Positions 1 to 64,000 of a stretch of DNA of 64,000 nt are shown in pieces. Every line of letters begins with the position of its first letter. Position 1 is the first letter of the stretch. Position numbers and translations under genes: made by a program. This DNA comes from Dyella jiangningensis (GTDB taxonomy: Bacteria; Pseudomonadota; Gammaproteobacteria; Xanthomonadales; Rhodanobacteraceae), in assembly GCF_003264855.1 (NCBI RefSeq), contig NZ_NFZS01000004.1:1054001-1118000 (forward strand), written 5' to 3'. A model generated the notes under the pieces. The model ran no database searches and had not been told where the DNA came from. It saw nothing but the letters and a program-made list of their open reading frames with translations.

Positions 1-462
1 ACCCTTGCCGCACAGGCAGGCCACGGGCATGCCGTGGATGTTGCCCGATGGCGTGACATCGGCGGTGTTGAAGTCGGCATGCGCATCCAGCCACAGCACG
101 CGCAACTGCTTGCCCTGTTCGCGGCAATGGCGGGCGACGGCGCTGATCGATCCGATGGCGAGGCAATGATCGCCACCCAGCATGATCGGCAGGCGGCCAT
201 CCTTGAGCTCGGCATAGATCGCTTCATGCACCGCCCGATTCCAGGCCAGTACCTCGGGCAGGTGGCGATAACCGTCGTGCGGCGGCTGCCACGGATTGAG
301 CGGCCCCTGCAGGTTGCCGCGATCGACCACGTCCAGGCCGCGCTTGGACAGCTTGGCGCCGAGGTTGGCCACGCGCAGTGCTTCCGGACCCATCGAGGCG
401 CCGCGGTGACCCGCGCCGATGTCGGTGGGAACGCCAATCAGGGAAATTGCCTTGTTGACCAT
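1..462 (-). CDS. rocF: Arginase, N-terminal part (runs off left edge)
   Basis: Arginase hydrolyses L-arginine to ornithine and urea at a dimanganese centre in the cytoplasm. Only the first 154 residues are in the window. The metal-binding motifs are visible: GGDHC at residues 96-100 (GGDHS is more usual) and DAHADFNT at 126-133, followed by SGNIHGMP around 139-146. The N-terminus MVNKAISLIGVPTDIGAG is typical of the family, which supports the ATG at 462. It lies 9 bp downstream of the rhodanese gene on the same strand, so the two may be cotranscribed. Agmatinase-like ureohydrolases are the alternative, but the N-terminal pattern favours arginase. Confidence 0.93.
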   Translation of the reverse strand, partial: MVNKAISLIGVPTDIGAGHRGASMGPEALRVANLGAKLSKRGLDVVDRGNLQGPLNPWQPPHDGYRHLPEVLAWNRAVHEAIYAELKDGRLPIMLGGDHCLAIGSISAVARHCREQGKQLRVLWLDAHADFNTADVTPSGNIHGMPVACLCGKG

Positions 463-471
463 GCAGACCTG

Positions 472-906
472 TCAGTGTGAAGAAGCGGGATCGGGCGAGC
501 CTTCGCGCACCAGCGGCAGTTGCTGCTGTCGCCAGGCGTTGAGGCTGCCATCGAGCAATCGCACATGGTGGTAACCCAGCGATTGCAGGGTTTCCTGCGC
601 ACGCGCCGCGCGCCGTCCCGAGACGCAGTACACCACGATCTCGCGGTCGCGGGGGACGCCCAGCGCGCCAGCGCGGCTACCGAGCTGTTCCACGGGAATG
701 TTGAGCGCCCCGGCGATGTGGCCATCCCGGTATTCGTCGGCGCGGCGCACATCGAGCAGCAGCGGCGCCTGCCCCGCCTGCTGGCGCTCCACCAGTTGGG
801 AGGCGGTGAACGGGGTCTCCGCGGCCATGACGACGCCCTGCGCCACGAGGCAGAAAAAAACGACCCCGGCGACCCGCCGCAGGTGTCGTTCGAACCGTTT
901 TTTCAT
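472..906 (-). CDS. Periplasmic single-domain rhodanese-like protein
   Basis: Rhodanese domains carry sulfur as a persulfide on an active-site cysteine. The protein has a basic N-terminus and hydrophobic stretch (RVAGVVFFCLVAQGVVMA) that looks like a signal peptide ending near AAE. The rhodanese fold follows, with LLDVRRADEYRDGHI in the first half and the active-site loop CVSGRRAARA, which contains the expected Cys. The ATG at 906 (MKKRF...) puts a normal signal peptide at the start; an in-frame upstream ATG at 927 would add seven residues. The position before arginase suggests cotranscription only; the sulfur acceptor is unknown. Confidence 0.85.
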   Translation of the reverse strand: MKKRFERHLRRVAGVVFFCLVAQGVVMAAETPFTASQLVERQQAGQAPLLLDVRRADEYRDGHIAGALNIPVEQLGSRAGALGVPRDREIVVYCVSGRRAARAQETLQSLGYHHVRLLDGSLNAWRQQQLPLVREGSPDPASSH

Positions 907-1076
907 GGGCGAAACGCTGGGAAGCATACGAAGCCTGACGTCACCGTCGAAAGGCGCTGACTGGCCTTTACGGGCCGGCCAGGGGACAAGCTTCGAAGTA
1001 TAGCCGCCAGCCGCCGGCGAAATGACCGAAGTCCCGGGATGCCTGACGCCAGGCTATCGCAGGCGACGAGCGCGGG

Positions 1077-1847
1077 TCATCGAATGCGATTCTGGAAGCG
1101 CTGGCGGAGGTAGAACAGCAAGGTGGGGTGATACCACTGCTTTGACGGGCCCTCGCTGGCGTAAGGCGCGAGCCGGTTTTCGACGGCATCGCGCAGCGCG
1201 GTCTGCATCATCGGGATGGCCTTGGCCATCTGGTGGATGGGATAGGTCACGAAATTATCGGCGGTCCCGACATCGATGGTGGATTGGTAGAGGATGCCGC
1301 CGGTGTCCACGCCTTCGTCGACCATGTGCACGGTGACCCCGCAGCGTCGGCGATCGTCCATCGCCAACGCCCAGTAACCGCCATGCACGCCGCGATAGGC
1401 GGGCGTGATGCCCATGTGCGTGTTGATGAAGGGGGCGTTGATCGATCCAAGCAATTTCTTCGAGAGGATGCGTGTGCCGTTGACCACCACCGCATCGGGC
1501 GAGAGTTCCTTCAACAGGCGGATCACCTCGCGCTTGTTCGCGCTGTCGACCTTGGTGATGACCCGCGAAGGAATCGGCGAATCGTCCATCTCGTAACGCT
1601 CGATCAGCTGTTGCACCCGCTTGCGTGAACTCCTGCCCAGCCAGCGGCTGTAGATGATGAAGGCGAGTTGCCCGAGGGTCGTGGGCCAGCCCAGCGTCTT
1701 TGCCCGGTACTTGATCATGCTTCGGGACGAAGGCTTTTTTTCCAGCACCACCGCGGCGATGTCGCAGCTTTCGCGCAAACCGTTGTACATCAGCTCCGTG
1801 GACAACCCCGGCCCTGCGAGCATGACGATGCGCGGTCTAGGCGGCAT
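1077..1847 (-). CDS. Formyltransferase-family protein
   Basis: This is a 256-residue protein with the formyltransferase (PurN/Fmt/ArnA-N) fold. The catalytic triad is readable: Asn in VVNGTRIL, His in NTHMGITPAYRG and Asp in DEGVDTGGIL. These enzymes move a formyl group from 10-formyltetrahydrofolate to an amine. The length and the insert before the catalytic part resemble stand-alone sugar or amino-group formyltransferases more than PurN. Its start overlaps the end of the upstream NodB-type deacetylase by 11 bp, so the pair is translationally coupled and probably acts on one amino-sugar substrate. That substrate cannot be named from sequence. Confidence 0.85.
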   Translation of the reverse strand: MPPRPRIVMLAGPGLSTELMYNGLRESCDIAAVVLEKKPSSRSMIKYRAKTLGWPTTLGQLAFIIYSRWLGRSSRKRVQQLIERYEMDDSPIPSRVITKVDSANKREVIRLLKELSPDAVVVNGTRILSKKLLGSINAPFINTHMGITPAYRGVHGGYWALAMDDRRRCGVTVHMVDEGVDTGGILYQSTIDVGTADNFVTYPIHQMAKAIPMMQTALRDAVENRLAPYASEGPSKQWYHPTLLFYLRQRFQNRIR

Positions 1848-2829
1848 GCGTGCGCTCCAGTTCCGCGGAGATCTCGCCCATGTTCAGCGACTGCATGCCA
1901 TAGCGCTGTTTCAGCTCGCCGTAGTACTCGAGGATGCGCTCCAGGAAGCGCTGGTTCTCCTCGATATGCGCGCCGAAATTGTGCGGATGCCACCATAGGT
2001 GGAACAGGCGGTTGTTGATCGCCGCGTGGCGCATCGCGCGCTTGATGCGGTGCAGGCGCAAGCCATCGAGCCACGCCACCGAGGGCGAATACGGCCGCAG
2101 GAAACGGCTCGAAGGAATGTTGAACGGGCGACTCTGCGCACACTCCTCGAAGCTGTAGGTGTTGTAGCCGGTGACGTTGAGGTAGGCATCGACGAGCCGC
2201 AGGCCTCGCACCAGCGGATTCTGCTGCTCCTGGTTACGGGGCGTGTAGAAACCCGCGTACTCGTTGCCGCGATAGCACCGGATGCCCAGTTCTTCCAGCA
2301 CCGGAAGATAAGCCGGGTTTCCCTGGTTGCGCGGAAAGACGAGGCTCTGGACGTCGATACCGCGTTCCCTCGCTGCGTCGATGGCGGCGACCAGGTCGGC
2401 CTTGAAGGCTTCGGCCGTCTGGCCGGGCTCGAGGCAGTAATAGTGCGAAAACGTGTGCGTGCCGATTTCCTGGCCGGGATACCTGCGGATCAGCTCGATC
2501 ACTTCCGGCGCGAAGTGGTATTCGTCGTCGCTGCCCCAGCGGTGCTCGTCGATGTAGCGATAGGGCGACAACTGGGCGTTGTTGTAGGCCGGCGTATCGC
2601 GCGGCAGCTTCGAACGCAGCGCAGCGACATCCTCGAAGAAGATGAAACCCAAGGTCGCCCAGGTGGCATGCACCCCATGGGCATCGAACGATGCGAGCAT
2701 CTCGCGTATGGCCTGTCGCTCGCCGCGCAGGTTGTCTTCGTAGTCCTGGATACTGCGCTTGTCGCGTACGCCCCAATAGAGCTCAAGATCCAGCGAAACG
2801 GTAAATATGCCTGGCATGAGGTCGTGCAC
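1837..2829 (-). CDS. Polysaccharide deacetylase (NodB-like) family protein
   Basis: The protein (330 residues from a GTG start, or 326 from the ATG at 2817) begins with SLDLELYWG, the NodB metal-site Asp region, and carries HTFSHYYCLE, the second metal motif with two His. WWHPHNFG near the C-terminus supplies the base/His motif. The family removes acetyl or formyl groups from amino sugars with a divalent metal. It lacks a signal peptide, so it is probably cytoplasmic and acts on a precursor rather than finished wall. It is first in a two-gene operon with the formyltransferase. The opposed chemistries (adding formyl, removing acyl) recall the ArnA/ArnD pair, but the proteins are not those. Confidence 0.88.
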   Translation of the reverse strand: MHDLMPGIFTVSLDLELYWGVRDKRSIQDYEDNLRGERQAIREMLASFDAHGVHATWATLGFIFFEDVAALRSKLPRDTPAYNNAQLSPYRYIDEHRWGSDDEYHFAPEVIELIRRYPGQEIGTHTFSHYYCLEPGQTAEAFKADLVAAIDAARERGIDVQSLVFPRNQGNPAYLPVLEELGIRCYRGNEYAGFYTPRNQEQQNPLVRGLRLVDAYLNVTGYNTYSFEECAQSRPFNIPSSRFLRPYSPSVAWLDGLRLHRIKRAMRHAAINNRLFHLWWHPHNFGAHIEENQRFLERILEYYGELKQRYGMQSLNMGEISAELERTHAA

Positions 2830-3182
2830 CCATCCCGTTGATCGGTTGTCAGCCCCCTACTGAGCTATCCAGCCGGCAATCGGCACCCGTGCTCTGCCCC
2901 GACGATCCAGCGCTGCCGGGGCGAACGAATGGGATTGTTCGGGGCCGATCGTGAAGGCAGGCTGAGGCACCCGCCGGGAATACCGGCGTGCGTACAGGCT
3001 TCGTGAAGTACGGGGCGAACGGCCGGAGGCGAGCCGGTCCGGCGACCGGCAACGCCGCCCTGACCGCGTGCTGCGGTCCGGTGGATAGACAGGGATGTCG
3101 CGAGAATGGTGCGGCAGCAGGCATAGAAAATGTCACGCAAGCTGCTTATTAGAAAGCGGTTTCATGACCAAGCCCTCGGGAC
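2830..3182. other. Intergenic region left of the integrated element
   Basis: No convincing gene is seen here. It should hold the promoter of the deacetylase/formyltransferase operon on the minus strand and the chromosomal flank of the left attachment site. The sequence is GC-rich with several small inverted repeats (for example around GCCGGTCCGGCGACCGGC at about 3029-3050), but no T-rich terminator tail is evident. Confidence 0.5.
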
Positions 3183-3205
3183 CTACCGCCATAGTTACCG
3201 TCACT
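3183..3205 (+). repeat. Left attachment-site repeat (attL) of the element
   Basis: These 23 bp match 15286-15308 in the same orientation with a single difference (T at 3192, A at 15295). The second copy lies just upstream of the integrase start. A direct repeat 12.1 kb apart that flanks all the element genes is what site-specific integration leaves. The repeat contains TTACCGTCA at 3195-3203, a 9-mer that recurs near the integrase promoter. No tRNA gene is part of it. Confidence 0.8.
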
Positions 3206-3350
3206 GGACGGACCTATTCCGCCAGGCCATGGCTGCGCACTAGCTGACCGAAGCCGATGCAACCCGGCCTCTCACCATCAGCACATTGATTCCAGCGTAC
3301 CCACGGGAAATATTTCCCGCTGCCCATTTCGGGCTCAGGAGGGGACCGCC

Positions 3351-3497
3351 ATGACCAGCAAGAAGGGACCACCCAACTATCGCGACGCCGGCACAGGTCA
3401 GTTCGTAACCGAGGGCTATGCCAAGAAGCACCCTGGGACGACCGAGAAAGAACACAACAAACCTGCCCCAAAGCCGCCTAGCAAGCCCAAAAAGTAG
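3351..3497 (+). CDS. Small basic element protein (RDAGTGQFVTEGYAKKHP type)
   Basis: This 48-residue protein starts at an ATG 8 bases after a strong AGGAGG ribosome binding site (3337-3342). It has the pattern YRDAGTGQFVTEGYAKKHPG followed by a lysine- and proline-rich tail (KPAPKPPSKPKK). Short proteins with the motif RDxGTGQFVTxxYAxKxPxTT are common in phages and integrative elements; their function is unknown to me. It is the leftmost gene of the element and reads away from attL. A GC-rich inverted repeat (GCCCGGGG/CCCCCGGGC, about 3508-3536) follows the stop and may end the transcript, although it lacks a T run. Confidence 0.7.
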   Translation: MTSKKGPPNYRDAGTGQFVTEGYAKKHPGTTEKEHNKPAPKPPSKPKK

Positions 3498-3843
3498 CGC
3501 GACGCTTAGCCCGGGGAGCGCAGCCCCCCGGGCATTGGGCATGCATGTCGCAAGGACGCCTAGGTTGGTGTATCCGGCCGATCGCCTTAGGACCTACGAA
3601 GCTCGCTAGATGGCTTGGCGCCTAGCTTTGACGAATTACTGTACTGATCAAATCCGCCCACAACGAAACAACCACCGCCCCTCCCAAAAAATTTCATAAA
3701 TAGCGCGCGATCGGGGTCCGAATTACCCCCAACCCATCAAACTGCTCAGGGGCCCCGACGAAATGAGACCCGGCCGCGCCTTGCCTGAATCAAAACCCGA
3801 GGGCGCCGCCGCGAGACAAACGGGTCAGGGAAGCCGCGATAGG
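3498..3843. other. Gene-poor stretch in the left arm of the element
   Basis: I see no gene I can support. An open frame from the ATG at 3763 (61 codons, plus strand) has no family resemblance and overlaps the better-supported minus-strand gene at 3844. The part near 3640-3740 is noticeably more AT-rich (CCCAAAAAATTTCATAAATAG) than the rest of the window and could hold a promoter or a packaging or replication site. Nothing decisive is visible. Confidence 0.4.
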
Positions 3844-4050
3844 TCAACGCTTACGCTGCCGTGCGCGCACGCGATCGAGGGCGGCATGCTTCTCCTGCTT
3901 TCTGCGTTGCAATGCACGCCACGCGGCCGCGCCAGCGGAGACCAGTAGGAAGGCGGCCATTACAGCGGCCCACCATAGATTCAGATCCTCCATCCATTCC
4001 GGGCGTGGGCGGTACGGGCGCACCAGCAATGCCGCCGCGAGCAGGTCCAT
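3844..4050 (-). CDS. Small single-pass membrane protein, unknown
   Basis: The protein has 68 residues from the ATG at 4050, which has GAGAAGGGGAA about ten bases upstream. A hydrophobic segment of about 20 residues (WWAAVMAAFLLVSAGAAAW, residues 26-44) is followed by a very basic tail (RRKQEKHAALDRVRARQRKR). This layout is typical of small inner-membrane proteins with a cytoplasmic tail, including phage holin or Rz-accessory types, but no family is recognised. It is divergent from the AlpA gene at 4119 and shares a promoter region of under 70 bp with it. An internal ATG at residue 20 is a possible alternative start. Confidence 0.5.
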   Translation of the reverse strand: MDLLAAALLVRPYRPRPEWMEDLNLWWAAVMAAFLLVSAGAAAWRALQRRKQEKHAALDRVRARQRKR

Positions 4051-4118
4051 GCGCGAGATTCCCCTTCTCTTCTACGAGTCATAGTCCGACGGCCGAACCA
4101 CAAGAGCAAGGAACACCA

Positions 4119-4349
4119 ATGACCAAGCGATTCATCAAGCTCGACCAGGTTAAACAGATGACGAGCCTGAGCCGTGCCGCCATCTACAAGCGCATCGCGC
4201 ACGGCGCATTTCCAGCCCAAGTCAAGCTCGGGGCCACCTCGGTCTGGCTAGAGTCGGAAATAGAAGGATGGATTCAGCGCAAGGTGGACGAAAGAGATCA
4301 ATCCCTGGCGCGCTCACTCGGCTCATTCATCCATGGACCCAGTAAGTAA
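4119..4349 (+). CDS. AlpA-family transcriptional regulator (left copy)
   Basis: This 76-residue winged-helix/MerR-type protein has the family pattern: KLDQVKQMTSLSRAAIYKRI, then FPAQVKLGATSVWLESEIEGWI. AlpA proteins of P4-type elements act as excisionase or as activators of integrase and late genes. The ATG at 4119 follows AAGGA at about 4109-4113 with good spacing; longer frames upstream have no start with similar support. It is one of two AlpA-type genes in the element; the other is at 10796-10999 on the opposite strand. The pair suggests separate control of the left-end and replication/tail operons. Confidence 0.88.
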   Translation: MTKRFIKLDQVKQMTSLSRAAIYKRIAHGAFPAQVKLGATSVWLESEIEGWIQRKVDERDQSLARSLGSFIHGPSK

Positions 4350-4459
4350 CGGCGAAGAAATGCCGCGCCCCACCAGGAGGCGAGGTGTGCGCGGCTGCCG
4401 GTGTTATTGGTGGACACCGCCGGCTGGTCCTCTAGCTTTCCCCATAGCGCACCAACTAA

Positions 4460-4954
4460 CTAGGCCTTGGCTTCGCCTTCCGGCTTTGCTGCCTGGGCTG
4501 CCTTGAAACGCTCGACAGTGCTGGCCCATTGGACTCCGGCGCCAGCACTCTGTGGGTGTGCAGTGCTAATCGCGGCACCTTCGATGTCGACCAGGAAGTC
4601 GGTCAGGTCACGCCTCACATGGTCCGGCGTGGCGCCAGCCATGACGTATCCGACAGCGAGGCGGTTGAGCAAATCGTGCCCGCTACTCTTAGCCGCAGCG
4701 AAGCACATGCCTTCAATCTTGGCCGCATGCGCGAGTCGTTCGGGCACCCCCTGGATAGATAGCGGAGGCGCGGCCATGATCGCGCAACGCACCGGCACGG
4801 AGAGTTTGGAGCTGGCTAGCGCGGGCAGAAGTGTCTTGAGAACGGGGTGGTTCGGCGGGACGAGCAGACCGGCAGCATCAGCCATTCGGACTACAGGCTC
4901 TTTCTTCTTGATTCCAAGGGAAGCCGCGACGCGGTCGATAAGAGGGTTCTTCAT
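4460..4954 (-). CDS. Element protein of unknown function, 164 aa
   Basis: No family is recognised. The protein is alanine-rich and largely helical, without a signal peptide or membrane segment. The segment around residues 95-125 (LLNRLAVGYVMAGATPDHV) is amphipathic. The start is ATG 4954, with GGAGGA nine bases upstream, inside the last codons of the preceding gene, which ends 3 bp before it. It is the last gene of a three-gene minus-strand unit (5514-5873, 4958-5524, 4460-4954) downstream of the replication operon. It is a real gene by ribosome binding site, coupling and codon use; the function is open. Confidence 0.65.
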   Translation of the reverse strand: MKNPLIDRVAASLGIKKKEPVVRMADAAGLLVPPNHPVLKTLLPALASSKLSVPVRCAIMAAPPLSIQGVPERLAHAAKIEGMCFAAAKSSGHDLLNRLAVGYVMAGATPDHVRRDLTDFLVDIEGAAISTAHPQSAGAGVQWASTVERFKAAQAAKPEGEAKA

Positions 4955-4957
4955 TGC

Positions 4958-5524
4958 TCAGTCCTCCAGCAGCACGCGCGGGTCAGCGTCGGCCCTACGA
5001 TGGATGATTACGCCGGCGTTCTCGGCATAGCTGATTAGGCGCTCCTCCTCCATCTCCAGCGCCAGCAGGTCGCGGTCAAGATCGGAGAGTCGCTTGTCGT
5101 AGGCCTTTGATTCGACCGCATCCGTTTCGTCGGCGTACAACGTTTCGACCTCGGCGGCCAAGGTCTTCCGAACGGAATCATGGAACAGGAAGACGAGAGC
5201 GGAGCTCGCATCTCGCATGTCCACTGTGCGACGGGCCTCCGAGATATTGGCATCGTGGATGATCACTGGAGTCGATCGATCTCGGGACATCAAGCACTGT
5301 GTCGCGATTCGGCCACGTTCTCTGAGATCAGCCAGCCACTCGTCAAGGCGAGCCATGGCCTCCCCCTTGCTGATCGAGCTCTGCTCAACCTGCACACGCT
5401 CGCTTTTGAGGCCGGACACGCGTTCGCGGATCTCGTCGATCTTTTCGCGCAAGGTGTCAATTGAGGCACTTACCCCTGAGGCAATGCCCTGGGCTTCCGT
5501 TGCGATTCTGGACTTATAGACCAT
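4958..5524 (-). CDS. Coiled-coil element protein, 188 aa, unknown
   Basis: Heptad-rich stretches are visible near the N-terminus (TLREKIDEIRERVSGLKSER, residues 28-47) and again near residues 145-170 (KRLSDLDRDLLALEMEEERL). There is no catalytic motif or membrane segment. The ATG at 5524 overlaps the end of the upstream gene by 11 bp, so translation is coupled; an in-frame ATG at 5551 would overlap it further. Two consecutive coiled-coil proteins of this kind could form a hetero-oligomer, such as a structural or exclusion complex. That is inference only. Confidence 0.65.
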   Translation of the reverse strand: MVYKSRIATEAQGIASGVSASIDTLREKIDEIRERVSGLKSERVQVEQSSISKGEAMARLDEWLADLRERGRIATQCLMSRDRSTPVIIHDANISEARRTVDMRDASSALVFLFHDSVRKTLAAEVETLYADETDAVESKAYDKRLSDLDRDLLALEMEEERLISYAENAGVIIHRRADADPRVLLED

Positions 5525-5873
5525 TGGGGATGCCCTCGGGGATGAGTTCACGGTGTTCAGCTAGGTAGTCGTGAAGCCGACGAAAAGTTGTGGCGTCGCT
5601 GTCGAATGCCGCTTTCAGCCGCGACAGCTCTTCGGATGCGATATCGCGCACTGCGATAAGGCGCTCTAGCTCGGCCTCGAGAATTTTGAGGCTTCGCCGC
5701 CCATTCTCCGCTTCGCGCTTGTCAATCCGCGCTTCCATAAACGACTTCATATGTCGCTCTTTATCGCGGATCTGTCCCTGTAGATCGCGAACGGTATCGG
5801 CGGCATCTCGCACAGCCGCACCGGCGGCACGCTTGCGAAACGCGAGCCGATGTAATTTCAAGTAGTTCTTCAC
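5514..5873 (-). CDS. Coiled-coil element protein, 119 aa, unknown
   Basis: The GTG at 5873 is chosen because AGAGGAGG lies five bases upstream; the ATG at 5921 lacks such a site. The protein is basic at its N-terminus (KNYLKLHRLAFRKRAAG) and has a long heptad-type helix (residues about 20-90: VRDLQGQIRDKERHMKSF and SLKILEAELERLIAVRD). No family is recognised. It overlaps the next coiled-coil gene by 11 bp. Its promoter is expected in the 115-bp gap that carries the CGTGAC repeat array, so a protein bound there could control it. Confidence 0.65.
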   Translation of the reverse strand: MKNYLKLHRLAFRKRAAGAAVRDAADTVRDLQGQIRDKERHMKSFMEARIDKREAENGRRSLKILEAELERLIAVRDIASEELSRLKAAFDSDATTFRRLHDYLAEHRELIPEGIPNGL

Positions 5874-5932
5874 ACAACCTCCTCTGCTCGGATGGTGTGT
5901 GCATTCTCGGAATAGCCGCATGCAGCGGCGAT

Positions 5933-5986
5933 GTCACGGCGTGACAGTGCGTGGCTGTCACGTGACAGTTCGTGACGTTCCGTGAC
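5933..5986. repeat. Iteron-like array of GTGAC/GTCAC repeats
   Basis: In 54 bp there are four GTGAC copies on the plus strand (5941, 5962, 5972, 5982) and two GTCAC copies (5933, 5957). The last three form exact 10-bp direct units CGTGACNNTT/TC, one helical turn apart; 5957-5966 is a palindrome GTCACGTGAC. The array sits between the HTH gene (ends 5989) and the coiled-coil operon. With RepA-like ATPase and primase genes nearby it could be a replication origin, or an operator for the HTH protein. Confidence 0.65.
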
Positions 5987-5988
5987 TT

Positions 5989-6240
5989 TTAGCTATCGCA
6001 GCTCTGCCGCCGGGACTCAATCCATCGAAGCAGATCCACGATCGAATACCAGATCCGGCCCGCCTTGAAGTAGTCCGGCCCCATTTCAGCGTTCCGCCAG
6101 TTCCTCAGCGTGCCAACGGATACTCCAATGATTGTCGCTGCTACATCGGGCTGCACACGCAGATCCGGTGTCACCTCCCTTCCTTGAGCGGTGAGTTCCG
6201 CCGCCAGCAGCGACGCCTTCGTTTCCATGGGCGTCGTCAT
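5989..6240 (-). CDS. Helix-turn-helix DNA-binding protein (AlpA/excisionase-like)
   Basis: The 83-residue protein contains a MerR/excisionase-type HTH: VQPDVAATIIGVSVGTLRNW followed by FKAGRIWYSIVDLLRWIESR, in which the tryptophan/tyrosine wing is typical. It is the last gene in a run of eight with 4-bp ATGA overlaps that starts at 9641 and includes the RepA-like ATPase and primase. The GTGAC repeat array begins immediately after its stop, so self-regulation or origin binding is plausible. Distinguishing a replication initiator accessory from an excisionase is not possible from sequence. Confidence 0.75.
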   Translation of the reverse strand: MTTPMETKASLLAAELTAQGREVTPDLRVQPDVAATIIGVSVGTLRNWRNAEMGPDYFKAGRIWYSIVDLLRWIESRRQSCDS

Positions 6241-6425
6241 GCCGCCACCTCGCCATCGCCAACCGGCGGAAGGATTGCCAGCAGCTCGTCACGGCAATGG
6301 ACTACCGCCGCCTGAATGTCGGGCGTGATGGTCCCCGATGGAGCATCGATGGCCAGACCGGAGCCATCCCTTCGGACGGTGGCTCCGACGCTCTGCAGGA
6401 TGAGAAGAACCAGGCAGGCGCTCAT
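6237..6425 (-). CDS. TubC N-terminal docking domain-like small protein
   Basis: The 62 residues match the pattern of TubC_N domains: a leading helix (LVLLILQSVGATVRRDGSGL), the APSGTITPDIQAAV segment, then a helix ending in ELLAIL. TubC_N domains are docking modules known from myxobacterial NRPS/PKS enzymes, and single-domain versions occur beside primase/ATPase genes in mobile elements. Here it overlaps both the HTH gene (6237-6240) and the RepA-like ATPase (6422-6425) by 4 bp. A bridging role in a replication complex is inferred from position, not shown. Confidence 0.65.
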   Translation of the reverse strand: MSACLVLLILQSVGATVRRDGSGLAIDAPSGTITPDIQAAVVHCRDELLAILPPVGDGEVAA

Positions 6426-7660
6426 AATCGGAAGGTCTCTCTGGCACCCTGTTTTTCGGGTAAGTCCGCCAATCCAGAAGTTGGCGGCCTTACGCCACCA
6501 GTGTCCTCAGGAACCCGCATGGTTGAGCCATCTTCCGTAAGACCGCCAGTTTGTATGGCAGGGTTGGCGGCCTTACTAGTGGCGGCCTTACTGGCTTCCC
6601 CTAGCTTCCATGTCCAGTAGCCCCTTCCATTGTTGCCTTCGGTGAAGCGCTGCGCGATGACAGGCAGCTCCGCTTTTGCCCGTTCGATAGTGCGCGGAGA
6701 GAGACCCGCAGCATTGGCCTCGGCCTTCACCTCGTTCACCTTCACCGGGCCATCGCGGAGAATGTCGCGTAGGAATTCGATGGCATCCGCCACAGTGGAC
6801 TCGTGGCCAGTCGTAGGCGCCAGCGCTTCATCAGCGGAGATATTCACCGGGTCCAGATCCCACGTCACAAAGGGAACGCCACCCAGGCCATCCATGATGG
6901 TCTCACCGATCCGATAGGAAGCGCCAGCAAGGTCAGCGCCCAGGTTGTTCTTCAGGGGCGTCATTAACCGTCGCTTCGGATCATCCTTGCATCGAGAGAC
7001 GACGTAAGCCGAACGTGCGGCAGCAACAAAGGCCAGTGAGCCAGTTACGCGCCCGATCGCTTCGCCCTGCGCCTTGTTCAGATGGCTGACGCAGATGACC
7101 GACACTCTGTGGTCGCCGGCCATTTGTGCGAGCGGCGCCAGCAGCGCGCGGACCTCGGCATTATTGTGGCTGTCCGTGCCGGCCAAGTAGGCGCTCACTG
7201 GGTCGATGATGATCAGGCGGCAATCTTTCAAGCGCCCGAGCATGCTCGTGAGTGCCGGCACATCGGCCAGGGTGAACCCACGCTCGCCTTCCATGTCGCA
7301 CACCGCCTTGAGGTAGTACACCTTGTTCACGTCCGCGCCAGCGGCGTCCAAACGCGGCCTCAATGTGTCGCCAGGGTCATCCTCACCCGAGACCAGCACC
7401 ACCGATCCCTTCGGGCAGTGGGAGCCGTCTACCCACTTCCGCCCGGTAGATACGTGGGCGGCCATATCCATGGTCACGAGGGATTTGCCCAGGCCCGGGT
7501 GGCCGGCAAGCACGCTGAGCTTTCCCAGCGCGAAATGTGGCCGCCAAAGCCATTCGATCGGCTGCGGACTCACCGTAGCCAACGGGATGATCGAGGCGCC
7601 AACAACTGCCCGGCGCGCTTCATCGATCGCCTTTACCACCTGGCTTGCGTTATTCGTCAT
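6422..7660 (-). CDS. RepA-like AAA ATPase (hexameric helicase type)
   Basis: This 412-residue protein has a RecA-type ATPase core (AAA_25/RepA group): Walker A GHPGLGKS at about residues 53-60, Walker B LIIIDPVSAYLAG near 150, and VICVSHLNKAQGEAIGRVTG as the motif 3/4 region. The C-terminal part resembles a winged-helix (KVNEVKAEANAAGLSPRTIE) with a proline-rich tail. Such proteins are 5'-3' replicative helicases of plasmids and mobile elements, working with a primase. It overlaps the Toprim primase gene upstream and the TubC_N-like gene downstream by 4 bp each. It is probably the replication helicase of the element. Confidence 0.85.
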   Translation of the reverse strand: MTNNASQVVKAIDEARRAVVGASIIPLATVSPQPIEWLWRPHFALGKLSVLAGHPGLGKSLVTMDMAAHVSTGRKWVDGSHCPKGSVVLVSGEDDPGDTLRPRLDAAGADVNKVYYLKAVCDMEGERGFTLADVPALTSMLGRLKDCRLIIIDPVSAYLAGTDSHNNAEVRALLAPLAQMAGDHRVSVICVSHLNKAQGEAIGRVTGSLAFVAAARSAYVVSRCKDDPKRRLMTPLKNNLGADLAGASYRIGETIMDGLGGVPFVTWDLDPVNISADEALAPTTGHESTVADAIEFLRDILRDGPVKVNEVKAEANAAGLSPRTIERAKAELPVIAQRFTEGNNGRGYWTWKLGEASKAATSKAANPAIQTGGLTEDGSTMRVPEDTGGVRPPTSGLADLPEKQGARETFRL

Positions 7661-8550
7661 GCGTTGCTTGCCTCACGAAATGTGTCAGCGCCGCCATGTG
7701 CGGCGTAGTCGTTGAAGTCGCCCGCTATCGGCGGCACGGCTACGTAGCCATCCACGGCGCGCGCAGCGGCCGTCGCGGCGCGTAGGCCAGGGTTACTGCC
7801 ATCGGGCTTCAGGTCGTTGTCTGCGGCGACCGTGATGCGGGCCGTCGGGTACTTGCCGCGCATCGTTTGGGAGATCGCCACCAGGTTTCCAGCAGAGAAG
7901 GCGATGGCCACCGGAAGGCCTGTAGCGTCATGCAGACTCTTTCCGGTGGCCCACCCTTCGCAGACGATGATGTGATCGGCCACAGGGCCGCCAAGGCAGG
8001 CGTAGAGGCCCTGGACGCGTCCGCCACGCAGGAAGCGCTTCTGACCGTCGGCGCGGATCCTCTGAAGATTGCAGATGCGCCCTTTGTCGTCGCGGAGCGG
8101 GACCAGCAGGAAACCGCAACGTTCACGAGCGCCAGCGGGTGTGATGCCCTTTCTCTGGAGGTAGGGGTGATGTTCGTTCGCCGGCAGCGACTCTTGCCAT
8201 TGAGCATTGGCCTCACGCTTCGCGAGCTCTTGCTGGTGTCGCACCTGTGCATCACGGGCCGCCTTAGCCTGCTCGATCGCGATGCGCTGCTTCTCGCGCT
8301 CTGCCGGCGTCATGGGATCGCTAGAGCCCAGCACCACCGTTTCGCGGATGTCTCGGGCCCAATGGCCAAAGGCGACCACCGGCCGCGGACCATCGGAGAA
8401 GACCACGCACCAGACGTTGCGCTTGCCCCTCTTGTCGTCTTCGGAGTCGAAGCGGCATAGCACGCCGTCAGGCCGAATCCGCGAAGGGTCTGCCGGCGCC
8501 ACGCCGTTCGCAGGGAGCACGTCGATAACCGAAGCGAGTACGTTGGTCAT
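7657..8550 (-). CDS. Toprim-domain primase of the element
   Basis: The 297 residues show a mobile-element primase layout: a helical linker rich in charged residues (AEREKQRIAIEQAKAARDAQ, about 81-100), then HPYLQRKGITPAG, then a Toprim domain with VCEGWATGKSLHD (the conserved Glu) and VAADNDLKPDGSNPG (the DxD). No zinc finger is evident at the N-terminus. It would make primers for replication driven by the adjacent RepA-like helicase. It overlaps its neighbours by 4 bp on both sides within the eight-gene operon. Length and domains agree with P4-alpha-related split primase/helicase systems, in which the two activities lie on separate proteins. Confidence 0.85.
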   Translation of the reverse strand: MTNVLASVIDVLPANGVAPADPSRIRPDGVLCRFDSEDDKRGKRNVWCVVFSDGPRPVVAFGHWARDIRETVVLGSSDPMTPAEREKQRIAIEQAKAARDAQVRHQQELAKREANAQWQESLPANEHHPYLQRKGITPAGARERCGFLLVPLRDDKGRICNLQRIRADGQKRFLRGGRVQGLYACLGGPVADHIIVCEGWATGKSLHDATGLPVAIAFSAGNLVAISQTMRGKYPTARITVAADNDLKPDGSNPGLRAATAAARAVDGYVAVPPIAGDFNDYAAHGGADTFREASNA

Positions 8551-8795
8551 ACACCGACCTCCGCCAGCAGCTCGGTCACTTCTTTCATCAGGGAGCGGGC
8601 GGCCCAGCAGGCGGCTGGAAGCGTCTCCTCCGCCAGGTTCGACGTCTTTGCCGAGCCGATCAGGTCGATGATCGCCATGGCCTTGTGAATGCGATCGTCG
8701 ATGGCGTCGAGCAGGTCAAGTCGCTTTCCGGCTGTGTTCGACGCCTGCGTCGCTTCGGAATCGTGGATGAGGAATCGGCGGGTGTGACTGCTCAT
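8547..8795 (-). CDS. Small helical element protein, 82 aa (DUF3077-like?)
   Basis: The start ATG at 8795 overlaps the previous gene by 4 bp; longer frames lack support. The N-terminus (SSHTRRFLIHDSE) is polar, followed by helices with LDLLDAIDDRIHKAMAIIDL and a C-terminal helix AARSLMKEVTELLAEVG. The layout of a short polar start, a helix, a gap and a helix ending in a leucine-rich stretch is shared with the two genes upstream, and the three may be distant paralogues. The function is unknown; position in the replication operon suggests an accessory or regulatory role. Confidence 0.6.
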   Translation of the reverse strand: MSSHTRRFLIHDSEATQASNTAGKRLDLLDAIDDRIHKAMAIIDLIGSAKTSNLAEETLPAACWAARSLMKEVTELLAEVGV

Positions 8796-9049
8796 ACCTG
8801 GCCCTCCAGGCTGCCGACCAGGCCGCGCACCATCTCCAGCAGCATTTCCATGCCGCATGCACGGTCGGTCTCGATACCGTCCTGAGCACCATCCCTCGCC
8901 ATACCGATGAGTGACTCAAGAGTGCGAAGCGCCAGCGCAACCACCAAGTCGGCGGGGACGCTCTCTTTCACTTCGAACACGTTCCCGTCTGCAGCGGGAA
9001 TGTCGTAGAAGCCGCTACCGAAGGTGATGGGGCCTTTATCGCGCATCAT
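8792..9049 (-). CDS. Small helical element protein, 85 aa (DUF3077-like)
   Basis: The ATG at 9049 follows GGAGGT by six bases. The sequence FEVKESVPADLVVALALRTL followed by MEMLLEMVRGLVGSLEG resembles DUF3077 proteins, small helical proteins frequent in Pseudomonas and Xanthomonas elements, in which a GVP/SVP step precedes a long helix. It has 4-bp overlaps with both neighbours. No catalytic residues are visible. The family assignment is by pattern and should be treated as tentative. Confidence 0.6.
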   Translation of the reverse strand: MMRDKGPITFGSGFYDIPAADGNVFEVKESVPADLVVALALRTLESLIGMARDGAQDGIETDRACGMEMLLEMVRGLVGSLEGQV

Positions 9050-9342
9050 GGCTTCACCTCCAACGCATTGACGATCCCTTGGATCATCTGCAGCTGGTAG
9101 ACAAGTCCCCAGAGACAAGCGGCAATGTCCCCGGGACATTCGCGAATTCCGCCTCCCTCAGTCGAAAGGCCTTCGGCGATGACGTTCGCCGTGCCAATAG
9201 CCGCCTCAAGGAGGCAGTTCGCATCGCTCGCCATTGAGGCGTTCGTGGTCCTCGCTCCGATGCTGTACTCGCCGTTGATCTTGAGCAGCCGGTGTTGCAC
9301 GGCCTGCGTTCCGATGGGGGTAACCTGAGCAACGGTGTTCAT
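9046..9342 (-). CDS. Small helical element protein, 98 aa
   Basis: The ATG at 9342 overlaps the upstream gene by 4 bp. A polar N-terminus with NTVAQVTPIGTQAVQHRLL is followed by SDANCLLEAAIGTANVIAEG and a C-terminal helix CLWGLVYQLQMIQGIVNALE. It shares the general architecture of the next two genes downstream and may belong to the same expanded family. No known domain is recognised. It is second in the eight-gene operon. Confidence 0.6.
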   Translation of the reverse strand: MNTVAQVTPIGTQAVQHRLLKINGEYSIGARTTNASMASDANCLLEAAIGTANVIAEGLSTEGGGIRECPGDIAACLWGLVYQLQMIQGIVNALEVKP

Positions 9343-9641
9343 GCGCAGATCTCCAGTGAATTGCCGCGCGCAGCGACGAGCCGGAGATTGGGCCGAGTCT
9401 TCACAGGCTCTTGCGCGGCCATGAGCGCAAGCAACTGGCACACCCGGGCCTCGCTGACCAAGGAACCGCCCGCACGAACAGGAGGCGCCGGCGGGGTGCA
9501 GGCGGTGACGTCAGGCCACAATTTGGCCAGCTCGTCCACCAAACGATCGACGGTGCTGGCAGGAATGGCCTTGGATAGCCGCTTGGTGGCGGCACGGATG
9601 CGCGCGTGCGCGATAGACGTGACTTGGGTGTGCTTCGTCAT
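9339..9641 (-). CDS. First gene of the replication operon, 100 aa, unknown
   Basis: The ATG at 9641 gives a 100-residue protein with a helical N-terminal half (SIAHARIRAATKRLSKAIPA, STVDRLVDELAKLWPDV), a proline-rich link (CTPPAPPVRAGG) and a C-terminal half with SEARVCQLLALMAAQEP. No family is recognised. It begins the chain of eight ATGA-overlapping genes (9641 to 5989), so the operon promoter should lie in 9642-9789. A frame opening at 9791 runs into this gene but crosses the likely promoter/terminator region and is not preferred. Confidence 0.6.
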   Translation of the reverse strand: MTKHTQVTSIAHARIRAATKRLSKAIPASTVDRLVDELAKLWPDVTACTPPAPPVRAGGSLVSEARVCQLLALMAAQEPVKTRPNLRLVAARGNSLEICA

Positions 9642-9912
9642 GACGGGATCCTTGAGTGTTGGGATCCGCCGCCAGCCGTTTCCACACAGAGGCGACGGAC
9701 GTGCCGGGGTGGAAAACCGGGACTCAAGGAACCCGGCCAGGCCGAAGCCTGCCCGACACGCCCGCCATAAAAGCTGGGCATGACGCAACAAAAAAGCGCC
9801 GTTGCGGCGCCGTTGCGCCTTGAGTTACTCGGGTTTCCACGCCCGGTCGCCGATTTTGCGGCGACGGCTGGAATATGCGCCCGGCCTTGGTCGGCAGTCA
9901 AGAGGTGCATGG
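9642..9912. promoter_or_regulatory. Promoter region of the replication operon
   Basis: This 271-bp gap lies between the tail/AlpA operon (ends 9913) and the first replication-operon gene. It holds a minus-strand terminator at 9790-9811 and, closer to 9642, space for the promoter. Direct or inverted elements such as GGAT..GTGTTGGGATCC (9647-9665) and GTTTCCACAC / GTGGAAAACC (about 9678-9715) are visible; the second pair could be an operator or DnaA-type site. No consensus -35/-10 can be named with confidence. Confidence 0.45.
9790..9811 (-). terminator. Intrinsic terminator of the AlpA/gpI operon
   Basis: Read on the minus strand, GGCGCC, a GCAAC loop and GGCGCT are followed by six T. It lies about 100 bp after the gpI-like gene and before the replication operon, so it separates the two units. 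The GCGCCGTTGCG unit is tandemly repeated, giving an alternative longer stem. Confidence 0.65.
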
Positions 9913-10593
9913 TTAGGGCACCTCGTCGTACGGAGTCTTGAGACCACTGCCACCAGCGGTGCCGGCGCCCACGCCGTTGGTGGCCGGGCTGTAGTCATCG
10001 GCCTCCATGCCGGCGGAGATAACGGCCGAGCCGACGATCATGCGGCCATAGACCACTGGCACCGGATTGCCCTGAGCCGTGGTGTTCACGGGCCCATTGA
10101 AGACGTAGCTGGCCTGGTTGTCGGCGCTGTCGGCGTTCTTCTGCAGCTTGGCCTGCGGTGAAAGCATCTGAACGATGCCGCCGGCGACCATGCCGATGCC
10201 TAGGCTTGTGACTGCCCCTCCGACCGGCGCCGCCAGTCCCCAGCTGGAGGCCGAGATAGCTGCGCCAGCGACGATCAAGGCAACTCCCAGGACCGTTTGG
10301 AGTAGACCGCTCTTCGAACCCATCAGCACAGGTGCAATGGTGATGCAATCGCCTGCGGGCTCATTCAGTTGATCGCGGCCGATGTTTTCCTTGTGTTGGC
10401 CGCGACCACGGAAGACAGCAAACGTCAGGCCCTTTTGGTGCGCCGTGGCGAAGTAGTCTCGGGCACCGGGAAAGTTGGCCAGGATCCATCGCATGGCCTC
10501 GGCCGTGCACTTCGTATCCAGATGCACCTGGTGAGAGCGTCCGTAACGTTTGCCCAGCGTGCCTACCAATTTGATTTCGGTCGGCGTCGTCAT
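9913..10593 (-). CDS. Lambda gpI-like tail assembly protein
   Basis: The protein has 226 residues, the normal length for phage tail assembly protein I. The N-terminal half has the ubiquitin-like pattern (IKLVGTLGKRYGRSHQVHLD, then MRWILANFPGARDYF). A hydrophobic glycine-rich middle follows (LQTVLGVALIVAGAAIS, residues about 99-115). The C-terminal signature is SYVFNGPVNTTAQGNPVPVV then VGSAVISAGMEADDY. In lambda, gpI works with gpK, gpL and gpJ in the tail tip. Here no K, L, J or other tail gene is near; it is the last gene of a three-gene unit with a zinc-ribbon protein and an AlpA regulator. An intact lone tail gene in a satellite-like element is unusual. Confidence 0.85.
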   Translation of the reverse strand: MTTPTEIKLVGTLGKRYGRSHQVHLDTKCTAEAMRWILANFPGARDYFATAHQKGLTFAVFRGRGQHKENIGRDQLNEPAGDCITIAPVLMGSKSGLLQTVLGVALIVAGAAISASSWGLAAPVGGAVTSLGIGMVAGGIVQMLSPQAKLQKNADSADNQASYVFNGPVNTTAQGNPVPVVYGRMIVGSAVISAGMEADDYSPATNGVGAGTAGGSGLKTPYDEVP

Positions 10594-10799
10594 GCGGCGA
10601 CCCTCGCCGGCATTTTTTCGGCGCGGGCATTGAGCTCGCTGGCGAACCCTTCATCGCGAAGGGTGCGGGCGACGCATGGCGCACAGATGGTGTACTCGGT
10701 TACCAAGCTGCCGGACGTGTGGGTGACCGTCATGGCGGCGTGGTGGTTGCGGATCCGCTTTTCGCAGCCAAGGCAGTGACGACGATCGAGCCGGCTCAT
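10590..10799 (-). CDS. Small zinc-ribbon-like protein, 69 aa
   Basis: Two Cys pairs are visible: CLGC at residues 9-12 and CAPC at 39-42, with HH between them, suggesting a zinc ribbon. The remainder is basic (RRHCLGCEKRIRNHH) with a helical C-terminus. It overlaps the gpI-like gene by 4 bp downstream and the AlpA gene by 4 bp upstream. Small zinc-binding proteins of this type in phages and elements often bind nucleic acid or act as transcription cofactors; the family here is not recognised. Confidence 0.6.
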   Translation of the reverse strand: MSRLDRRHCLGCEKRIRNHHAAMTVTHTSGSLVTEYTICAPCVARTLRDEGFASELNARAEKMPARVAA

Positions 10800-10999
10800 G
10801 CATCACCCTTCGGCTCTGCCAGCCAGGCGCGCACATCCTCAGCACGCCAGGCTGTGACGCGATCGGAAAGCTTGATGGGCTTGGGGAATTTGCCTTCCTT
10901 GACCCAGCGCCAGAGCGTGGTCGCTCCGATGGGTAGGATGGAACCGACGAGCTGCGCCTGGCGCAGGTAGCCGGTAGATGGAATGTCGTGAAGCTGCAT
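10796..10999 (-). CDS. AlpA-family transcriptional regulator (right copy)
   Basis: This 67-residue AlpA-type protein contains GYLRQAQLVGSILPIGATTL, then WRWVKEGKFPKPIKLSDRV, then TAWRAEDVRAWLAEP. The last segment is the typical wing and helix of the family. It is the first gene of the AlpA/zinc-ribbon/gpI operon. As its sequence differs clearly from the left AlpA gene (4119-4349), the two probably have different targets. In P4-type elements AlpA proteins regulate integrase and act as excisionase. Confidence 0.85.
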   Translation of the reverse strand: MQLHDIPSTGYLRQAQLVGSILPIGATTLWRWVKEGKFPKPIKLSDRVTAWRAEDVRAWLAEPKGDA

Positions 11000-11072
11000 T
11001 GCACGTCACCGTGTGTTGTGGTGACGCGCAAACTATCCAGGATATTGGCCGAGCAAAACAGAGGGTTTGGGT

Positions 11073-11573
11073 CTAATCTCCCTTGTATCGTTTGGACCAG
11101 TATTGATCGCGCAGCGTGTATGCGCTTCGGTCAAATCGAAAATGCACGCGCAGCAGCTGTGAAGCCACCTCAAAGGCGGACGGCTTTGCTGCCGACTCAC
11201 CCAATGGGTACCCGTATCTTTCGTGAAGCGCAGCGATAAGGCCAATCACGGCCTGCGCGCCACCAGCTCTCGAAGGCTTGTTACCCCTCTTCGCTCGTTC
11301 GAGGCCAAACGCTTGGCCCAACGTGACGCCGCCAGCAGCGTGTCTATCTAGAGCACTCACTGTGAACGCCCGCACTTCCTCTGATATCGGCTCGTTTGCC
11401 GTCAGTTGACGACGGAGCCAATAAAGGTACGAAGATGCCGCTGGCAGATCATCGCCCGACAGCGCGTTCGCAGTCACCTGCGTGCCATCGATGTTCATAT
11501 ACGGCCGCACATCAGCCCAGAGCTTCTGCAGCTCATCTGGATCAAGTGGAAAATCTGCGGTATCGGAAACCAT
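11073..11573 (-). CDS. Element protein of unknown function, 166 aa
   Basis: The ATG at 11573 is preferred, with GAAGG seven bases upstream; the frame opens further to 11738, but that part has element-unlike composition. The protein is mixed acidic/basic with FPLDPDELQKLWADVRPYMN at residues 8-27, a helical middle, and a C-terminus rich in aromatic and basic residues (YTLRDQYWSKRYKGD). No membrane segment or recognised domain is present. It is alone on its strand between the AlpA operon and the divergent lipoprotein gene. Confidence 0.55.
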   Translation of the reverse strand: MVSDTADFPLDPDELQKLWADVRPYMNIDGTQVTANALSGDDLPAASSYLYWLRRQLTANEPISEEVRAFTVSALDRHAAGGVTLGQAFGLERAKRGNKPSRAGGAQAVIGLIAALHERYGYPLGESAAKPSAFEVASQLLRVHFRFDRSAYTLRDQYWSKRYKGD

Positions 11574-11910
11574 ATGCGCACCTTCGCTGCGCCCTTCGAA
11601 GGAAGCCACGGCAACGGGTGAAGGTTTCCCGCTTTCGGCTGGCCGGCCTAGCCGTGGCGAGCCCATGCTACTGCGGTTATCAATCTGAAGCATGCGCCTA
11701 GCAGCACCAACGTTTCCCAGGCACGTTCTGCAACGCACCCGTACGCGTTGCAGTTGCGATTGGCTGGCAGCGTACCTCGACGCCGACTCGGTCTCGCGCC
11801 TATACCATTTAGGTGATCGGTCATCCGCTGGATCTTTGGCACAATCGCGCCGGGGGATCCGGGCGAATTACGGTTCGCATGGGTCGATGGAAGTGACACA
11901 TGGAGGAACT
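11574..11910. other. Divergent intergenic region inside the element
   Basis: This region separates the minus-strand gene at 11073-11573 from the plus-strand lipoprotein gene at 11911. Frames on both strands cross it without family resemblance or ribosome binding sites, and I do not call a gene. It should carry two divergent promoters. Confidence 0.4.
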
Positions 11911-12615
11911 ATGACTATCCAACTGATCAAGTGCGCAGCGCTGATCGTCGCCACTGTGGTTGTCGCCGGCTGCGCAACAGCGCCACAAGGTCCACCGCCG
12001 CCAGCCTCCCTTGTATTCCCGAATGCGCAAGCATCAAATCTTGCCTCGCGTTTCACTGCCCTCTGCGGAACCGGTGGAGCACGCATCATCAGCAGCTCTG
12101 CCTACATGGTGGAGTGTGCCCGCCCGATGGGTGATAGCTTCAAGGAGACGATGTATAAGGCGCTGGCCGTCGAACAACGCGGCGCATCCAATCCCGATTT
12201 TCATTTGCAATGGAGCTTTGTCGATGTGCCTGGCGGAGCCCAAGTGTCTGCCCATACGTGGATCGAGCATCAAAACGCGTTTGGAAAGAATGAGCGTGAT
12301 GACGTTGGCCCAGGTGAAGCAGGCCGAGTAATGGAAGGTGCCCTAGCTGCATGGAAAGAACACCATGCAGGCAATGGCGATACTGGGCGTGTTAGTGGAC
12401 CTTCGGCGCCAGCAAACGCCCCTTTGGAAACCAAAGTGGCCATGCTGGATCTGATGCGAGCCCAGCAAGTTGCCAAGGATCAGAACTGTTCGAACACGCG
12501 CACCAGTGGCCAGGGCTTCCGCGCGTCCTGCGGACAGTATGACCTTCTCATTGACTGCGATGCGACGAAGTGCCGTCCAGTGCGTACGGTGCAGTCTGAG
12601 GCCGTCACTCAGTAA
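11911..12615 (+). CDS. Element-encoded lipoprotein, 234 aa
   Basis: The ATG at 11911 has GGAGGA five bases upstream. The N-terminus is a lipoprotein signal: MTIQLIKCAALIVATVVV ending in the lipobox VAGC, with Cys at residue 22, so the mature protein is lipidated and exported. The mature part begins with a proline-rich link (PQGPPPPAS). It has several cysteines (CGTGG, VECARP, QNCSN, ASCGQ, DCDATKC) that may form disulfides in the periplasm. The family is not recognised. As cargo of a mobile element, surface roles such as superinfection exclusion are possible; this is inference. Confidence 0.75.
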   Translation: MTIQLIKCAALIVATVVVAGCATAPQGPPPPASLVFPNAQASNLASRFTALCGTGGARIISSSAYMVECARPMGDSFKETMYKALAVEQRGASNPDFHLQWSFVDVPGGAQVSAHTWIEHQNAFGKNERDDVGPGEAGRVMEGALAAWKEHHAGNGDTGRVSGPSAPANAPLETKVAMLDLMRAQQVAKDQNCSNTRTSGQGFRASCGQYDLLIDCDATKCRPVRTVQSEAVTQ

Positions 12616-12681
12616 GGTATTTGCGCACGGATCTTTCGCTGGATTGCACGATGTAAGAACAACCGATAGATGGGATGCGGA

Positions 12682-13035
12682 ATGAAACGTGATTGGGATC
12701 TGGTGAGGCAAATCCTCCTTGAGCTGGAGGAAGTTGGGCACGATAGGGTCGTAGTGCACGACGACGGGCAAGATACCAATGTCTTCGGCTACCACTGCAA
12801 GCTGATGCACGACGCTGGATTGATCGAAGCAAACATTACCGAGTACCACGGCGGAGCCATTTCTGGTCAAGCTGTTCGGATGACCTGGGCTGGCCATGAA
12901 TTCCTGGACAGCATCCGTCCGAAGAGCACATGGGAAAAGGTGAAAATGCAGGCCAAGGAAAAGGGCATCGGCTTGACGTTGGACGCGATCAAGACACTCG
13001 CCGAGATAGCGATGAAGGCAGCGATCGCCGGCTAG
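12682..13035 (+). CDS. DUF2513 family protein
   Basis: The ATG at 12682 begins MKRDWDLVRQILLELEEVGH, the usual DUF2513 start. The family consists of small proteins of about 110-130 residues with a winged-helix-like fold: FGYHCKLMHDAGLIEA is the recognition-helix region and WAGHEFLDSIRPKSTWEKV the C-terminal signature. DUF2513 proteins are common in phages and genomic islands. Their role is unknown, probably regulatory. It follows the lipoprotein gene by 66 bp and may share its transcript. Confidence 0.88.
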   Translation: MKRDWDLVRQILLELEEVGHDRVVVHDDGQDTNVFGYHCKLMHDAGLIEANITEYHGGAISGQAVRMTWAGHEFLDSIRPKSTWEKVKMQAKEKGIGLTLDAIKTLAEIAMKAAIAG

Positions 13036-13077
13036 CGCGGCGCCCTTTCGCTGTTGCGCCAGCCGCAGGTTGCAAAC

Positions 13078-13102
13078 AAAAAAAGCCCCGCCGAAGCGGG
13101 GC
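13078..13102 (-). terminator. Intrinsic terminator of the toxin-antitoxin operon
   Basis: The stem GCCCCGC (13085-13091) and GCGGGGC (13096-13102) with a CGAA tetraloop is followed, on the minus strand, by a seven-T run. It lies 13 bp after the antitoxin stop. It also sits 43 bp past the convergent DUF2513 stop and may act weakly in that direction. Confidence 0.85.
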
Positions 13103-13115
13103 TGTGAGTGCGCAC

Positions 13116-13481
13116 TCAAGCCGTCTTGCGCTCTCTTTCCAGATATTCGGCGACAGGCCCTTGATCAGAGCCTGCCGCTTTCGCACGACGCTCTGCTTCC
13201 TCGAGCTTTTCACTCATGATCTGCTTGATCTCGCTCACAGCGAAACGGTTCAACATGTCGCGAATCAACGGCTGATAGGCCACGCCCCGACATTCCGCTA
13301 TGAACTTCAAGTTCTGAATGAGCGAACGCTCCAGGCGAATGGATACCGGATGCAGGTTGAGCGAGCTGTCGATAGCCCTACAGAGGTCATCGCTGATGAC
13401 TTCCGCGTGGTCCATGCTGCGACCGAGCTCCCCCGATTCCCACGGGTCGTGCTGTTCGGCTGCTTTGGACTTGGCGTTCAT
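13116..13481 (-). CDS. Antitoxin, CopG/BrnA-like (121 aa)
   Basis: The ATG at 13481 is preferred because the GAGG eight bases upstream lies in the stop region of the toxin gene; ATG 13487 is an alternative. The central part (HPVSIRLERSLIQNLKFIAE) is a ribbon-helix-helix-like strand and helix. It is followed by CRGVAYQPLIRDMLNRFAVS, the usual BrnA-type arrangement. The long C-terminal helix (EKLEEAERRAKAAG) could bind the toxin. It lies directly after the toxin gene, reversed from most type II systems but normal for BrnTA. The pair is probably autoregulated through palindromes upstream. Confidence 0.78.
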   Translation of the reverse strand: MNAKSKAAEQHDPWESGELGRSMDHAEVISDDLCRAIDSSLNLHPVSIRLERSLIQNLKFIAECRGVAYQPLIRDMLNRFAVSEIKQIMSEKLEEAERRAKAAGSDQGPVAEYLERERKTA

Positions 13482-13491
13482 GGTCATTCCC

Positions 13492-13788
13492 TCAAAAGTC
13501 ACTTGGTTGCCCTTTAGCTCGGTAGATCGCGAGCTCCTCAGCATTGGCGCTGTAGGCGGTACGAATATGGAGCCCATCCTCCTTCGGGATGAAGCAAACT
13601 TTCAGCAGGCGCCGATGATTGGTGAAGGCAACGAACCACACGGTCGGCGGATCCGTGCGGTGCTCTTCTCGAGTGTCATAAAGAATTTTGCCAGTTCGAT
13701 TCGCGAAGGCCTCTTCGACCTCCTTCCGACTGACGCTGTGTTTGTCAGTCAGCTTCTGCTGCACTTTTGCAGAGATGATGATGCCCAT
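13492..13788 (-). CDS. Putative BrnT/RelE-like toxin (98 aa)
   Basis: The 98-residue basic protein has VQQKLTDKHSVSRKEVEEAF at the N-terminus, then strands VWFVAFTNHRRLLKVCFI and a C-terminal HIRTAYSANAEELAIYR. This is the layout of BrnT-type RNases with a small RelE-like fold, although the order of conserved residues differs from classical BrnT. Relatives are often misnamed ADP-ribosyl-(dinitrogen reductase) hydrolase. The partner antitoxin follows after 10 bp. It is first in the operon, whose promoter region carries two TGTATATACA palindromes. Substrate and activity are not proven. Confidence 0.72.
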   Translation of the reverse strand: MGIIISAKVQQKLTDKHSVSRKEVEEAFANRTGKILYDTREEHRTDPPTVWFVAFTNHRRLLKVCFIPKEDGLHIRTAYSANAEELAIYRAKGQPSDF

Positions 13789-13819
13789 CTCGAACGTCCC
13801 TGTACGTGATGCTCGTCAA

Positions 13820-13874
13820 TGTATATACAAACCCGAATGTTCCGCAATAGCCCAGAGGCTTACCTGTATATACA
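13820..13874. promoter_or_regulatory. Paired operator palindromes of the toxin-antitoxin operon
   Basis: Two identical 10-bp palindromes TGTATATACA lie at 13820-13829 and 13865-13874, centres 45 bp apart, upstream of the toxin start (13788). Such paired AT-rich palindromes next to a CopG-type antitoxin operon fit autoregulation. This stretch is much more AT-rich than the rest of the window. Confidence 0.7.
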
Positions 13875-13992
13875 TCGCTCGGTTCAAGAATAACTTTAGC
13901 CAAATGATGCCCCGATGAATAATGCAGCCGAGCACCCGCATTGTTCATAAAAATGACCAAATATCAGCAGCTTGCGTGAATTCGACCCACAG

Positions 13993-14031
13993 CAGATACA
14001 CTGCGCCAGCTTCACCGGCGCAGTGTATCTG
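13993..14031. repeat. 15-bp perfect inverted repeat across the integrase stop
   Basis: The arms at 13993-14007 and 14017-14031 are exact reverse complements with a 9-nt loop (14008-14016). The integrase stop codon (14012-14014) is in the loop and the last codons are in one arm. No T run follows, so a Rho-independent terminator is uncertain. It may still stabilise the mRNA end or be a protein-binding site. Confidence 0.6.
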
Positions 14032-15256
14032 CCGTCAGGAGACGGTTTGACGCAGCCGGCACCGCAGGGATGACCGCTACCCTGAGCCCGTCTAGATAGT
14101 CCGCCCAAGCCTGCATCATGCGTTTGCGTTCATCCATGTATTGGGCGCGGTTATAGGCGGCGCGCACCTTGTTTCGCTCGGCGTGTGCGAGTTGGCGCTC
14201 GATCACGTCCGGTGCCCATCCCATTTCGTTGAGACGGGTTGACGCCATTGCACGGAAGCCATGGCCGGTCATGGTGTCCTTGTCGAAGCCCATTCTGCGC
14301 AGAGCTGCGTTGACGGTCCCATCGGACATCGGCCGCTGGCGGCTACGCTCACTGGGAAACACGAATCGGCCATTGCCCGTCAGTGGTTTCAGCTCTCGCA
14401 GCACGGCCACGGCCTGTGGCGATAGTGGGATGGCGTGCTCCTCGCGCACCTTCATTTTTCCTGCAGGGATGCGCCACAGTGCCGCCTCCATGTCGACCTC
14501 CGACCACTCTGCTTGCCGCAGTTCACCAGGCCGCGCAAAAACCAGCGGGGCCAGCTTCAAGGCGCAACGCACTACAAAGCTACCGGCGTAACCATCGATG
14601 GCACGCAGCAGCTCGCCCACCTTGAGAGGGTCTGTCACCGCGGCGCGATGCGTGGTTTTGGCTGGCGTCAGCGCGCCACGTAGGTCCGCAGTAGGGTCAC
14701 GGCTGGCACGATGGGTTGCGATGGCATAGCGAAAGACCTGGCCACAACGCTGCTTCGTTCGGTGAGCCGTCTCGTGGGCGCCCCGATCCTCGATCCGGCG
14801 TAGCAACCTCAACACCTCGGGTGGGTCGATATCGGCAATTGGCCGATCACCCATCCAAGGGAACACCAGGTCATCAAAGGTCCAGCGGGCTTTCTCGAGC
14901 GTAGCCGGTGCCATCCGGCCGGCCTGCTTTGCCAGCCACTCCTCGGCAATGACCGCGAAGCTGTTGGCGGCTCGCTCAGCGCCAGCCGCCTTAGTGGCCT
15001 TCCGGTGTTCGCCAGGATCAACGCCGGCCGCCAGTAGTCGCCGCGCCTCGTTGCGCTTCTCTCGGGCGTCAGCCAGTCCGGTATCCGGATAGGTACCCAT
15101 GCTCAGCGTCTTGCGCTTGCCGCCATTGCGATAGTCGAAGCGCCACCAGCGAGACCCGTTCGGGTTGAGCAGCAGGTAGAGGCCCGCACCATCCGAGAGT
15201 TTCAATGGCTTGTCGGATGCCTTGGTTTTCCGGATCGACGTATCGGTAAGCGGCAT
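14012..15256 (-). CDS. int: P4-type tyrosine integrase
   Basis: The start ATG at 15256 gives MPLTDTSIRKTKASDKPLKL, the usual P4-integrase start, and a 414-residue protein. An upstream in-frame start at 15307 would translate the att repeat and is rejected. The domains are an N-terminal DUF4102 arm-binding domain (about 1-90), a core-binding domain, and a catalytic domain. The catalytic domain has Arg in FARPGELRQAEW, HGFR, His in LAHAERN, and the nucleophile Tyr in RAAYNRAQYMDER. The enzyme carries out integration at the 23-bp repeats. TGACGGTAA boxes lie at its start and upstream, so its own expression is likely controlled there. Confidence 0.95.
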   Translation of the reverse strand: MPLTDTSIRKTKASDKPLKLSDGAGLYLLLNPNGSRWWRFDYRNGGKRKTLSMGTYPDTGLADAREKRNEARRLLAAGVDPGEHRKATKAAGAERAANSFAVIAEEWLAKQAGRMAPATLEKARWTFDDLVFPWMGDRPIADIDPPEVLRLLRRIEDRGAHETAHRTKQRCGQVFRYAIATHRASRDPTADLRGALTPAKTTHRAAVTDPLKVGELLRAIDGYAGSFVVRCALKLAPLVFARPGELRQAEWSEVDMEAALWRIPAGKMKVREEHAIPLSPQAVAVLRELKPLTGNGRFVFPSERSRQRPMSDGTVNAALRRMGFDKDTMTGHGFRAMASTRLNEMGWAPDVIERQLAHAERNKVRAAYNRAQYMDERKRMMQAWADYLDGLRVAVIPAVPAASNRLLTADTLRR

Positions 15257-15306
15257 GACGGTAACACCCATGACGGTAAAGCTAACTACCGCCAAAGTTA
15301 CCGTCA
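15256..15306. promoter_or_regulatory. TGACGGTAA boxes at the integrase start and attR
   Basis: The 9-mer TGACGGTAA is found at 15256-15264 and 15271-15279 (plus) and as TTACCGTCA at 15298-15306 inside attR; the same TTACCGTCA is in attL (3195-3203). The copy at 15256 touches the integrase start codon, so bound protein would block expression. These may be integrase arm/core sites or AlpA operators. Confidence 0.55.
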
Positions 15307-15308
15307 CT
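15286..15308 (+). repeat. Right attachment-site repeat (attR) of the element
   Basis: This 23-bp direct repeat of 3183-3205 has one mismatch (A at 15295). It lies 30 bp upstream of the integrase start codon and 42 bp to the left of the tRNA-Thr terminator. It marks the right end of the integrated element. Confidence 0.8.
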
Positions 15309-15349
15309 TACCGCCGGCTTCAACGGGATGACATGGAACCTATCGGCAC

Positions 15350-15376
15350 AAAAAAGCCCGCTCTTATGCGGGCTTT
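15350..15376 (-). terminator. Intrinsic terminator of tRNA-Thr
   Basis: The stem AAAGCCCGC (15353-15361) and GCGGGCTTT (15368-15376) with a TCTTAT loop is followed, on the minus strand, by six T. It lies 44 bp beyond the tRNA CCA end. Confidence 0.88.
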
Positions 15377-15419
15377 CGGGCTTTTGCGGTATTTGATGGA
15401 ACCGCACGGAATGACCTTT

Positions 15420-15495
15420 TGGTGCCGGCAGCAGGAGTCGAACCCGCGACCTACTGATTACAAATCAGTTGCTCTACCAACTGAGCTATACCGGC
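15420..15495 (-). tRNA. tRNA-Thr (anticodon TGT)
   Basis: On the minus strand this is a 73-nt cloverleaf beginning GCCGGTATAGCTCAGTTGGT and ending in the encoded CCA (15420-15422). The acceptor arms GCCGGTA/TGCCGGC pair. The anticodon loop TTTGTAA gives TGT in an ACTGA/TCAGT stem, and the T arm contains TTCGACT. The gene is intact. The integrated element ends 111 bp downstream of it and has not used it as its attachment site. Confidence 0.97.
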
Positions 15496-15530
15496 ATGGG
15501 AGGGGGAGTCTAGCAGGCTGCCGCCGCGAC

Positions 15531-16253
15531 TCAAAAACAGCCGGTGCTGTGCGAGCCCACGCCGTGCACGCGGCTGCGCCAGTCGGCACGGCCGTTGTCG
15601 GCGATCACCACGTCCAGCCAGTACTCGGGAACGCTTTCCGTGCGCTCGCTCATCTGGGCGGGAAAGCCGGCCGACACGACCTGGTCGCGGCGACGGCGGG
15701 CATTGGCCGGATCCTTGAACAGGCCGAGCGAGATCGTGTTGGACTGATCGCCACTGCTCACGATGAAGTATTCGCCCACGTTCGCGGCGCTGAGACGGCG
15801 CCCCAGTTCCAGGGCCCGTTCGCGACTGCCGCCGCCGGGCAGATAAACCCACCAGCCGGTGGTCTGCGTGGTCTGCTCCTGGCGCGAACGCATGCGCGCC
15901 GCCTGGTTGCTGAGAGCGCTGCGGGCAGTGCGCATGTCCACCTGGGTGGCGAACGGGCCCAGTGCCATGCAGGTGTAGGACGTCTGCCGTGGCGGCGTCA
16001 CTGGCGTCGGCGTCGGGGCCGGTGGAGTCGATGCCGTGGACGCTGCCGGCGCGTCGGCCACGGAAGCAGGCGCGCCGGGCACGGCGGAAGCCGCAGACGC
16101 GGGCGGTGCCGGCCGTTCGCTGAGCAGATGCAGTTCGGGCACGCCCGCATCGGTGGCGCTGCGCCCGTGCACGTCGTCCTGGCCGAGCAACAGCCACGCG
16201 CCTACCGCGATATTGAGTGCGATCAGCAGAACGAACAGCAGGCGCAGGAACAT
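15531..16253 (-). CDS. SPOR-domain membrane protein
   Basis: The protein has 240 residues from the ATG at 16253 (a TTG at 16271 would add six). The N-terminal membrane segment (FLRLLFVLLIALNIAVGAWL) is followed by an alanine/proline-rich periplasmic linker (about residues 50-90). The C-terminal SPOR-like domain begins at YTCMALGPFATQVDMRTARS and includes WWVYLPGGGSRERALELGRR. SPOR domains bind denuded peptidoglycan glycan strands, usually at the division site. It follows coaX by 36 bp in a birA-coaX-SPOR order typical of this bacterial group, so the three are probably cotranscribed. Confidence 0.85.
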   Translation of the reverse strand: MFLRLLFVLLIALNIAVGAWLLLGQDDVHGRSATDAGVPELHLLSERPAPPASAASAVPGAPASVADAPAASTASTPPAPTPTPVTPPRQTSYTCMALGPFATQVDMRTARSALSNQAARMRSRQEQTTQTTGWWVYLPGGGSRERALELGRRLSAANVGEYFIVSSGDQSNTISLGLFKDPANARRRRDQVVSAGFPAQMSERTESVPEYWLDVVIADNGRADWRSRVHGVGSHSTGCF

Positions 16254-16289
16254 CTTGGATCCGTCATGCAAACGACCAGAGCCGGCATT

Positions 16290-17048
16290 CTAGAGAGCCG
16301 GCGCCACGGGGGAATGTGCATCCGACCACACAGCCAGACCACGCAATACGCTGTCGTTGCTGAGCCGCGCGGGCACGGCGAGCAGAGGCAGCACGGCCTC
16401 CGCGTCGCCACCACCGAGGATAAGCACCGGCGAGCCGCCCAGCGAGGCGGCCATGTGCGAAACGAAGCGCTCGATCAAGGCGGCCGTCGCCTGCCAGCAT
16501 CCGGAGGCCACCGCGTCGGGCGTGTTGTCCGCCACGTCCAGCACCTGCCCCGGCCGTTCCACCTGCACGCGCGTGGTGGCTCCGAGCAAGGACTGCTGCA
16601 TCAGCTGCGGTCCCGGCGCGATCAAGCCACCCAGATGCTGGCCATCGGCCGTCAGTGCGTCGAGCGTTAATGCCGTGCCCAAACCGGCAAGCACGCAGGC
16701 GATGGGCTCGTCGGCGTGGGCCGCCACCATCGCGAGGAAACGATCCACGCCAAGACGCGCCGGCTCGGGGTAGGCATTGCGAATGCCGCACGCCTGGGCC
16801 GGCGTGCGCAGCCATTCGATGTCGCGCGCGAAACACGCGGCGACGACCGCCGCCACTTGCGCCTCGCGTCCCGTATCGACCACGGAAGCGCCGAACACAT
16901 CGCCAGGTACCGGCAGGCTGCGCCAGGCCTCGTGCAGTGAGAGCACGACGTCTTCGTTCCATGCCACCGCGCCATGCGCATGCCAGCCGGCGCCTTCGCG
17001 CAGCGCCCACTTCAGGCGCGTATTGCCCAGATCCAGCAGCAGCCTCAT
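16290..17048 (-). CDS. coaX: Type III pantothenate kinase
   Basis: CoaX phosphorylates pantothenate, the first step of coenzyme A synthesis, and is not inhibited by CoA. The 252 residues carry the ASKHA-fold motifs: DLGNTRLKWALRE at the N-terminus (phosphate loop 1), LGVDRFLAMVAA in the middle, and GLGTALTLDALTADG. The C-terminal half has SPVLILGGGDAEAVLPLL. The start overlaps birA by 4 bp (17045-17048), as in many proteobacteria, so the two are translationally coupled. Confidence 0.95.
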   Translation of the reverse strand: MRLLLDLGNTRLKWALREGAGWHAHGAVAWNEDVVLSLHEAWRSLPVPGDVFGASVVDTGREAQVAAVVAACFARDIEWLRTPAQACGIRNAYPEPARLGVDRFLAMVAAHADEPIACVLAGLGTALTLDALTADGQHLGGLIAPGPQLMQQSLLGATTRVQVERPGQVLDVADNTPDAVASGCWQATAALIERFVSHMAASLGGSPVLILGGGDAEAVLPLLAVPARLSNDSVLRGLAVWSDAHSPVAPAL

Positions 17049-18016
17049 GTGCGACGCACCGAAACGTCGGCGCTGTCGATGCTGTGCACGCCCTCGGCGG
17101 TCTGCAGCAGCAACGCGCCGCGCGCATCGACGCCGGCGCCCACGCCGTCCATCGAACCCTGGGCGCCCTGCACGCGCAACGCCTTGGCATGCAGCAGGTC
17201 GTGCGCGGCGTACTCGTCGACGAATGCGCCAAAGCCTTTGCGCTCAAACTGCCCCAGCCCTTCCACCAGCGCACCGATCAAGGCAGCGGCGACGCGGTTG
17301 CGATCCGGCGCCACGCCACCGGCGAGACCGACCAGATCGTTCACCGGCTGGCCGGCCTGCTCACGCAACACCGGCGTGAGCCGCACGTTGAGGCCGACAC
17401 CGATGATCGCGGCGCACGGCCCCTGGTACTCGCCACTCAGCTCCACCAGGATGCCCGCCAGCTTGCCGGCATCGCTCAGCACGTCGTTCGGCCATTTGAG
17501 ACCGGCGCCCTCAATGCCCAGCGTCGCCAGCGTACGCATCACGATGACGCCCACCGCCAGCGACAGACCCGACAACGAGGCGAAGCCCGCATCGAATCGC
17601 TTGAGGCAGGACAGATAGATGTTGAGGCCCGGCGGCGACAACCAGCTGCGTCCGCGACGCCCACGGCCAGCGCTCTGCGTCTCGGCGAGGATCACGCTCA
17701 GGTCAGGCAGCGTGGTCGCGCGGCGCTGGATCTCACTGGAGGTTGAGTCGATCTCCCAGTGCAATTCCAGCTCGCCCAGCGACGCACGCGTGGATGGCGA
17801 CAGCGCCGCCCGGATCGCCGACACGTCCAGCAGTTGCAGCGGCCATGGCAGGCGATAGCCCGCCGTACCCTGCGATTGCACCGGCACGCCGCGAGCGCGC
17901 AGCGATTCCACCTGCTTCCAGATCGCCGCGCGGGTGACGCCGGCGCGCTCGGCCAGCTGGGCACCGGAAATTGTGCTTCCTTCAGCCAGCGCCATGAGCA
18001 GCTCCTGCGCCTGCAT
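17045..18016 (-). CDS. birA: Bifunctional biotin ligase / biotin operon repressor
   Basis: BirA makes biotinyl-5'-AMP, transfers biotin to carboxyl carrier proteins and represses biotin genes when holding the adenylate. The 323 residues show an N-terminal winged helix (TISGAQLAERAGVTRAAIWK, residues 15-34) and the ligase core with SAGRGRRGRSWLSPPGLNIY (the GRGRRGR adenylate loop). LKWPNDVL and GVGLNVRL follow, then the C-terminal SH3-like domain. The N-terminal HTH means it is the repressor type. It is first in the birA-coaX-SPOR unit. Confidence 0.95.
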   Translation of the reverse strand: MQAQELLMALAEGSTISGAQLAERAGVTRAAIWKQVESLRARGVPVQSQGTAGYRLPWPLQLLDVSAIRAALSPSTRASLGELELHWEIDSTSSEIQRRATTLPDLSVILAETQSAGRGRRGRSWLSPPGLNIYLSCLKRFDAGFASLSGLSLAVGVIVMRTLATLGIEGAGLKWPNDVLSDAGKLAGILVELSGEYQGPCAAIIGVGLNVRLTPVLREQAGQPVNDLVGLAGGVAPDRNRVAAALIGALVEGLGQFERKGFGAFVDEYAAHDLLHAKALRVQGAQGSMDGVGAGVDARGALLLQTAEGVHSIDSADVSVRRT

Positions 18017-18262
18017 TACCGCGCGCCCATATCCGACGCGCCACGGGCCACGGCACGACAGACAAGAAGGGACAAGAAGAAGAGACGACGCATCGGAGAA
18101 TTCTAACTTGCCCTGCGACAGAGCCGCAGGCCATGGCCACGCCTGCGTCCCATGACTTCTGGGATTCGCGGCATTTTTCGTACCGTTTCAGGGCACTGGC
18201 ATCAGCCCCCCGTTTCTGCCAGCATCGGGATCTTGGATTGCGGATCAAGGGGTTGAGCCGCC
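18017..18262. other. Intergenic region upstream of birA and the 18263 gene
   Basis: A divergent promoter region of 246 bp. Several frames cross it without motifs. Nothing specific, such as a riboswitch or palindrome, stands out. Confidence 0.35.
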
Positions 18263-18580
18263 GTGGCTATCGGGAAGTTCTTGATCGGATGCGCTCTATG
18301 CGTCGGCGGCCTCGGTGTCGCGTCGGCCATGGACGCTGACGGCCAGGATTTGTCCACGATGCAGCGTTCGCTCGACAACAGTTCCAGCAACCACGAAGGC
18401 GCGGGCGCCAGCAGCGGCGGCGATGCGCTGGGCCTGTCGCGTGAAGCCCCGGTGTCGTCCGGCTCCTCCTCGTCCTCGAGCAGCGACAGCTGCCCAGGCC
18501 CGAATCCGGTCTCGCCGGCGCGCAGCAACCGCCGCGCCACACTCGGCTGGCAGTCGTTGTTGCCCGGTTCCATCCAGTAA
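18263..18580 (+). CDS. Small secreted serine-rich protein, unknown
   Basis: The GTG at 18263 gives 105 residues with a signal peptide (MAIGKFLIGCALCVGGLGVA, cleavage near ASA). A low-complexity mature part follows, rich in Ser, Gly and Asn (SSGSSSSSSSDS around residues 65-77). No domain is recognised. It ends 12 bp before the mtfA start, so the two may be one transcript. No strong ribosome binding site is seen upstream, so the start and even the gene are uncertain, though the intact signal peptide argues for it. Confidence 0.5.
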   Translation: MAIGKFLIGCALCVGGLGVASAMDADGQDLSTMQRSLDNSSSNHEGAGASSGGDALGLSREAPVSSGSSSSSSSDSCPGPNPVSPARSNRRATLGWQSLLPGSIQ

Positions 18581-18592
18581 AGCCCCAGGCCC

Positions 18593-19360
18593 GTGCCGGA
18601 CTCCTGGTGGCGGCGCGTCCGCGCCTACCTGACTCCTCCTCCGATCTCCGAAGCCTCGTGGCGTGACGCCGTGGCTGCCTGCCCGTTGGCGCGGCGGCTG
18701 GATCGCGCGCGCCAGGATGAGTTGCGCCAGCTTGCCGCGGTATTTCTCGCGCGCAAGCGCTTCCACGCGTTGGCCGGTGCGGAGCTGACGCCGTCGCTGC
18801 AGTTGCTGATCGCCATGCAGGCCTGCCTGCCCTTGTTGCGCCACGGCCCGCATGCCCTTCGCGGATGGCGTGAGATCCTGGTCTATCCGGGCGAATTCAA
18901 GGTGCGGCGCAGCCACCACGACGATCACAGCGGCGTGGTCACCGAAAGCGATGACGTGCTGATCGGCGAAGCGTGGGAGCGCGGCCCGCTGGTGTTGTCG
19001 CTTGCCGACGTGCAGTTGGATCTCGAACAACCGTGGGATGGCTTCAACGTGGTCGTGCACGAAATCGCGCACAAGCTCGACATGCTCGATGGCGCATCCG
19101 ACGGCGTGCCGCCGCTGCCACCGCAGATTCCGCGGCGCCAATGGATCGTGGCGTTCCAGCGCGCGTTCGATCATCTTTCCAACGACGTGGCGCGAGGCCG
19201 CGACACGCTGATCGATCCGTATGCGGCGGAAAGCGCGGATGAATTCTTTGCCGTGGTGAGCGAGTTGCACTGGTCGCAGCCGGGCGTGCTGCGAAGGGCG
19301 GATGCGGCGGTGGCGGCGTTGCTGACGGCGTATTACGGGCCCTCGCCAGCGCCGGGTTGA
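18593..19360 (+). CDS. mtfA: MtfA-type zinc-dependent peptidase (DgsA anti-repressor)
   Basis: MtfA is a gluzincin-type peptidase which, in E. coli, binds and inactivates the glucose repressor Mlc (DgsA). The 255-residue protein carries HEIAHKLDMLDG (HExxH-like zinc site, near residue 155) and a downstream ESADEFFAVVSEL that supplies the third ligand. N-terminal features RFHALAGAELTPSLQLLIAM and EILVYPGEFKV are typical. GTG at 18593 is the best available start. It is convergent with phoQ, with a REP pair between them. Confidence 0.9.
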   Translation: MPDSWWRRVRAYLTPPPISEASWRDAVAACPLARRLDRARQDELRQLAAVFLARKRFHALAGAELTPSLQLLIAMQACLPLLRHGPHALRGWREILVYPGEFKVRRSHHDDHSGVVTESDDVLIGEAWERGPLVLSLADVQLDLEQPWDGFNVVVHEIAHKLDMLDGASDGVPPLPPQIPRRQWIVAFQRAFDHLSNDVARGRDTLIDPYAAESADEFFAVVSELHWSQPGVLRRADAAVAALLTAYYGPSPAPG

Positions 19361-19376
19361 AACCAGGCTTTTTTCC

Positions 19377-19457
19377 TGTAGGAGCGCACCCAGTGCGCGA
19401 AAAGCCTACGGAGCAGTAACGCCGTAACGCTTATCGCGCACTGGGTGCGCTCCTACA
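19377..19457. repeat. REP-like inverted pair between mtfA and phoQ
   Basis: A 24-mer beginning TGTAGGAGCGCACCCAGTGC at 19377-19400 is followed in inverse orientation at 19434-19457, separated by 33 bp. The 81-bp unit can fold into one long hairpin. The same 24-mer occurs at 24782, 24882, 25036, 40310, 40369, 45381, 61589 and 61678, so it is a dispersed intergenic family. Here it sits between convergent stops and may act as a bidirectional terminator. Confidence 0.9.
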
Positions 19458-19471
19458 AAAAAGCGAAAGCC

Positions 19472-20890
19472 TCAGCCCGGCGGCAACTTCACGCTGAAAC
19501 GAGCGCCATTGAATTCCGGCGAACGATCGACCTGCAATTCGCCGCCATAGGCGCGGATGACGTCCTGCACGATGGAGAGACCAATGCCATGGCCCTGCAC
19601 GCGTTCGTCGCCACGCACGCCACGCTGCAGCACGCTCTCGATCTTGTCGTCGTCAATGCCCGGGCCATCGTCTTCCACGCTCAGCCACAGGCCGGGGCGT
19701 GGACGACCCGCCACCGGGCGCATCTTCACCACCAGCAGCACGCGATGGCGCGCCCACTTGAAGGCGTTCTCCAGCAGGTTGCCCATCAATTCGAGCAGGT
19801 CGCCCTGCTCGCCGTAGAACGCGGCGTTGTCGTCGATGTCGAATTCGCACAACACGTTCTTGGCCGCGTACACCTTTTCCAGACTCTGCACGAGGTCTTC
19901 GGCGTGACCGGCGATGGGAATCGCGGTGGTGGCGAACGTCTGTCGGCCGGACGTGGCCGCGCGCGCCAGCTGGTACGCCACCAGCTCGTCCATCTTGCGC
20001 ACCTGCTCGAGCACGGTGTCGCGCAGGCCTGATTCTCCGCTGGCGCTTTCCAGGCTGGAACGCACCACGGCGAGCGGCGTCTTCAGGCTGTGCGCAAGAT
20101 CGGCCAGCGTATTGCGCGTGCGCACGCGCTGTTCGCGTTCGCTGTCGATGAAGGCGTTGATGCGCTGGGTGAGTCCCATGAGTTCGGCCGGATACTGGTC
20201 GCCCAGGTGATCGCGATCGCCGCGCTCCACGCGTGACATCTCGTTGGCCACCTTGCGCAGCGGGGTAAGGCTCCAGCGCAGCAGCAGCATCTGCAGCAGG
20301 ATCAACATCACGCCCAGCGACGACAGCCAGAAGATCAGGCTGCGCCGGAACACCGCGTTGCGGCCTTCGAGCTGGTCTTCGGTCTGCGCCACCATGAAGG
20401 TGAGGTGCACCGATTTTTTCTCGGAGGTGTCGAGCGCGACGCCGTAGACGTAGTAGTACAGGCGGCCCATGCGCGTTTCGACCGGGCCGACGAACTGCCC
20501 CTGCCCCGGCTCGAGCGGATGCAGGAAACCGAAGTCGCGACCGATGGCCGACGGCGACTCCCAGCGGAAACCGTTGTCGCCGATGGCGACGGCATAAAGC
20601 CCCGAGCCCGGCCGCGAAAAGCTCGGATCAGGTGGCGTGTCAGGCAGCAGCACCTTGCCGGAACGGCCGACTTCGGTGCCTGCGAGATAAGCCACGACGA
20701 AGTTCTGCAGGCGGTCCTGCAGTCCCTTCAGTGCGCTGTCGGCTGCGGTACGCGTGAGGGTGAGGCCGACCACGCCAAGAAAGGCTGCCAGCACAAAGCC
20801 CGTGGCCAGAGCCGCGCGCGCCGCCAGTGAAAACGGGCGGCGCGGCGGTGGCGGATCATTCGTCGTCGCTTTCGCTGCGTGGGATGGCAA
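19472..20890 (-). CDS. phoQ: PhoQ-like sensor histidine kinase
   Basis: The protein has an N-terminal membrane segment (AALATGFVLAAFLGVVGLTL), a periplasmic sensor of about 150 residues, and a second segment (LIFWLSSLGVMLILLQMLLL). A HAMP region, the phospho-acceptor helix LADLAHSLKTPLAVVRSSLE (His is the autophosphorylation site), and ATPase boxes GNLLENAFKWAR, VEDDGPGID and GHGIGLSIV follow. The start is uncertain: no ATG is in frame near the response-regulator end, and TTG 20890 or GTG 20908 would overlap phoP by tens of bases. It is the third gene of the PepSY-phoP-phoQ operon. The signal is not deducible, although Mg2+/antimicrobial peptide sensing is usual for PhoQ. Confidence 0.85.
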   Translation of the reverse strand: MPSHAAKATTNDPPPPRRPFSLAARAALATGFVLAAFLGVVGLTLTRTAADSALKGLQDRLQNFVVAYLAGTEVGRSGKVLLPDTPPDPSFSRPGSGLYAVAIGDNGFRWESPSAIGRDFGFLHPLEPGQGQFVGPVETRMGRLYYYVYGVALDTSEKKSVHLTFMVAQTEDQLEGRNAVFRRSLIFWLSSLGVMLILLQMLLLRWSLTPLRKVANEMSRVERGDRDHLGDQYPAELMGLTQRINAFIDSEREQRVRTRNTLADLAHSLKTPLAVVRSSLESASGESGLRDTVLEQVRKMDELVAYQLARAATSGRQTFATTAIPIAGHAEDLVQSLEKVYAAKNVLCEFDIDDNAAFYGEQGDLLELMGNLLENAFKWARHRVLLVVKMRPVAGRPRPGLWLSVEDDGPGIDDDKIESVLQRGVRGDERVQGHGIGLSIVQDVIRAYGGELQVDRSPEFNGARFSVKLPPG

Positions 20891-21548
20891 AGCGGTATCC
20901 GCGTCCACGTACCGTCTCGATGGGCTTGAGGTTGCCTTCCGGATCGAGCTTCCTGCGCAGACGGCCGATGAAGACCTCCAGCACGTTGGAGTCGCGATCG
21001 AAATCCTGCTGGTAGATGTGCTCGGTGAGGTCGGCCTTGGAGACCAGCTCGCCCGCATGCAGCATCAGGTATTCCAGCACCTTGTACTCGTAGCTGGTGA
21101 GGTCGACCGGCTTGCCTTCCACGGTCACCGTCTGCGCGGTGGTGTCCAGCTTGATCGGGCCGCAGGCCAGCACCGGCTTGGACCAGCCGCTCGCACGGCG
21201 CACCAGCGCATTGATGCGGGCCAGCAGCTCCTCGACGTGGAACGGCTTGACGAGGTAATCGTCGGCGCCATGCTTGAGGCCCTCCACCTTGTCCTGCCAG
21301 CCGCCGCGGGCGGTGAGGATCAGGATGGGATAGCGCTGACCGGCCTCGCGCAGCGACCGGATCAGGTCCATGCCCGACATCTTGGGCAACCCCAAGTCGA
21401 TGATCGCCAGGTCGAACGGCACCTCGCGACCGAGGTACATGCCTTCCTCACCGTCCTGAGCTGCATCGACGGCAAAACCATCGCGCTTCAGGCGGGCAGC
21501 GAGCGTTTCGCGCAGCGGCGCCTCGTCCTCAACCAAAAGGATGCGCAT
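20856..21548 (-). CDS. phoP: PhoP-like OmpR-family response regulator
   Basis: The protein has 230 residues. The receiver domain shows LLVEDEAPLRETLAARLKRD (acidic pocket), DLAIIDLGLPKMSGMDLI with the phospho-accepting Asp, Thr in ILILTARG and Lys in YLVKPFHVEELLARI. The OmpR-type winged helix follows (LTSYEYKVLEYLMLHAGELV, then DRDSNVLEVFIGRLRRKL and VRGRGYRFAIP). It shares 1 bp with the PepSY gene upstream and overlaps the sensor gene, so the three are one operon. Confidence 0.93.
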   Translation of the reverse strand: MRILLVEDEAPLRETLAARLKRDGFAVDAAQDGEEGMYLGREVPFDLAIIDLGLPKMSGMDLIRSLREAGQRYPILILTARGGWQDKVEGLKHGADDYLVKPFHVEELLARINALVRRASGWSKPVLACGPIKLDTTAQTVTVEGKPVDLTSYEYKVLEYLMLHAGELVSKADLTEHIYQQDFDRDSNVLEVFIGRLRRKLDPEGNLKPIETVRGRGYRFAIPRSESDDE

Positions 21549-21865
21549 CAGTGTTTCTCCTTGTTGCTCTCGCCGTCACTGGACGGGTTCTTGGTCGAAT
21601 CACCGGAACCGGCCTTGGCCGCTTCCGTCGTTACGGTCACCACGCGTACGTGCCCTTCCGGCGTGAGTACCTTGACACGATGTTCGAAGGAGCTGCGTCC
21701 GCGCCGCACGGTACTGGCCGACAACACCTTGCCGCCCGTCTCCTTCTGCACCTGGACCACGGCCTGCTCCAGCGACAGCGCCGGCTCGGCCGATTGCGCT
21801 GCCCAGACGGCCGGACCGGCCGACAGCAACAGCAGCAATACCAGGGGGCGAAGAATTGTTTTCAT
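21548..21865 (-). CDS. PepSY-domain periplasmic protein
   Basis: The ATG at 21865 gives about 105 residues with a signal peptide (LRPLVLLLLLSAGPAVWA, cleavage near AQS). A PepSY-like segment (PALSLEQAVVQVQKETGGKV, then FEHRVKVLTPEGHVRVVTV) follows, with a Lys/Ser/Asp-rich tail. Such proteins often precede phoPQ in Xanthomonadales and may tune the sensor or inhibit periplasmic proteases. Its TGA shares the A with the phoP ATG (1-bp overlap). It is first in the operon; the promoter lies in 21866-21962. Confidence 0.85.
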   Translation of the reverse strand: MKTILRPLVLLLLLSAGPAVWAAQSAEPALSLEQAVVQVQKETGGKVLSASTVRRGRSSFEHRVKVLTPEGHVRVVTVTTEAAKAGSGDSTKNPSSDGESNKEKH

Positions 21866-21962
21866 TTCGTTAAACAGACCCAAATCATTCCGCGGGGCGG
21901 AAACGCATCGTCGTTCAGACTATGGAATCGGGGCTGAATATTGACCGGATAACCGGACGGCG

Positions 21963-22967
21963 TCACGCCGCCACCCGGGGTTGCGCGATGGCTTGCTCAA
22001 TCAATGACCAGCCGGCACCGGGCAAATGGGCGCCCTCGCTGAGCCGGCGGCGGAATCCGCGGGCCCCCGGTTCGCCCTGGTAAAGCCCCAGGATGTGGCG
22101 ACTGATGTGCTTGAGCGCGGTGCCGCGGGCCAGCTCGGCCTCAACGTAGGGACGCAGCCGCAGCAGCACATCCTCGCGCGTCGGCATGGGCTCGCCGTAA
22201 AGCGCGGCCTCGACCTTCGCGAGCACGTAGGGGTCGTGATACGCCGCGCGACCCAGCATCACGCCGTCGACCTGGGCGAGATGCGCCTGCACTTCGTCCG
22301 CTGTGGTGATGCCGCCGTTGATCACGATGACCAGGTCCGGGAACTCGCGCTTGAGGCGATATACGCGCTCGTAGTTGAGCGGCGGAATCTCGCGGTTTTC
22401 CTTGGGGCTGAGCCCCTGCAGCCAGGCTTTGCGCGCATGCACCACCAGCACTTCGACGCCGGCACTGATCATGGTTTCGGTGAATTGCTGCAGATCGGCG
22501 TAGTCGTCCTGATCGTCCACGCCAATGCGGCACTTCACGGTGACGGGTATGGCGACCGCCTCGCGCATGGCCTTCACGCAATCACCCACCAGCGCTGGCT
22601 CGCGCATCAGGCAGGCGCCGAAGCGCCCCGACTGCACGCGGTCGGACGGGCAACCCACGTTGAGGTTGATTTCGTCGTAGCCGGCGTCGGCACCGTACCG
22701 GGCGGCAATGGCCAGCTCCTCCGGCTCGCTGCCGCCCAGCTGCAGCGCCACCGGGTGCTCCTGCTGGCTGTGTTCCAGCAGGCGCAACTGCTTGCCGCGC
22801 ACCAGTGCGGCGCTGGTCACCATCTCGGTGTACAGGCGGGCATGAGGCGACAGCAGCCGGTGGAAATACCGGCAGTGGCGGTCCGTCCAGTCCATCATGG
22901 GCGCGACGGTGAGGCGCCAGTCGTCCTTTTGCAGCGGCTGGCGGGGGGATTCGGCGGGGGCTGACAT
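21963..22967 (-). CDS. dusA: tRNA-dihydrouridine(20/20a) synthase
   Basis: DusA reduces U20/U20a of tRNA D-loops using FMN and NADPH. The protein has 334 residues with MMDWTDRHCRYFHRLL at the N-terminus, the catalytic cysteine region NVGCPSDRVQSGRFGACLM (Cys of GACLM is the proton donor), and the DusA signature HARKAWLQGLSPKENREIPP. INGGI and GVMLGRAAYHDP form the FMN phosphate site. The C-terminal helical domain has HISRHILGLYQGEPGARGFR. It is a stand-alone gene on the minus strand. Confidence 0.95.
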   Translation of the reverse strand: MSAPAESPRQPLQKDDWRLTVAPMMDWTDRHCRYFHRLLSPHARLYTEMVTSAALVRGKQLRLLEHSQQEHPVALQLGGSEPEELAIAARYGADAGYDEINLNVGCPSDRVQSGRFGACLMREPALVGDCVKAMREAVAIPVTVKCRIGVDDQDDYADLQQFTETMISAGVEVLVVHARKAWLQGLSPKENREIPPLNYERVYRLKREFPDLVIVINGGITTADEVQAHLAQVDGVMLGRAAYHDPYVLAKVEAALYGEPMPTREDVLLRLRPYVEAELARGTALKHISRHILGLYQGEPGARGFRRRLSEGAHLPGAGWSLIEQAIAQPRVAA

Positions 22968-22988
22968 ACCCCTATTGTACCGGCTGGC

Positions 22989-23618
22989 TCAGGAGGCCGC
23001 GGACGGCTGCCCCTGGCGCCAGGCCAGCCACCTCAGCGGCACGGCCACCAGCGCACAGATCGCCGTGCCGACGAGCGAGCCGAGCTGGTAGGCCGCCACG
23101 GTGGCGAAAAAGGCCACCGCGAAGCAGAGCTTGTAGAGCAGTTCGCGCGTGGCTGCGGCGGAAATATGCGTGGTCAACCTGGCCTTGAAGGCGACGTAGC
23201 CCCACAGCGCAGCCAGGCCGGCATAAAGGACCGCGAAGGCCAGCGCGTAGACGAGATACGAGCCCTGCTCCGAGGAATGGGTCAACGCAAAGCGCACCAC
23301 CACGGGCATCAGCGCCACCAGGCTCAACAGCACCATGTTGATGATGGTCCCCGGCCCATCGATGTCGCGCAGATGGGACACGATGAGTCGATGGGCCATC
23401 CAGATCACGCCGATCAGGAAGAAGCTGAGGAAATACACCAGCAGGGACGGCGCCCATGCCTGCCACAACGTCAGGCCTTCGCCCTCCTCGGGCCGTATCT
23501 CGATCGCCGAAAGGGTGATCGCGATGGCGAAGATGCCATCGGACAACATCACCAGCCGCTCCAGATGCTTTTGCGCTGCCTGCCCCTGTGTGGCCGGCGC
23601 GTCCGTTCCCTGCGTCAT
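22989..23618 (-). CDS. TMEM175-family (DUF1211) potassium channel protein
   Basis: The 209-residue protein has six hydrophobic segments, starting with LVMLSDGIFAIAITLSAIEI (the FSDGxFAIAxTL signature of bacterial TMEM175, here LSDG). More segments follow near LVYFLSFFLIGVIWMAHRLI and ELLYKLCFAVAFFATVAAYQ. Bacterial TMEM175 proteins form tetrameric K+ channels with weak selectivity in the inner membrane. The first residue of the signature is Leu rather than Phe. The gene is alone, 21 bp after the dusA start on the same strand. Confidence 0.85.
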   Translation of the reverse strand: MTQGTDAPATQGQAAQKHLERLVMLSDGIFAIAITLSAIEIRPEEGEGLTLWQAWAPSLLVYFLSFFLIGVIWMAHRLIVSHLRDIDGPGTIINMVLLSLVALMPVVVRFALTHSSEQGSYLVYALAFAVLYAGLAALWGYVAFKARLTTHISAAATRELLYKLCFAVAFFATVAAYQLGSLVGTAICALVAVPLRWLAWRQGQPSAAS

Positions 23619-23981
23619 GTCCTTTCCCCTGATGTCGGCGGCGGGCCGCTACGCTGTCGCCCTTCCCCAAGCATGCCGCCTCTCGCGACATGATGCCGCA
23701 GCGATTCTCCCCTCGCGAGTGCGGCCGGCCTTTCGCTCATGCACAAAGCCGCTCAACGCCGCGCCAGCGCAGGATCCCGGCCCCAAGCCGACACCAGAAC
23801 GCGGTCGGGACCCGATCATGAACGGCACGGCGCCCGATGGCATAATGCACGCCCATACGCTGCACCAAGGCAGCACTCGTCAGGCGCAGCGACTTATCGC
23901 CCTCCCCACACGAGTCCCGGCGCCGGCCTCTGGCTGGCGCTGCTGTCCGCAGCTTTCTCATTTCTACGACGGTACCCGGCA
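23619..23981. other. Divergent intergenic region upstream of fpr
   Basis: This 363-bp stretch lies between the divergent TMEM175 and ferredoxin-NADP reductase genes. In-frame extension of fpr upstream to 23739 has no reductase-like sequence and is not used. No conserved site or RNA is evident; promoters for both genes are expected here. Confidence 0.4.
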
Positions 23982-24758
23982 ATGGTGGCATTGGCGACGG
24001 AGCACGTGATCGACGTGCACCACTGGAACGACAGCCTCTTCAGTTTCCGCACGACGCGCGACCCTGGCTTCCGCTTCGACAGCGGCCAGTTCGTGATGAT
24101 CGGCCTGGAGGTCGATGGCCGCCCGCTGATGCGCGCCTACTCGATCGCCAGCGCGAACTACGAGGAGCACCTGGAGTTCTTCAGCATCAAGGTGCCGAAC
24201 GGCCCGCTGACCTCGCGTCTGCAGCACCTGAAGCCCGGTGATCCGATCATCGTCAGCCGCAAGCCCACCGGCACGCTGGTGCTCAACGACCTCAAGCCGG
24301 GCAAGCACCTGTACCTGCTGGGCACGGGCACGGGCCTCGCGCCGTTCCTCAGCCTGGTGCGCGATCCGGAAACCTATGAGCGTTTCGAGAAGATCGTGAT
24401 TGCGCACGGGGTGCGCAACATCAACGACCTCGCCTACCAGGACTACCTGGAAAACGAGCTGCCGCAGCAAGAATACCTGGGCGAGCTGGTCCGCGAGAAG
24501 CTGATCTACTACCCGACTGTGACGCGCGAGCCGTTCCGCAACCGCGGCCGCATCACCGACAACATCGTCAACGGCTCGATGAGCACCGCCATCGGCCTGC
24601 CGCCGCTCGACCCGGCCACCGACCGCGTGATGCTGTGTGGCAGTCCGTCGATGTTGAACGACACCTGCGTGCTGCTCGACGAGCGTGGTTTCCAGGTGTC
24701 GCCGCGTACGCGTGAGCCGGGCGATTACGTGATCGAGCGTGCGTTTGTCGAGAAGTAA
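23982..24758 (+). CDS. fpr: Ferredoxin-NADP+ reductase
   Basis: The 258-residue flavoprotein transfers electrons between NADPH and ferredoxin or flavodoxin. FAD-binding motifs are RAYSIASANYEEHLEFFSIK (RxYS) and GPLTSRL; the NADP site has YLLGTGTGLAPFLSLV and HGVRNINDLAYQDYLE. The C-terminal VMLCGSPSMLND and the terminal FVEK match bacterial FprA/FprB proteins. The start ATG 23982 begins shortly before TEHVIDVHHWNDSLFSFR, the usual family start, though no strong ribosome binding site is seen. The downstream REP repeats make a likely mRNA end. Confidence 0.92.
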   Translation: MVALATEHVIDVHHWNDSLFSFRTTRDPGFRFDSGQFVMIGLEVDGRPLMRAYSIASANYEEHLEFFSIKVPNGPLTSRLQHLKPGDPIIVSRKPTGTLVLNDLKPGKHLYLLGTGTGLAPFLSLVRDPETYERFEKIVIAHGVRNINDLAYQDYLENELPQQEYLGELVREKLIYYPTVTREPFRNRGRITDNIVNGSMSTAIGLPPLDPATDRVMLCGSPSMLNDTCVLLDERGFQVSPRTREPGDYVIERAFVEK

Positions 24759-24781
24759 CATCACGCCTTCGTCGCGCTTTG

Positions 24782-25059
24782 TGTAGGAGCGCACCCAGTG
24801 CGCGAAAAGCCGACGAAGCGATGAGACGATGACGCCGATCGGGCGACAACCGTTCGATCGAGGTGATCCGGTGCTCTGCGGTCGCGCACTGGGTGCACTC
24901 CTACAATGCGGAGGCGTCGCGCCTTCAGTCGCGCACGCGACCTTGGCCCTCGTTGTCCCAATACCGAACACGCGATGAGACGATGAGCCGATCGGGCGAC
25001 TACCGTTCGATCGAGGTGATCCGGCGAGTCTGCGGTCGCGCACTGGGTGCGCTCCTACA
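24782..25059. repeat. REP-like repeats with tandem duplication
   Basis: Three copies of the 24-mer occur here: one direct (24782-24805) and two inverse (24882-24905 with one change, and 25036-25059). The inverse copies are part of a tandem duplication: about 24820-24973 and 24974-25124 share long stretches (GATGAGACGATGA, GATCGGGCGACNACCGTTCG, and the C-terminal coding end of the kinase gene). Copy one retains a peptide-coding remnant of that gene at 24925-24963. Confidence 0.85.
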
Positions 25060-25070
25060 ACTTCGTTCCT

Positions 25071-25841
25071 TCAGTCGCGTACGCGGCCTTGCCCTTCATT
25101 GTCCCAATACCCGAACACGCGACGCGCAATGAGCTTGTAGAGACGCTTGCCGGTCGCACGCCACAGCCGCGAATGCGGCGCCGGCGTATCGAGGATCGTG
25201 CGCTGGCGTGCACTCAACGCCTCGGGGCAGTAGGTGCGTTTGTGCTTGAGCAGGTGACGCAGATCCTCGCGCGCGAGCAAGCGGAACAGCGCGCCGCGAC
25301 GGCCGCGGGTCCAGGCGATCTGGAAGTCCACCAGTGCGGGGCGTCCATCCGTGCGCACCAGCCAGTTCGGCTCCTTGGCCAGATCGTTGTGCACGATGCC
25401 CCGGCGATGCAGCACCGCCAGCAGGCGCAGTGCGTCGCGGTAATAGGCGCGGTCTCGCGGCTGCGCCTGTTGCATCGGCGCGCCGGCGATATAGCCACGC
25501 AGGAGTTCGCGGCCGTCCCAACCCAGCAAGACGGGGACGCCATCGATGCCATCGAGCTTCGCGAGCGCCCGCGCCTCGCGCGCCGCCGCACGACGCGCGA
25601 ATGCACGCGCCCACCAGCGTGCCGCCGCGATGTCGCGCCGGATCACGCGCACGCCGTTGCGTTCGACCATTTCGATGCGGCCGAGCTCGTCGGCCTTCAA
25701 CAGGGTGTCGCCCGAGGTATCCACTATGTATCCGCCTACGGCGCGCCGCTGCGCCGTGACCGTGATTGTCGCCGATTCAACCCAACGCGTCGCGGTATCG
25801 GAGGCCACGTTCCAGCCGATATGCTGCAAGCTCGCCATCAC
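25071..25841 (-). CDS. Kinase-like protein (RIO/InaA-type)
   Basis: The 256-residue protein carries core motifs of protein-kinase-like folds: HNDLAKEPNWLVR (catalytic HxD-like loop, with the Asp and Asn) and LVDFQIAW (DFG-like metal site). RLLAVLHRRGIV is the preceding helix. N-terminal EARALAKLDGIDGVPVLLGW is the hinge region. Relatives are annotated as serine/threonine kinase or lipopolysaccharide heptose kinase-like proteins of unknown substrate. The start is uncertain; an ATG at 25838 or an internal ATG at 25673 (MVERNGVRVIRRD) is possible. The last codons lie in the duplicated segment described for 24782-25059. Confidence 0.8.
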   Translation of the reverse strand: MMASLQHIGWNVASDTATRWVESATITVTAQRRAVGGYIVDTSGDTLLKADELGRIEMVERNGVRVIRRDIAAARWWARAFARRAAAREARALAKLDGIDGVPVLLGWDGRELLRGYIAGAPMQQAQPRDRAYYRDALRLLAVLHRRGIVHNDLAKEPNWLVRTDGRPALVDFQIAWTRGRRGALFRLLAREDLRHLLKHKRTYCPEALSARQRTILDTPAPHSRLWRATGKRLYKLIARRVFGYWDNEGQGRVRD

Positions 25842-25854
25842 CGAGGAGGTCGGT

Positions 25855-26337
25855 TTGGAGATCGCGCTCTACGTGCTTGCCGCGCTGCTGATCGTGGGTG
25901 GACTGGTGGGCAACATCCTGCCGGCGCTGCCGGGCATCCCGATGATCTTCGGCGGCATCTGGCTGGCCGCGGCCCTGGATGACTATCGGCACCTGGGCCT
26001 GTGGTGGCTGGTGATCATCGGCGCCGTGGGTGCTCTCGGCGTCATCGTGGATTTCGTATCCGCCACCTTGGGGGCCAAACGGGTGGGTGCCAGCAAGCTC
26101 GCTCTCAGCGGCGCCGCCCTCGGCACGGTGGTGGGCATGTTCTTCGGGCTGGCAGGCCTGCTGCTCGGCCCGTTCATAGGCGCCTTGCTGGGCGAGCTGC
26201 TCTCAGGCACCAGCGTGCTGCGTTCGGCCCATGTCGGCGCCGCCACCTGGATCGGCCTGCTGCTCGGCACGCTGGTGAAGCTGGTGCTCTCGTTCATGAT
26301 GATCGGCCTGTTCGGCTTCGCCTGGCTGGTCGGTTGA
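25855..26337 (+). CDS. DUF456 family membrane protein
   Basis: A TTG start at 25855 is supported by GAGGAGGT four bases upstream; no ATG fits. The 160-residue protein has DUF456 features: alternating hydrophobic segments, GNILPALPGIPMIFGGIWLA near the N-terminus, and two glycine-rich repeats (VGASKLALSGAALGTVVGMF and FGLAGLLLGPFIGALLGELL). These are inner-membrane proteins of unknown function with glycine-zipper-like helices. It is divergent from the kinase-like gene by 13 bp, so their promoters overlap. Confidence 0.85.
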   Translation: MEIALYVLAALLIVGGLVGNILPALPGIPMIFGGIWLAAALDDYRHLGLWWLVIIGAVGALGVIVDFVSATLGAKRVGASKLALSGAALGTVVGMFFGLAGLLLGPFIGALLGELLSGTSVLRSAHVGAATWIGLLLGTLVKLVLSFMMIGLFGFAWLVG

Positions 26338-26435
26338 AGGCGCGACCGGCATCGCGCTACCGCAACCTTCGGCACATGGCATTGGGCGCACCGGCCCCTA
26401 TAGGCTCGTGCGACCACATCATCAGGGAAAGACCC

Positions 26436-28205
26436 ATGTCCAAACGCCTTGCCCTTGCCATGGCGGTGTCGCTGGTGGCCGCCGGATCGGCACACGCCGC
26501 CGAGACCAAGACGCCCACCTGGATCGAGCGCAGCAACACCGATGCCAAGGTGCTGCTCGATGTGCTCGCCCGCTTCAACCCGGAGTTCGCCTCGCAGATC
26601 GGCGTACCGGGCTACGACGACAAGGTGGTGGACCTCAAGCCCGACGTCGATGCGCGTACCCGCGCCGCCCTGGTCGAGGCCAAGGGCAAGCTGGAGAAGA
26701 TGCTGGCGACCGAGAAGGACGAGAACGTCCGCCAGGATCTGCAGATCATGATCAAGGCGGCCAACGAGCAGGTCGAAGGCATCGACCTCAACCACAAGTA
26801 CATGCTGCCCTACCAGGATGTGGGCCAGACCATCTTCCAGGGTGAGTTCGCGCTGTTGAAGGACGACGTGGACGCCAAGCGACGCCCGTCCGCGCTCAAG
26901 CGCCTGCAGTGCTACGTGGGCAAGGCGCCGGGCTGCACGCCGATCGTGGAACTGGCCAAGGCGCAAACGCAGGCACGCATCGGCGAGAAAGACCTGATCG
27001 GTCCGTACAAGAACGAAGTCGAGCAGAAGCTTTCCAACACGCAGCGTTATGCGCAGGGCATCCGCCAGCTGTTCGCCAAGTACAAGCTCGACAATGCCGA
27101 CGGCAAGGCGGCGCTCGATGCGATGGATGCGCAGCTGAAGGATTACGACGGCTGGGTACGCAGCACCATCGTGCCGCGCCAGCGCGAGGATTTCCGCCTG
27201 CCCGAGCCGCTGTATGCCTACAACCTCAAGCAGGTCGGCATCGACATCGCGCCGCAGGAACTGATCAAGCAGGCGCAGCTGGAATTCGTCGAGCTGCGCT
27301 CGGCCATGCAGATGATGGCGCCGGTGGTGGCGAAGGAAGAAGGCATCCAGTCCAACGACTACCGCGACGTGCTGAAGGCGCTCAAGAAGCAGCAGCTCGG
27401 CAAGGATGACGTGGTGCCGTGGTACCACGAGATCATCGGCAAGATCGAGGACACCATCCGCCGCGAGCACATCATCACGCTGCCGCAGCGCAAGATGCAG
27501 ATGCGCCTTGCCTCGGAAGCCGAGACGGCCGCCGTGCCGGCGCCGCACATGGACCCGCCGCCGTTCATCAACAACCACGGCGAACAGGGCACCTTCGTGC
27601 TGACCATGGGCAACCCCAGCGGCAGCAAGTCGGACTCGTACGACGACTTCACCTACAAGGCCGCCGCGTGGACGCTCACCGCGCATGAAGGCCGCCCGGG
27701 CCATGAGCTGCAGTTCGCGGCGATGGTCGAGCGCGGCGTGTCACTGGCACGCAGCCTGTTCGCCTTCAACAGCGTGAACGTGGAAGGCTGGGCGCTGTAT
27801 GCCGAATCGGAAATGCTGCCGTACGAGCCGCCGTCGGGCCAGTTCGTCGCATTGCAGGCGCGCCTGCAGCGCGCGGCACGCGCCTACCTCGATCCAATGC
27901 TCAACTTGGGGCTGATCAGCAAGGAACGCGCGCATGACGTGTTGCGTTACGACGTCGGCCTGTCCGAAGCGATGACGCAGCAGGAACTGGATCGCTACAC
28001 CTTCAACAGCCCGGGCCAGGCCACGGCGTACTTCTACGGTTACATGCGCCTGCAGCAGACGCGCCTGAACACCGAGCTGGCGCTGGGCAAGGACTTCAAC
28101 CGCCAGGCGTTCAACGACTTCGTGATCGGCCAGGGCCTGCTGCCGCCCGAGCAGCTTGCCGAAGCGGTGCGCACGCAGTTCATTCCGTCGCAGAAGAAGA
28201 AGTAA
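26436..28205 (+). CDS. DUF885 family secreted protein, putative metallopeptidase
   Basis: The 589-residue protein has a signal peptide (LALAMAVSLVAAGSAHA, cleavage AHA-AE) and is probably periplasmic. The DUF885 signature HEGRPGHELQFAAMV (near residues 416-430) supplies a His/Glu metal site. The downstream helix VEGWALYAESEMLPYE provides the second Glu. The family is predicted to be alpha-helical peptidases related to M3/M32-type folds. The ATG at 26436 follows CAGGGAAAGACCC. A strong terminator follows at 28230. The substrate is not known. Confidence 0.9.
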   Translation: MSKRLALAMAVSLVAAGSAHAAETKTPTWIERSNTDAKVLLDVLARFNPEFASQIGVPGYDDKVVDLKPDVDARTRAALVEAKGKLEKMLATEKDENVRQDLQIMIKAANEQVEGIDLNHKYMLPYQDVGQTIFQGEFALLKDDVDAKRRPSALKRLQCYVGKAPGCTPIVELAKAQTQARIGEKDLIGPYKNEVEQKLSNTQRYAQGIRQLFAKYKLDNADGKAALDAMDAQLKDYDGWVRSTIVPRQREDFRLPEPLYAYNLKQVGIDIAPQELIKQAQLEFVELRSAMQMMAPVVAKEEGIQSNDYRDVLKALKKQQLGKDDVVPWYHEIIGKIEDTIRREHIITLPQRKMQMRLASEAETAAVPAPHMDPPPFINNHGEQGTFVLTMGNPSGSKSDSYDDFTYKAAAWTLTAHEGRPGHELQFAAMVERGVSLARSLFAFNSVNVEGWALYAESEMLPYEPPSGQFVALQARLQRAARAYLDPMLNLGLISKERAHDVLRYDVGLSEAMTQQELDRYTFNSPGQATAYFYGYMRLQQTRLNTELALGKDFNRQAFNDFVIGQGLLPPEQLAEAVRTQFIPSQKKK

Positions 28206-28220
28206 GCGAAGACGGTTTCG

Positions 28221-28598
28221 TCAACGCAGGGGCCGCGTCTTCGGGCGCGGCCCTTTTCTTTGCGCCATGGGCGCGGCGAGAGCGCTGCGTGCGAGCCAGG
28301 CGGCGAAGCGGGGCGTGTCATGGGACAGCGACGGCGGCACCAGGATGTAACCGCGACTGGGCGCGGCCGCCGGGGTATGGCGGAAGCGTCGCGCGCCTTC
28401 GATGGCCAGCAACTCGTCCTGGTCGGCGGCAGCGACCTTCAACGCAAGGCCATCGAGAGACAACCAGGCACAGGGCTTTTCCGCGAAGTAAGCCATGAGG
28501 CCGCCGAACATCGGCTTGAAGCGCAGGTCGTGCGGGCGACCGAGGTGCATGGCCGCATCCTCCAGGTCGGCGCGCAGCGCTTCCAGCGTCGGGTTCAC
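28221..28598 (-). CDS. TfoX N-terminal domain protein
   Basis: The 125-residue protein from a GTG start (28598) has the TfoX_N pattern: LRFKPMFGGLMAYFAEKPCAWLS (given here in part as RFKPMFGGLMAYF), then LKVAAADQDELLAI and GYILVPPSL. TfoX N-terminal domain proteins are related to the competence regulator, but single-domain versions have no known role. It overlaps the hemolysin III gene by 4 bp (28595-28598), which suggests translational coupling. Confidence 0.85.
   Translation of the reverse strand: MNPTLEALRADLEDAAMHLGRPHDLRFKPMFGGLMAYFAEKPCAWLSLDGLALKVAAADQDELLAIEGARRFRHTPAAAPSRGYILVPPSLSHDTPRFAAWLARSALAAPMAQRKGPRPKTRPLR
28230..28261 (+). terminator. Intrinsic terminator after the DUF885 gene
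   Basis: The stem GGGCCGCG (28230-28237) and CGCGGCCC (28246-28253), with an 8-nt loop, is followed by TTTTCTTT. It ends the plus-strand DUF885 transcript and is overlapped by the 3' end of the convergent TfoX gene. Confidence 0.85.
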
Positions 28599-29263
28599 GC
28601 CGGCCCGTCGGGCAGCACGTAAAGCAGCACGGCGAGGAAATGCAGCACGCTGCCGGTGAGCACGAAGAAGTGCCAGATCGAGTGGTGATACGGGATCTTG
28701 CGGCCCAGATAGAACGGCACGCCCAGCGTGTACGCCGCGCCGCCGGCCAGCAGCAGCACCATGCCGCCCGTCTGCAGATGCGCCAGCAAGGGCTTGAACG
28801 CGATCACGCCTACCCAGCCCATGCCCACGTACATCAATACGGCAAGCTTGCGGTACTTCTTCAGCAGGCCCAGTTCCAGGGCACTGCCCATCAGCGCAAG
28901 CGCCCACACCGTGCCGAACAGGCTCCAGCCCCACAGCCCGGGCAGGGCGATCAGGGTGAACGGCGTATACGTGCCGGCGATCAGCAGGAAAATGGCGATG
29001 TGGTCCAGCGTCCGCAGCACCCGCTTGGCCGGCGCGCCAGGGATCGAGTGGTACAGCGTGGACGCGGTGTAGCAAAGGATCAGCGAGGTGCCGAACACGG
29101 CGCTGGCCACTATCGCCCGCACGTCCGCATGCAGCGAGGCGAACGCCACGAGCGTAGCGAGGCCGGCAATGCTCAGCAGGATGCCGATGCCGTGAATGAC
29201 GCTGCTGGCGAGTTCATCGCCAAACGCGTAGCGGGGTAGCACCGAGCCGGAGCTGACGGGCAT
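28595..29263 (-). CDS. trhA: Hemolysin III / PAQR-family membrane protein
   Basis: The 222-residue protein from ATG 29263 (GAGGA eight bases upstream) has seven hydrophobic segments. Hallmarks of the family are ASSVIHGIGILLSIAGLATL, CYTASTLYHSI (the first His motif), LDHIAIFLLIAGTYTP and YHHSIWHFFVLTGSVLHFLA (the second and third). The His residues are metal or lipid ligands by homology with adiponectin receptors. In bacteria TrhA is involved in membrane lipid homeostasis and cytoplasmic membrane fluidity. Confidence 0.92.
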   Translation of the reverse strand: MPVSSGSVLPRYAFGDELASSVIHGIGILLSIAGLATLVAFASLHADVRAIVASAVFGTSLILCYTASTLYHSIPGAPAKRVLRTLDHIAIFLLIAGTYTPFTLIALPGLWGWSLFGTVWALALMGSALELGLLKKYRKLAVLMYVGMGWVGVIAFKPLLAHLQTGGMVLLLAGGAAYTLGVPFYLGRKIPYHHSIWHFFVLTGSVLHFLAVLLYVLPDGPA

Positions 29264-29368
29264 GGGGAGTTCCTCGTGGGGCAACGTACGGGAGCGTACG
29301 CCACCTTAGCCGCCCCGGCCCCGATTGCAAGCGGCGCGGAGCGTATGAAACGCCGCGCCGTGCCCCGG

Positions 29369-29800
29369 TCACTCGATGATGAAAGCGCCGAAGGCGATGC
29401 CCAGATCCCAGCCCTTGCCGGTGCCGCTGAGGGCCAGCGAGACGTTGCCCTTGGTCATCACCCGCGCGCCGGCCGATTTGGCCGCGCCGGCATGCACGCC
29501 GGCATCGGCGTAATGACCCTTGATCTCGCTGATGCTGGTGATGCCCGAGAACTTGCCGACGCCGTTGTCGATCTGGTTCTTGCCGAAGGTCAGGCCGCCG
29601 CCCTTGACGCGGATGTGCACGCCCATGGTCTGCCCGTTGCTGCAATGGACGGTGCCGCTGCCGGTAGCGGTCTGGTAGAAGACCGACCAGCCGGACAGGC
29701 GGAAATTCATCTTGCACTCGAGGTCGCCCGCGCGGGCAGGGATGGCCAGCATGCCGGCAAGCGCCAATGTGGCCGCGCTCATGAACTTCGCCATGGCCAT
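29369..29800 (-). CDS. Secreted hypothetical protein, DUF992-like
   Basis: The ATG at 29800 has GGAG eight bases upstream. The 143-residue product has a signal peptide (FMSAATLALAGMLAIPARA, cleavage ARA-GD). The mature protein is glycine-rich with beta-type repeats: LECKMNFRLSGWSVFYQTAT, then HIRVKGGGLTF, then KGHYADAGVHAGAAKSAGAR and a C-terminal WDLGIAFGAFIIE. The spacing of GHYADAGVHAGAA and GKGWDLGIA resembles DUF992/YSC84-type exported proteins. The function is unknown. Confidence 0.6.
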   Translation of the reverse strand: MAMAKFMSAATLALAGMLAIPARAGDLECKMNFRLSGWSVFYQTATGSGTVHCSNGQTMGVHIRVKGGGLTFGKNQIDNGVGKFSGITSISEIKGHYADAGVHAGAAKSAGARVMTKGNVSLALSGTGKGWDLGIAFGAFIIE

Positions 29801-29889
29801 GCGGGTGTCTCCTGTCAGGGCCCGCTCGCTGTGCCAGCGGGCAATCCCATCGATTCTGGCAAGCATTTGCCGTCTCCCACGTGAATGCA

Positions 29890-30013
29890 TTCTTCACCCT
29901 GGATGTACGACAAAAGAAGCACAGCATCGGGAAAATGGCAGCACCGGATGTCCCCTCTCTCTCCCCCGACATCCGGCCTTGCTGCCCCGCCACCCTGTGC
30001 GGGGCTTTTTTTT
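29890..30013 (+). ncRNA. Candidate small RNA with C-rich loop
   Basis: An intrinsic terminator (29984-30013) lies downstream of a hairpin CCGGATGT (29944-29951) / ACATCCGG (29969-29976) whose 17-nt loop is almost pure pyrimidine (CCCCTCTCTCTCCCCCG). A C/U-rich exposed loop can pair with Shine-Dalgarno sequences. No plus-strand gene precedes it. The 5' end is not defined and is a guess; a leader for the universal stress gene is the alternative. Confidence 0.35.
29984..30013 (+). terminator. Intrinsic terminator upstream of the stress gene
   Basis: The stem GCCCCGC (29984-29990) and GCGGGGC (29999-30005), with an 8-nt loop, is followed by eight T. It points in the plus direction but follows no annotated plus-strand gene. 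Confidence 0.8.
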
Positions 30014-30114
30014 GCGCCACGCCCGGCCACGAGCGCGGTGCGGCAACGCGGGCTACACGGACGTCCATGGCAGGCTCTAAGCTGGAGATGAATCAGGACC
30101 GGGAGGATCACGCG

Positions 30115-30942
30115 ATGTCAGCCATCGACCTGCTGTTGCATCTGGACCATCTTGACCTCAGCGTCGCCGCACCCCGGGCGGCCATAGCCCTGGCGCAGCG
30201 CCTGGGCGCCAGGCTCGACGCGCTCTACGTCGCCGACCTCCCCGCCACCGCCTTCAGCCTGCCCGAAGCAGTACCGGTGCAGCTCGAGGAAACCCAGCGC
30301 CGCGTGGCCGAGGCGCAGACGCACGATGCCGAATGGCAAGGCGTGCTCTCAGCCCGCGGCCTTGCAGGCACATGGCGGGTGACCCAGGGCGATACCGTGC
30401 AGACGGTCAGCCAGGCGGCCTCCGGCTACGACCTGCTGGTGATGGAACGCAGCCAGCAGCGCAGCGACGCCCCGGTGGGATTCGGTTCGGTCTCGCGCTG
30501 CGTGTTCGCCTGCGGACGACCCGTGCTGGTGGTGCCGGACGTGTCACCCGTGGCCGGCATCGGCAGCCGCGTGCTGGTGGCGTGGAACGGCAGCCGCGAA
30601 TCGGCGCTGGCGCTGGCCGCCGCCCTGCCCGTGCTGCAGCGGGCCGACGAGGTGCAGGTGCTCGACGGCAGCGAGATGAATGCCGACATGTTGCCGGTGC
30701 TGCCGCCGCCGGGCCTCGTCGACTGGCTGCAGCGGCATGGCATCCGGGCCACGGTGGAAACCTTCACCACGGGACCCAGCCACGCTGCCGGCCCCGCCGT
30801 GCTGGATGCGGCCCACGAGCGGGGCACCGACCTGATCGTGATGGGCGCCTGGAGCCGTTCGCGGCTGGCGCAGATGGTGCTGGGCGGCACCACCCGCCAC
30901 CTGTTCATGCACGGCGACGTGCCGATGCTGGTGGCGCACTGA
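30115..30942 (+). CDS. Universal stress protein (two Usp domains)
   Basis: The ATG at 30115 follows GGGAGG with good spacing. The 275 residues form two tandem Usp domains: the first to about 140 (IDLLLHLDHLDLSVAAPRAA, ending in SVSRCVFACGRPVLVVPD), the second with VLVAWNGSRESALALAAALP. The second domain carries the ATP-binding pattern VMGAWSRSRLAQMVLGGTTR. Such proteins bind ATP and help survive starvation or oxidative stress. It is a single-gene unit after the orphan terminator. Confidence 0.9.
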   Translation: MSAIDLLLHLDHLDLSVAAPRAAIALAQRLGARLDALYVADLPATAFSLPEAVPVQLEETQRRVAEAQTHDAEWQGVLSARGLAGTWRVTQGDTVQTVSQAASGYDLLVMERSQQRSDAPVGFGSVSRCVFACGRPVLVVPDVSPVAGIGSRVLVAWNGSRESALALAAALPVLQRADEVQVLDGSEMNADMLPVLPPPGLVDWLQRHGIRATVETFTTGPSHAAGPAVLDAAHERGTDLIVMGAWSRSRLAQMVLGGTTRHLFMHGDVPMLVAH

Positions 30943-31117
30943 AAATTCCTTTCCGCGGCTCCTGCGGGCACTCCGCACAGAATAGCCTTCCATACGGCTA
31001 CTTGTGCAAGCGTTTTCGATCGGCTTAGGCTGAAATCGCACCACCGCGATCCCCACCGCATCCCCATGCGGCGCGACCGGTGCGAACCATCCACATCGAA
31101 ACGTCAGGAGGTCGCCT

Positions 31118-31771
31118 ATGTCGTCCGCAAGCCTGGCCGTACCCCGTCATGCCCATCCCGACGCCGCGCGCATCGCGGCGTTGAGTGCCGCCATCGCCGT
31201 CAATCTCGTTGCGCTGCTGGCCGTCCTGCGGCCGATGGCGCCGCAACTGATGCAACAGATGCAGCACATCAGCGAGATGACCATCCATTGGATCCCCGCA
31301 CCACCCAAGGTTGAGCCCCCGCCGGACATCGAGCTCAAACCGGCGCCCAAGCCCATGCCCGTGCCGCGCACGCACGCCCAGCCCAAGCCTGTGTCGCCGC
31401 CGCCGACAATCACCGACGAGGGCAACACGGCAGCACCACCCGTGCCTCCGGCCGCCACGCCCGCCATCGAACCCAACGTCGGTACCGCGCCCGTCGAAGC
31501 CACCCTCGCCTATCGCGCCGTTCCACTGAAATATCCGCCCGCCGCACTGCGTGCGCATATGGAAGGCACGGTGATACTCAAGGTGCTGGTGGATGAGCAG
31601 GGCGTGCCGCAGGAAGTGACGGTCGAACAGAGCAGCGGTTACGCACTGCTCGACCGCAGCGCGCGCGATCAGGTGTTACGCGGTTGGCGCTTTCAGCCGG
31701 CAACCGTGAGTGGGCAGGCGGTGCGCGCATGGGCTCGGGTGCCGGTGAGTTTCAACGTCAATCAGCTATGA
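31118..31771 (+). CDS. TonB-family energy transducer
   Basis: The 217-residue protein follows CAGGAGG by six bases. It has one N-terminal membrane anchor (ALSAAIAVNLVALLAVLRPM), a proline-rich periplasmic linker (EPPPDIELKPAPKPMPVPR), and a C-terminal TonB domain starting AVPLKYPPAALRAHMEGTV with VKV-like strands VILKVLVDEQGVPQEVTVEQ. TonB moves proton-motive energy to outer-membrane receptors. No exbB or exbD lies beside it, so it is probably one of several TonB copies and may serve the receptor at 51809-54766. Confidence 0.9.
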   Translation: MSSASLAVPRHAHPDAARIAALSAAIAVNLVALLAVLRPMAPQLMQQMQHISEMTIHWIPAPPKVEPPPDIELKPAPKPMPVPRTHAQPKPVSPPPTITDEGNTAAPPVPPAATPAIEPNVGTAPVEATLAYRAVPLKYPPAALRAHMEGTVILKVLVDEQGVPQEVTVEQSSGYALLDRSARDQVLRGWRFQPATVSGQAVRAWARVPVSFNVNQL

Positions 31772-31868
31772 CCACACGCGTGGCGCGAGTGCCCCGCGTC
31801 ACGCGCATCGAAGGGGAAGGCCCGGCCTGCATCCAGTGTCAGACCGGGCCCTTCCACGGCAATCGAAA

Positions 31869-32162
31869 TCAATGCGCCACGTTGGCGGGTGCTGGCGTTG
31901 GCGTGCGATGGGACGAACGCGCGATCGCCCAGATCACCGCAACCAGCAGGATCACCGGCAGGCAGAACGGCAGCACGGCCAGCGCCACGATCGGCGCGAC
32001 GATCAACAGCGCCAATCCGCCAAACACCAGGCCAAGTACGGCGCCAACGAGATGGAACAGTCCGCCGACCAGTGCGAAGGTCAGCTTGAACACCGCGCCG
32101 ACCAACGCCACCGCGAGCCAGAGACCCACGAACAACATCAAGAGCACGCTCATCGTGATCAT
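31869..32162 (-). CDS. Small glycine-rich membrane protein, unknown
   Basis: The ATG at 32162 has GGAGGA five bases upstream, which decides the start. The product of 97 residues is mostly hydrophobic, with three or four segments (MITMSVLLMLFVGLWLAVAL, VLGLVFGGLALLIVAPIVAL, LPFCLPVILLVAVIWAIARS) and a short polar tail. No family is recognised. A frame opening at 32279 lacks ribosome binding support. It is convergent with tonB. Confidence 0.65.
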   Translation of the reverse strand: MITMSVLLMLFVGLWLAVALVGAVFKLTFALVGGLFHLVGAVLGLVFGGLALLIVAPIVALAVLPFCLPVILLVAVIWAIARSSHRTPTPAPANVAH

Positions 32163-32384
32163 GGCGATCCTCCTCCGGAACATCCGGTAGCCGTGGCGCC
32201 CGATCCTCATGCTGGCAACCAAGGCGCATTTCAAGGCCTGCTTGGCCATGATCGTGCGCTTTTGCCATCGCCCGCACATGTCGCGAAAGTCATGCCATCG
32301 ACGCGGCGTCCGGCGCTTTCAGGTTACGGGACTTTAACGATGTGCATGGTCCACTGCGCGCCGGTTCCCATCGAGTAGCCTCGC

Positions 32385-32963
32385 ATGGCCAGACACATGC
32401 AACACCTCAAGGCGCTGCGCGACATCGCGCTCGATTACGGTGTGGGCGAACATCCCGATCTCGCGTCGATGGCGCGGGATTTGAGCCGGGTCGTGTTCCA
32501 GCATAGGCAGGCCATCCATGATGGCCTGGGCGACCTGCGCACGCGCAACAAGGGTTTCGAGCGCTGGCTGCTGGCGCAGCGCGGCAAGCCGGACGTCAGC
32601 GTGCTGGTGATGGCGTGGCCGGCCAACTACACCACGCCCATCCACGACCATGGCGGACTCTGGGGCCTGGAACTCGCCCTGCACGGCGCGCTGGAAGTGG
32701 AATCGTGGGATCGCGGCGCGGATGGGAAAGCGCTGAGGCAGACCGGTCGCGACTGGCTGGGCCCTGGCGATGCCACCTGGTTCGACGTCGACGACAACCA
32801 TGCGCACCGGTGTCGCAATCTCTCGCGACAGGAAACAGCGTTGACGCTTCACGTCTATGGTGGCGATCTGGCACAGTACTTCACATACGAAGAAGCCGGA
32901 CAGCCCGGCCAATGGCTCGTGAAGCAGCAGCGCAGCGCCATCGCAGGCCAGCTGTACGCCTGA
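32385..32963 (+). CDS. Cysteine dioxygenase type I-family protein
   Basis: The 192-residue protein has a cupin core with TTPIHDHGGLWGLELALHGA, where HxH are two iron ligands, and a later HAHRCRNLS that supplies the third His. Bacterial members oxidise cysteine or other thiols such as mercaptopropionate to sulfinates. No Cys-Tyr crosslink partner can be judged here. It precedes an FAD/NAD(P)-binding gene by 37 bp on the same strand, so the two may form a sulfur redox unit. Confidence 0.85.
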   Translation: MARHMQHLKALRDIALDYGVGEHPDLASMARDLSRVVFQHRQAIHDGLGDLRTRNKGFERWLLAQRGKPDVSVLVMAWPANYTTPIHDHGGLWGLELALHGALEVESWDRGADGKALRQTGRDWLGPGDATWFDVDDNHAHRCRNLSRQETALTLHVYGGDLAQYFTYEEAGQPGQWLVKQQRSAIAGQLYA

Positions 32964-33000
32964 GCCGCACCAGACAATCACGCTTTTTCAAGGGAGTGGC

Positions 33001-34377
33001 ATGTATCGACGGGTCGCCATCATCGGCGGCGGCGCTGCAGCGGCAGCGCTGCTGAGCGAGTTGCTGGACCGCCAGCCGCCGCAGCCGTTGCACCTGGACT
33101 GGTATACCGGCGGTGGCACGCCGGCGCGCGGTGTCGCCTATGGCACGCGCTCGGACCGGCATCTGCTGAATGTGCGCGCCGCGTCCATGAGCATGTTCGT
33201 CGCCAGGCCGCAGGGTTTTCTCGAGTTCGCGCAGCGCGGTGACCACAGCATCTCCGGTACCGATTTCCTGCCGCGCCGCCTGTATGGCGATTACCTTGAG
33301 GCCGAGGTCAACCGCGCCCTTACGCGCGCGCGCGAAGCCGGGCACGACGTGCGCGTGCTGCCGTTCGCGGCGGACGCCGTGGTGCCCGAAAGCGATGGCG
33401 TCACCGTCATCCACGGTGAAGAAAACACGCACGTGGACGCTGCCGTGCTCGCGATCGGCTCGCTTCCGCCGCAACCGCTGGCCGGCGTCAGCGATGCAGC
33501 GCTCGAAAGCGGCTTGTACGTCACGGAGCCCTGGAGCTTCCTCGCGTCCGCCAAGCCCGATCCGCGCCCGCGCAAGGTCGTGCTGATCGGCCTTGGCCTC
33601 ACCGCGGTGGATGTCTTGCTGGAACTGTCGGCGTTGTGGCCCAACGCGACCTTCGAGGCGATCTCGCGACATGGGTTGCTGCCCGAACCCCACCTGGAAT
33701 CCGCCTCGGCACCGGCGGACGACAGCGGCGAGCTGATCGAAGCGATGCGGGACGCACCCGACATCCGCGCCTGGATCCGCCTGCTGCGCGAAGCCGTGGC
33801 ACAGAGCGCGGATTGGCGCACCGTGATCGACAGCCTGCGCCCACACACGCCTTCGCTATGGGCCTTGCTGCCACCGGCGGAACGTTCGCGATTCCTGCGT
33901 CATGCGCGCTGGGCATGGGAGCGCGTGCGTCATCGCATGGCGCCGCAGGTCATGTCGTCGCTGAAGCAGCTGGAACGTGAAGGCCGACTGCATCGCCGTC
34001 GCGGTCGCCTGCAGGCCGTCAACGTGGTGGACGGCAAACTGCATTTGGACGTCCGTTTGCCGCACGGCAAGGGCGTGCACACGATGGACGCGGACCTGGT
34101 GGTGCAGACCATCGGCCTCAACACCGACGTGCGTCGCACCCAGCATCCGCTGGTGCGACAGCTCGCCACCAACGGCCACATCACGCCCGATCCGCTCGGC
34201 CTGGGTTGCGCCGCAACCACGGAAGGCCGCCTGCAACACAACGGCCACACATGGCAGCACTTTTACGCCATCGGCACGCTGTTGCGCGGCACCTTGTGGG
34301 AATCCACCGCGATACCCGAGATTCGCCAGCAAGCCCGCAACCTCGCGGATCGCCTGCTGGCACCACAGGTCGCCTGA
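33001..34377 (+). CDS. FAD/NAD(P)-binding protein (HcbA-like/PF13454)
   Basis: The protein of 458 residues begins with a dinucleotide fold (RRVAIIGGGAAAAALLSELL). Other features are YGTRSDRHLLNVRAASMSMF, VVLIGLGLTAVDVLLELSAL (a second Rossmann fold), and the C-terminal IGLNTDVRRTQHPLVRQLAT, which fit the FAD-NAD(P)-binding family PF13454. Members act with siderophore or thiol enzymes, but no specific reaction can be read. It follows the cysteine-dioxygenase-like gene by 37 bp. AAAAALL in the glycine loop is slightly unusual. Confidence 0.85.
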   Translation: MYRRVAIIGGGAAAAALLSELLDRQPPQPLHLDWYTGGGTPARGVAYGTRSDRHLLNVRAASMSMFVARPQGFLEFAQRGDHSISGTDFLPRRLYGDYLEAEVNRALTRAREAGHDVRVLPFAADAVVPESDGVTVIHGEENTHVDAAVLAIGSLPPQPLAGVSDAALESGLYVTEPWSFLASAKPDPRPRKVVLIGLGLTAVDVLLELSALWPNATFEAISRHGLLPEPHLESASAPADDSGELIEAMRDAPDIRAWIRLLREAVAQSADWRTVIDSLRPHTPSLWALLPPAERSRFLRHARWAWERVRHRMAPQVMSSLKQLEREGRLHRRRGRLQAVNVVDGKLHLDVRLPHGKGVHTMDADLVVQTIGLNTDVRRTQHPLVRQLATNGHITPDPLGLGCAATTEGRLQHNGHTWQHFYAIGTLLRGTLWESTAIPEIRQQARNLADRLLAPQVA

Positions 34378-34435
34378 TCGATCGGCAGACACGACAAGGG
34401 GCGACGCGGCGGCGCCGCCCCTTCGCGTTCCGGTG

Positions 34436-35452
34436 CTATTCGAAACCAGCAAGCACCAGCTTGCCGATCGTGCTGCCGCTTTCCAGCCGCGCGTGGGCGC
34501 GACGCAGGTTGTCCGCGGTGATGGTGCCGAGGTTTTCACGCAGGGTGCTGCGGAGCACGCCTGCGTCGACGAGGTCGCTCGCTTCGTTGAGGATGCGATG
34601 CTGCGCCTGCATGTCTTCGGTGTGATGCAGCGAGCGCGTGTACATGAACTCCCAATGCAGCGACAGGCTCTTGGACTTCATCAGGCCGATGTCCAGCGGC
34701 GTCGACGGATCGTCGATGAGGCCCAGCTTGCCTTGCGGCTTGAGCAGTTCGACCAGCGCCGGAAAGTGCTGCTCGGTGTGCGTGAGGCTGAGCACATAGT
34801 CCACGCCCTGCGGCGCCACCGCCTTCACGGCAGCCGCCAGGTCGTGGCGATGATCGACCACGTGATGCGCGCCAAGCTTGGTGGCCCACGCGCGACTGTC
34901 GTCACGTGACGCCGTGGCGACCACGGTGACGTTGGTCAGTCGCCGCGCGAGCTGGATGGCCATCGAACCCACGCCGCCCGCACCACCGACGATGAGCACC
35001 ACGCCGCTGCGCGCCGCGCTTCCGCGCGGCACGCCCAACCGATCGAACAGCAGCTCCCACGCGGTAAGCGTGGTCAGCGGCATGGCGGCGGCCTGCGCGA
35101 AATCCAGCGTCGACGGCTTGCGACCCACGATGCGCTCATCGACCAGCTGCAATGCGGCGTTGCTGCCGGCACGGTCGATCGCGCCTGCGTAGTACACGGT
35201 ATCGCCCGGCTTGAACAAGGTGACATCGGCGCCTGTCGCGACCACCGTGCCCGCGGCATCCCAGCCAAGCACTTTATCGGCGCCTTGCGGATCCGCCCGT
35301 TTGCGTATCTTGGTATCCACCGGATTGACGGATACCGCCTCGACTTTCACCAACAGGTCGCGTCCTTGCGCGACGGGATCGGGCAGCTCGATATCCAGCA
35401 GGCTCTGCGGATCGCTGACGGGCAGGCTTTGGCGGTAGGCGACGGCTTTCAT
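34436..35452 (-). CDS. Zinc-type alcohol dehydrogenase/quinone reductase-family protein
   Basis: The 338-residue protein is a medium-chain dehydrogenase of the TIGR02817-like quinone reductase group. It has VEAVSVNPVDTKIRKRADPQ, GWDAAGTVVATGADVTLFKP, and the cofactor motif VLIVGGAGGVGSMAIQLARR. It lacks the catalytic zinc ligands of true alcohol dehydrogenases. Such proteins reduce quinones or enones with NADPH. It is the third gene of a LysR-linked unit MFS-PRISE-QOR, downstream of 35475, from which it is 22 bp away. Confidence 0.88.
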   Translation of the reverse strand: MKAVAYRQSLPVSDPQSLLDIELPDPVAQGRDLLVKVEAVSVNPVDTKIRKRADPQGADKVLGWDAAGTVVATGADVTLFKPGDTVYYAGAIDRAGSNAALQLVDERIVGRKPSTLDFAQAAAMPLTTLTAWELLFDRLGVPRGSAARSGVVLIVGGAGGVGSMAIQLARRLTNVTVVATASRDDSRAWATKLGAHHVVDHRHDLAAAVKAVAPQGVDYVLSLTHTEQHFPALVELLKPQGKLGLIDDPSTPLDIGLMKSKSLSLHWEFMYTRSLHHTEDMQAQHRILNEASDLVDAGVLRSTLRENLGTITADNLRRAHARLESGSTIGKLVLAGFE

Positions 35453-35474
35453 GGATGCTCCGGAAAATGGATCG

Positions 35475-36533
35475 TCAGGGAATGATTCTGCGCCGACGGA
35501 AGTCGTCGAAAAGTCGCGTGAACATCGCCTTCGTTTCGATGTGTTCGTGAAAACCGAAGCGCCGCGCCTTCGAACCGTCGCCGAACAGGTCGTAGTCCCA
35601 GGAAAACACGAAATCGGCGAAGCGCCAGGACGACACATCGGCGTAGGCATGTTCGGCCAGGCCATGCGCCCCGATCATCGTACGCCACAGCGGCTCCTTG
35701 TCCGCCATGACCGACTCCAGCGAGAGCGGCAACGGTGGCGCCACCTCCATGCCGAAGTACTCGGCAACCACGGGCCACATGTCGTTCCACCGGAACAGGT
35801 CGCCATTGGTGATGTTGAAGGCCTGGTTGGCGCACGAGGGTTCGGTCGCGGCCCACACGGTGGCGCGGGCAAGCAGGCCCGCATCCGTCATTTCCAGCAG
35901 GTGGTCGTAGGCGCCGGGCTTGCCGGGGAAGCGCAGCGGCAGCCCCAGCTCCTTGCTCATCGAGGCGTACACGGCAATCGCCAGTGCAAGATTCATCGGA
36001 TTGCCCAGCGCGAAACCGCCGACCACGGCGGGACGAATCGCCGACCAGCTCCACGTCGCGCCCCGTTGACGCTGCTCGAGGAAACGTTGCTGGTCGTGCA
36101 TGAACTCCGGCGGCATGAAGGCCGCATCGGTTTCGCGCGCCGGTGTCTTGAACGGTCCCAGATGACCGCCGTACACCTTGTAGCCTTGCATCAGGCTGAT
36201 GTGCTGCAAGCCTTTCGCCACCGGCTCGATCGCATCGACGACGTTGACCAGCATCGCCAGGTTCGGCGGCACCAGCTCGGCCCAGCTCGGGCGATCCTGA
36301 TAGGCGGCGTAGAACACGTGCGTCACCTGCGTGAGCGACGACAGCTTCTCTCGCGCATCGGCGGGATCCAGCAGATCCACCGCAACATGGCTGACGCGTT
36401 CCGACGATGCGCCGCCGCGACGGGAGAGACCGATCACCTGCCAGTCATCGAGCGATGCGAGATGATCGACCAGATTGCGGCCGATGACGCCCTGCGCACC
36501 GACCACCAGCGCCACCTTGCTTGGTGTCGTCAT
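35475..36533 (-). CDS. PRISE-family enone reductase (SDR)
   Basis: The 352-residue SDR-fold protein has an N-terminal VALVVGAQGVIGRNLVDHLA (NADPH loop) and YKVYGGHLGPFKTPARE (catalytic Tyr/Lys YKVYG pattern). MPPEFMHDQQRFLEQRQRG and SWSAIRPAVVGGFALGNPMN are also typical of PRISE, progesterone 5-beta-reductase/iridoid synthase-like enzymes. They reduce activated C=C bonds of enones. It lies between an MFS exporter and a quinone reductase in one transcript and faces a LysR regulator, so detoxification of reactive carbonyls is a fair inference. Confidence 0.88.
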   Translation of the reverse strand: MTTPSKVALVVGAQGVIGRNLVDHLASLDDWQVIGLSRRGGASSERVSHVAVDLLDPADAREKLSSLTQVTHVFYAAYQDRPSWAELVPPNLAMLVNVVDAIEPVAKGLQHISLMQGYKVYGGHLGPFKTPARETDAAFMPPEFMHDQQRFLEQRQRGATWSWSAIRPAVVGGFALGNPMNLALAIAVYASMSKELGLPLRFPGKPGAYDHLLEMTDAGLLARATVWAATEPSCANQAFNITNGDLFRWNDMWPVVAEYFGMEVAPPLPLSLESVMADKEPLWRTMIGAHGLAEHAYADVSSWRFADFVFSWDYDLFGDGSKARRFGFHEHIETKAMFTRLFDDFRRRRIIP

Positions 36534-36571
36534 GAAAAAAATCCTCGAATGGATAATGAAGAGGTCGGCGC

Positions 36572-37813
36572 TCAGGCACCAGCCGCGCTGGCCACCGCGC
36601 CACGGGATGCACCGCGACGCTCAAGCGCCGCGCTGGCCAGGGTGACCAGCAGGCCCAGCAACGTGACCACTGCACCGGCGATGCTCACCGACGACAGGCC
36701 GAGCTTGAGATCGATCATCGAGCCGCCGATGAAGGCGCCGATCGCATTGCCGAGATTGAACGCCGCGATGTTCAACGTGGACGCCAGATGCGGCCCTTCG
36801 CTCGCCTGCTGCACGACGCGCATCTGCAGCGGCGGCACGGTGGCGAAGGCGAACACGCCCCACACGAACACCGTGACGATGGCCGCGGCGGTGCTGTGCA
36901 TGGTCCATGCGAAGGCGAACATCACCAGCGCCAGCACCACCAGCACGCCGGCCAGCGACGGCATCAGTCGCCAGTCCGCGAGGCGGCCGCCCAGCATGTT
37001 GCCGATGGTGGTACCCACGCCGAACAGGATCAGCACCCAACCGGTGGCGCCCACGCTCACGTGCGATTGCTGCTGGAGGATCGGCGCGATGTAGGTGAAC
37101 ACGGTGAACACACCGCCGAAGCCGAGCACCGTCATCGCCAGTGCCAGCAGGACCTGCGGCTGGCGCAATACGCCAAGCTCGCGCCGCATGTCGGGCGACG
37201 GCATGCCCGGCAGCGCCGGCACCAGCCGCCACACGGCGATGGCCGCGACCACGCCCAGCACGGTCACCGCGCCGAAGGTGGACCGCCAGCCGGCCCACTG
37301 ACCAAGGAAGGTGCCGAACGGCACGCCCAGCACATTGGCAAGCGTGAGGCCGGTGAACATCAAGGCGATGGCGCGGGCTGCCTGGCCGCGGGGCACGATG
37401 TGCGAGGCGACCACGGCACCGATGCCGAAGAACGAGCCATGGCAGAACGCCGCCACCACGCGCGCCACCATCAGCACACCGTAGGTCGGCGCCACCGCGC
37501 ATAGCGCATTGCCGAGGATGAAGAGACCGAGCAGGAGCAGCAGTGCGTTGCGGCGCTCCATGCGCGCCGTGAGGGCCGCCAGCAGCGGGGCGCCGGCCGC
37601 CACGCCCAGCGCATAGCCGGAGACCAACAGGCCGGCAGAGGGGATGCTCACGTGCAGGTCGCCGGCCACCTCGGGCAGCAGGCCCATGATCACGAACTCG
37701 GTGGTGCCGATGGCGAAGGCCGCCACGGACAGGGCCAGCAGGGCCAGGCGCGATGCACCCTGGTCCGTCGCGTCGGCCTCACTCGCCCCGTCGGGAGAAG
37801 TGGGAAGGTTCAT
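36572..37813 (-). CDS. MFS transporter, DHA1-type exporter
   Basis: The 413-residue protein has twelve expected membrane segments; FVIMGLLPEVAGDLHVSIPS follows the first, with ASGYALGVAAGAPLLAALT-like sequence (SGYALGVAAGAPLLAALT) and MERRNALLLLLGLFILGNAL as motif A. TGWVLILFGVGTTIGNMLGG begins the second half. It resembles DHA1/AraJ-type drug or sugar exporters. It is first of the operon divergent from the LysR gene, about 100 bp from its start; its substrate is probably linked to the downstream reductases. Confidence 0.9.
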   Translation of the reverse strand: MNLPTSPDGASEADATDQGASRLALLALSVAAFAIGTTEFVIMGLLPEVAGDLHVSIPSAGLLVSGYALGVAAGAPLLAALTARMERRNALLLLLGLFILGNALCAVAPTYGVLMVARVVAAFCHGSFFGIGAVVASHIVPRGQAARAIALMFTGLTLANVLGVPFGTFLGQWAGWRSTFGAVTVLGVVAAIAVWRLVPALPGMPSPDMRRELGVLRQPQVLLALAMTVLGFGGVFTVFTYIAPILQQQSHVSVGATGWVLILFGVGTTIGNMLGGRLADWRLMPSLAGVLVVLALVMFAFAWTMHSTAAAIVTVFVWGVFAFATVPPLQMRVVQQASEGPHLASTLNIAAFNLGNAIGAFIGGSMIDLKLGLSSVSIAGAVVTLLGLLVTLASAALERRGASRGAVASAAGA

Positions 37814-37913
37814 GGGGGAATGCCTGGAAAAGGAACTGACCGCTACTGTGCGGCTTGTCCGGCTTGGCCGGAATTGAGCAAACTAGAGAGGCATCTTTTC
37901 CAAAAAGTTGAAG

Positions 37914-38843
37914 ATGGTCGATTTCGAAGACATGCGGCTGTTCGTCCGCGCCGTCACCGACGGCAGCCTCTCGGCCGCCGGGAGGGCGCTTGGGCTATCG
38001 CCGGCGGCCGCCAGCAAGCGCCTGAACCGGCTGGAGCAATCCCTGGGCGTCCGGCTCCTGCAGCGCAGCTCGCGGCGGCTGGCGCTCACCGAGGAGGGCA
38101 CCATCTACTTCGAGCGCGCCCAGGCGATCATTGCCGATGTGGACGACGCCAATTCGGCGGTGGGCCTGCGCCAGATCGAGGTGCGCGGCCAGCTGCACGT
38201 CTCCGCCTCGGTGGACATGGGCCGCCAGTATGTCGGCCCGATCGCGGCGGACTTCGCCGCCGGACATGCCGCCCTCACCCTGCGGCTGACCAACTCGGAC
38301 GCCGTGCTCGACCTGTTCGAACACGGCGTGGACGTGGCGGTGCGCGGCGGCACCATGACCGATTCGCGACTCGTGTCGCGACTGCTGACCAGCAATTTCC
38401 GCGTGCTGTGCGCCTCGCCGGCCTATCTCGCCCGCCGCGGACACCCGCGCACGATCGAAGACCTGCAGCAGCACGACTGCCTGATGCTGCACCGGCCCGG
38501 CCACGGCATCCTGCCCTGGATCGTGCAGACGGCGGAGGGGCCGCGCCCGCTTCGGATGGATGCCTCGATCACCTGCGACAACGGCGATCTGATGCGCGCC
38601 CTGGCGGTGGCCGGCCACGGACTGGCCTTCAAGTCGGCGTGGGACATCGCCGAGGATGTACGCGCCGGCCGCCTGGTGCCGCTGAAAGGTGACGTGATCC
38701 TGCCCGATGCGCACATCTACGCGATCTATCCCAGCCGCTGCTACCTGCCTGCACGCATCCGCCTGTTCGTGGATCATCTGCAGCACGCACTGCAGCAACG
38801 CGAACGCGACGTGCTCGATAGCGTACGCAACGCGATGACCTGA
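37914..38843 (+). CDS. LysR-family transcriptional regulator
   Basis: The 309-residue protein from ATG 37914 (in-frame TTG 37908 is less likely) has an N-terminal winged helix: DMRLFVRAVTDGSLSAAGRA, LGLSPAAASKRLNRLEQSLG and VRLLQRSSRRLALTEEG. The substrate-binding domain follows with QLHVSASVDMGRQYVGPIAA. Divergent arrangement to the MFS-PRISE-QOR operon, with 100 bp between starts, predicts control of that operon and of itself. The inducer is unknown but may be an electrophile exported or reduced by the operon. Confidence 0.9.
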   Translation: MVDFEDMRLFVRAVTDGSLSAAGRALGLSPAAASKRLNRLEQSLGVRLLQRSSRRLALTEEGTIYFERAQAIIADVDDANSAVGLRQIEVRGQLHVSASVDMGRQYVGPIAADFAAGHAALTLRLTNSDAVLDLFEHGVDVAVRGGTMTDSRLVSRLLTSNFRVLCASPAYLARRGHPRTIEDLQQHDCLMLHRPGHGILPWIVQTAEGPRPLRMDASITCDNGDLMRALAVAGHGLAFKSAWDIAEDVRAGRLVPLKGDVILPDAHIYAIYPSRCYLPARIRLFVDHLQHALQQRERDVLDSVRNAMT

Positions 38844-38910
38844 ACCGCCGCGAGGACAGCATGCCGGACCCGATTCGCACGCGCCTTTCCTCACGCCACG
38901 AGCGCTGCCC

Positions 38911-40314
38911 ATGCTGAGCAGCGTCATCGGCGTCATCCTGCTTCTGGTCCACGCCGCCGGCGTGCTGGCAGCGATGCATGCGGTCATGAACACGCGCACG
39001 CCGCAAGGTGCGTTTGCGTGGGCGCTGGGGCTGGTGCTGCTGCCCTATATCACGCTCGTGCCGTATCTCTACCTGGGTCGCAGCCGCTTCCACGGCTATG
39101 TCGACCTGCACCGCCTGCGCCGCGAGCAAATGCAGGCGATGGCGAACACCACGCTTCAATCCGCGCTGTCGACGCCGTGGGTGTGCGAGCGCTATGAAGA
39201 AATCGCCACGATGCTGCGTGCGCGCTTTCACCCCGGACAACGCCTGCGCTTGCTGGTGAACGGCGAAACGACGTTCAACGCGATGCTCTCGGCGATCGGC
39301 GAAGCCAGGCATTGCGTGCTGATGCAGTTCTTCATCATCCATGACGATGCGCTGGGGCGGCGCCTGCAGCAGGTGCTGCTCGAACGCGCGCGCGCGGGCG
39401 TAGAAGTGTGCGTGCTGTACGACGGCATCGGCAGCCACGCCCTGCCCAGCCACTATGTGGATACGCTGCGCGAGGGCGGCGTGGCGATCCATCCGTTCGC
39501 TACGCAGCGACGCAGCAACCGCTTCCAGCTCAACTTCCGCAACCATCGCAAGATCTTGGTGGTCGACGGCACGCGCGGCTTCGTCGGCGGGCTCAACGTG
39601 GGCGACGAATACCTCGGCCTCAAGCCGCCGCTGTCGCCATGGCGCGATACGCACCTGCAGATCGAAGGCCCGGCCGTGGCCGACCTGCAGCGCAGCTTCG
39701 CCGAAGACTGGCACTGGGTCACCGGCGCGCTGCCGCCCTTGCTGCGTCCCGAGCACGCTGCAGGCCACACGCATACCCTGATTGCCGCCACCGGTCCGGC
39801 CGATCGACAGGAAACGTGTTCGCTGTTCTTCGTCACGCTGATCCATGCCGCGCGGCGGCGGCTGTGGATCACCACGCCCTACTTCGTGCCCGACCAGGCG
39901 GTGATGTCGGCGCTGCGGCTGGCGGTCTTCCGCGGTGTGGACGTGCGCGTGCTGATTCCCTCGCGACCGGATCACCACGCGGTCTTCCTCGCCACCGGCC
40001 TGTACGCGCACGACGCGGTGCGTGCAGGCATCCGCGTGTATCGGTACCAGCCCGGTTTCCTGCACGAGAAGGTGGTGCTGGTGGACGACGACACCGCGTC
40101 CGTGGGCAGCATGAACCTGGACAACCGCTCGTTTCGTCTCAACTTCGAAATCGGTGCGCTCAGCGTGGGAACGGAATTCGCCGCCGAGGTGGAAGCCATG
40201 CTGCGCGAGGATTTCTCGCACGCGCACGAAGTGACCGAAGCGGAATACCTGAAGGCGCCGTATCTGCGACGACTGGCGATGCATGTCGCGCGGCTGTTCG
40301 ACCCTGTGTTGTAG
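38911..40314 (+). CDS. cls: Cardiolipin synthase A-like phospholipase D protein
   Basis: The 467-residue enzyme condenses two phosphatidylglycerols into cardiolipin in the inner membrane. Two N-terminal segments (GVILLLVHAAGVLAAMHAVM and FAWALGLVLLPYITLVPYLY) precede two PLD domains. The HKD motifs are NHRKILVVDGTRGFVGGLNV and HEKVVLVDDDTASVGSMNLD. The stop codon TAG lies inside the REP copy at 40310. It is followed by the minus-strand MFS gene across that REP pair. Confidence 0.93.
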   Translation: MLSSVIGVILLLVHAAGVLAAMHAVMNTRTPQGAFAWALGLVLLPYITLVPYLYLGRSRFHGYVDLHRLRREQMQAMANTTLQSALSTPWVCERYEEIATMLRARFHPGQRLRLLVNGETTFNAMLSAIGEARHCVLMQFFIIHDDALGRRLQQVLLERARAGVEVCVLYDGIGSHALPSHYVDTLREGGVAIHPFATQRRSNRFQLNFRNHRKILVVDGTRGFVGGLNVGDEYLGLKPPLSPWRDTHLQIEGPAVADLQRSFAEDWHWVTGALPPLLRPEHAAGHTHTLIAATGPADRQETCSLFFVTLIHAARRRLWITTPYFVPDQAVMSALRLAVFRGVDVRVLIPSRPDHHAVFLATGLYAHDAVRAGIRVYRYQPGFLHEKVVLVDDDTASVGSMNLDNRSFRLNFEIGALSVGTEFAAEVEAMLREDFSHAHEVTEAEYLKAPYLRRLAMHVARLFDPVL

Positions 40315-40392
40315 GAGCGCACCCAGTGCGCGACCGCAACGCTTCGTCGCGGCCACTCCGTATGTTCATCGCGCACTGGGTGCGCTCCTACA
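40310..40392. repeat. REP-like inverted pair overlapping the cls stop
   Basis: The 24-mer lies direct at 40310-40333 and inverse at 40369-40392, separated by 35 bp. The TAG of TGTAGGAGCGC supplies the cls stop codon (40312-40314). It sits between the convergent cls and MFS genes. Confidence 0.9.
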
Positions 40393-40403
40393 ACAAGAGC
40401 TTC

Positions 40404-41603
40404 TCAGCCTCGGGCCTTGTTGCCGTAACCGATGTACAGCGTGCCCGTCAGCAACGCGGCGGCGAGCGACAGCACGGCCGCCACCACGAACATCGGCCCG
40501 TAACGTCCGCCGGAGGCGATCCAGCCGCCCAGCGGGCCGGTCACACCCAGGGCCACGTCGATGAACACCGAATAGGCCGCCAGCGCCGCGCCGCGATTGC
40601 CCGCGCTCACGCGTTCCACGGCCACCACGCCCAGCGCGGGGAAAACCAGCGAAAAACCGATGCCGCACAACGAGGCTCCGATCATCGCCACGCCGACATG
40701 GCCTGCGGTTGCGAGCACGATGAGGCCGACCGTCTCGACCAGCAGCGAACCCAAGGCGACGCGATAGCCGCCGAAGTGCGCGATGGTCCAGCCCAGGAGC
40801 AGTCGAACACCCACGAAACAGACACCAAACGCACTCAGCGTCGGCGCCGCCCCCGACCAGCCCTGGCTCGCGTAATACAGGGTGATGAAGGTGGCGATCA
40901 CCCCGAACCCCACCGAACCCAGCGCCAGGCCCATACCGTAGGGCGCCACGCGGCCGAACACGCGATGCATGGGCAGGCGCTCGCCCGCCTCCACCCGCAC
41001 CGGCGGACGTCGCCAGGCGAGCAGCAGCGCCAGCAGCATCAGCGATACCGCCGATAGGCCGATCATCACGAAGCCGCCGATCGCCACCAGCACCACGCCG
41101 AGCGGCGCACCGACCGCCAGCGCGCCGTAGGTGGCGATGCCGTTCCATGAGATGACCTTGGCCGTGTGCTCGCTGCCTACGCGCCCGATGCCCCACATGA
41201 TGCAGCCCGTGGCGACGCAGCTCTCGCCCATGCCCAGGGCGAGTCGCGCCAGCAGCATCGTGCCGAGCGAAGCCATCGGCCATGCGCGCAGCAGGGCCGC
41301 CACGATCATCAGCGATCCACTCACCGCGCAGGCCAGCAGGCCGATCCAGGCCGTACGCTTGGGGCCGGCGGTGTCCGACGTGCGGCCGGCGAAACCCCGG
41401 CTCAGCAAGGTCGCGACGTACTGCGTGCTGATCACCAGGCCGGCGATGACCGCACCCATGCCGAGATCGTCGTGCACGAAGGGCGGCAGCACCGCCAACT
41501 GCATGCCGATGACGAGATAGGCCAGGAACGTGAAGCACACGATCTGGACGATGCGCAGGGTCAGCCGGGAACCGGAGACCTCGGTGTCAGCCTGATGGGA
41601 CAT
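40404..41603 (-). CDS. MFS transporter (arabinose/polyol-type)
   Basis: The 399-residue protein has twelve hydrophobic segments. FLAYLVIGMQLAVLPPFVHD is the first; GFAGRTSDTAGPKRTAWIGL is MFS motif A. The middle is separated by a basic loop (RRPPVRVEAGERLPM). LGWTIAHFGGYRVALGSLLV starts the second half. The group contains YhhS/arabinose efflux-like proteins, with an exporter role assumed. It is a single-gene unit followed by the cls-side REP. Confidence 0.88.
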   Translation of the reverse strand: MSHQADTEVSGSRLTLRIVQIVCFTFLAYLVIGMQLAVLPPFVHDDLGMGAVIAGLVISTQYVATLLSRGFAGRTSDTAGPKRTAWIGLLACAVSGSLMIVAALLRAWPMASLGTMLLARLALGMGESCVATGCIMWGIGRVGSEHTAKVISWNGIATYGALAVGAPLGVVLVAIGGFVMIGLSAVSLMLLALLLAWRRPPVRVEAGERLPMHRVFGRVAPYGMGLALGSVGFGVIATFITLYYASQGWSGAAPTLSAFGVCFVGVRLLLGWTIAHFGGYRVALGSLLVETVGLIVLATAGHVGVAMIGASLCGIGFSLVFPALGVVAVERVSAGNRGAALAAYSVFIDVALGVTGPLGGWIASGGRYGPMFVVAAVLSLAAALLTGTLYIGYGNKARG

Positions 41604-41660
41604 GAGTACAGCTTGGATGCGAGGAGGAACATGCGTCGACGGGCAGCGCCCGCCAGCGCA

Positions 41661-42029
41661 TCACGTCGGGTGACGGCGGCCGAGCGCCAGCCAACCCAGA
41701 TACACGCCGATGCCGACGCCGATGAATTCGAACAGCACGCGCTGACCCAGGTTGTCCGCGTCGTGCACGGCGGCCAACCGGATGCGCAGCAGCTGCAGCG
41801 ACTGCAGGCGCCCATAGTTGAAATAGAACAGGTTCCACAGGTCCTGGCCGCCGGCCAATGCCATGGCCGCCACGTACGACCAGCTCAGCTCCATCGCGAT
41901 GCTCCAGCCCTGGCTGCGGCCGATGCGGGAGAGCAGCGCGAACACGAGGAACCCGGCCGCCGCGGCGATCGCGCCCGCTTCGAACGCGCCCACCATGCCG
42001 TATCCCATCCAAGATTGGTCGTAAGGCAT
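41661..42029 (-). CDS. Small membrane protein, 122 aa, unknown
   Basis: The protein has four predicted membrane segments: MVGAFEAGAIAAAAGFLVFA, IAMELSWSYVAAMALAGGQD, a short middle segment, and VLFEFIGVGIGVYLGWLALG. No family is recognised and no catalytic residue stands out. It precedes the MFS gene (41603) by 57 bp on the same strand and may be cotranscribed. Confidence 0.6.
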   Translation of the reverse strand: MPYDQSWMGYGMVGAFEAGAIAAAAGFLVFALLSRIGRSQGWSIAMELSWSYVAAMALAGGQDLWNLFYFNYGRLQSLQLLRIRLAAVHDADNLGQRVLFEFIGVGIGVYLGWLALGRRHPT

Positions 42030-42227
42030 CGCCCCTGTCCCATGCGTCGTTGTTGTTTGAAGGCCATTATGCCTGTACCCGGAACAATGACCTGCATCAC
42101 GTAGGGAATCTCCTACTGTTAACCCCGCCTATCGCGTACAGGGCACTCGTCGAACCGGTCACATCTCGTTGATACGGCGCCCGACTAGACTTTGCGGCCG
42201 CAGACTTTTACGAGCCCGATGCGCCCC

Positions 42228-42875
42228 ATGAGCCACCCCGTCAGCAACCGCGCAGCCCTGGTCCTGGTCGACGTGCAGCCCGATTTCATGCCCGGCGGCG
42301 CCCTCGCCTGCCATGAGGGCGATGCCATCGTTCCCGGCATCTCCCGGCTGCTGGAACGGCACGTGTTCCAGCACGTGGTGGCGACGCAGGACTGGCACCC
42401 TGCCGGGCACGTCTCGTTCGCCAGCTCGCACCCCGGGCGCAGGGCGTTCGATCGCATCCCGCTCTACGGCCATGCCCAGACGCTGTGGCCCGACCATTGC
42501 GTGCAGGAGACACCGGGCGCGGCCCTGCATCCGTCCATCGACTGGTCCGGCGTGGAGAAGGTGATCCGCAAGGGCGATGATCCGCGCGTGGATTCCTACA
42601 GCGGCTTCCGCGAAAACCACGGACCCGACGGCACGCGCCCCAGCACCGAACTGCACGACTGGCTGCGCGCCAAGAACGTGGACGAAATCTACGTCTGTGG
42701 CCTGGCCCGCGACGTATGCGTGCTGTGGACGGCGCAGGACGCAGTGGACCTCGGCTATCGCACGCACGTGGTGTGGGATCTCACCCGCCCGGTGACGCCC
42801 GATAGCGATATCGCCACGCGCTTCCGCTTCGATCAGCTGGGCGTGGATACGGTGGAATCCAGCTCACTGGGTTGA
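42228..42875 (+). CDS. pncA: Nicotinamidase
   Basis: PncA hydrolyses nicotinamide to nicotinate in NAD salvage. The 215 residues include the catalytic Asp in LVLVDVQPDFMPGGALA, the metal site ATQDWHPAGHVSF (D, H, H), the Lys of KVIRKGDDPRVDSYSGF, and the nucleophile Cys in VCGLARDVCVLWTAQDAV. ATG 42228 is used; ATG 42219 would add three residues. It ends just before the convergent cysteine-rich gene, with no gap for a terminator. Confidence 0.93.
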   Translation: MSHPVSNRAALVLVDVQPDFMPGGALACHEGDAIVPGISRLLERHVFQHVVATQDWHPAGHVSFASSHPGRRAFDRIPLYGHAQTLWPDHCVQETPGAALHPSIDWSGVEKVIRKGDDPRVDSYSGFRENHGPDGTRPSTELHDWLRAKNVDEIYVCGLARDVCVLWTAQDAVDLGYRTHVVWDLTRPVTPDSDIATRFRFDQLGVDTVESSSLG

Positions 42876-42876
42876 G

Positions 42877-43074
42877 TCAGCCTTCGTTCTCGGAGGTGGC
42901 GCGCACATGCAGCGCGCCATCCTCGTCGACCTCCACCGAGACCTGCATGGGGCGGCAGCACACCTGGCAATCCTCGATGTAGTGCTGGCTCTGCACCGAG
43001 CTGTCCACCAGCACTTCGATCGGCTCGCCGCAATACGGGCAGTAGGTGAGAACCGGTTCGAGCATCGGCGTCAT
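42877..43074 (-). CDS. CPXCG-type small zinc-binding protein
   Basis: The 65-residue protein has two CxxC sites: CPYCGEPIEVLVDSSVQSQ at residues 12-15 and CQVCCRPMQVSVEVDEDG further on. They probably form one zinc ribbon. Members of the CPXCG family are widespread in proteobacteria and of unknown function. ATG 43074 fits the usual family start (MTPMLEPVLTYCPYCG). It is convergent with pncA. Confidence 0.85.
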   Translation of the reverse strand: MTPMLEPVLTYCPYCGEPIEVLVDSSVQSQHYIEDCQVCCRPMQVSVEVDEDGALHVRATSENEG

Positions 43075-43087
43075 GACAACGACTGCC

Positions 43088-43504
43088 CTAGCGCTTGACC
43101 TGCGAAAGCGATGAACCCCACTTGTTGACCGCGAGCTGGGTGGTTTCGCCCGCTGCCAGCGTGGTCTGCACCTGCGCATCGCTGCCCGGCTTGTGACAGG
43201 CACCGGAATTCTGCAGCGTCACCACATGCGAACCGCTGGGCACCGAGAACGACACCTGCTCGCCGGTTTCCAGCTGCGCCGCGAACTTGTCGTCGATCAG
43301 GATCTGGCTGGAACAGCCTCCGCCGAAATAGCCATTGGCGCGCACCACCTGCACGGTGGCGTCATTGGCGCCGGGCGTCTGGTAGAGGAACACGCGATTG
43401 GCCACCGCGTCCCTGATCACCGTGTCGTGGTTGTTGGTGACGCCGCAACCCGTGAGCAGCATTCCCGCCACGATCGCACCTGCCACGCTCTGAGCTGCCT
43501 TCAT
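43088..43504 (-). CDS. Lipoprotein, 138 aa, unknown
   Basis: The N-terminus MKAAQSVAGAIVAGMLLTGC shows a lipobox (LTGC, Cys at 20), so the protein is lipidated. The mature part has GYFGGGCSSQILIDDKFAA and FSVPSGSHVVTLQNSGACHK, with two further Cys that may pair. The compact beta-rich pattern with a Lys/Arg end (SSLSQVKR) resembles small PEGA-like surface domains. No exact family is recognised. Confidence 0.75.
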   Translation of the reverse strand: MKAAQSVAGAIVAGMLLTGCGVTNNHDTVIRDAVANRVFLYQTPGANDATVQVVRANGYFGGGCSSQILIDDKFAAQLETGEQVSFSVPSGSHVVTLQNSGACHKPGSDAQVQTTLAAGETTQLAVNKWGSSLSQVKR

Positions 43505-43575
43505 CGTCGGACTCCATGCCTGGTCAACGGCGGGAGCATCGCGAATGGTCGATCAATCCGGCGTGAACCGCGCCC

Positions 43576-44034
43576 TCACGGCGGCGGTTCCCACGTGGCC
43601 GGGGTCAGGATCTGGAACCAGCCCTCGCGCGCGGTGCGCCGCGCCAGCCGCAACACGGCCTTGTCCTTGCTCAGCAGCCAGCGGGCGTCGGCAAGCAAGG
43701 CGAGCTCGAGGAATTTCTGGTCGTCCGGATCGGCGCAGCGCGGCAGCCTGACATCGGCCCGTGGCGGCAGCTGCGTGACCGCCAGCAACCGGGCGCAACG
43801 ATCGAAGGCCAAAGCGGCATCCTGTCGGGCCGCGGCATCGAGCGCGAATTCGGGATAGTCGAGCACGGCCAGCCATTCGGCGCGGCAGGCCTCGTCGACC
43901 ACCGCCTGCACGGTGCCGGCCTGCAGGGCATCCAGCAGGTGGCGCACGGCGGGATCGCGGAACACGAACAGGTCGAGCGCGACATTGGTGTCGAGGACGA
44001 TGCGCGGAGGAAAAGACACGGACATGGCGCGCAT
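43576..44034 (-). CDS. PIN-domain protein (putative toxin-type nuclease)
   Basis: The 152-residue protein has the PIN signature: IVLDTNVALDLFVFRDPAV (first Asp) and CADPDDQKFLELALLADARW (acidic cluster with DPDD), with KDKAVLRLARR later. PIN proteins are Mg2+-dependent RNases. It belongs to the COG1569 group, many of which are toxins. No antitoxin gene stands upstream; the divergent 90-residue gene at 44086 is not an obvious partner. It may be a solitary or house-keeping PIN protein. Confidence 0.82.
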   Translation of the reverse strand: MRAMSVSFPPRIVLDTNVALDLFVFRDPAVRHLLDALQAGTVQAVVDEACRAEWLAVLDYPEFALDAAARQDAALAFDRCARLLAVTQLPPRADVRLPRCADPDDQKFLELALLADARWLLSKDKAVLRLARRTAREGWFQILTPATWEPPP

Positions 44035-44085
44035 GGTGGCACAGCCAACCCGCTAAAATGGTGGCACCCCAACCGGACCACCGCC

Positions 44086-44358
44086 ATGACCGACCGCCTC
44101 TTCGACGATTACGCAGTCCGCGCCACGGCGGTGGCGGAAGGCTCGCGCTACGCCGCCTGCCTCGTGGTCACGCCCCGCGCGCGCCACGGCTACCCGGTGT
44201 ACTACGCGATCGCAGAAAATCGCAGCTTCCGCGAGCGCGAATTGGCCGAGCAGGCTTCGGCGAAGGCGTTGGCCGCGATCATTGGGCTGGAAGGCGACGG
44301 CACGCCGATCTTCCCGGACGACTACACCGGCTTCGACGATGCCCTGCCCCCTGCGTGA
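44086..44358 (+). CDS. Small conserved-looking protein, 90 aa, unknown
   Basis: The ATG at 44086 gives MTDRLFDDYAVRATAVAEGS, followed by VTPRARHGYPVYYAIAENRS and a C-terminus rich in acidic residues (IFPDDYTGFDDALPPA). No domain is recognised. It stands divergent from the PIN gene by 51 bp and 53 bp upstream of the KirBac gene. It is probably a real gene because codon composition matches neighbours; its possible role with the PIN protein is speculative. Confidence 0.55.
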   Translation: MTDRLFDDYAVRATAVAEGSRYAACLVVTPRARHGYPVYYAIAENRSFRERELAEQASAKALAAIIGLEGDGTPIFPDDYTGFDDALPPA

Positions 44359-44411
44359 TCGCAGGGCGCCGCGATAACATCGACGCCAGTTCCCACGAAC
44401 GGTTTTGCACG

Positions 44412-45317
44412 ATGCCACGCTGGCTGCCGCCGATGCCACCACGTCCTCGCACGATCAGCATCGGCGGCCGTCCTTTTGTCAGCCACGGCCTGATGCGCCG
44501 GTTCTGGGACGACATCTACCATTTCGCGCTCACCATCCGCTGGCCGGTGTTCTTCGGCCTGGCAGCCACGGTTTTCGTACTGCTCAACACGCTGTTCGCC
44601 ACGCTCTACCAGCTCGGCGACCATGCCATCGCCAACCAGTTTCCGGCCAACTTCGGCGGGGCGTTCTTCTTCAGCGTGGAAACGCTGGCGACGGTGGGCT
44701 ATGGCGACATGCATCCGCAGACGGTGTACGGCCATGTCGTCGCCACCGTGGAAATCTTCACCGGCATGCTGAGCATCGCGCTGGTCACCGGCCTGGTGTT
44801 TGCGCGTTTCTCGCGGCCGCGGGCGAAGATGATCTTCGCCGACCATCCGGTGATACGACGCATCCACGGCCAGCCGACGCTGATGATTCGCGCGGCGAAC
44901 GCGCGACAGAACGTGATCGCCGAAGCCTCGGCCAAGCTTCATCTGCTGCTGCGCGAGTCTTCGCCCGAGGGCTTCCGGCTGCGCCGCATCCACGACCTCA
45001 AGCTGCTGCGTGACCGCCATCCGGTGTTCGTGCTGAGCTGGAGCCTGATGCATGTGATCGATGAAAGCAGCCCGCTGCACGACCTGACGCCCGACCTGCT
45101 GGCCGCGACGGAAGCCACGCTGATGCTGTCGATCGAAGGCATCGACGAAACCACCTCGCAATCGATGCTGGCGCGGCGGCAATGGAGCTATCGCGAGTGG
45201 CGCTGGAACCATCGCTACGTCGACCTGGTGCATGACGACGAACTCGGCGTGAGCCATATCGACTACAGCGTGTTCCACCATGTGCTGCCGGTGGATGATG
45301 AGTCGGATGTTTCGTAG
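44412..45317 (+). CDS. KirBac-type inward-rectifier potassium channel
   Basis: The 301-residue protein has an N-terminal slide helix and two membrane helices around the pore: ALTIRWPVFFGLAATVFVLL and the pore loop ending TVGYGDMHPQTV, the K+ selectivity filter (TVGYG). The inner helix is TVEIFTGMLSIALVTGLVFA. A C-terminal cytoplasmic immunoglobulin-like domain follows (HPVIRRIHGQPTLMIRAANA), as in KirBac1.1 and KirBac3.1. The family controls K+ flow and responds to lipids and pH. The ATG at 44412 is used. Confidence 0.93.
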   Translation: MPRWLPPMPPRPRTISIGGRPFVSHGLMRRFWDDIYHFALTIRWPVFFGLAATVFVLLNTLFATLYQLGDHAIANQFPANFGGAFFFSVETLATVGYGDMHPQTVYGHVVATVEIFTGMLSIALVTGLVFARFSRPRAKMIFADHPVIRRIHGQPTLMIRAANARQNVIAEASAKLHLLLRESSPEGFRLRRIHDLKLLRDRHPVFVLSWSLMHVIDESSPLHDLTPDLLAATEATLMLSIEGIDETTSQSMLARRQWSYREWRWNHRYVDLVHDDELGVSHIDYSVFHHVLPVDDESDVS

Positions 45318-45380
45318 GCGCGCGACGCGGATGCAAGTCGATCCAGGCCTGGGATGGCTTGGCTGCTTTTAATGGTGCGA

Positions 45381-45404
45381 TCGCGCACTGGGTGCGCTTC
45401 TACA
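45381..45404 (-). repeat. Single REP-like 24-mer at a stop codon
   Basis: An inverse copy with one change (TTCTACA for TCCTACA). It contains the TAG stop of the oxidoreductase gene that ends at 45400. It has no partner in this interval, unlike the paired copies elsewhere. Confidence 0.8.
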
Positions 45405-46356
45405 AGGTGAGCAGGACCTTGCCGATGGCTGCGCGGCTTTCCAGATAGGCGTGCGCCCTGGCCCCGTCGCGCAAGGGAAAGCGGGCCGCGATGCACGGCT
45501 TCAGCACGCCGTTGCGGATCTGCTCGAACAACGCGGCGGCACGCTCGCGGCGCACCTCGGCGCCCGTGAGCACGTTCCACAGATCGCCACCGGTCAGCGT
45601 CAGCGAGCGATCCATCAGCAGACGCGGATCGACCGGCGCGGGATCGCCCGCCGCCATGCCGTAGAACACCACCGTGCCGCCGATGCGAGCGACCGCAAGG
45701 CTGTCGCCCAGCGTGCGCCCCACCGAGTCGTACACGACGCTCGCGCCATGTCCGCCCGTCAACGCCTTGGTGGCCGATACCCATTCGTCATAACCCACCG
45801 CCACATCCGCACCGGCGGTGATGACGGCGTCACGCTTGGCCTCGCTGGACGCCACGCCAAGCACCACGGCACCCAGCGCCTTGAGCATCTGCACCAGCAA
45901 CAACCCGACCCCGCCTGCCGCTGCATGCACGACAGCCACGTCGCCCGGCTGCACGCGAAAACTGTCGCTGACGAGGTACTGCGCCGTGAGTCCCTGCAGC
46001 AGCACGGCGGCCGCCGTGTCCGCATCGATGTCGTCGGGCAGGGGGATCAATCGCTCGCGATCCACCACCACCAGCTCCGCGTTGGCATGCGGCATGTCGG
46101 CGAACCCGACGCGCCTTCCCGCCGGAAACAGAGGATCGTTGCCGCCCTCCACCACGCCGGCGCCTTCATAGCCCAGCACCCAGGGGGCCGCACCGCTGAG
46201 GTGGTAGTTGCCGTTGCGACGGTACACATCGGCGAAATTCAGGCCCGCAGCCTGCATGCGCACCAGCAGCTGACCCGGGCCTGGCACCGGATCGGGACGT
46301 TCGGTCCAGCGCAGGACGTCAGCCGGGCCGAAGTGATCGAAGGTCAACGCGTGCAT
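45400..46356 (-). CDS. Quinone oxidoreductase-like (QOR) protein
   Basis: The 318-residue zinc-less medium-chain dehydrogenase has MHALTFDHFGPADVLRWTER at the start, then LNFADVYRRNGNYHL, GYEGAGVVEGG and the NADPH motif VVHAAAGGVGLLLVQMLKAL. The catalytic zinc ligands of alcohol dehydrogenases are absent. It reduces quinones with NADPH. ATG 46356 fits the family start; an in-frame start at 46389 adds unrelated residues. The stop codon is provided by the REP at 45381-45404. Confidence 0.9.
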   Translation of the reverse strand: MHALTFDHFGPADVLRWTERPDPVPGPGQLLVRMQAAGLNFADVYRRNGNYHLSGAAPWVLGYEGAGVVEGGNDPLFPAGRRVGFADMPHANAELVVVDRERLIPLPDDIDADTAAAVLLQGLTAQYLVSDSFRVQPGDVAVVHAAAGGVGLLLVQMLKALGAVVLGVASSEAKRDAVITAGADVAVGYDEWVSATKALTGGHGASVVYDSVGRTLGDSLAVARIGGTVVFYGMAAGDPAPVDPRLLMDRSLTLTGGDLWNVLTGAEVRRERAAALFEQIRNGVLKPCIAARFPLRDGARAHAYLESRAAIGKVLLTL

Positions 46357-46455
46357 GGGGCATTCCTGGCATCGGAGGTGTCGACGCAAGCATGACAGCT
46401 TCCCGCTTGACCCGATGGTTCGCGAGGACCGGACTGAGCTTTCCGACGCTTGAAC

Positions 46456-47778
46456 TCAGCCGCCGGGGACCGCCACCTCACTCGCCCGATTGAAGTCACC
46501 GATCGCCTCGACGAGGTCGGTGACGGCAGCACGTTCCACCTCGGTAAGGTCGGGATTCCAGCTGTCCAGGATCATCACCACGCGCGTCCGCTCGCTGCGA
46601 TTCCACGCCTCGTGTTCGAAGGTGTCGTCAAAGGACACGCAGCGCCCCTCTTGCCACTCATGCAGCTCGCCACCCACCTTGATGGCGCAATCCGGCGGAA
46701 CGATCAGCGGAAGATGCGTGACGAGGCGCGTATTGGTAACGCCACGGTGCGGAAGGATGTGCGTACCCGGGCTCAGCACCGAGAACAGTGTTTCGGGAGC
46801 GTGGTCGCGAATGCGCACCAACGGCAGATCATCGAGCAACTGCGACGTGCGCGGGCAACGCTTGCAGTTATCGTCGTAGCGGGTGCCGTGGCGATAGAAG
46901 AAAAAGGCATCCCACGCCGCCGTCTGTTGGCTGGACGAGCGCAGGTAGCCTTCCGCGGCATCGGCCGAACTGAACTTCATGAAAGGCTCCAGGCTTTCGT
47001 CCTGGGCCAATACGGCCTGCAACTCTTCCCTGATGATGTCGGTGGCTTCTTCCAGCCGCGACTGCCACGGGAACCGGCTGGTTGGGTAGTAGGTCTGGCT
47101 CGGCACACCGGGGAAATAGAGGAACTTGGGCTTCTGCCGCGCATCGGGCAGACGCGCCGGCTGCTCGCCGAGGTAGATCGCGAGGCATTGCTCCACACGC
47201 GACAGCTCCGCGCGGCCGTAGCGATCGCGCAAGGGCGCAATGACGCGATCGAACAGCTGGCGGCGTCCGATATCGATGAAGCGCATGGCGTACTTCACCA
47301 TGTCACGCAAGCCGGGAGCTGTCGTGTCGTCGCTCAGCCAGCGCCCCTGTGCCTGGGCGGAGTTCACCGCCCCGAAATAGGCGAGCAAGGCCTGGTGCGT
47401 TTCGCCGAGCCGCTCCAGCGCGATGCCCAGGCGCAGCCGTGCCACAAACATGTCGGCCGCCTGGTCGACACAGCGGCGAAGGCTGTCCGCAGCCCCACGC
47501 CATTCGCCGGCAGCCATCTGCGCGACGCCGAGCTGATGAAGGATGTTGGCGTCGTCGGGACGGATGCGCTCGGCGGCGAGCAGCATCGCGATCGCCTGCA
47601 GCGATTCGCCGCGCGCCAGACGCTGGCTCGCCACGAACTGCAAGGCTTCCACATCGTCGGGAACGAGCTCAAGCAGTCGCGCGAAAGACTGTTCGGCCAA
47701 CGGGAGATTGCCTTGACGCAAGCCCTCGTGCGCCTGTTCGCGCAGGGCCTTGGAACCGCCTTGAAACTCCGTACTCAT
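46456..47778 (-). CDS. TPR and aspartyl/asparaginyl beta-hydroxylase protein
   Basis: The 440-residue protein from ATG 47778 has TPR-type helices in the first 150 residues (EQSFARLLELVPDDVEALQF, NILHQLGVAQMAAGEWRGAA) and an aspartyl/asparaginyl hydroxylase domain: LSPGTHILPHRGVTNTRLVT (Fe/2OG site, His), then CVSFDDTFEHEAWNRSERTR (second His and the 2OG-binding Arg). It hydroxylates Asp or Asn residues in proteins or peptides by homology. It is the last gene of the receptor/sulfotransferase block. Confidence 0.87.
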   Translation of the reverse strand: MSTEFQGGSKALREQAHEGLRQGNLPLAEQSFARLLELVPDDVEALQFVASQRLARGESLQAIAMLLAAERIRPDDANILHQLGVAQMAAGEWRGAADSLRRCVDQAADMFVARLRLGIALERLGETHQALLAYFGAVNSAQAQGRWLSDDTTAPGLRDMVKYAMRFIDIGRRQLFDRVIAPLRDRYGRAELSRVEQCLAIYLGEQPARLPDARQKPKFLYFPGVPSQTYYPTSRFPWQSRLEEATDIIREELQAVLAQDESLEPFMKFSSADAAEGYLRSSSQQTAAWDAFFFYRHGTRYDDNCKRCPRTSQLLDDLPLVRIRDHAPETLFSVLSPGTHILPHRGVTNTRLVTHLPLIVPPDCAIKVGGELHEWQEGRCVSFDDTFEHEAWNRSERTRVVMILDSWNPDLTEVERAAVTDLVEAIGDFNRASEVAVPGG

Positions 47779-47885
47779 CGCTCCCCCATACATCGACCCT
47801 CCGGGCAGCAAAACGTCTGCCCGGCCACTGTCACTGGCGGCACATCGCATGGCCACGGCCCTGCGATGCTTCCCCTGCCGCTGCG

Positions 47886-49247
47886 CTAGGCGTTTCCGCC
47901 AGCGCCCCACTGCTCCAATTCCGGCAGCCACTCCCCGTAGCTGCGCCACCGGCCCACGGACCGATGATAGATCGGCTGCCGCGCCTGCCACATGCTCGCG
48001 GTGGCAATCGCCCCTTCGGCAGGTGTCGCAGCTGCACTCTCCTCGGGCGGCAGGCCGAGAAACGCCCTGGCCCCCGCCAGGGTCGCCTCCGGATTGCCCA
48101 CCATCTGTTCGTAATCGACAGCGTGCACCGGCAGTCCCCGCGACTGCATCCAGTGCGCCATCAGACGATCGCAGCCGTGCGCGTAACTCGCAATATCCTC
48201 GAAATCGTAGGCGTAGTCATTGTCCGCGTGACCGAAATACTGGCTGTAGATCGACAGCGAGTTATCGCGGCGGTCCCGCCGGCAATAGAGCACGCGCGCC
48301 TCCGGAAACAGCCGATGGATCAGCCCCACGTAGCGGAAGTTCAGTGGATGCTTGTCGATGTACCAACGCGCTGGCGCATCGTCCTGGCGCAGGTGCGCCA
48401 GGTAGATCTGGCGTGCCTGCGCACAGGCGCGAAGATCATGCAGCAAACCCTGAGCCTTGAGCTGCCCGGCCAGGTAGGCGATGAACGGCATTTCTCCCCG
48501 GTTACGCACGTCCGCATGACGGGCCAGGCGCTCGGCCAGCAGCGTGGTGCCGCTACGTACCATGCCCACCACGAATACCGGGATACAGCCGGACGGTTCG
48601 CTCAGCGACCCCGCGGGCGGTTCCTGGATCTGTGCCGCGACGAAGCGCTCCCATACATCGCGCGACCAGTGGATCTCGCGCTTCACCAGGCCGTTGGCTT
48701 CGCGAAACATCGCGGCCGCACGCTGCATATCACCGACGTCGTCACAGGCCTTGCCGAGCGCGAAGCACACCGCCGCGCGGGCGCGGGGCGACAGGCGCGC
48801 ATCGTGCACGTGCGCCTCGAACAAAGCGAAATCAGGATGGTTCGCGTCGGTATACCGCTGCGTGGTGGACAACGCATGCAGCAGGAACCATTGGTTGAGA
48901 TCGATGCCCCCGTGGATGGCGGCCAGGTAACGCGCACGCGCGGCGTCGAAGCGCCCCAGCTCGTGATCGATGCTGCCAGCCAGAGCCAGCAGACGCAGGT
49001 GGTTCGGCGACAACGCCAGCTGCCTGTCGCACAGCTCCGCCGCCAATGCATGCCTGCCGCTTTCCTTGATGAACAGGGCGCAGTCGAACACCGTGTCCGC
49101 CTGGCCCAGCGACTTCAACCCCGCGGCATGCATGATGCCCGCCGCCGCATCCAGCCTCCCCTGCTGCCGCAGCTGCTGGGCCATGGCACGCGCCTGCATC
49201 GGATCAGCAAATGCAGGTGCCTGCCCTGCCGGCGTGGAACCGCTCAT
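47886..49247 (-). CDS. TPR-sulfotransferase, 453 aa
   Basis: The protein starts at ATG 49247 (an upstream start at 49268 is possible). TPR-type helices fill roughly residues 15-210. The sulfotransferase domain begins with FVVGMVRSGTTLLAERLARH, the 5'-phosphosulfate loop of PAPS-dependent enzymes. It continues with YIDKHPLNFRYVGLIHRLFP and SLSIYSQYFGHADNDYAYDF (3'-phosphate binding region). The substrate is not known; sulfated tyrosine peptides or glycans are the likely classes. It lies between the 2OG oxygenase and the Asp/Asn hydroxylase genes. Confidence 0.87.
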   Translation of the reverse strand: MSGSTPAGQAPAFADPMQARAMAQQLRQQGRLDAAAGIMHAAGLKSLGQADTVFDCALFIKESGRHALAAELCDRQLALSPNHLRLLALAGSIDHELGRFDAARARYLAAIHGGIDLNQWFLLHALSTTQRYTDANHPDFALFEAHVHDARLSPRARAAVCFALGKACDDVGDMQRAAAMFREANGLVKREIHWSRDVWERFVAAQIQEPPAGSLSEPSGCIPVFVVGMVRSGTTLLAERLARHADVRNRGEMPFIAYLAGQLKAQGLLHDLRACAQARQIYLAHLRQDDAPARWYIDKHPLNFRYVGLIHRLFPEARVLYCRRDRRDNSLSIYSQYFGHADNDYAYDFEDIASYAHGCDRLMAHWMQSRGLPVHAVDYEQMVGNPEATLAGARAFLGLPPEESAAATPAEGAIATASMWQARQPIYHRSVGRWRSYGEWLPELEQWGAGGNA

Positions 49248-49292
49248 GCCCGCATCACCTCGTACCACGCGCTGCCGCTGCGCATGCTCGCA

Positions 49293-49910
49293 TCATAGCC
49301 CTCCGCCCTGGATCGACGCGGCGGGGAACATCAGGTAGGTGGAAAGGATGTACTTGTCGTTCGACTGCGGCGGCAAGCCGGCATGCTGGTACATCCAGTA
49401 CGGCGGGAAAACCAGCAGCCGACCCGCACGCGCCTGCACCGAGAGGCCGAGATCGCAGAACCGGGTCTCCCCGCCCTGCTCCACGTCGTTGAGATACCAC
49501 AGGAACACCAGGTAGCGGCTGGCCACCTCGCCGAGCGAATCGAAATGTGGCTGGAAGCCATCGCCCGATCCGGCGATGTATCGCTTGATGCGCAACGGTG
49601 CGATCACGTTCGACGACGGCACGTCGATGGTGAGACCGAGGCTGCGGTTGTAGCGCTCCAGGTACTCGTCGATCTGCCGATAGAAGAAACCCTTGAAGGC
49701 GTCGTCCGCCAGCGGCGTCAGATCGAGCTCGGTCCACGCGCTCTCATCGAGGCCCGCACGCCATCCCTTGCCTCGCACCAACTGATGCTCCACCGACTGG
49801 TGGAACGAGGCGATGAGCTGCTCGCAGAACGGCACCGGGAGCGCCGCGTCGAAGTACTGGACGTAGCTGCGCACGTCATAACGGTCCCGCTGCAGCGATT
49901 CAGTAGTCAT
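49293..49910 (-). CDS. 2OG-Fe(II) oxygenase
   Basis: The 205-residue protein has a double-stranded beta-helix signature: PHFDSLGEVASRYLVFLWYL (HxD), and HAGLPPQSNDKYILSTYLMF, where the second His (QHAG) completes the facial triad and a Lys/Arg binds 2-oxoglutarate. The N-terminal half (SYVQYFDAALPVPFCEQLIA) resembles prolyl-4-hydroxylase-type proteins. It overlaps the TPR-sulfotransferase gene upstream by 11 bp, so the two are coupled. The substrate is unknown. Confidence 0.87.
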   Translation of the reverse strand: MTTESLQRDRYDVRSYVQYFDAALPVPFCEQLIASFHQSVEHQLVRGKGWRAGLDESAWTELDLTPLADDAFKGFFYRQIDEYLERYNRSLGLTIDVPSSNVIAPLRIKRYIAGSGDGFQPHFDSLGEVASRYLVFLWYLNDVEQGGETRFCDLGLSVQARAGRLLVFPPYWMYQHAGLPPQSNDKYILSTYLMFPAASIQGGGL

Positions 49911-51726
49911 AACCCCAGAGCTCCATCACCTCGGCCAGCGTCGGCCGCAACGGTTCGAACGCTTCGGCATACCGCTTCCAGCGTCCCACGGCACGCTTGT
50001 TCGGCGGCTGCGTCACCTGGGAATAGCTCGGCGTGCTGATGAAACCCTTCTGTTGGGCATGCTCGTGGAAGCGCAGCAGCGGCGTGGAATCCTCGACGCC
50101 GATGAAATCACCGATGCGCTTCACCATTGGCTCGAAATCGTCGAGCAGGTCTTCATAGCGCAGGCGCAACACGTGCGGCTTGAGCAGCGCTTCGTGGTGT
50201 ACCCAGAAGCGCATGGCGTTCACATAGCCGCGGGCGAGGCGTTCCAGCGAAGAGCACAACACCTGGAAGCCAGGTGAACGGAAATTCTGCATGTAACAGC
50301 TGAGCAGCACATCGCAAGGATGCCGCAACGCGAGGATGACCGGCGCCTTCGGGAAGAGCCGCACGATCAGCGGCAGATGCAGAAGGTTCAGCGGATTCTT
50401 GTCGACGACGCGCTGCCCCGGAGCCAGCTCGACGGCTCGCGACACCAGGTGCCAGTAGTACCGGCGCAACTCAGCGGCATCGTCTTCGCTCAACTTCCAA
50501 AGGTGCTCAGGATAAAGCACCCCATGATGCTGAAGACGTTCGGCGATGGCCTGCATGAACGGACGCTCGTCCATCGAGGTAAGGCCAGGATGGGCATCGA
50601 GCATTTGCTCCAGCATGGTCGTGCCAGAGCGTGGAAAACCCACAACGAATACTGGCGAGGTGGCTACGTCGCCGGCTTCCCTCCACGACTCATCCGAACC
50701 GAGATCCGAGGCTTCCACGCGCAAGGTCGATGGCGCCAGCGGTTCGACACCAGGCGCCATCAGCTCCGGAACGAGCTGGGCGGCATTCTCCAGCTGGATG
50801 GCATGCGCCTCAGCCAGCGCCTGCATGGCCGCAGCGGTCTCACCCGCCTTGTCACACGCCTTGGCGATGCCGAAATAAAGATTGCTGCGGTGCTTGCGCT
50901 CCCTGGTCTGGATAACCAGCCGCTCCAGGAGGTTGCGCGTCATCGCGGGGTCATGGCCTCGCTGAGCCATCACACCGTGTGCTGCGATCACTTCGTACCG
51001 GTCCACTTCATCCGTGAGCGTTTCAGGATCCGGCAACCCTTCGAGCAGCACGCGCGCCTCGTCGAGGCGATTCACGCGCTCGTAGAGATGGATCAGGCGC
51101 GCAAGCGTCCTCGGTCGCTGTCCCGAGGTATCCAAGGTTTCGTTGAGCAGATGCTCCGCTTCCGCGGCTCGCCCGAGCTGGGCGAAGATCCATGCAAGGT
51201 CGACTCGCAAGTCTTCCGTCAGCGGAGGCCAGCTTTCCCAACCGGCGAGCAGCTCTTCCACACCCAGCGTGTCGCCGCATTCGTAGCTGGCCATCACGGC
51301 GTAGATCCGGACACTCATGACGCCCGGCTGGCGCCGGGTCGCCTCCACCAGCAGCGAACGCGCGCGCACGTATTCGCCACGCTCCATGTACAGCAGACCA
51401 AGATTTCCCTGCACGATGCAGTCATCGGGATCGATGCGCAGCGAGGTGGTATAGGCGCGCTCGGCTTCTTCCAGCTTTCCCTCATCCCTCAACAACGTGG
51501 CCAGGTTGCTCCAGTGGCCTCCGTTTCGGGGGTTAAGCTCGGTCAATTGCCGGTAGCAGTCACGGGCTTCGGCCGAGCGCTGCTGCAGCTGCAGCACATA
51601 GGCCAGCCATTCGAGCGCGGGCTCAAACGCTGGTTGCTCGCTCAGCAACTGCCTGCAGGCCCCCTCGGCCTCGGTCAAAGCCCCTTTTTGCGCCAAGGCG
51701 GCAATGGTTTCAATGCTTGCTTGCAT
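49900..51726 (-). CDS. TPR-sulfotransferase, 608 aa
   Basis: The first 330 residues are TPR-type repeats (ALEWLAYVLQLQQRSAEARD, NLATLLRDEGKLEEAERAYT, VQGNLGLLYMERGEYVRARS). The sulfotransferase domain has VFVVGFPRSGTTMLEQMLDA (PAPS loop, near residue 360), VVDKNPLNLLHLPLIVRLFP, and VILALRHPCDVLLSCYMQNF, the region that binds the 3'-phosphate. It starts 83 bp after the TonB-receptor stop with a terminator between them, and overlaps the 2OG oxygenase gene by 11 bp. The enzyme probably sulfates tyrosines or sugars; the substrate is not deducible. Confidence 0.9.
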   Translation of the reverse strand: MQASIETIAALAQKGALTEAEGACRQLLSEQPAFEPALEWLAYVLQLQQRSAEARDCYRQLTELNPRNGGHWSNLATLLRDEGKLEEAERAYTTSLRIDPDDCIVQGNLGLLYMERGEYVRARSLLVEATRRQPGVMSVRIYAVMASYECGDTLGVEELLAGWESWPPLTEDLRVDLAWIFAQLGRAAEAEHLLNETLDTSGQRPRTLARLIHLYERVNRLDEARVLLEGLPDPETLTDEVDRYEVIAAHGVMAQRGHDPAMTRNLLERLVIQTRERKHRSNLYFGIAKACDKAGETAAAMQALAEAHAIQLENAAQLVPELMAPGVEPLAPSTLRVEASDLGSDESWREAGDVATSPVFVVGFPRSGTTMLEQMLDAHPGLTSMDERPFMQAIAERLQHHGVLYPEHLWKLSEDDAAELRRYYWHLVSRAVELAPGQRVVDKNPLNLLHLPLIVRLFPKAPVILALRHPCDVLLSCYMQNFRSPGFQVLCSSLERLARGYVNAMRFWVHHEALLKPHVLRLRYEDLLDDFEPMVKRIGDFIGVEDSTPLLRFHEHAQQKGFISTPSYSQVTQPPNKRAVGRWKRYAEAFEPLRPTLAEVMELWGYDY

Positions 51727-51748
51727 CACGACTCATATCGTGTAAGTG

Positions 51749-51782
51749 AAAAAAAACCGCGCGGCTCACACCGCGCGGTTTC
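51749..51782 (-). terminator. Intrinsic terminator after the TonB-dependent receptor
   Basis: On the minus strand, AACCGCGCGG / CCGCGCGGTT (51771-51780 and 51755-51764) with a 6-nt loop is followed by eight T. It lies 27 bp after the receptor stop and 29 bp before the sulfotransferase start, so expression of the modification genes would need read-through or its own promoter. Confidence 0.88.
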
Positions 51783-51808
51783 ATTATCGGCTAACTGCCC
51801 GATGTCGA

Positions 51809-54766
51809 TCAGAACTTCACGGTCACGCGAGCCCAGAAGTAGCGGCCGATGGTGTCGTAGGTGTTCACGTCCGTGTTCGCATTGAGCACGTTGTTCTGAT
51901 AGAACAGCGGCGGCTGCTTGTCGAACGCGTTGTCCACACCAACGTCCACGCGGGTGTTGTACTGGGCGATGTTATAACCGAACTGGAAGTTGTTGTACGT
52001 CACCGACGGGATGCGCAGCACCACGTTCGGAAGGGCCGCGTCAGCACTGAAGCCCATCGACGGGTCCTTCGAACCGACGTTGACCGCACCGATGTAGCGC
52101 AGCGTCCACGATGCCGACCACGCACCGGCCGTCCAGTTCAGGCCACCCAGCGCGCGCCAGCGCGTGAAGTTGCCGTACTGAGCCTGCTGGTTGTACACGC
52201 CGGCCATGTGGTTGACCACATCGCCCACCTGGCCCGGAGCCGTGTCGTTGTCGTAGCGGATCAGGTACGTGGCATCCAGGGACACCGCGAAGTCACCGAC
52301 ATTGGTGCCGGCCACGTCGAAGTGCGGGATGCGGTACTTGGCGCTGAAGTCAGTGCCCTTCACGTTCAACGAGCCCAGGTTCACAGTCGGCTGGTTGATG
52401 TAATTGATCTGACCGTCGTTGAAGCGATGAATGAACGAGCAGAACGGGCTGGCGTCGTTGTTGTAGCAGGAGTTCACCACCGTGTTGGCGCCGACGTTGG
52501 TGATCGTGTCGTTCAGCGTGACACGCCACAGGTCAGCACTCACCGACAGGCCCTGTGCCCAGCTCGGGTCGTACACGATACCGAAATCGTAGGTATGACC
52601 GTATTCCGGCTTCAGCTTGTAACCAGCGGCCACCGAACCCGAGTTCACGCCCGTGGTCTGGCTGAGACCCGAACCCTTGAACGAACCATCGGTCGGAACG
52701 TTTTGGCAGGCGGCAGCATGACCACCGGTGTAGCCAATGCAGGGGTCGGTAAGCGGCGGGGCCGAACCGGCGGCACCGGCGTACAGGTCGTTGATGGTCG
52801 GAGCGCGGAACACGCCGTCCATGGTGCCACGCAGCAGCAGGTCGTCGATCGGACGCCATTCAACGGCCACCTTGGTGGTGGTCTTGCTGCCCACCGAGGA
52901 GTAGTCGGAATAGCGCTGGCCGATGGTCAGGTTCAACGACTTCACGAACGGCTTGTCCGCGAGGATCGGCACCAGGGCTTCGTAATAGACTTCCTTGACG
53001 TTGAAGCTACCCGACAGCGGCGTGGAGCAGGCTTCCTGCGAGATCTGGCAGGTACCGCCAGCGCCCGAGGTCGTCGCGATGTAGTCGACGCCGTAGTTCT
53101 GGTATTCCTTGTCGTAGTCCGCACCCACGGCGAGCGACACGGCGCCGGCCGGCAGGTTGAACAGCTCGCCGCTGGCGTTGGCCTCGGCACGACGCGAAAT
53201 GGTCAGCGTGTTGTAGTACGGGTTGGCCGCGTAGTTCTTCAGCGTGGCGATCGTCTGCGGATCGTTGACGTTGAAGATGTTCAGCGGGGTGCAACCCGTG
53301 ATGGGGTTCGCAGCAGTCCCGCAGGTGATCGCGCCCGTGGTCGGATCCTGGAAGGATGGACCGAGCGCCTGACGCAGGCCGGCGTAGTAGATGTAGCCGA
53401 AGCTACGCTGCGCCTGGGTGATGTGACCGTAGTTCAGGTCGGCATCCCACTGCCAGGTCGAGTCGTTGCCGAAGTTGCCGCGCAGGCCAGCGTTGACCTG
53501 GTTGGTTTCGGTGCTGTAGTGACCCTGGCGCTGGCCAAGCGTGGTGAAGCGCGAGCGGAAGCCCTGGCCCTGGGTGGTGCCATCGGTACCGAAATCGACG
53601 CCGAACGGGTTGTAGTAGTTGTTCTTCGACACCAGCACGCCGTCGGACAGCGCGTCGAACGGCAGCGGCGCGATCGCGAAGTTGGACGTGGTCTTGTTGT
53701 AGAAGTAGTCCAGGTGGGCCTGGATGCTATCGGTCAGCTGATAGTTGGCCAGTGCGAAAGCGTTGGTACGCTCCTGCGGCGTCTGGATCAGGTTCTGTTC
53801 CTGATAGTTGTACGCATCCGTCCTGGAGTTGTACGGACGATAGTCCGCACCGGTGGTCCGGCCGGTCGGGTTGCCGTTGAGGGTATAACTACCCTTCGCC
53901 AAACCCGCCGTGTTGCCGTCAGGGTTGGTGGCGCTGGCAGGGGCCGGAATGATCAGCTGGCCCGAAGGGGTACGACTGGAGCCCGAATTGAACACCGAGC
54001 CCGACGACAGGTAGGTCGCGTTCTTGGCGAAGTCGCGGCGAGCCGACGAAATGCCATCGAACTTGTTGTAGTCGAGGCCGGCGGTGATGTTGCCCTTCTC
54101 GCTGCTGTGGCCAAAGATGGCCGAGAAGCCACGACGGAAACCGTCGTTCTGGTCGGACTCACCGACGTTGGCGCTGATTTCGGCGCCCTGGTAGTCCTTG
54201 CGCAGGATGAAGTTCACCACGCCGCCGATGGCGTCGGAACCGTAGGTCGCCGAGGCGCCGTCCTTCAGCACTTCCACGCGCTCGACCATCGAGGCCGGGA
54301 TCGCGTTGATGTCGTTGCGGGCCACGCGATGGCCGTTCACCAGGATCAACGTACGCTGCGAACCGAGGCCGCGCAGCGACACGGTGGACGCACCGTCACC
54401 ACCACCGTTGTTCACCTGCGGGTTGGTCGCCGCACCGGCCACCGACGGAATTTCCTGCAACAGGTCGCCGAGCGTGGCCTTACCGCTCTGCTGGATCTGC
54501 GAGCGGTCGATCGTGTGCACCGGGCTAGCGGTCTCGACGTCGACGCGGCGGATGCGCGAACCCGTCACGGTGACGGTTTCGAGCGTCTTGGCCTTCTGGT
54601 CCGGAGCCTGCTGGGCCCCTGCCGACTGGTCCTGGGCATCAACGTTTGCGCTCGTGCCAGCATCCTGGGCGAACACAGCCGTGGACACACCACCAAGGGT
54701 GAGCACCGCACCCAGAGAAAGCGCCAGATGCACTGACGCAGACAGTTTCTTAACCCCAAACTTCAT
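51809..54766 (-). CDS. Large TonB-dependent receptor, 985 aa
   Basis: The outer-membrane receptor has a signal peptide (ASVHLALSLGAVLTLGGVST, cleavage near VFAQ). A Gln/Asp-rich region follows with the TonB box ETVTVTGSRI at about residue 69-78, then a plug domain (residues about 80-200, SGKATLGDLLQEIPSVAG and RGLGSQRTLILVNGHRVARN), and a 22-strand barrel ending in RVTVKF with C-terminal Phe. It lies upstream of the sulfotransferase and hydroxylase genes and has its own upstream palindromes. The ligand is unknown; related receptors in this group take up oligosaccharides or peptides. ATG 54766 follows GGGAGGG. Confidence 0.93.
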   Translation of the reverse strand: MKFGVKKLSASVHLALSLGAVLTLGGVSTAVFAQDAGTSANVDAQDQSAGAQQAPDQKAKTLETVTVTGSRIRRVDVETASPVHTIDRSQIQQSGKATLGDLLQEIPSVAGAATNPQVNNGGGDGASTVSLRGLGSQRTLILVNGHRVARNDINAIPASMVERVEVLKDGASATYGSDAIGGVVNFILRKDYQGAEISANVGESDQNDGFRRGFSAIFGHSSEKGNITAGLDYNKFDGISSARRDFAKNATYLSSGSVFNSGSSRTPSGQLIIPAPASATNPDGNTAGLAKGSYTLNGNPTGRTTGADYRPYNSRTDAYNYQEQNLIQTPQERTNAFALANYQLTDSIQAHLDYFYNKTTSNFAIAPLPFDALSDGVLVSKNNYYNPFGVDFGTDGTTQGQGFRSRFTTLGQRQGHYSTETNQVNAGLRGNFGNDSTWQWDADLNYGHITQAQRSFGYIYYAGLRQALGPSFQDPTTGAITCGTAANPITGCTPLNIFNVNDPQTIATLKNYAANPYYNTLTISRRAEANASGELFNLPAGAVSLAVGADYDKEYQNYGVDYIATTSGAGGTCQISQEACSTPLSGSFNVKEVYYEALVPILADKPFVKSLNLTIGQRYSDYSSVGSKTTTKVAVEWRPIDDLLLRGTMDGVFRAPTINDLYAGAAGSAPPLTDPCIGYTGGHAAACQNVPTDGSFKGSGLSQTTGVNSGSVAAGYKLKPEYGHTYDFGIVYDPSWAQGLSVSADLWRVTLNDTITNVGANTVVNSCYNNDASPFCSFIHRFNDGQINYINQPTVNLGSLNVKGTDFSAKYRIPHFDVAGTNVGDFAVSLDATYLIRYDNDTAPGQVGDVVNHMAGVYNQQAQYGNFTRWRALGGLNWTAGAWSASWTLRYIGAVNVGSKDPSMGFSADAALPNVVLRIPSVTYNNFQFGYNIAQYNTRVDVGVDNAFDKQPPLFYQNNVLNANTDVNTYDTIGRYFWARVTVKF

Positions 54767-54853
54767 GAGAACACCCTCCCGTTATTTATTTATGACTGGG
54801 TTTGAAAGATTTCCCCGCCTCAAACCCGCGCCCGAGTCACCTAAAGGCATTAG

Positions 54854-54869
54854 GTAGACCTTGGTCTAC
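54854..54869. promoter_or_regulatory. Operator-like palindrome upstream of the receptor (1)
   Basis: The perfect palindrome GTAGACC-TT-GGTCTAC is 88 bp from the receptor start. Its shape fits a dimeric repressor of the LacI or GntR type. No regulator gene lies next to it. Confidence 0.6.
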
Positions 54870-54920
54870 AGCGCTACGCATTTATCACGCTTTACTTACA
54901 GATAGTCAATAAAATCTATA

Positions 54921-54936
54921 CGGCAAGAATTTGCCG
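54921..54936. promoter_or_regulatory. Operator-like palindrome upstream of the receptor (2)
   Basis: The perfect palindrome CGGCAA-GAAT-TTGCCG is centred 67 bp further upstream. Flanking sequence is AT-rich (TCAATAAAATCTATA), in contrast to the surrounding genome, consistent with a promoter region. Confidence 0.55.
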
Positions 54937-55108
54937 TTCGCCTATACTCAGCGTAATTTATTTCGATTTCATCCCCGCGTTTAGACCAAACCCTAACGCC
55001 GAGTGTCCATCGCCTCGACCGTTCGACCATCGTGTGAAGATGGTGAAACCACGGTGAAGAAAGCCTGGGCGGACGCGTTGCACGCCGCCAGGCTGCTGAT
55101 TTCACAAG

Positions 55109-55900
55109 TTAATCGAGCCCACCATCGTCCTCGAACCGCAAGTGCTTGACGCTGCGCCCGCGGCGGCGCACCAGCTTCAGGGCCTCGATACCGATGCGTA
55201 TGTGGCGCTCCACGAATTGGGCCGTCACGGTACGATCACTTAACTCAGTCTTAACGCCCTCGGGAATCATCGGCTGGTCCGAAACCAGCAACAGGGCGCC
55301 GCAGGGAATCTTGTTGGCGAACCCCGCGGCGAAGATGGTGGCGGTTTCCATGTCGATCGCCATGCAGCGGGTGCGGCGCAGATAATCCTTGAACGCTTCG
55401 TCGTGCTCCCAGACGCGGCGGTTGGTGGTGTACACCGTGCCCGTCCAATAGTCGTAGCCGAGGTCGCGGATCATGGTCGACACGCCACGTTGCAGCTGGA
55501 ACGCCGGCAATGCCGGCACTTCCGGCAACAGGTAATCGTTGGACGTGCCTTCGCCGCGGATGGCGGCGATCGGCAGCACCAGGTCGCCGATGGCGTTCTT
55601 CTTCTTCAGGCCACCGCACTTGCCCAGGAACAGCGCGGCCTTGGGTGCGATGGCGCTGAGCAGGTCCATCACCGTGGCGGCGTTGGGGCTGCCCATGCCG
55701 AAGTTGATGAGGGTGATGCCGTCGGCGGTGGCGTTGGGCATGGGCTTGTCGCGGCCCTGCACGTCGACGCCGTGCCATTGTGCGAACAGCTCGACGTAAT
55801 GGCCGAAGTTGGTGAGCAGTATGTGCTCGCCGAACTGCTCCAGCGGCGTGCCGGTATAGCGCGGCAGCCAGTTGGAGACGATCTCCTGTTTGTCCTTCAT
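55109..55900 (-). CDS. amn: AMP nucleosidase (short type)
   Basis: Amn cleaves AMP to adenine and ribose-5-phosphate. The 263 residues resemble the PNP/UDP phosphorylase fold: GITLINFGMGSPNAATVMDL, ALFLGKCGGLKKKNAIGDLV (nucleoside phosphorylase-like loop), RGEGTSNDYL and CMAIDMETATIFAAGF with the ribose/base-binding Glu. The length is that of the short class found in Xanthomonads and Bacteroidetes, not the 480-residue E. coli form. It is a single-gene unit. Confidence 0.9.
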   Translation of the reverse strand: MKDKQEIVSNWLPRYTGTPLEQFGEHILLTNFGHYVELFAQWHGVDVQGRDKPMPNATADGITLINFGMGSPNAATVMDLLSAIAPKAALFLGKCGGLKKKNAIGDLVLPIAAIRGEGTSNDYLLPEVPALPAFQLQRGVSTMIRDLGYDYWTGTVYTTNRRVWEHDEAFKDYLRRTRCMAIDMETATIFAAGFANKIPCGALLLVSDQPMIPEGVKTELSDRTVTAQFVERHIRIGIEALKLVRRRGRSVKHLRFEDDGGLD

Positions 55901-56090
55901 AAGACCCCTTGGGTCGGCGCAGCGTTTGTTGTCCCGCTACGCGTTACCGGCGACGCCACGCCGGCAAGATGCCAGATCAGTGCGCGCATCTTACCTGCTG
56001 CAAGGGCGCCGCACGCGCCGTAGGTCGAGGGTCTTTTCATTTTCTTGAAGCCGGCCTGCCCACCATGGCCGCGGATGCCAGGAGGACACC

Positions 56091-58508
56091 ATGCTGATCA
56101 TCGGACTGCTCGTTGCACTGCTGCTCCTGCTGGGCTTTGCCTTCGCGGGTCGCGGATGGCTGGCCTGGGTCACCGCCGCGGCGGCGCTGTTCGCGACCTG
56201 GTACGTGCGCGGCGTCGACTCGCCACTCCTTTTATATGGACTGCTATTTGTCACGGCGCTCATCGCGCTGGCCACGGGCTTCCCGCCCCTGCGCCGCGCG
56301 CTGTTCGCCAGCGCCCTGCTGCCCGTGCTGGGCAAGGTGATGCCACGCCTCGGGGAAACCGAACGCATCGCGCTGGAAGCCGGCACGGTCTGGTGGGACG
56401 CGCAGATCTTCTCCGGCATGCCCGACTGGGAGGCGCTGCGGCGTTTCGAGTGCAAGCCGCTGTCGCCACGCGAGCAAGCCTTCCTGGACGGGCCGGTGAC
56501 GACGCTGTGCGAGATGCTGGACGACTGGCAGGTCGAGCAGGATCGCGACCTGCCGCCCGAGGTCTGGGATTTCATCAAGCGCGAGCGCTTCTTCGGCATG
56601 GTGCTGCCCGAGAACTACGGCGGGCTGGGCATGTCCGAGATCGGGCATTCGCGTGTGGTCACGCGCATCGCCACGCGCTCGGTCGCCGCGGCGGTGACGG
56701 TGATGGTGCCCAACTCGCTGGGGCCGGGCGAACTGCTGGTCCATTACGGCACCGAGGAACAGAAACGGCGCTACCTGCCTCGTCTCGCTGAAGGCCTGGA
56801 AGTCCCCTGCTTTGCCTTGACCGGCCCGGAAGCCGGTTCCGATGCCGCCGCCACGCAGTCGGAAGGTATCGTCGAATGGGGTCGTTGGCAGGGCGAAGAC
56901 GTCATTGGCCTGCGCCTCAACTGGAACAAGCGCTACATCACCCTGGCTCCGGTCGCGACGCTGATCGGCCTGGCCTTCCGGCTGAAAGATCCGAACGGTC
57001 TGCTTGGCGGCCCGGCGGACCGCGGCATCACCTGCGCGCTGATTCCGCGTGACCTCCCGGGCGTGGTGGTCGGCAAGCACCACGACCCGATGGGCGTGCC
57101 GTTCGCCAACGGCCCTATCGAAGGCCACGACGTGTTCGTGCCGCTGGACGCCATCATCGGCGGCGTGGCGCAGGCCGGCCATGGCTGGCGCATGCTGATG
57201 GAAAGCCTCGCCGCCGGCCGCTCCATCTCGCTGCCCGCGCTGGCCGTCGGCGCCGCGCAGATGGCCACGCGCATCTGCGGCGCTTACGCCACCGTGCGCG
57301 AGCAGTTCGACACGCCGATCGGCCGCTTCGAAGGCATCGAGGAACCGCTGGCGCGCATTGCCGGCCTTACCTATCTGATGACGGCCACGCGCACGCTTAC
57401 CTGTGGCGCGCTCGATGCGGGCGAGAAGCCCGCCGTGCTCGGCTCCATTGCCAAGGCCTACCTCACCGACGCCATGCGCGAGGTGGTGAGCGATGCGATG
57501 GACATCCGCGCCGGCGCCGCCATCCAGCGCGGGCCGCGCAACGCGCTGTCGCGCATGTGGATGTCGGTGCCGATCGGCATCACCGTGGAGGGCGCCAACA
57601 TCCTCACCCGTTCGATGATCATCTACGGGCAGGGGGCGATCCGCTGCCACCCCTGGGTGCAGAAGCTGATCGAGGCCATCGCGGCGAAGGATCGGGTCGC
57701 CTTCGACCGGGCGACGTTCGGCTACATCAACTTCGTATTCACCCGCGGCGTGCGTGCGTTGCTGCTGGGGCTGACCGGATCGCGACTCGCCTCGGCGCCG
57801 GCGGATACCGAGATGCAGCGCCAGTACCAACATCTCACGCGGTTCGCCTCGGCGTTCGCCCTGGTATCGGATCTGTGCATGGTGACCCTGGGTGGTTCGC
57901 TGAAGCGGCGCGAGAAGATCTCCGGGCGGCTCGCCGATGCACTGGCGTGGCAATACCTCGCCGCCGCCACGCTCAAGCGCTACCACGACGAACCCAAGCT
58001 CGCCTCCAACTACGACCTCGCGCACTGGGGCGTGGCCCTCGCGCTGTATCGCACCCAGGAAGCGCTGCGCGGTGTACTCGACAATCTCCCTGCCGGCTTC
58101 ACTGCCGGGGTCGCCCGTCTGCTGGTGTTCCCGCTGGGCGCACGCTTCCGCCCACCATCGGACGGGCTGGGACAGCGGGCGGCGCGGGCGATCCTGGAAG
58201 ACCGCGAGGCACGCATCCATCTCACCGAGGACATCCACGTACCCGGCCCGCACGAGCCGGGACTGGGCGAACTCGAAGCCGCGTTGGACAAGGCCGTGCG
58301 CGCCCTGCTGGTGGAAACCAAGCTGCGCGACGCCGTGCGCGCAGGACGGATCGACCGTGCGCCGAAGGACCAGCTCGACGACATCGCGCTGGCCGCCGGC
58401 ATCATCACGGCCGAGGAATACGCTGCGCTCGGCGAGGCCAACGAAGCGCGCGACAAGGTGGTGCAGGTCGACGCGTTCGACGCGGCCGTCTACAAGCAGC
58501 TTCGTTAG
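56091..58508 (+). CDS. fadE: Acyl-CoA dehydrogenase FadE
   Basis: FadE carries out the first step of beta-oxidation with FAD. The 805-residue protein has an N-terminal hydrophobic anchor of about 65 residues (IIGLLVALLLLLGFAFAGRG) typical of the FadE class. A dehydrogenase domain follows: FFGMVLPENYGGLGMSEIGH, ALTGPEAGSDAAATQSEGIV, AAGRSISLPALAVGAAQMAT and ARIAGLTYLMTATRTLTCG. A large C-terminal domain (about 450-800) follows, as in E. coli FadE (814 aa). ATG 56091 follows AGGAGG. Confidence 0.95.
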   Translation: MLIIGLLVALLLLLGFAFAGRGWLAWVTAAAALFATWYVRGVDSPLLLYGLLFVTALIALATGFPPLRRALFASALLPVLGKVMPRLGETERIALEAGTVWWDAQIFSGMPDWEALRRFECKPLSPREQAFLDGPVTTLCEMLDDWQVEQDRDLPPEVWDFIKRERFFGMVLPENYGGLGMSEIGHSRVVTRIATRSVAAAVTVMVPNSLGPGELLVHYGTEEQKRRYLPRLAEGLEVPCFALTGPEAGSDAAATQSEGIVEWGRWQGEDVIGLRLNWNKRYITLAPVATLIGLAFRLKDPNGLLGGPADRGITCALIPRDLPGVVVGKHHDPMGVPFANGPIEGHDVFVPLDAIIGGVAQAGHGWRMLMESLAAGRSISLPALAVGAAQMATRICGAYATVREQFDTPIGRFEGIEEPLARIAGLTYLMTATRTLTCGALDAGEKPAVLGSIAKAYLTDAMREVVSDAMDIRAGAAIQRGPRNALSRMWMSVPIGITVEGANILTRSMIIYGQGAIRCHPWVQKLIEAIAAKDRVAFDRATFGYINFVFTRGVRALLLGLTGSRLASAPADTEMQRQYQHLTRFASAFALVSDLCMVTLGGSLKRREKISGRLADALAWQYLAAATLKRYHDEPKLASNYDLAHWGVALALYRTQEALRGVLDNLPAGFTAGVARLLVFPLGARFRPPSDGLGQRAARAILEDREARIHLTEDIHVPGPHEPGLGELEAALDKAVRALLVETKLRDAVRAGRIDRAPKDQLDDIALAAGIITAEEYAALGEANEARDKVVQVDAFDAAVYKQLR

Positions 58509-58634
58509 CGATGCGCTGGAGAACAGCACGCCTGCAGACAGGTGAAAAAATCCTAGGGCATGCGCCAAGCGTCAGGGTCGGCACCGGCAAGGGTGCGTGC
58601 TATGTTGCCTCTGTCAAAGATGGGGGGTGAGACG

Positions 58635-59579
58635 ATGCGGATGGGACTGGCCATCGATGCGTCCTGCGATTTGCCGCAGGCGTTTCTGCAGAAACACAAC
58701 ATCGCGGTGATGCCCATCACCATTCGCGTGGACGACGAAATCTTCCTGGACAACCGCAGCCAGGTCGAACTGCATCGCTTCCTCGACCGCAATCTCGGCA
58801 GCCGCAGCCACTCGGCCGAGACCGAGCCCTGCTCGATCGAGGAAGTGCAGAAGCTGTTCCTGGACAAGCTGGTGCTGGAACAGGATTGCGTGTTCTGCCT
58901 GACCATCACCGCCACCCGCAGCGCCATCAACGATCACGTGATCAAGGCCAGCTTCGCGGTGCTGAAGAACTATCGCGATGTGCGCGAGCGCAACAACGTC
59001 ACCGGTCCGTTCCTGATGCGCGTGATCGATACGCGCAGCCTGTTCGCCGGCTCGGGGCCGGCCATCGTCGAGGCCACCCGCCTGATCGATGCCGGCGAAG
59101 CGCCTGCGGCGATCCGCGAGCGCCTCACCTATATCGCCAACAACTCGTACGGCTATATGTTGCCGCGCGATCTCTACTACCTGCGTGCCCGCGCCAAGAA
59201 GAAGGGTGACCGCAGCGTGGGCCTGATGAGCGCGGTGCTCGGCTCGGCGCTGGACATCAAGCCCTTGCTGCGCGGCTATCGCGGCGAAACCGGCCCGGTC
59301 GGCAAAGTGCGCGGCTTCGAGCACGGCGCCGAGACCTTGTTCGATTACGCGGCCAAGCGCGTGCATGCCGGCCTGCTGGTGCCGGCCGTGTGCGTCAGCT
59401 ACGGCGGCGACCTGGCGGAGCTGGCCAAATTGCCGGGCTACGACGGCCTGCGCGCGGCCTGCGAGGAATGCGGCGTGGAACTGATGGAAGCCCCCATGAG
59501 CATCACCGGCATGGTCAACGTCGGCGAAGGCGCGGTGACGCTGGGTTTCGCTGCCGAGGAACACGTCGCCGAGTTCTGA
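58635..59579 (+). CDS. DegV-family lipid-binding protein
   Basis: The 314-residue protein from ATG 58635 (GGGGGG upstream) starts with MRMGLAIDASCDLPQAF, the typical DegV beginning. VMPITIRVDDEIFLDN and CVFCLTITATRSAINDHVIK include the fatty-acid binding Ser/Thr pattern, and RVIDTRSLFAGSGPAIVEAT and GLMSAVLGSALDIKPLLRGY follow. DegV/FakB proteins bind fatty acids and can serve a fatty-acid kinase; no fakA is visible here. The C-terminal half has EHGAETLFDYAAKRVHAGL. It follows fadE by 126 bp, so a lipid link is plausible. Confidence 0.9.
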   Translation: MRMGLAIDASCDLPQAFLQKHNIAVMPITIRVDDEIFLDNRSQVELHRFLDRNLGSRSHSAETEPCSIEEVQKLFLDKLVLEQDCVFCLTITATRSAINDHVIKASFAVLKNYRDVRERNNVTGPFLMRVIDTRSLFAGSGPAIVEATRLIDAGEAPAAIRERLTYIANNSYGYMLPRDLYYLRARAKKKGDRSVGLMSAVLGSALDIKPLLRGYRGETGPVGKVRGFEHGAETLFDYAAKRVHAGLLVPAVCVSYGGDLAELAKLPGYDGLRAACEECGVELMEAPMSITGMVNVGEGAVTLGFAAEEHVAEF

Positions 59580-59607
59580 GCCGATGCCTGCCCACGGGAG
59601 GCCGTGC

Positions 59608-60240
59608 ATGATCCGCCTGTGCATCCTGGTCCTGCTGCTTTCGCTCGGCGCGCCGGCGCGGGCGGGGACGGCTTATCAATGCACCACCGCGGACGGCAAG
59701 GTCATCTACCAGGACAAGCCATGCGCCGCCGGACAGCGACAGCGCACGTTGCAGCTCGACGACTCCGAACCGCAGGCCGCTCCACCCGCGCCAGCGCCCA
59801 AGCAGGCCATCGTCGAGCCCGCGGCTCCGCCTCCAGCCCCTGCCACACCCGCAGCACCACTGCCGGTCATGTACGCGTGCGTGCGCGCCACCGACCGCAC
59901 GACGTATCTGAGCGAAAACGGCAACCCGGAACCGTACCAGGTGCCCTACGGCATGGTCGGTGGCGGGGGCCTGTCGCTGTCTCAGGCCTACGGTCCGCCC
60001 GGCGGCGCGGGTGCATCCGCGCCCGAGCTCAATCGCGGACGCATCACCCCCGGCCTGATCGCGCGCCACTTCGTCTGGGTGCAGGACCAGTGCCACGAAC
60101 TCACGCCTGCTGAAACCTGCCACGCGCTGCGCGACGCATACGACGAAAACGAAACCAGGCTGCGCCGCTCCTTCAAGAGCGACCGGCCGCCGCTGGAAAA
60201 ACGCGAAGCCACCTTGCTCGCCCAGCTACGCAACTGCTGA
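59608..60240 (+). CDS. DUF4124-domain secreted protein
   Basis: The ATG at 59608 follows GGGAGG. The 210-residue product has a signal peptide (LCILVLLLSLGAPARA, cleavage ARA-GT). A DUF4124 domain follows immediately: YQCTTADGKVIYQDKPCAAG. A proline/alanine-rich linker, a middle region (YACVRATDRTTYLSENGNPE) and a C-terminal Cys pair (CHELTPAETCHAL) follow. DUF4124 proteins are periplasmic and of unknown role. It follows the DegV gene by 28 bp. Confidence 0.85.
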   Translation: MIRLCILVLLLSLGAPARAGTAYQCTTADGKVIYQDKPCAAGQRQRTLQLDDSEPQAAPPAPAPKQAIVEPAAPPPAPATPAAPLPVMYACVRATDRTTYLSENGNPEPYQVPYGMVGGGGLSLSQAYGPPGGAGASAPELNRGRITPGLIARHFVWVQDQCHELTPAETCHALRDAYDENETRLRRSFKSDRPPLEKREATLLAQLRNC

Positions 60241-60303
60241 GCGTCGCTGCGCATGTATTGCGCAAAGCCATGCAAGTGCCTGCTGCGAAAGCGCGCCGCC
60301 GGG

Positions 60304-60463
60304 TTGTCCACAGGCTTGCCACCAGGCTTTCCCCAAATGCTGTGGAAAACCGCCCGCGGCATGACGCAAAACTGAGCAGCGTGATGAAAATCCACGCGTG
60401 GCGCGCACTTGCATCATCTATCCACAGGCTTGCCCCAAGGCCGTCCACACCGCCTGTGGAAAA
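60304..60463. repeat. Two inverted pairs of DnaA-box-like sites
   Basis: TTGTCCACA (60304-60312) and CTATCCACA (60418-60426) are each paired with TGTGGAAAA (60341-60349 and 60455-60463, i.e. TTTTCCACA on the other strand). The two units share TCCACAGGCTTGCC and TGTGGAAAAC with the same 37-bp pitch. It is a non-coding region between the DUF4124 and SDR genes. Confidence 0.75.
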
Positions 60464-60478
60464 CAATGCCGGGTTTGC

Positions 60479-61261
60479 CTAGAAACCGTAGCTGAGGAAG
60501 CCACCGTCCACGGCCAGCACCTGGCCGGTGACATAGCTCGCGGCAGGCAGGCACAGGAAGGCAATCGCTGCGGCCACTTCCTCGGGCTCGCCGATGCGGC
60601 GCAGCGGCGTGCGATCCAGCACCTCGTCGAGGTAGTCGTCGTTCGCGAGCGCCGGCTCGGAGCGCTGCGTGCGGATGTACCACGGAGCCACCGCGTTGAC
60701 GCGGATGCCGTCGGTGGCCCACTCGACGGCGAGGTTGCGCGTGAGCTGATGCAGCGCAGCCTTGGTCATGCCGTAGGGCGAGCCCGTCCGCACATGGGTG
60801 GTGCCCGAAACCGAGCCCACGTTGACGATGGCCGCATTCGCGTGCTGCACGAGTTGCGGATGCGCGAGGCGGCACATCTCGAAGGCGGAAAACAGGTTCT
60901 GCTCGAAGATCGCGCGGTACTCCTCGTCACGATACGCCAGCGTGGGCGCCGGCTGGTTGCCGCCGGCATTGTTGATGAGCAACGACAGCGGCGCCCCAAG
61001 ATCGGCGATCCAGTCGAACACCGCCAGGCGGTCCTCCTGTTCGCTGAGGTCGGCGTCGAAGGCCATCACCTCGATGCCGGGAAAGTCGTCCAGCAGGTCC
61101 ACGCGCACCTGTTCGAGATAATCGGCGTCGCGCGCGACCAGCAGGAGATTCGCGCCCAGGCCCGCCAGCTCGCGTGCCGTGGCATAGCCGATACCCTTGC
61201 TGGCGCCGGTGATCAGCGCGGTATGTCCCTGCAGTTGCCAGGCGTCGATGCGTGCGTTCAT
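60479..61261 (-). CDS. Short-chain dehydrogenase/reductase (tropinone-reductase-like)
   Basis: The 260-residue SDR has the NAD(P) motif TALITGASKGIGYATARELA (GxxxGxG), NNAG at LLINNAGGNQPAPTLAYRDE, and the catalytic SerTyrLys set in VNVGSVSGTTHVRTGSPYGM followed by TKAALHQ. YIRTQRSEPAL and the C-terminal VTGQVLAVDGGFLSYGF are usual for the class. The substrate is unknown. The gene is convergent with the DUF4124 gene across the box-pair region. Confidence 0.9.
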   Translation of the reverse strand: MNARIDAWQLQGHTALITGASKGIGYATARELAGLGANLLLVARDADYLEQVRVDLLDDFPGIEVMAFDADLSEQEDRLAVFDWIADLGAPLSLLINNAGGNQPAPTLAYRDEEYRAIFEQNLFSAFEMCRLAHPQLVQHANAAIVNVGSVSGTTHVRTGSPYGMTKAALHQLTRNLAVEWATDGIRVNAVAPWYIRTQRSEPALANDDYLDEVLDRTPLRRIGEPEEVAAAIAFLCLPAASYVTGQVLAVDGGFLSYGF

Positions 61262-61355
61262 GGGTCGAGCTTAGAGCCTGCGTCCGTGCCGCGCCAAGCT
61301 TGCCGACGGCGCGCGCAGGCCCGACACTGCCGGCCACGCGCCCCGAGGAACGCCC

Positions 61356-61574
61356 ATGACACGCCTTGCCCTGCTGCTGTGCCTCTGTTCCCTCGCCGCC
61401 TGTTCAGGCAAGCCGCCTGCGCCCGTCTCACAGCCGGCCTCCGCCACCACCACGCGCCTCGCCACGCCGTGGGATGAGCTGAAGAAAGATGAGCAGCGCG
61501 CCCGCGACGTGCAGAAGACGGTCGACCAGCAGGCGGAGAAGCAGCGACAGGACATCGACACGGTGACGCAGTAA
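61356..61574 (+). CDS. Small lipoprotein, 72 aa
   Basis: The N-terminus MTRLALLLCLCSLAAC has a lipobox (LAAC, Cys at 16). The mature part is short: a proline-rich link (KPPAPVSQPASATTT) followed by a charged helical end (KKDEQRARDVQKTVDQQAEK). Such lipoproteins are common in Xanthomonadales and of unknown function. It ends 14 bp before the REP pair at 61589. Confidence 0.75.
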   Translation: MTRLALLLCLCSLAACSGKPPAPVSQPASATTTRLATPWDELKKDEQRARDVQKTVDQQAEKQRQDIDTVTQ

Positions 61575-61588
61575 CGTCGCCCTCCCCT

Positions 61589-61701
61589 TGTAGGAGCGCA
61601 CCCAGTGCGCGATCAGCGAATGGGAAAAGACGTGAGGTAGCCAGCGACCAGGCTGCGGCGAAACTGCCCTGCCGCTGTCGCCTACTGGGTGCGCTCCTAC
61701 A
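61589..61701. repeat. REP-like inverted pair before the ABC gene
   Basis: A direct 24-mer at 61589-61612 and a degenerate inverse copy at 61678-61701 (CCTACTGGG for GCGCACTGG) are separated by 65 bp, the widest pair in the window. It lies between the small lipoprotein and the ABC ATPase gene. Confidence 0.8.
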
Positions 61702-61778
61702 AAAGATGTGCCCGTTCAATTGGACGTCCAGACTGCCGGGGCTTGGCAACGCGACCGGCTGCAGGCATGGTTGAGGGC

Positions 61779-62603
61779 ATGAACGCCCACTACCCCGACG
61801 AGCTGGCGTCCGCGCCGCTGCTGGAGATCGACGGCGCCAGCGTGATGCGCGGCGATCGCCTCATCCTCGACCACTTCAGCCTGCGCATCGACGCGGGCGA
61901 ACACACCGCCATCCTCGGTGCGAATGGTGCGGGCAAGTCCACCCTGGTGCGCCTGATCACGCGTGAGCTCTATCCGTTGGCCCGCAAGGACGGCACGTCT
62001 TCCATGCACGTGTTCGGACGCGATCGCTGGCATGTGTCGGATCTGCGTGGATTGCTGGGCATCGTCTCGCCCTCGCTGCAGGACGACTGCACCAGTGATG
62101 CGACGCTGGAGGTTTCCGAGGCGGTGTTGTCGAGTTTCTTCGCGGCGCGGCGGCTGGGGCTGGATCATCGCGTCACGGCGGCCATGCGCGAACGCGCTGA
62201 TGAAGCGATTGCCCACGCCGGCGCCACGCATCTGCTGGGCCGACGCATGGCGAGCCTGTCCACCGGTGAGGCGAGGCGCGTGCTGATCGCGCGGGCACTG
62301 GTCCACCGTCCGCGTGCGCTGTTGCTGGACGAACCCTGTGCCGGCCTGGACATGGCCAGCCGGCGGCGCTTCCTGGAAAGCCTGCGCGGCCTCGCCCGCA
62401 GCGGCACCACGCTGCTGCTGGTAACGCATCACATCGAAGAGGTGTTGCCCGAGATCGAGCGCGTGGTGCTGCTGCGTGATGGTCGCGTGCTGCGCCAGGG
62501 CGACAAGGCCGATGTGCTTACCAGCGAGGCGCTGGGCGATGCCTTCGGCATGCCGGTGCGCGTGCAGAGGAATGGCGACTACTACAACGCCGCCGTGATG
62601 TGA
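61779..62603 (+). CDS. ABC transporter ATP-binding protein
   Basis: The 274-residue protein shows Walker A ILGANGAGKSTLVRLITREL, a signature LSTGEARRVLIARALVHRPR (variant LSTGE rather than LSGGQ), Walker B ALLLDEPCAGLDMASRRRFL and switch His in LLLVTHHIEEVLPEIERVVL. No permease lies beside it. The group resembles YlmA/molybdenum-type ATPases that often work with other proteins. ATG 61779 is used; ATG 61767 is possible. A strong terminator follows. Confidence 0.88.
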   Translation: MNAHYPDELASAPLLEIDGASVMRGDRLILDHFSLRIDAGEHTAILGANGAGKSTLVRLITRELYPLARKDGTSSMHVFGRDRWHVSDLRGLLGIVSPSLQDDCTSDATLEVSEAVLSSFFAARRLGLDHRVTAAMRERADEAIAHAGATHLLGRRMASLSTGEARRVLIARALVHRPRALLLDEPCAGLDMASRRRFLESLRGLARSGTTLLLVTHHIEEVLPEIERVVLLRDGRVLRQGDKADVLTSEALGDAFGMPVRVQRNGDYYNAAVM

Positions 62604-62627
62604 CCTGTGCGCGCACCAAAAAGTGAA

Positions 62628-62661
62628 AAGGCCCCGGTGGAAGCCGGGGCCTTGGTTTTTT
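62628..62661. terminator. Intrinsic terminator between ABC and sppA genes
   Basis: The stem AAGGCCCCGG (62628-62637) and CCGGGGCCTT (62644-62653) with a 6-nt loop is followed by GGTTTTTT in the plus direction. On the minus strand the same stem is followed by TTTTC, so it may stop both convergent genes. Confidence 0.85.
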
Positions 62662-62677
62662 GGCGAGGACGATTCGC

Positions 62678-64000
62678 TCAGCGCGGCGTGCAGAAGCAAT
62701 AGGCGTAGATGTTCGGCCGACCCGTTTCCGCATGGCGCAGCAGTTTCAGCTCCGGCGCCATCGTGTCGATATGCGCCACCCAGGCCGGCAACTGCAGGCC
62801 GTAGGACTGCGCCACCCGCACCATCGCGCTCTCGTTGAGGTTGACCAGGAACTGCTCGAAGCCGCCCAGCGATTCCTCCACGTAACGTACCGGATAGTCC
62901 TTGCCGAGCTTGGCGCGCTGCGCCGCATCGGCGACGGCGTCGCCCAGGCCGCCCAACTGGTCGACCAGGCCGCGATCGAGCGCCTGCTGGCCGGTCCACA
63001 CGCGACCCTGGGCAATGGTGTCGACCGCGTCGTACGGCTTGCCGCGCGCCTTGGCGACCTGTCCCACGAAATCGCGATAGCCCTTTTCGATGGTGGCCTG
63101 GATCACCGTGCCCACCTTCGGATCGAGCGGACGCGTGATGTCGAATGCGCCGGCGAGCGGGCCGGTGCCCACGCCGTCGTTCTTCACGCCCAGCTTGTCC
63201 AGCGTGCCAGGTACCGTCAGCACCATGCCGAAGATGCCGATGGAACCGGTGATGGTGTTCGGCTCGGCGTAGATGCGATCGGCGTTCATCGAGATCCAGT
63301 AGCCGCCGCTGGCCGCCACATTGCCCATCGACACCACGACCGGAATGCCCGCATCGCGGGTCAGCGCCACTTCACGGCGGATCTGTTCGGCCGCGTAGAC
63401 TTCGCCGCCCGGCGAATTCACGCGCAGCACCAGCGCCTTGGTGCGCTTGTCGGTGCGTGCGGCACGGATCAGCGCGGCGGTGGAGTCGCCGCCCACCGTG
63501 CCCTGCGGCTGCTTGCCGCCGGAAATCTCGCCCTCGGCCACCACCACCGACACGCCCGGTGCGAAACCGCCGTCGTTGTCGGGCAGGTTGGCGCCATAGC
63601 GTTGCAGCGAAATCTGGCGGAAGCCCTCGCCCTTCTTGCCGGCGGGCACGCCTTCCTTGCGCATCATCGCTTCGAGTTCGGCCGGCGTCGCCACGCCATC
63701 GACCAGATGCTGGTCCAGCGAGAGACGGCCGAGGTCGCCGCGCGCGTCCGCGATCTTCTGCGGCAGGCTGTCGATGTCGGCGCGCAGCGTGGCCGGTTCG
63801 AGCTTGCGCAGCTTCGCCACTTCGTTGATGTAGCTGTCCCACAGACCGCCCATCCAGAAGCTGTCGGCCTCCTTCGCCTCCGGTGAAGCGTGGTCGAGGA
63901 TGTACGGCTCGGCGGCGCTCTTGAACTGGCCCACGCGGAACAGGTGTACGTCCACGCCGAGCTTGTCGAGCAGGTCCTTGTAGAACAGGCGATAGTTGGC
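62678..64000 (-). CDS. sppA: Signal peptide peptidase SppA (67K type), C-terminal part
   Basis: The 440 residues present belong to the 67-kDa class of inner-membrane signal peptide peptidases. The start lies beyond the right edge. The general-base Lys is in FRVGQFKSAAEPYILDHASP and the nucleophile Ser in VSMGNVAASGGYWISMNADR. TGSIGIFGMVLTVPGTLDKL and ARGKPYDAVDTIAQGRVWTG are also conserved. Long-type SppA combines the Lys of the N-terminal repeat with the Ser of the C-terminal repeat in a tetramer, and both are visible here. Confidence 0.93.
   Translation of the reverse strand, partial: ANYRLFYKDLLDKLGVDVHLFRVGQFKSAAEPYILDHASPEAKEADSFWMGGLWDSYINEVAKLRKLEPATLRADIDSLPQKIADARGDLGRLSLDQHLVDGVATPAELEAMMRKEGVPAGKKGEGFRQISLQRYGANLPDNDGGFAPGVSVVVAEGEISGGKQPQGTVGGDSTAALIRAARTDKRTKALVLRVNSPGGEVYAAEQIRREVALTRDAGIPVVVSMGNVAASGGYWISMNADRIYAEPNTITGSIGIFGMVLTVPGTLDKLGVKNDGVGTGPLAGAFDITRPLDPKVGTVIQATIEKGYRDFVGQVAKARGKPYDAVDTIAQGRVWTGQQALDRGLVDQLGGLGDAVADAAQRAKLGKDYPVRYVEESLGGFEQFLVNLNESAMVRVAQSYGLQLPAWVAHIDTMAPELKLLRHAETGRPNIYAYCFCTPR

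Follow-up and report, generated by a model that had tools for sequence, protein, structure and literature searches.

A lone lambda-type gpI gene in a satellite-like integrated element of Dyella jiangningensis: a candidate satellite-made tail plug

Introduction

Why would a small integrated element, in which no other tail gene is recognised, carry an intact gene for the lambda-type tail-tip protein gpI? Satellites steal whole tails, and a single tail gene in such an element calls for an explanation. The element considered here occupies 12.1 kb (3183-15308) of a 64-kb window, the whole stretch of DNA that was analysed. A first-pass annotation had described it as satellite-like, with an integrase, two AlpA genes, a RepA-like ATPase, a primase and one intact gpI; profile searches agree with that description.

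The integrated element and its insertion site

The element is bounded by a 22/23 direct repeat, with attL at 3183-3205 and attR at 15286-15308 (both plus strand); the chance expectation for such a pair in the 13.1-kb region is 2e-4. Sequence comparison places an empty site in the congener G017, where the homologues of window position ~3000 and of the 3' end of a tRNA-Thr (15420) lie 96 bp apart, as against 12,419 bp in the window. This host tRNA-Thr (15420-15495, minus strand) stands beside the insertion, and for most congeners the similarity starts at its 3' end or close to it. Insertion exactly into that 3' end was rejected because the 3183/15286 repeat fits better; comparison of 15281-15520 with the rest of the window gave no exact repeat of at least 14 nt, and no match of at least 16 nt at 85% to positions 1-14000.

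Gene content and P4-type RNAs

The tyrosine integrase (14012-15307, minus strand; Phage_integrase 1e-22, Arm-DNA-bind_3 1e-27) perhaps starts nearer 15256. Replication genes on the same strand encode a RepA-like AAA_25 ATPase (6422-7660; 1.3e-36; 72% to the related element L029), for which a search of plasmids gave no lead, and a Toprim primase (7657-8550; phrog_2249 7e-64, Toprim_3 5e-14). Around them, also on the minus strand, lie small genes at 8547-8858 (no family match), 8792-9139 (a relative at 28% in element L037) and 9046-9339 (no family match; relatives at 24-28% in L230), a gene for a small TubC_N-like protein (6237-6425; 6.7e-5, under the Pfam cut-off; 81% over 53 aa to L029) and one for an HTH_17-like helix-turn-helix protein (5989-6240; 2.9e-5, under the Pfam cut-off), which matches a terminase small subunit family weakly (0.025). 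These are followed by genes for two coiled-coil-like proteins, one of 135 aa (5514-5921; best match Phage_Nu1 at 0.063, none in PHROGs) and one of 197 aa (4958-5551; weak family matches only, no match among phage records), and for a 164-aa protein (4460-4954) with no family in Pfam, PHROGs, PADLOC or NCBIfam and no relative confirmed in viral contigs. On the plus strand are an ORF with an AlpA domain in its C-terminal half (3861-4349; Phage_AlpA 1.8e-16, residues 90-138), a 307-aa ORF (11692-12615) whose middle resembles a lipoprotein signal by eye, with no Pfam or NCBIfam family and a best PHROG match, to an Rz-like spanin, of only 0.18, and a gene for a DUF2513 protein (12670-13035; 9.5e-28). 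CopG-antitoxin-like (13116-13577; 3e-5) and BrnT-toxin-like (13492-13788; 1.5e-6) proteins, both under the Pfam cut-off, are encoded on the minus strand.

Of the element's ORFs that were scanned, none matched a capsid, portal or terminase family at E 0.001, and gpI was the only tail family matched. A tblastn search with queries from three phages and from related elements (capsid, portal, terminase and tail proteins) covered all 64 kb of the window at 0.01 and returned nothing but gpI, in keeping with the earlier claim that such genes are missing. A tape measure was not found in the element by profile searches or tblastn. The element thus combines an integrase, att repeats and its own replication genes with a virion gene set that is not complete, as expected of a phage satellite.

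RNA control appears to be of the P4 type. On the minus strand lie a C4 antisense RNA, the P4-type immunity RNA (9688-9772; RF01695, 72.9 bits, E 5e-13), an isrK-like RNA (9790-9865; RF01394, 59.4 bits), the a1/b1 targets of C4 RNA (9826-9878; RF03163, 50.5 bits) and an int-alpA RNA (11592-11658; RF02996, 61.1 bits), whose region shares 85 bp at 96% with L029. P4-type RNAs were found in two of the elements, that of the window and L029. An ORF at 9339-9791 was rejected as a whole gene: the C4 antisense RNA overlaps it, which makes coding unlikely for its 5' part at the least.

gpI of the window element

The gpI gene (9913-10593, minus strand) encodes an intact lambda-type tail-tip plug (insertion) protein of 226 aa. 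It matches phrog_32, ‘tail assembly protein’, at 6e-64 over profile positions 5-200 of 203 with no internal stop, and it matches the solved tail assembly proteins 25vf (9e-42), 9l9p (1e-26) and 8iyk, ‘Tail tip assembly protein I’ (1e-19). Across 30 aligned rows, satellite rows included, 27 columns are invariant. In lambda, gpI is described as a tail-tube plug inside the virion, a trimer which plugs the tube and binds gpJ via beta augmentation (PMC11101478, PMC10721106). The lambda-type tail cluster (gpM-L-K-I-J) contains the same full-length gpI family, whereas in the window element gpI stands alone.

The gene belongs to an operon that begins with an AlpA regulator/excisionase (10796-10999, minus strand; Phage_AlpA 3.5e-9; 75% to L029, 74% to L041), followed by a 69-aa zinc-ribbon protein (10590-10799, minus strand) whose CxxC...CxxC motif is kept in three elements, those of the window, L029 and L041. 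The first-pass annotation had reported 4-bp overlaps here, and both, AlpA/zinc-ribbon and zinc-ribbon/gpI, prove to be ATGA. The AlpA/zinc-ribbon/gpI block is common to the window and the two elements whose AlpA is closest to that of the window. gpI occurs at 1 of 80 AlpA loci on genome contigs and is therefore not a general satellite gene.

Compared with its nearest phage relative, the window gpI is 87% identical in the C-terminal part versus 66% in the N-terminal part, a contrast within ~1.6 sd of phage-phage pairs; the higher C-terminal identity is less consistent in other satellites. The part spanning 96-148 is the most variable, in phage-phage pairs as well. The window's genome yielded no second gpI and no gpL, gpK or gpM; a resident helper bearing this kind of tail is therefore not seen.

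Lone gpI in other elements

gpI without gpJ, gpK, gpL or gpM occurs in eight further integrative elements, from the same bacterial order or from viral contigs; none of these four was detected at 0.01 in the stretches of the eight or in the window. One of the eight gpI copies, in L233, is frameshifted, and one element, in genome G152, may belong to a prophage. The gene is thus no remnant confined to this locus, and the relatives that do have complete tail genes beside gpI are ordinary prophages or phages. In the survey of family genomes gpI stood alone in 5 of 23 cases (the weak rows G019 and G112 kept out), compared with 0/17 for gpL, 0/17 for gpM and 0/17 for gpK, the last count leaving out six weaker or partial rows. 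Among these four genes, only gpI was found captured alone in this survey. Beyond it, four more elements carry a lone gpI (L235, L233, L379 and L380). No lone gpI was found outside the order in a class-wide sample, where, the window apart, phrog_32 matches belong to tail clusters; the exception is one weak match in G568, near a weak gpJ match. Scans of viral contigs for the terminase of L231 and for the capsid of L029 gave no lead.

Other virion genes differ among the lone-gpI elements. The relatives carry partial capsid/terminase sets only, some having a capsid or terminase of their own. In L235 and L379, gpI adjoins capsid-like and portal genes; in L235 it lies between the portal gene, with a 4-bp overlap, and a tape-measure gene; L037 has a tape-measure gene that is cut.

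In G152, a satellite-like contig shares an identical 244-bp tract at the 3' end of gpI with a contig that carries a tail cluster; identity outside the tract is 300/432 (69%). Both gpI copies of this genome, including that of L037, contain in-frame TAGs, at positions mostly occupied by Q in relatives, and no in-frame TAA or TGA was seen in those genes. Amber recoding was not adopted as an explanation: a CTA anticodon is absent from all 46 tRNAs found. L037 and L035, both of G152, each end within a tape-measure gene, and the two may belong to a single element; 48 further G152 stretches examined for tape-measure pieces gave no lead.

Origin and constraint of the captured genes

In a 57-row gpI tree, each of the five satellite gpIs tested has its own place among the phage gpIs; they need five changes, all five forced by well supported branches. 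Eight duplicate rows are left out of the tree, as are L174, both pieces of L233, a second copy each of L231 and L235, and the gpI of L035 and L037, which have no open frame. Satellites have acquired gpI several separate times. The intact gene is under constraint: dN/dS is 0.10-0.39, indicating purifying selection, and 0.11-0.29 between satellite and phage gpI. On tree placement and dN/dS, the window gpI was rejected as a decaying remnant, and the earlier preference for function over decay is in line with these ratios and with the block common to three elements.

Recurrent neutral capture, in which gpI would be picked up through prophage recombination and lost again, would explain the L233 frameshift and the TAGs in both G152 copies; it is nevertheless improbable, given the dN/dS against phage gpI, the shared block and the failure to find gpK, gpL or gpM captured in the same genomes.

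Proposed role: a satellite-made tail plug

The occurrence of gpI without its usual neighbours, gained several times independently, suggests that satellites build part of the stolen tail. The element would be a phage satellite with P4-type RNA control and its own replication genes; no head or packaging gene is recognised in it, and gpI would be the single virion part that it makes. Once the satellite is switched on, gpI would be expressed with AlpA, judging from the operon. It would then be incorporated into particles in place of the helper's own gpI and, at the tail tip, would bind gpJ and plug the tube, so that the satellite would travel behind chimeric tails. On balance, we regard it as somewhat more probable than not that the satellite supplies its own plug in this way. 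The satellite would likely gain control over assembly or over the delivery of DNA from the chimeric tails; alternatively, it may escape a block directed against the gpI of the helper. Because lambda gpI is a tube plug inside the virion, DNA delivery appears likelier to be affected than receptor choice.

The first-pass annotation had suggested that gpI might replace or poison the gpI of a helper, to favour transfer of the element or alter host range. The replacing half gained support from repeated capture without neighbours, from the position between portal and tape measure in L235 and, with caution, from the G152 tract. The poisoning half would make gpI a weapon. A gpI that competed for gpJ or the tape measure could spoil the tails of an infecting phage, protecting the host or favouring the satellite; blocking of tail assembly is known in satellites and prophages (Tab, PMC10884400; Tai, PMC11364771), and the window gpI sits with AlpA, not with structural genes. 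We consider such a weapon unlikely, however, since in L235 and L379 gpI adjoins capsid-like and portal genes and constraint covers the whole protein. The main text of the Tab and Tai papers does not mention gpI and so offers no precedent for it as a blocker.

A role peculiar to satellites and exercised outside the particle, for instance superinfection exclusion at the membrane by means of hydrophobic helices, could draw on the predicted ability of the middle helices of lambda gpI to cross a membrane (PMC11101478) and on the variability of 96-148, though that is shared by phage-phage pairs; it has little to commend it, since the gpJ-binding part would then be dispensable, yet most satellite-phage pairs preserve it no less well than the rest, or better.

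Several observations count against the tail-plug reading itself: no resident helper is seen, L233 is frameshifted, L037 has TAGs and gpI stands at 1 of 80 AlpA loci. Also counted here are that L037 and L035 are perhaps one element, that the C-terminal identity is unremarkable and that the class-wide sample showed no lone gpI outside the order.

Comparison with known satellites

With P4-like satellites the window element shares the C4 antisense RNA with a1/b1 targets, AlpA and a primase. It differs in that psu, delta and sid, the morphogenesis gene markers of P4-like satellites, are not recognised and gpI is present instead; profile searches of its ORFs detected no head or packaging family at 0.001. 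The cf-PICIs share with it the integrase, and some relatives of the window element have their own capsid or terminase. They differ in having their own capsid and packaging genes: capsid, portal and terminase are unrecognised in the window element, and its relatives have partial sets. Putative tmp genes are present in a sampling of cf-PICIs, according to the Extended Data Fig. 10 legend of PMC12987554.

Closest in principle are the PLE satellites of Vibrio cholerae, which, like the window element with its gpI, encode a few tail parts. PLE11 was shown to place its own tape measure and baseplate hub in otherwise phage-made tails; by the account of that study, no satellite family before the PLEs was known to build chimeric tails (PMC12987554, 2026). 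The gpI case may resemble these chimeric tails, with a different tail part and in other satellites: PLEs serve a contractile-tail phage and carry a tape measure, a chaperone and a hub, whereas here gpI, for lambda-type tails, is alone, and no tape-measure gene was found with it in the window element. No report of a tail-tip gpI in satellites was found in the consulted parts of the literature on these systems.

Implications

A broader proposal, which we offer tentatively as possible rather than probable, is that satellites of unrelated kinds have captured, time and again, the one tail protein by which DNA exit is gated, keep it matched to local helpers by recombination, and so take over injection (‘injection piracy’). 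Natural pairs of satellite and phage gpI are useful for studying plug function. If the proposed role is true, the repeated capture of gpI in particular by other satellites would turn tail remodelling into a more widespread strategy and point to the DNA-exit plug as worth controlling. Injection piracy would then add a further level to satellite parasitism, on top of capsid size, packaging and the swapping of tape measures.

An integrated element with a single tail-tip gene

The satellite-like element of the Dyella jiangningensis window is bounded by two copies of a 23-bp repeat, identical at 22 of 23 positions, whose outer limits lie at 3183 and 15308; 2e-4 such repeat pairs would be expected by chance. 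The flanks of the element, 12,419 bp apart in the window, are only 96 bp apart in the congener G017, so the block is an insertion. A tRNA-Thr gene lies about 110 bp from the element, and the tRNA side (1077–2829 and 15420) looks like a hot spot. In six of 19 congeners no more than about 250 bp separate the end of the rhodanese-gene region (2–829) from the tRNA; the genes lying between the two, for a formyltransferase and a polysaccharide deacetylase, look like an extra insertion, partly common to G017.

The minus strand carries the integrase; beside it a BrnT-like/CopG-like pair (13116–13788), both members of which fall below Pfam cut-offs; a run of genes for AlpA, a zinc ribbon and gpI, with 4-bp overlaps; small genes; a Toprim primase and an AAA_25 RepA-like ATPase; and genes for three unknown proteins, an HTH protein and a TubC_N-like one. 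The plus strand encodes another AlpA and a DUF2513 protein; opposite the operon it also has an ORF of 307 aa (11692–12615) whose central portion is lipoprotein-like and for which family searches gave no family. According to Rfam, the stretch separating gpI from the replication genes holds isrK and a C4 antisense RNA together with the a1/b1 targets of C4, and an int-alpA RNA lies in the interval from integrase to AlpA. In P4-type elements C4 serves as the immunity RNA. All four RNAs are present in L029, a related element, while L041, another, has int-alpA only; all four also occur on a viral contig with a phage portal gene (L367, 14641–15430).

The 226-aa gpI product matches phrog_32 along its length and, among solved structures, 25vf (9e-42) and 9l9p (1e-26), whose chains are named putative tail assembly proteins, as well as 8iyk, 'Tail tip assembly protein I' (1e-19). 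Its best match is at 49.5% identity among 50,697 phage records and at 71% in any search, the latter to a tail-cluster gpI from an IMG/VR contig. The repeat ends, the empty site in G017 and the gene content together confirm the first-pass annotation's observation of a gpI isolated from other tail genes within an integrated element.

Distribution of lone gpI

A search of 233 family genomes gave 25 gpI matches, or 23 once a pair of weak matches within long frames (G019, G112) had been dropped. Eighteen lie within 17 tail clusters and five outside: the window, L029 (G100), L041 (G097), L037 (G152) and L231, also retrieved as L046 (G183, whose contig begins 1 kb before gpI). An order-wide sample of 398 genomes yielded gpI in eight further genomes: in six it belongs to a tail cluster, and in the other two it is alone (L235 in G286; L233 in G280, a frameshifted copy). 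Two of 24 relatives of the L235 gpI in viral contigs are also lone (L379, L380), the other 22 adjoining gpK or gpJ. Each of the 34 relatives of the window-type gpI is accompanied by gpK or gpJ on its stretch, albeit in L174 only as a 33% gpK match 2 kb off, and a class-wide sample of 369 genomes held no further lone gpI. These eight other elements indicate that gpI is more than a remnant private to the window. Two different gpI genes stand in tandem within one tail cluster in L038 (9395–10793, G105:C16) and in L158.

As a control, gpL, gpK and gpM were each searched in 230 family genomes. The 17 gpL, 17 gpM and 17 gpK genes (18 gpK rows, one gene being split) all belong to the 17 tail clusters that hold gpI; the count excludes six gpK rows that are weaker and partial, including a 53-aa stretch from G232 (1e-14). 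Lone gpI (5/23) differs from lone gpL, gpM or gpK (0/51) at P = 0.002, but the three control genes are linked; against one control gene alone (0/17), P is about 0.05.

The nine elements were found via gpI, so its presence in all nine is by construction. The absence of other tail-tip genes is not: a marker search detected no gpJ, gpK, gpL or gpM at 0.01 in the eight other stretches or the whole window. Other virion genes do occur. L029 and L041 carry capsid genes (45% identical over 323 aa), L380 a capsid gene, L233 a capsid gene and both terminase subunits, L231 a terminase, and L037 a terminase along with a tape measure of which the start is present at the contig end. L235 has a portal, a tape measure and a capsid-like gene, and L379 a portal, a capsid-like gene and a neck protein; the capsid call in these two is weak, as there is no Pfam match and identity with the capsid protein of L380 is 29%. 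In L231 (5835–7306) and L037 (1707–3133), the ATPase and nuclease parts of the terminase large subunit form separate ORFs, with the break at one shared position.

When AlpA was searched in 230 family genomes, the three best matches (E 1e-41 or better) fell in the three elements that have both zinc ribbon and gpI, and in no other; the next three (1e-32 to 1e-23), whose context was inspected, were without gpI. Across AlpA loci in genome contigs (80 kept of 105 confirmed) and 11 in viral contigs, gpI is on the stretch in one, that of Frateuria terrea (L050), which by its 100% marker matches is the source of L041 and so an element already counted above. Lone gpI is thus a habit of some satellites, not all.

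Origin and constraint of satellite gpI

In a 57-row gpI tree, built without L037 (stops), L233 (frameshift) and the later-found L379 and L380, the five satellite rows (window, L029, L041, L231, L235) need five label changes, all forced by well supported branches. The gpIs of L379 and L380 are 85% and 84% identical to that of L235, no closer than 13 phage gpIs (83–89%). Eight of those 13 phages match the L235 tape measure at 84–89%, while the portal, seen in five of the eight, matches at 59–70%, so that in L235 the tape measure and gpI follow a single phage lineage.

The dN/dS ratio is 0.16 between the window gpI and its nearest phage gpI, 0.11–0.29 for other satellite–phage pairs and, between satellites, 0.10 (window/L029) and 0.39 (window/L041); these values are rough, since synonymous sites are near saturation (dS 1.0–3.0).

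In G152, the gpI end shares 244 identical bp between the satellite-like contig L037 and a tail-cluster contig, L035; beyond this tract identity is 300/432 (69%). The pattern fits an exchange of recent date across what is, in lambda, the gpJ-binding part. L037 and L035 each break off within a tape-measure gene, and so may be parts of one element. In-frame TAGs, mostly where relatives have Q, interrupt gpM, gpK, gpI and gpJ of L035 (G152:C82) and gpI and the terminase of L037 (G152:C100). No in-frame TAA or TGA was seen in these genes, and the clear chromosomal genes inspected in G152 were free of in-frame TAGs. None of the 46 tRNAs detected in G152 carries a CTA anticodon; the TAGs may reflect either recoding or decay.

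A proposed tail plug for borrowed tails

Two studies describe lambda gpI as a trimer which plugs the tail tube and supports the tape measure, is bound to gpJ by beta-strand augmentation, and may insert into the membrane (PMC11101478, PMC10721106). A membrane role for the satellite gpI is kept as a rival explanation, as are its neutral capture and its use as a weapon, the last corresponding to the first-pass suggestion that gpI poisons that of a helper phage. The companion suggestion, that it replaces helper gpI in borrowed tails, gains partial support from the recurrence of lone gpI and its several separate origins in the tree.

PMC12987554 describes PLEs, satellites of Vibrio cholerae, as the first known satellites with chimeric tails of their own making; these tails use a tape measure, chaperone and hub, whereas the candidate part in the window element is gpI. 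The Extended Data Fig. 10 legend of that paper mentions putative tmp genes, both in PLE-like elements and in a sampling of cf-PICIs. The titles, abstract openings or passages of open-licence PMC literature yielded no report of tail-tip gpI in satellites; the 'Gpi' of PMC12409358 is an unrelated PLE inhibitor. We hold, with moderate confidence, that the satellite most likely provides its own tail plug, gpI, which would make the resulting tails chimeric.
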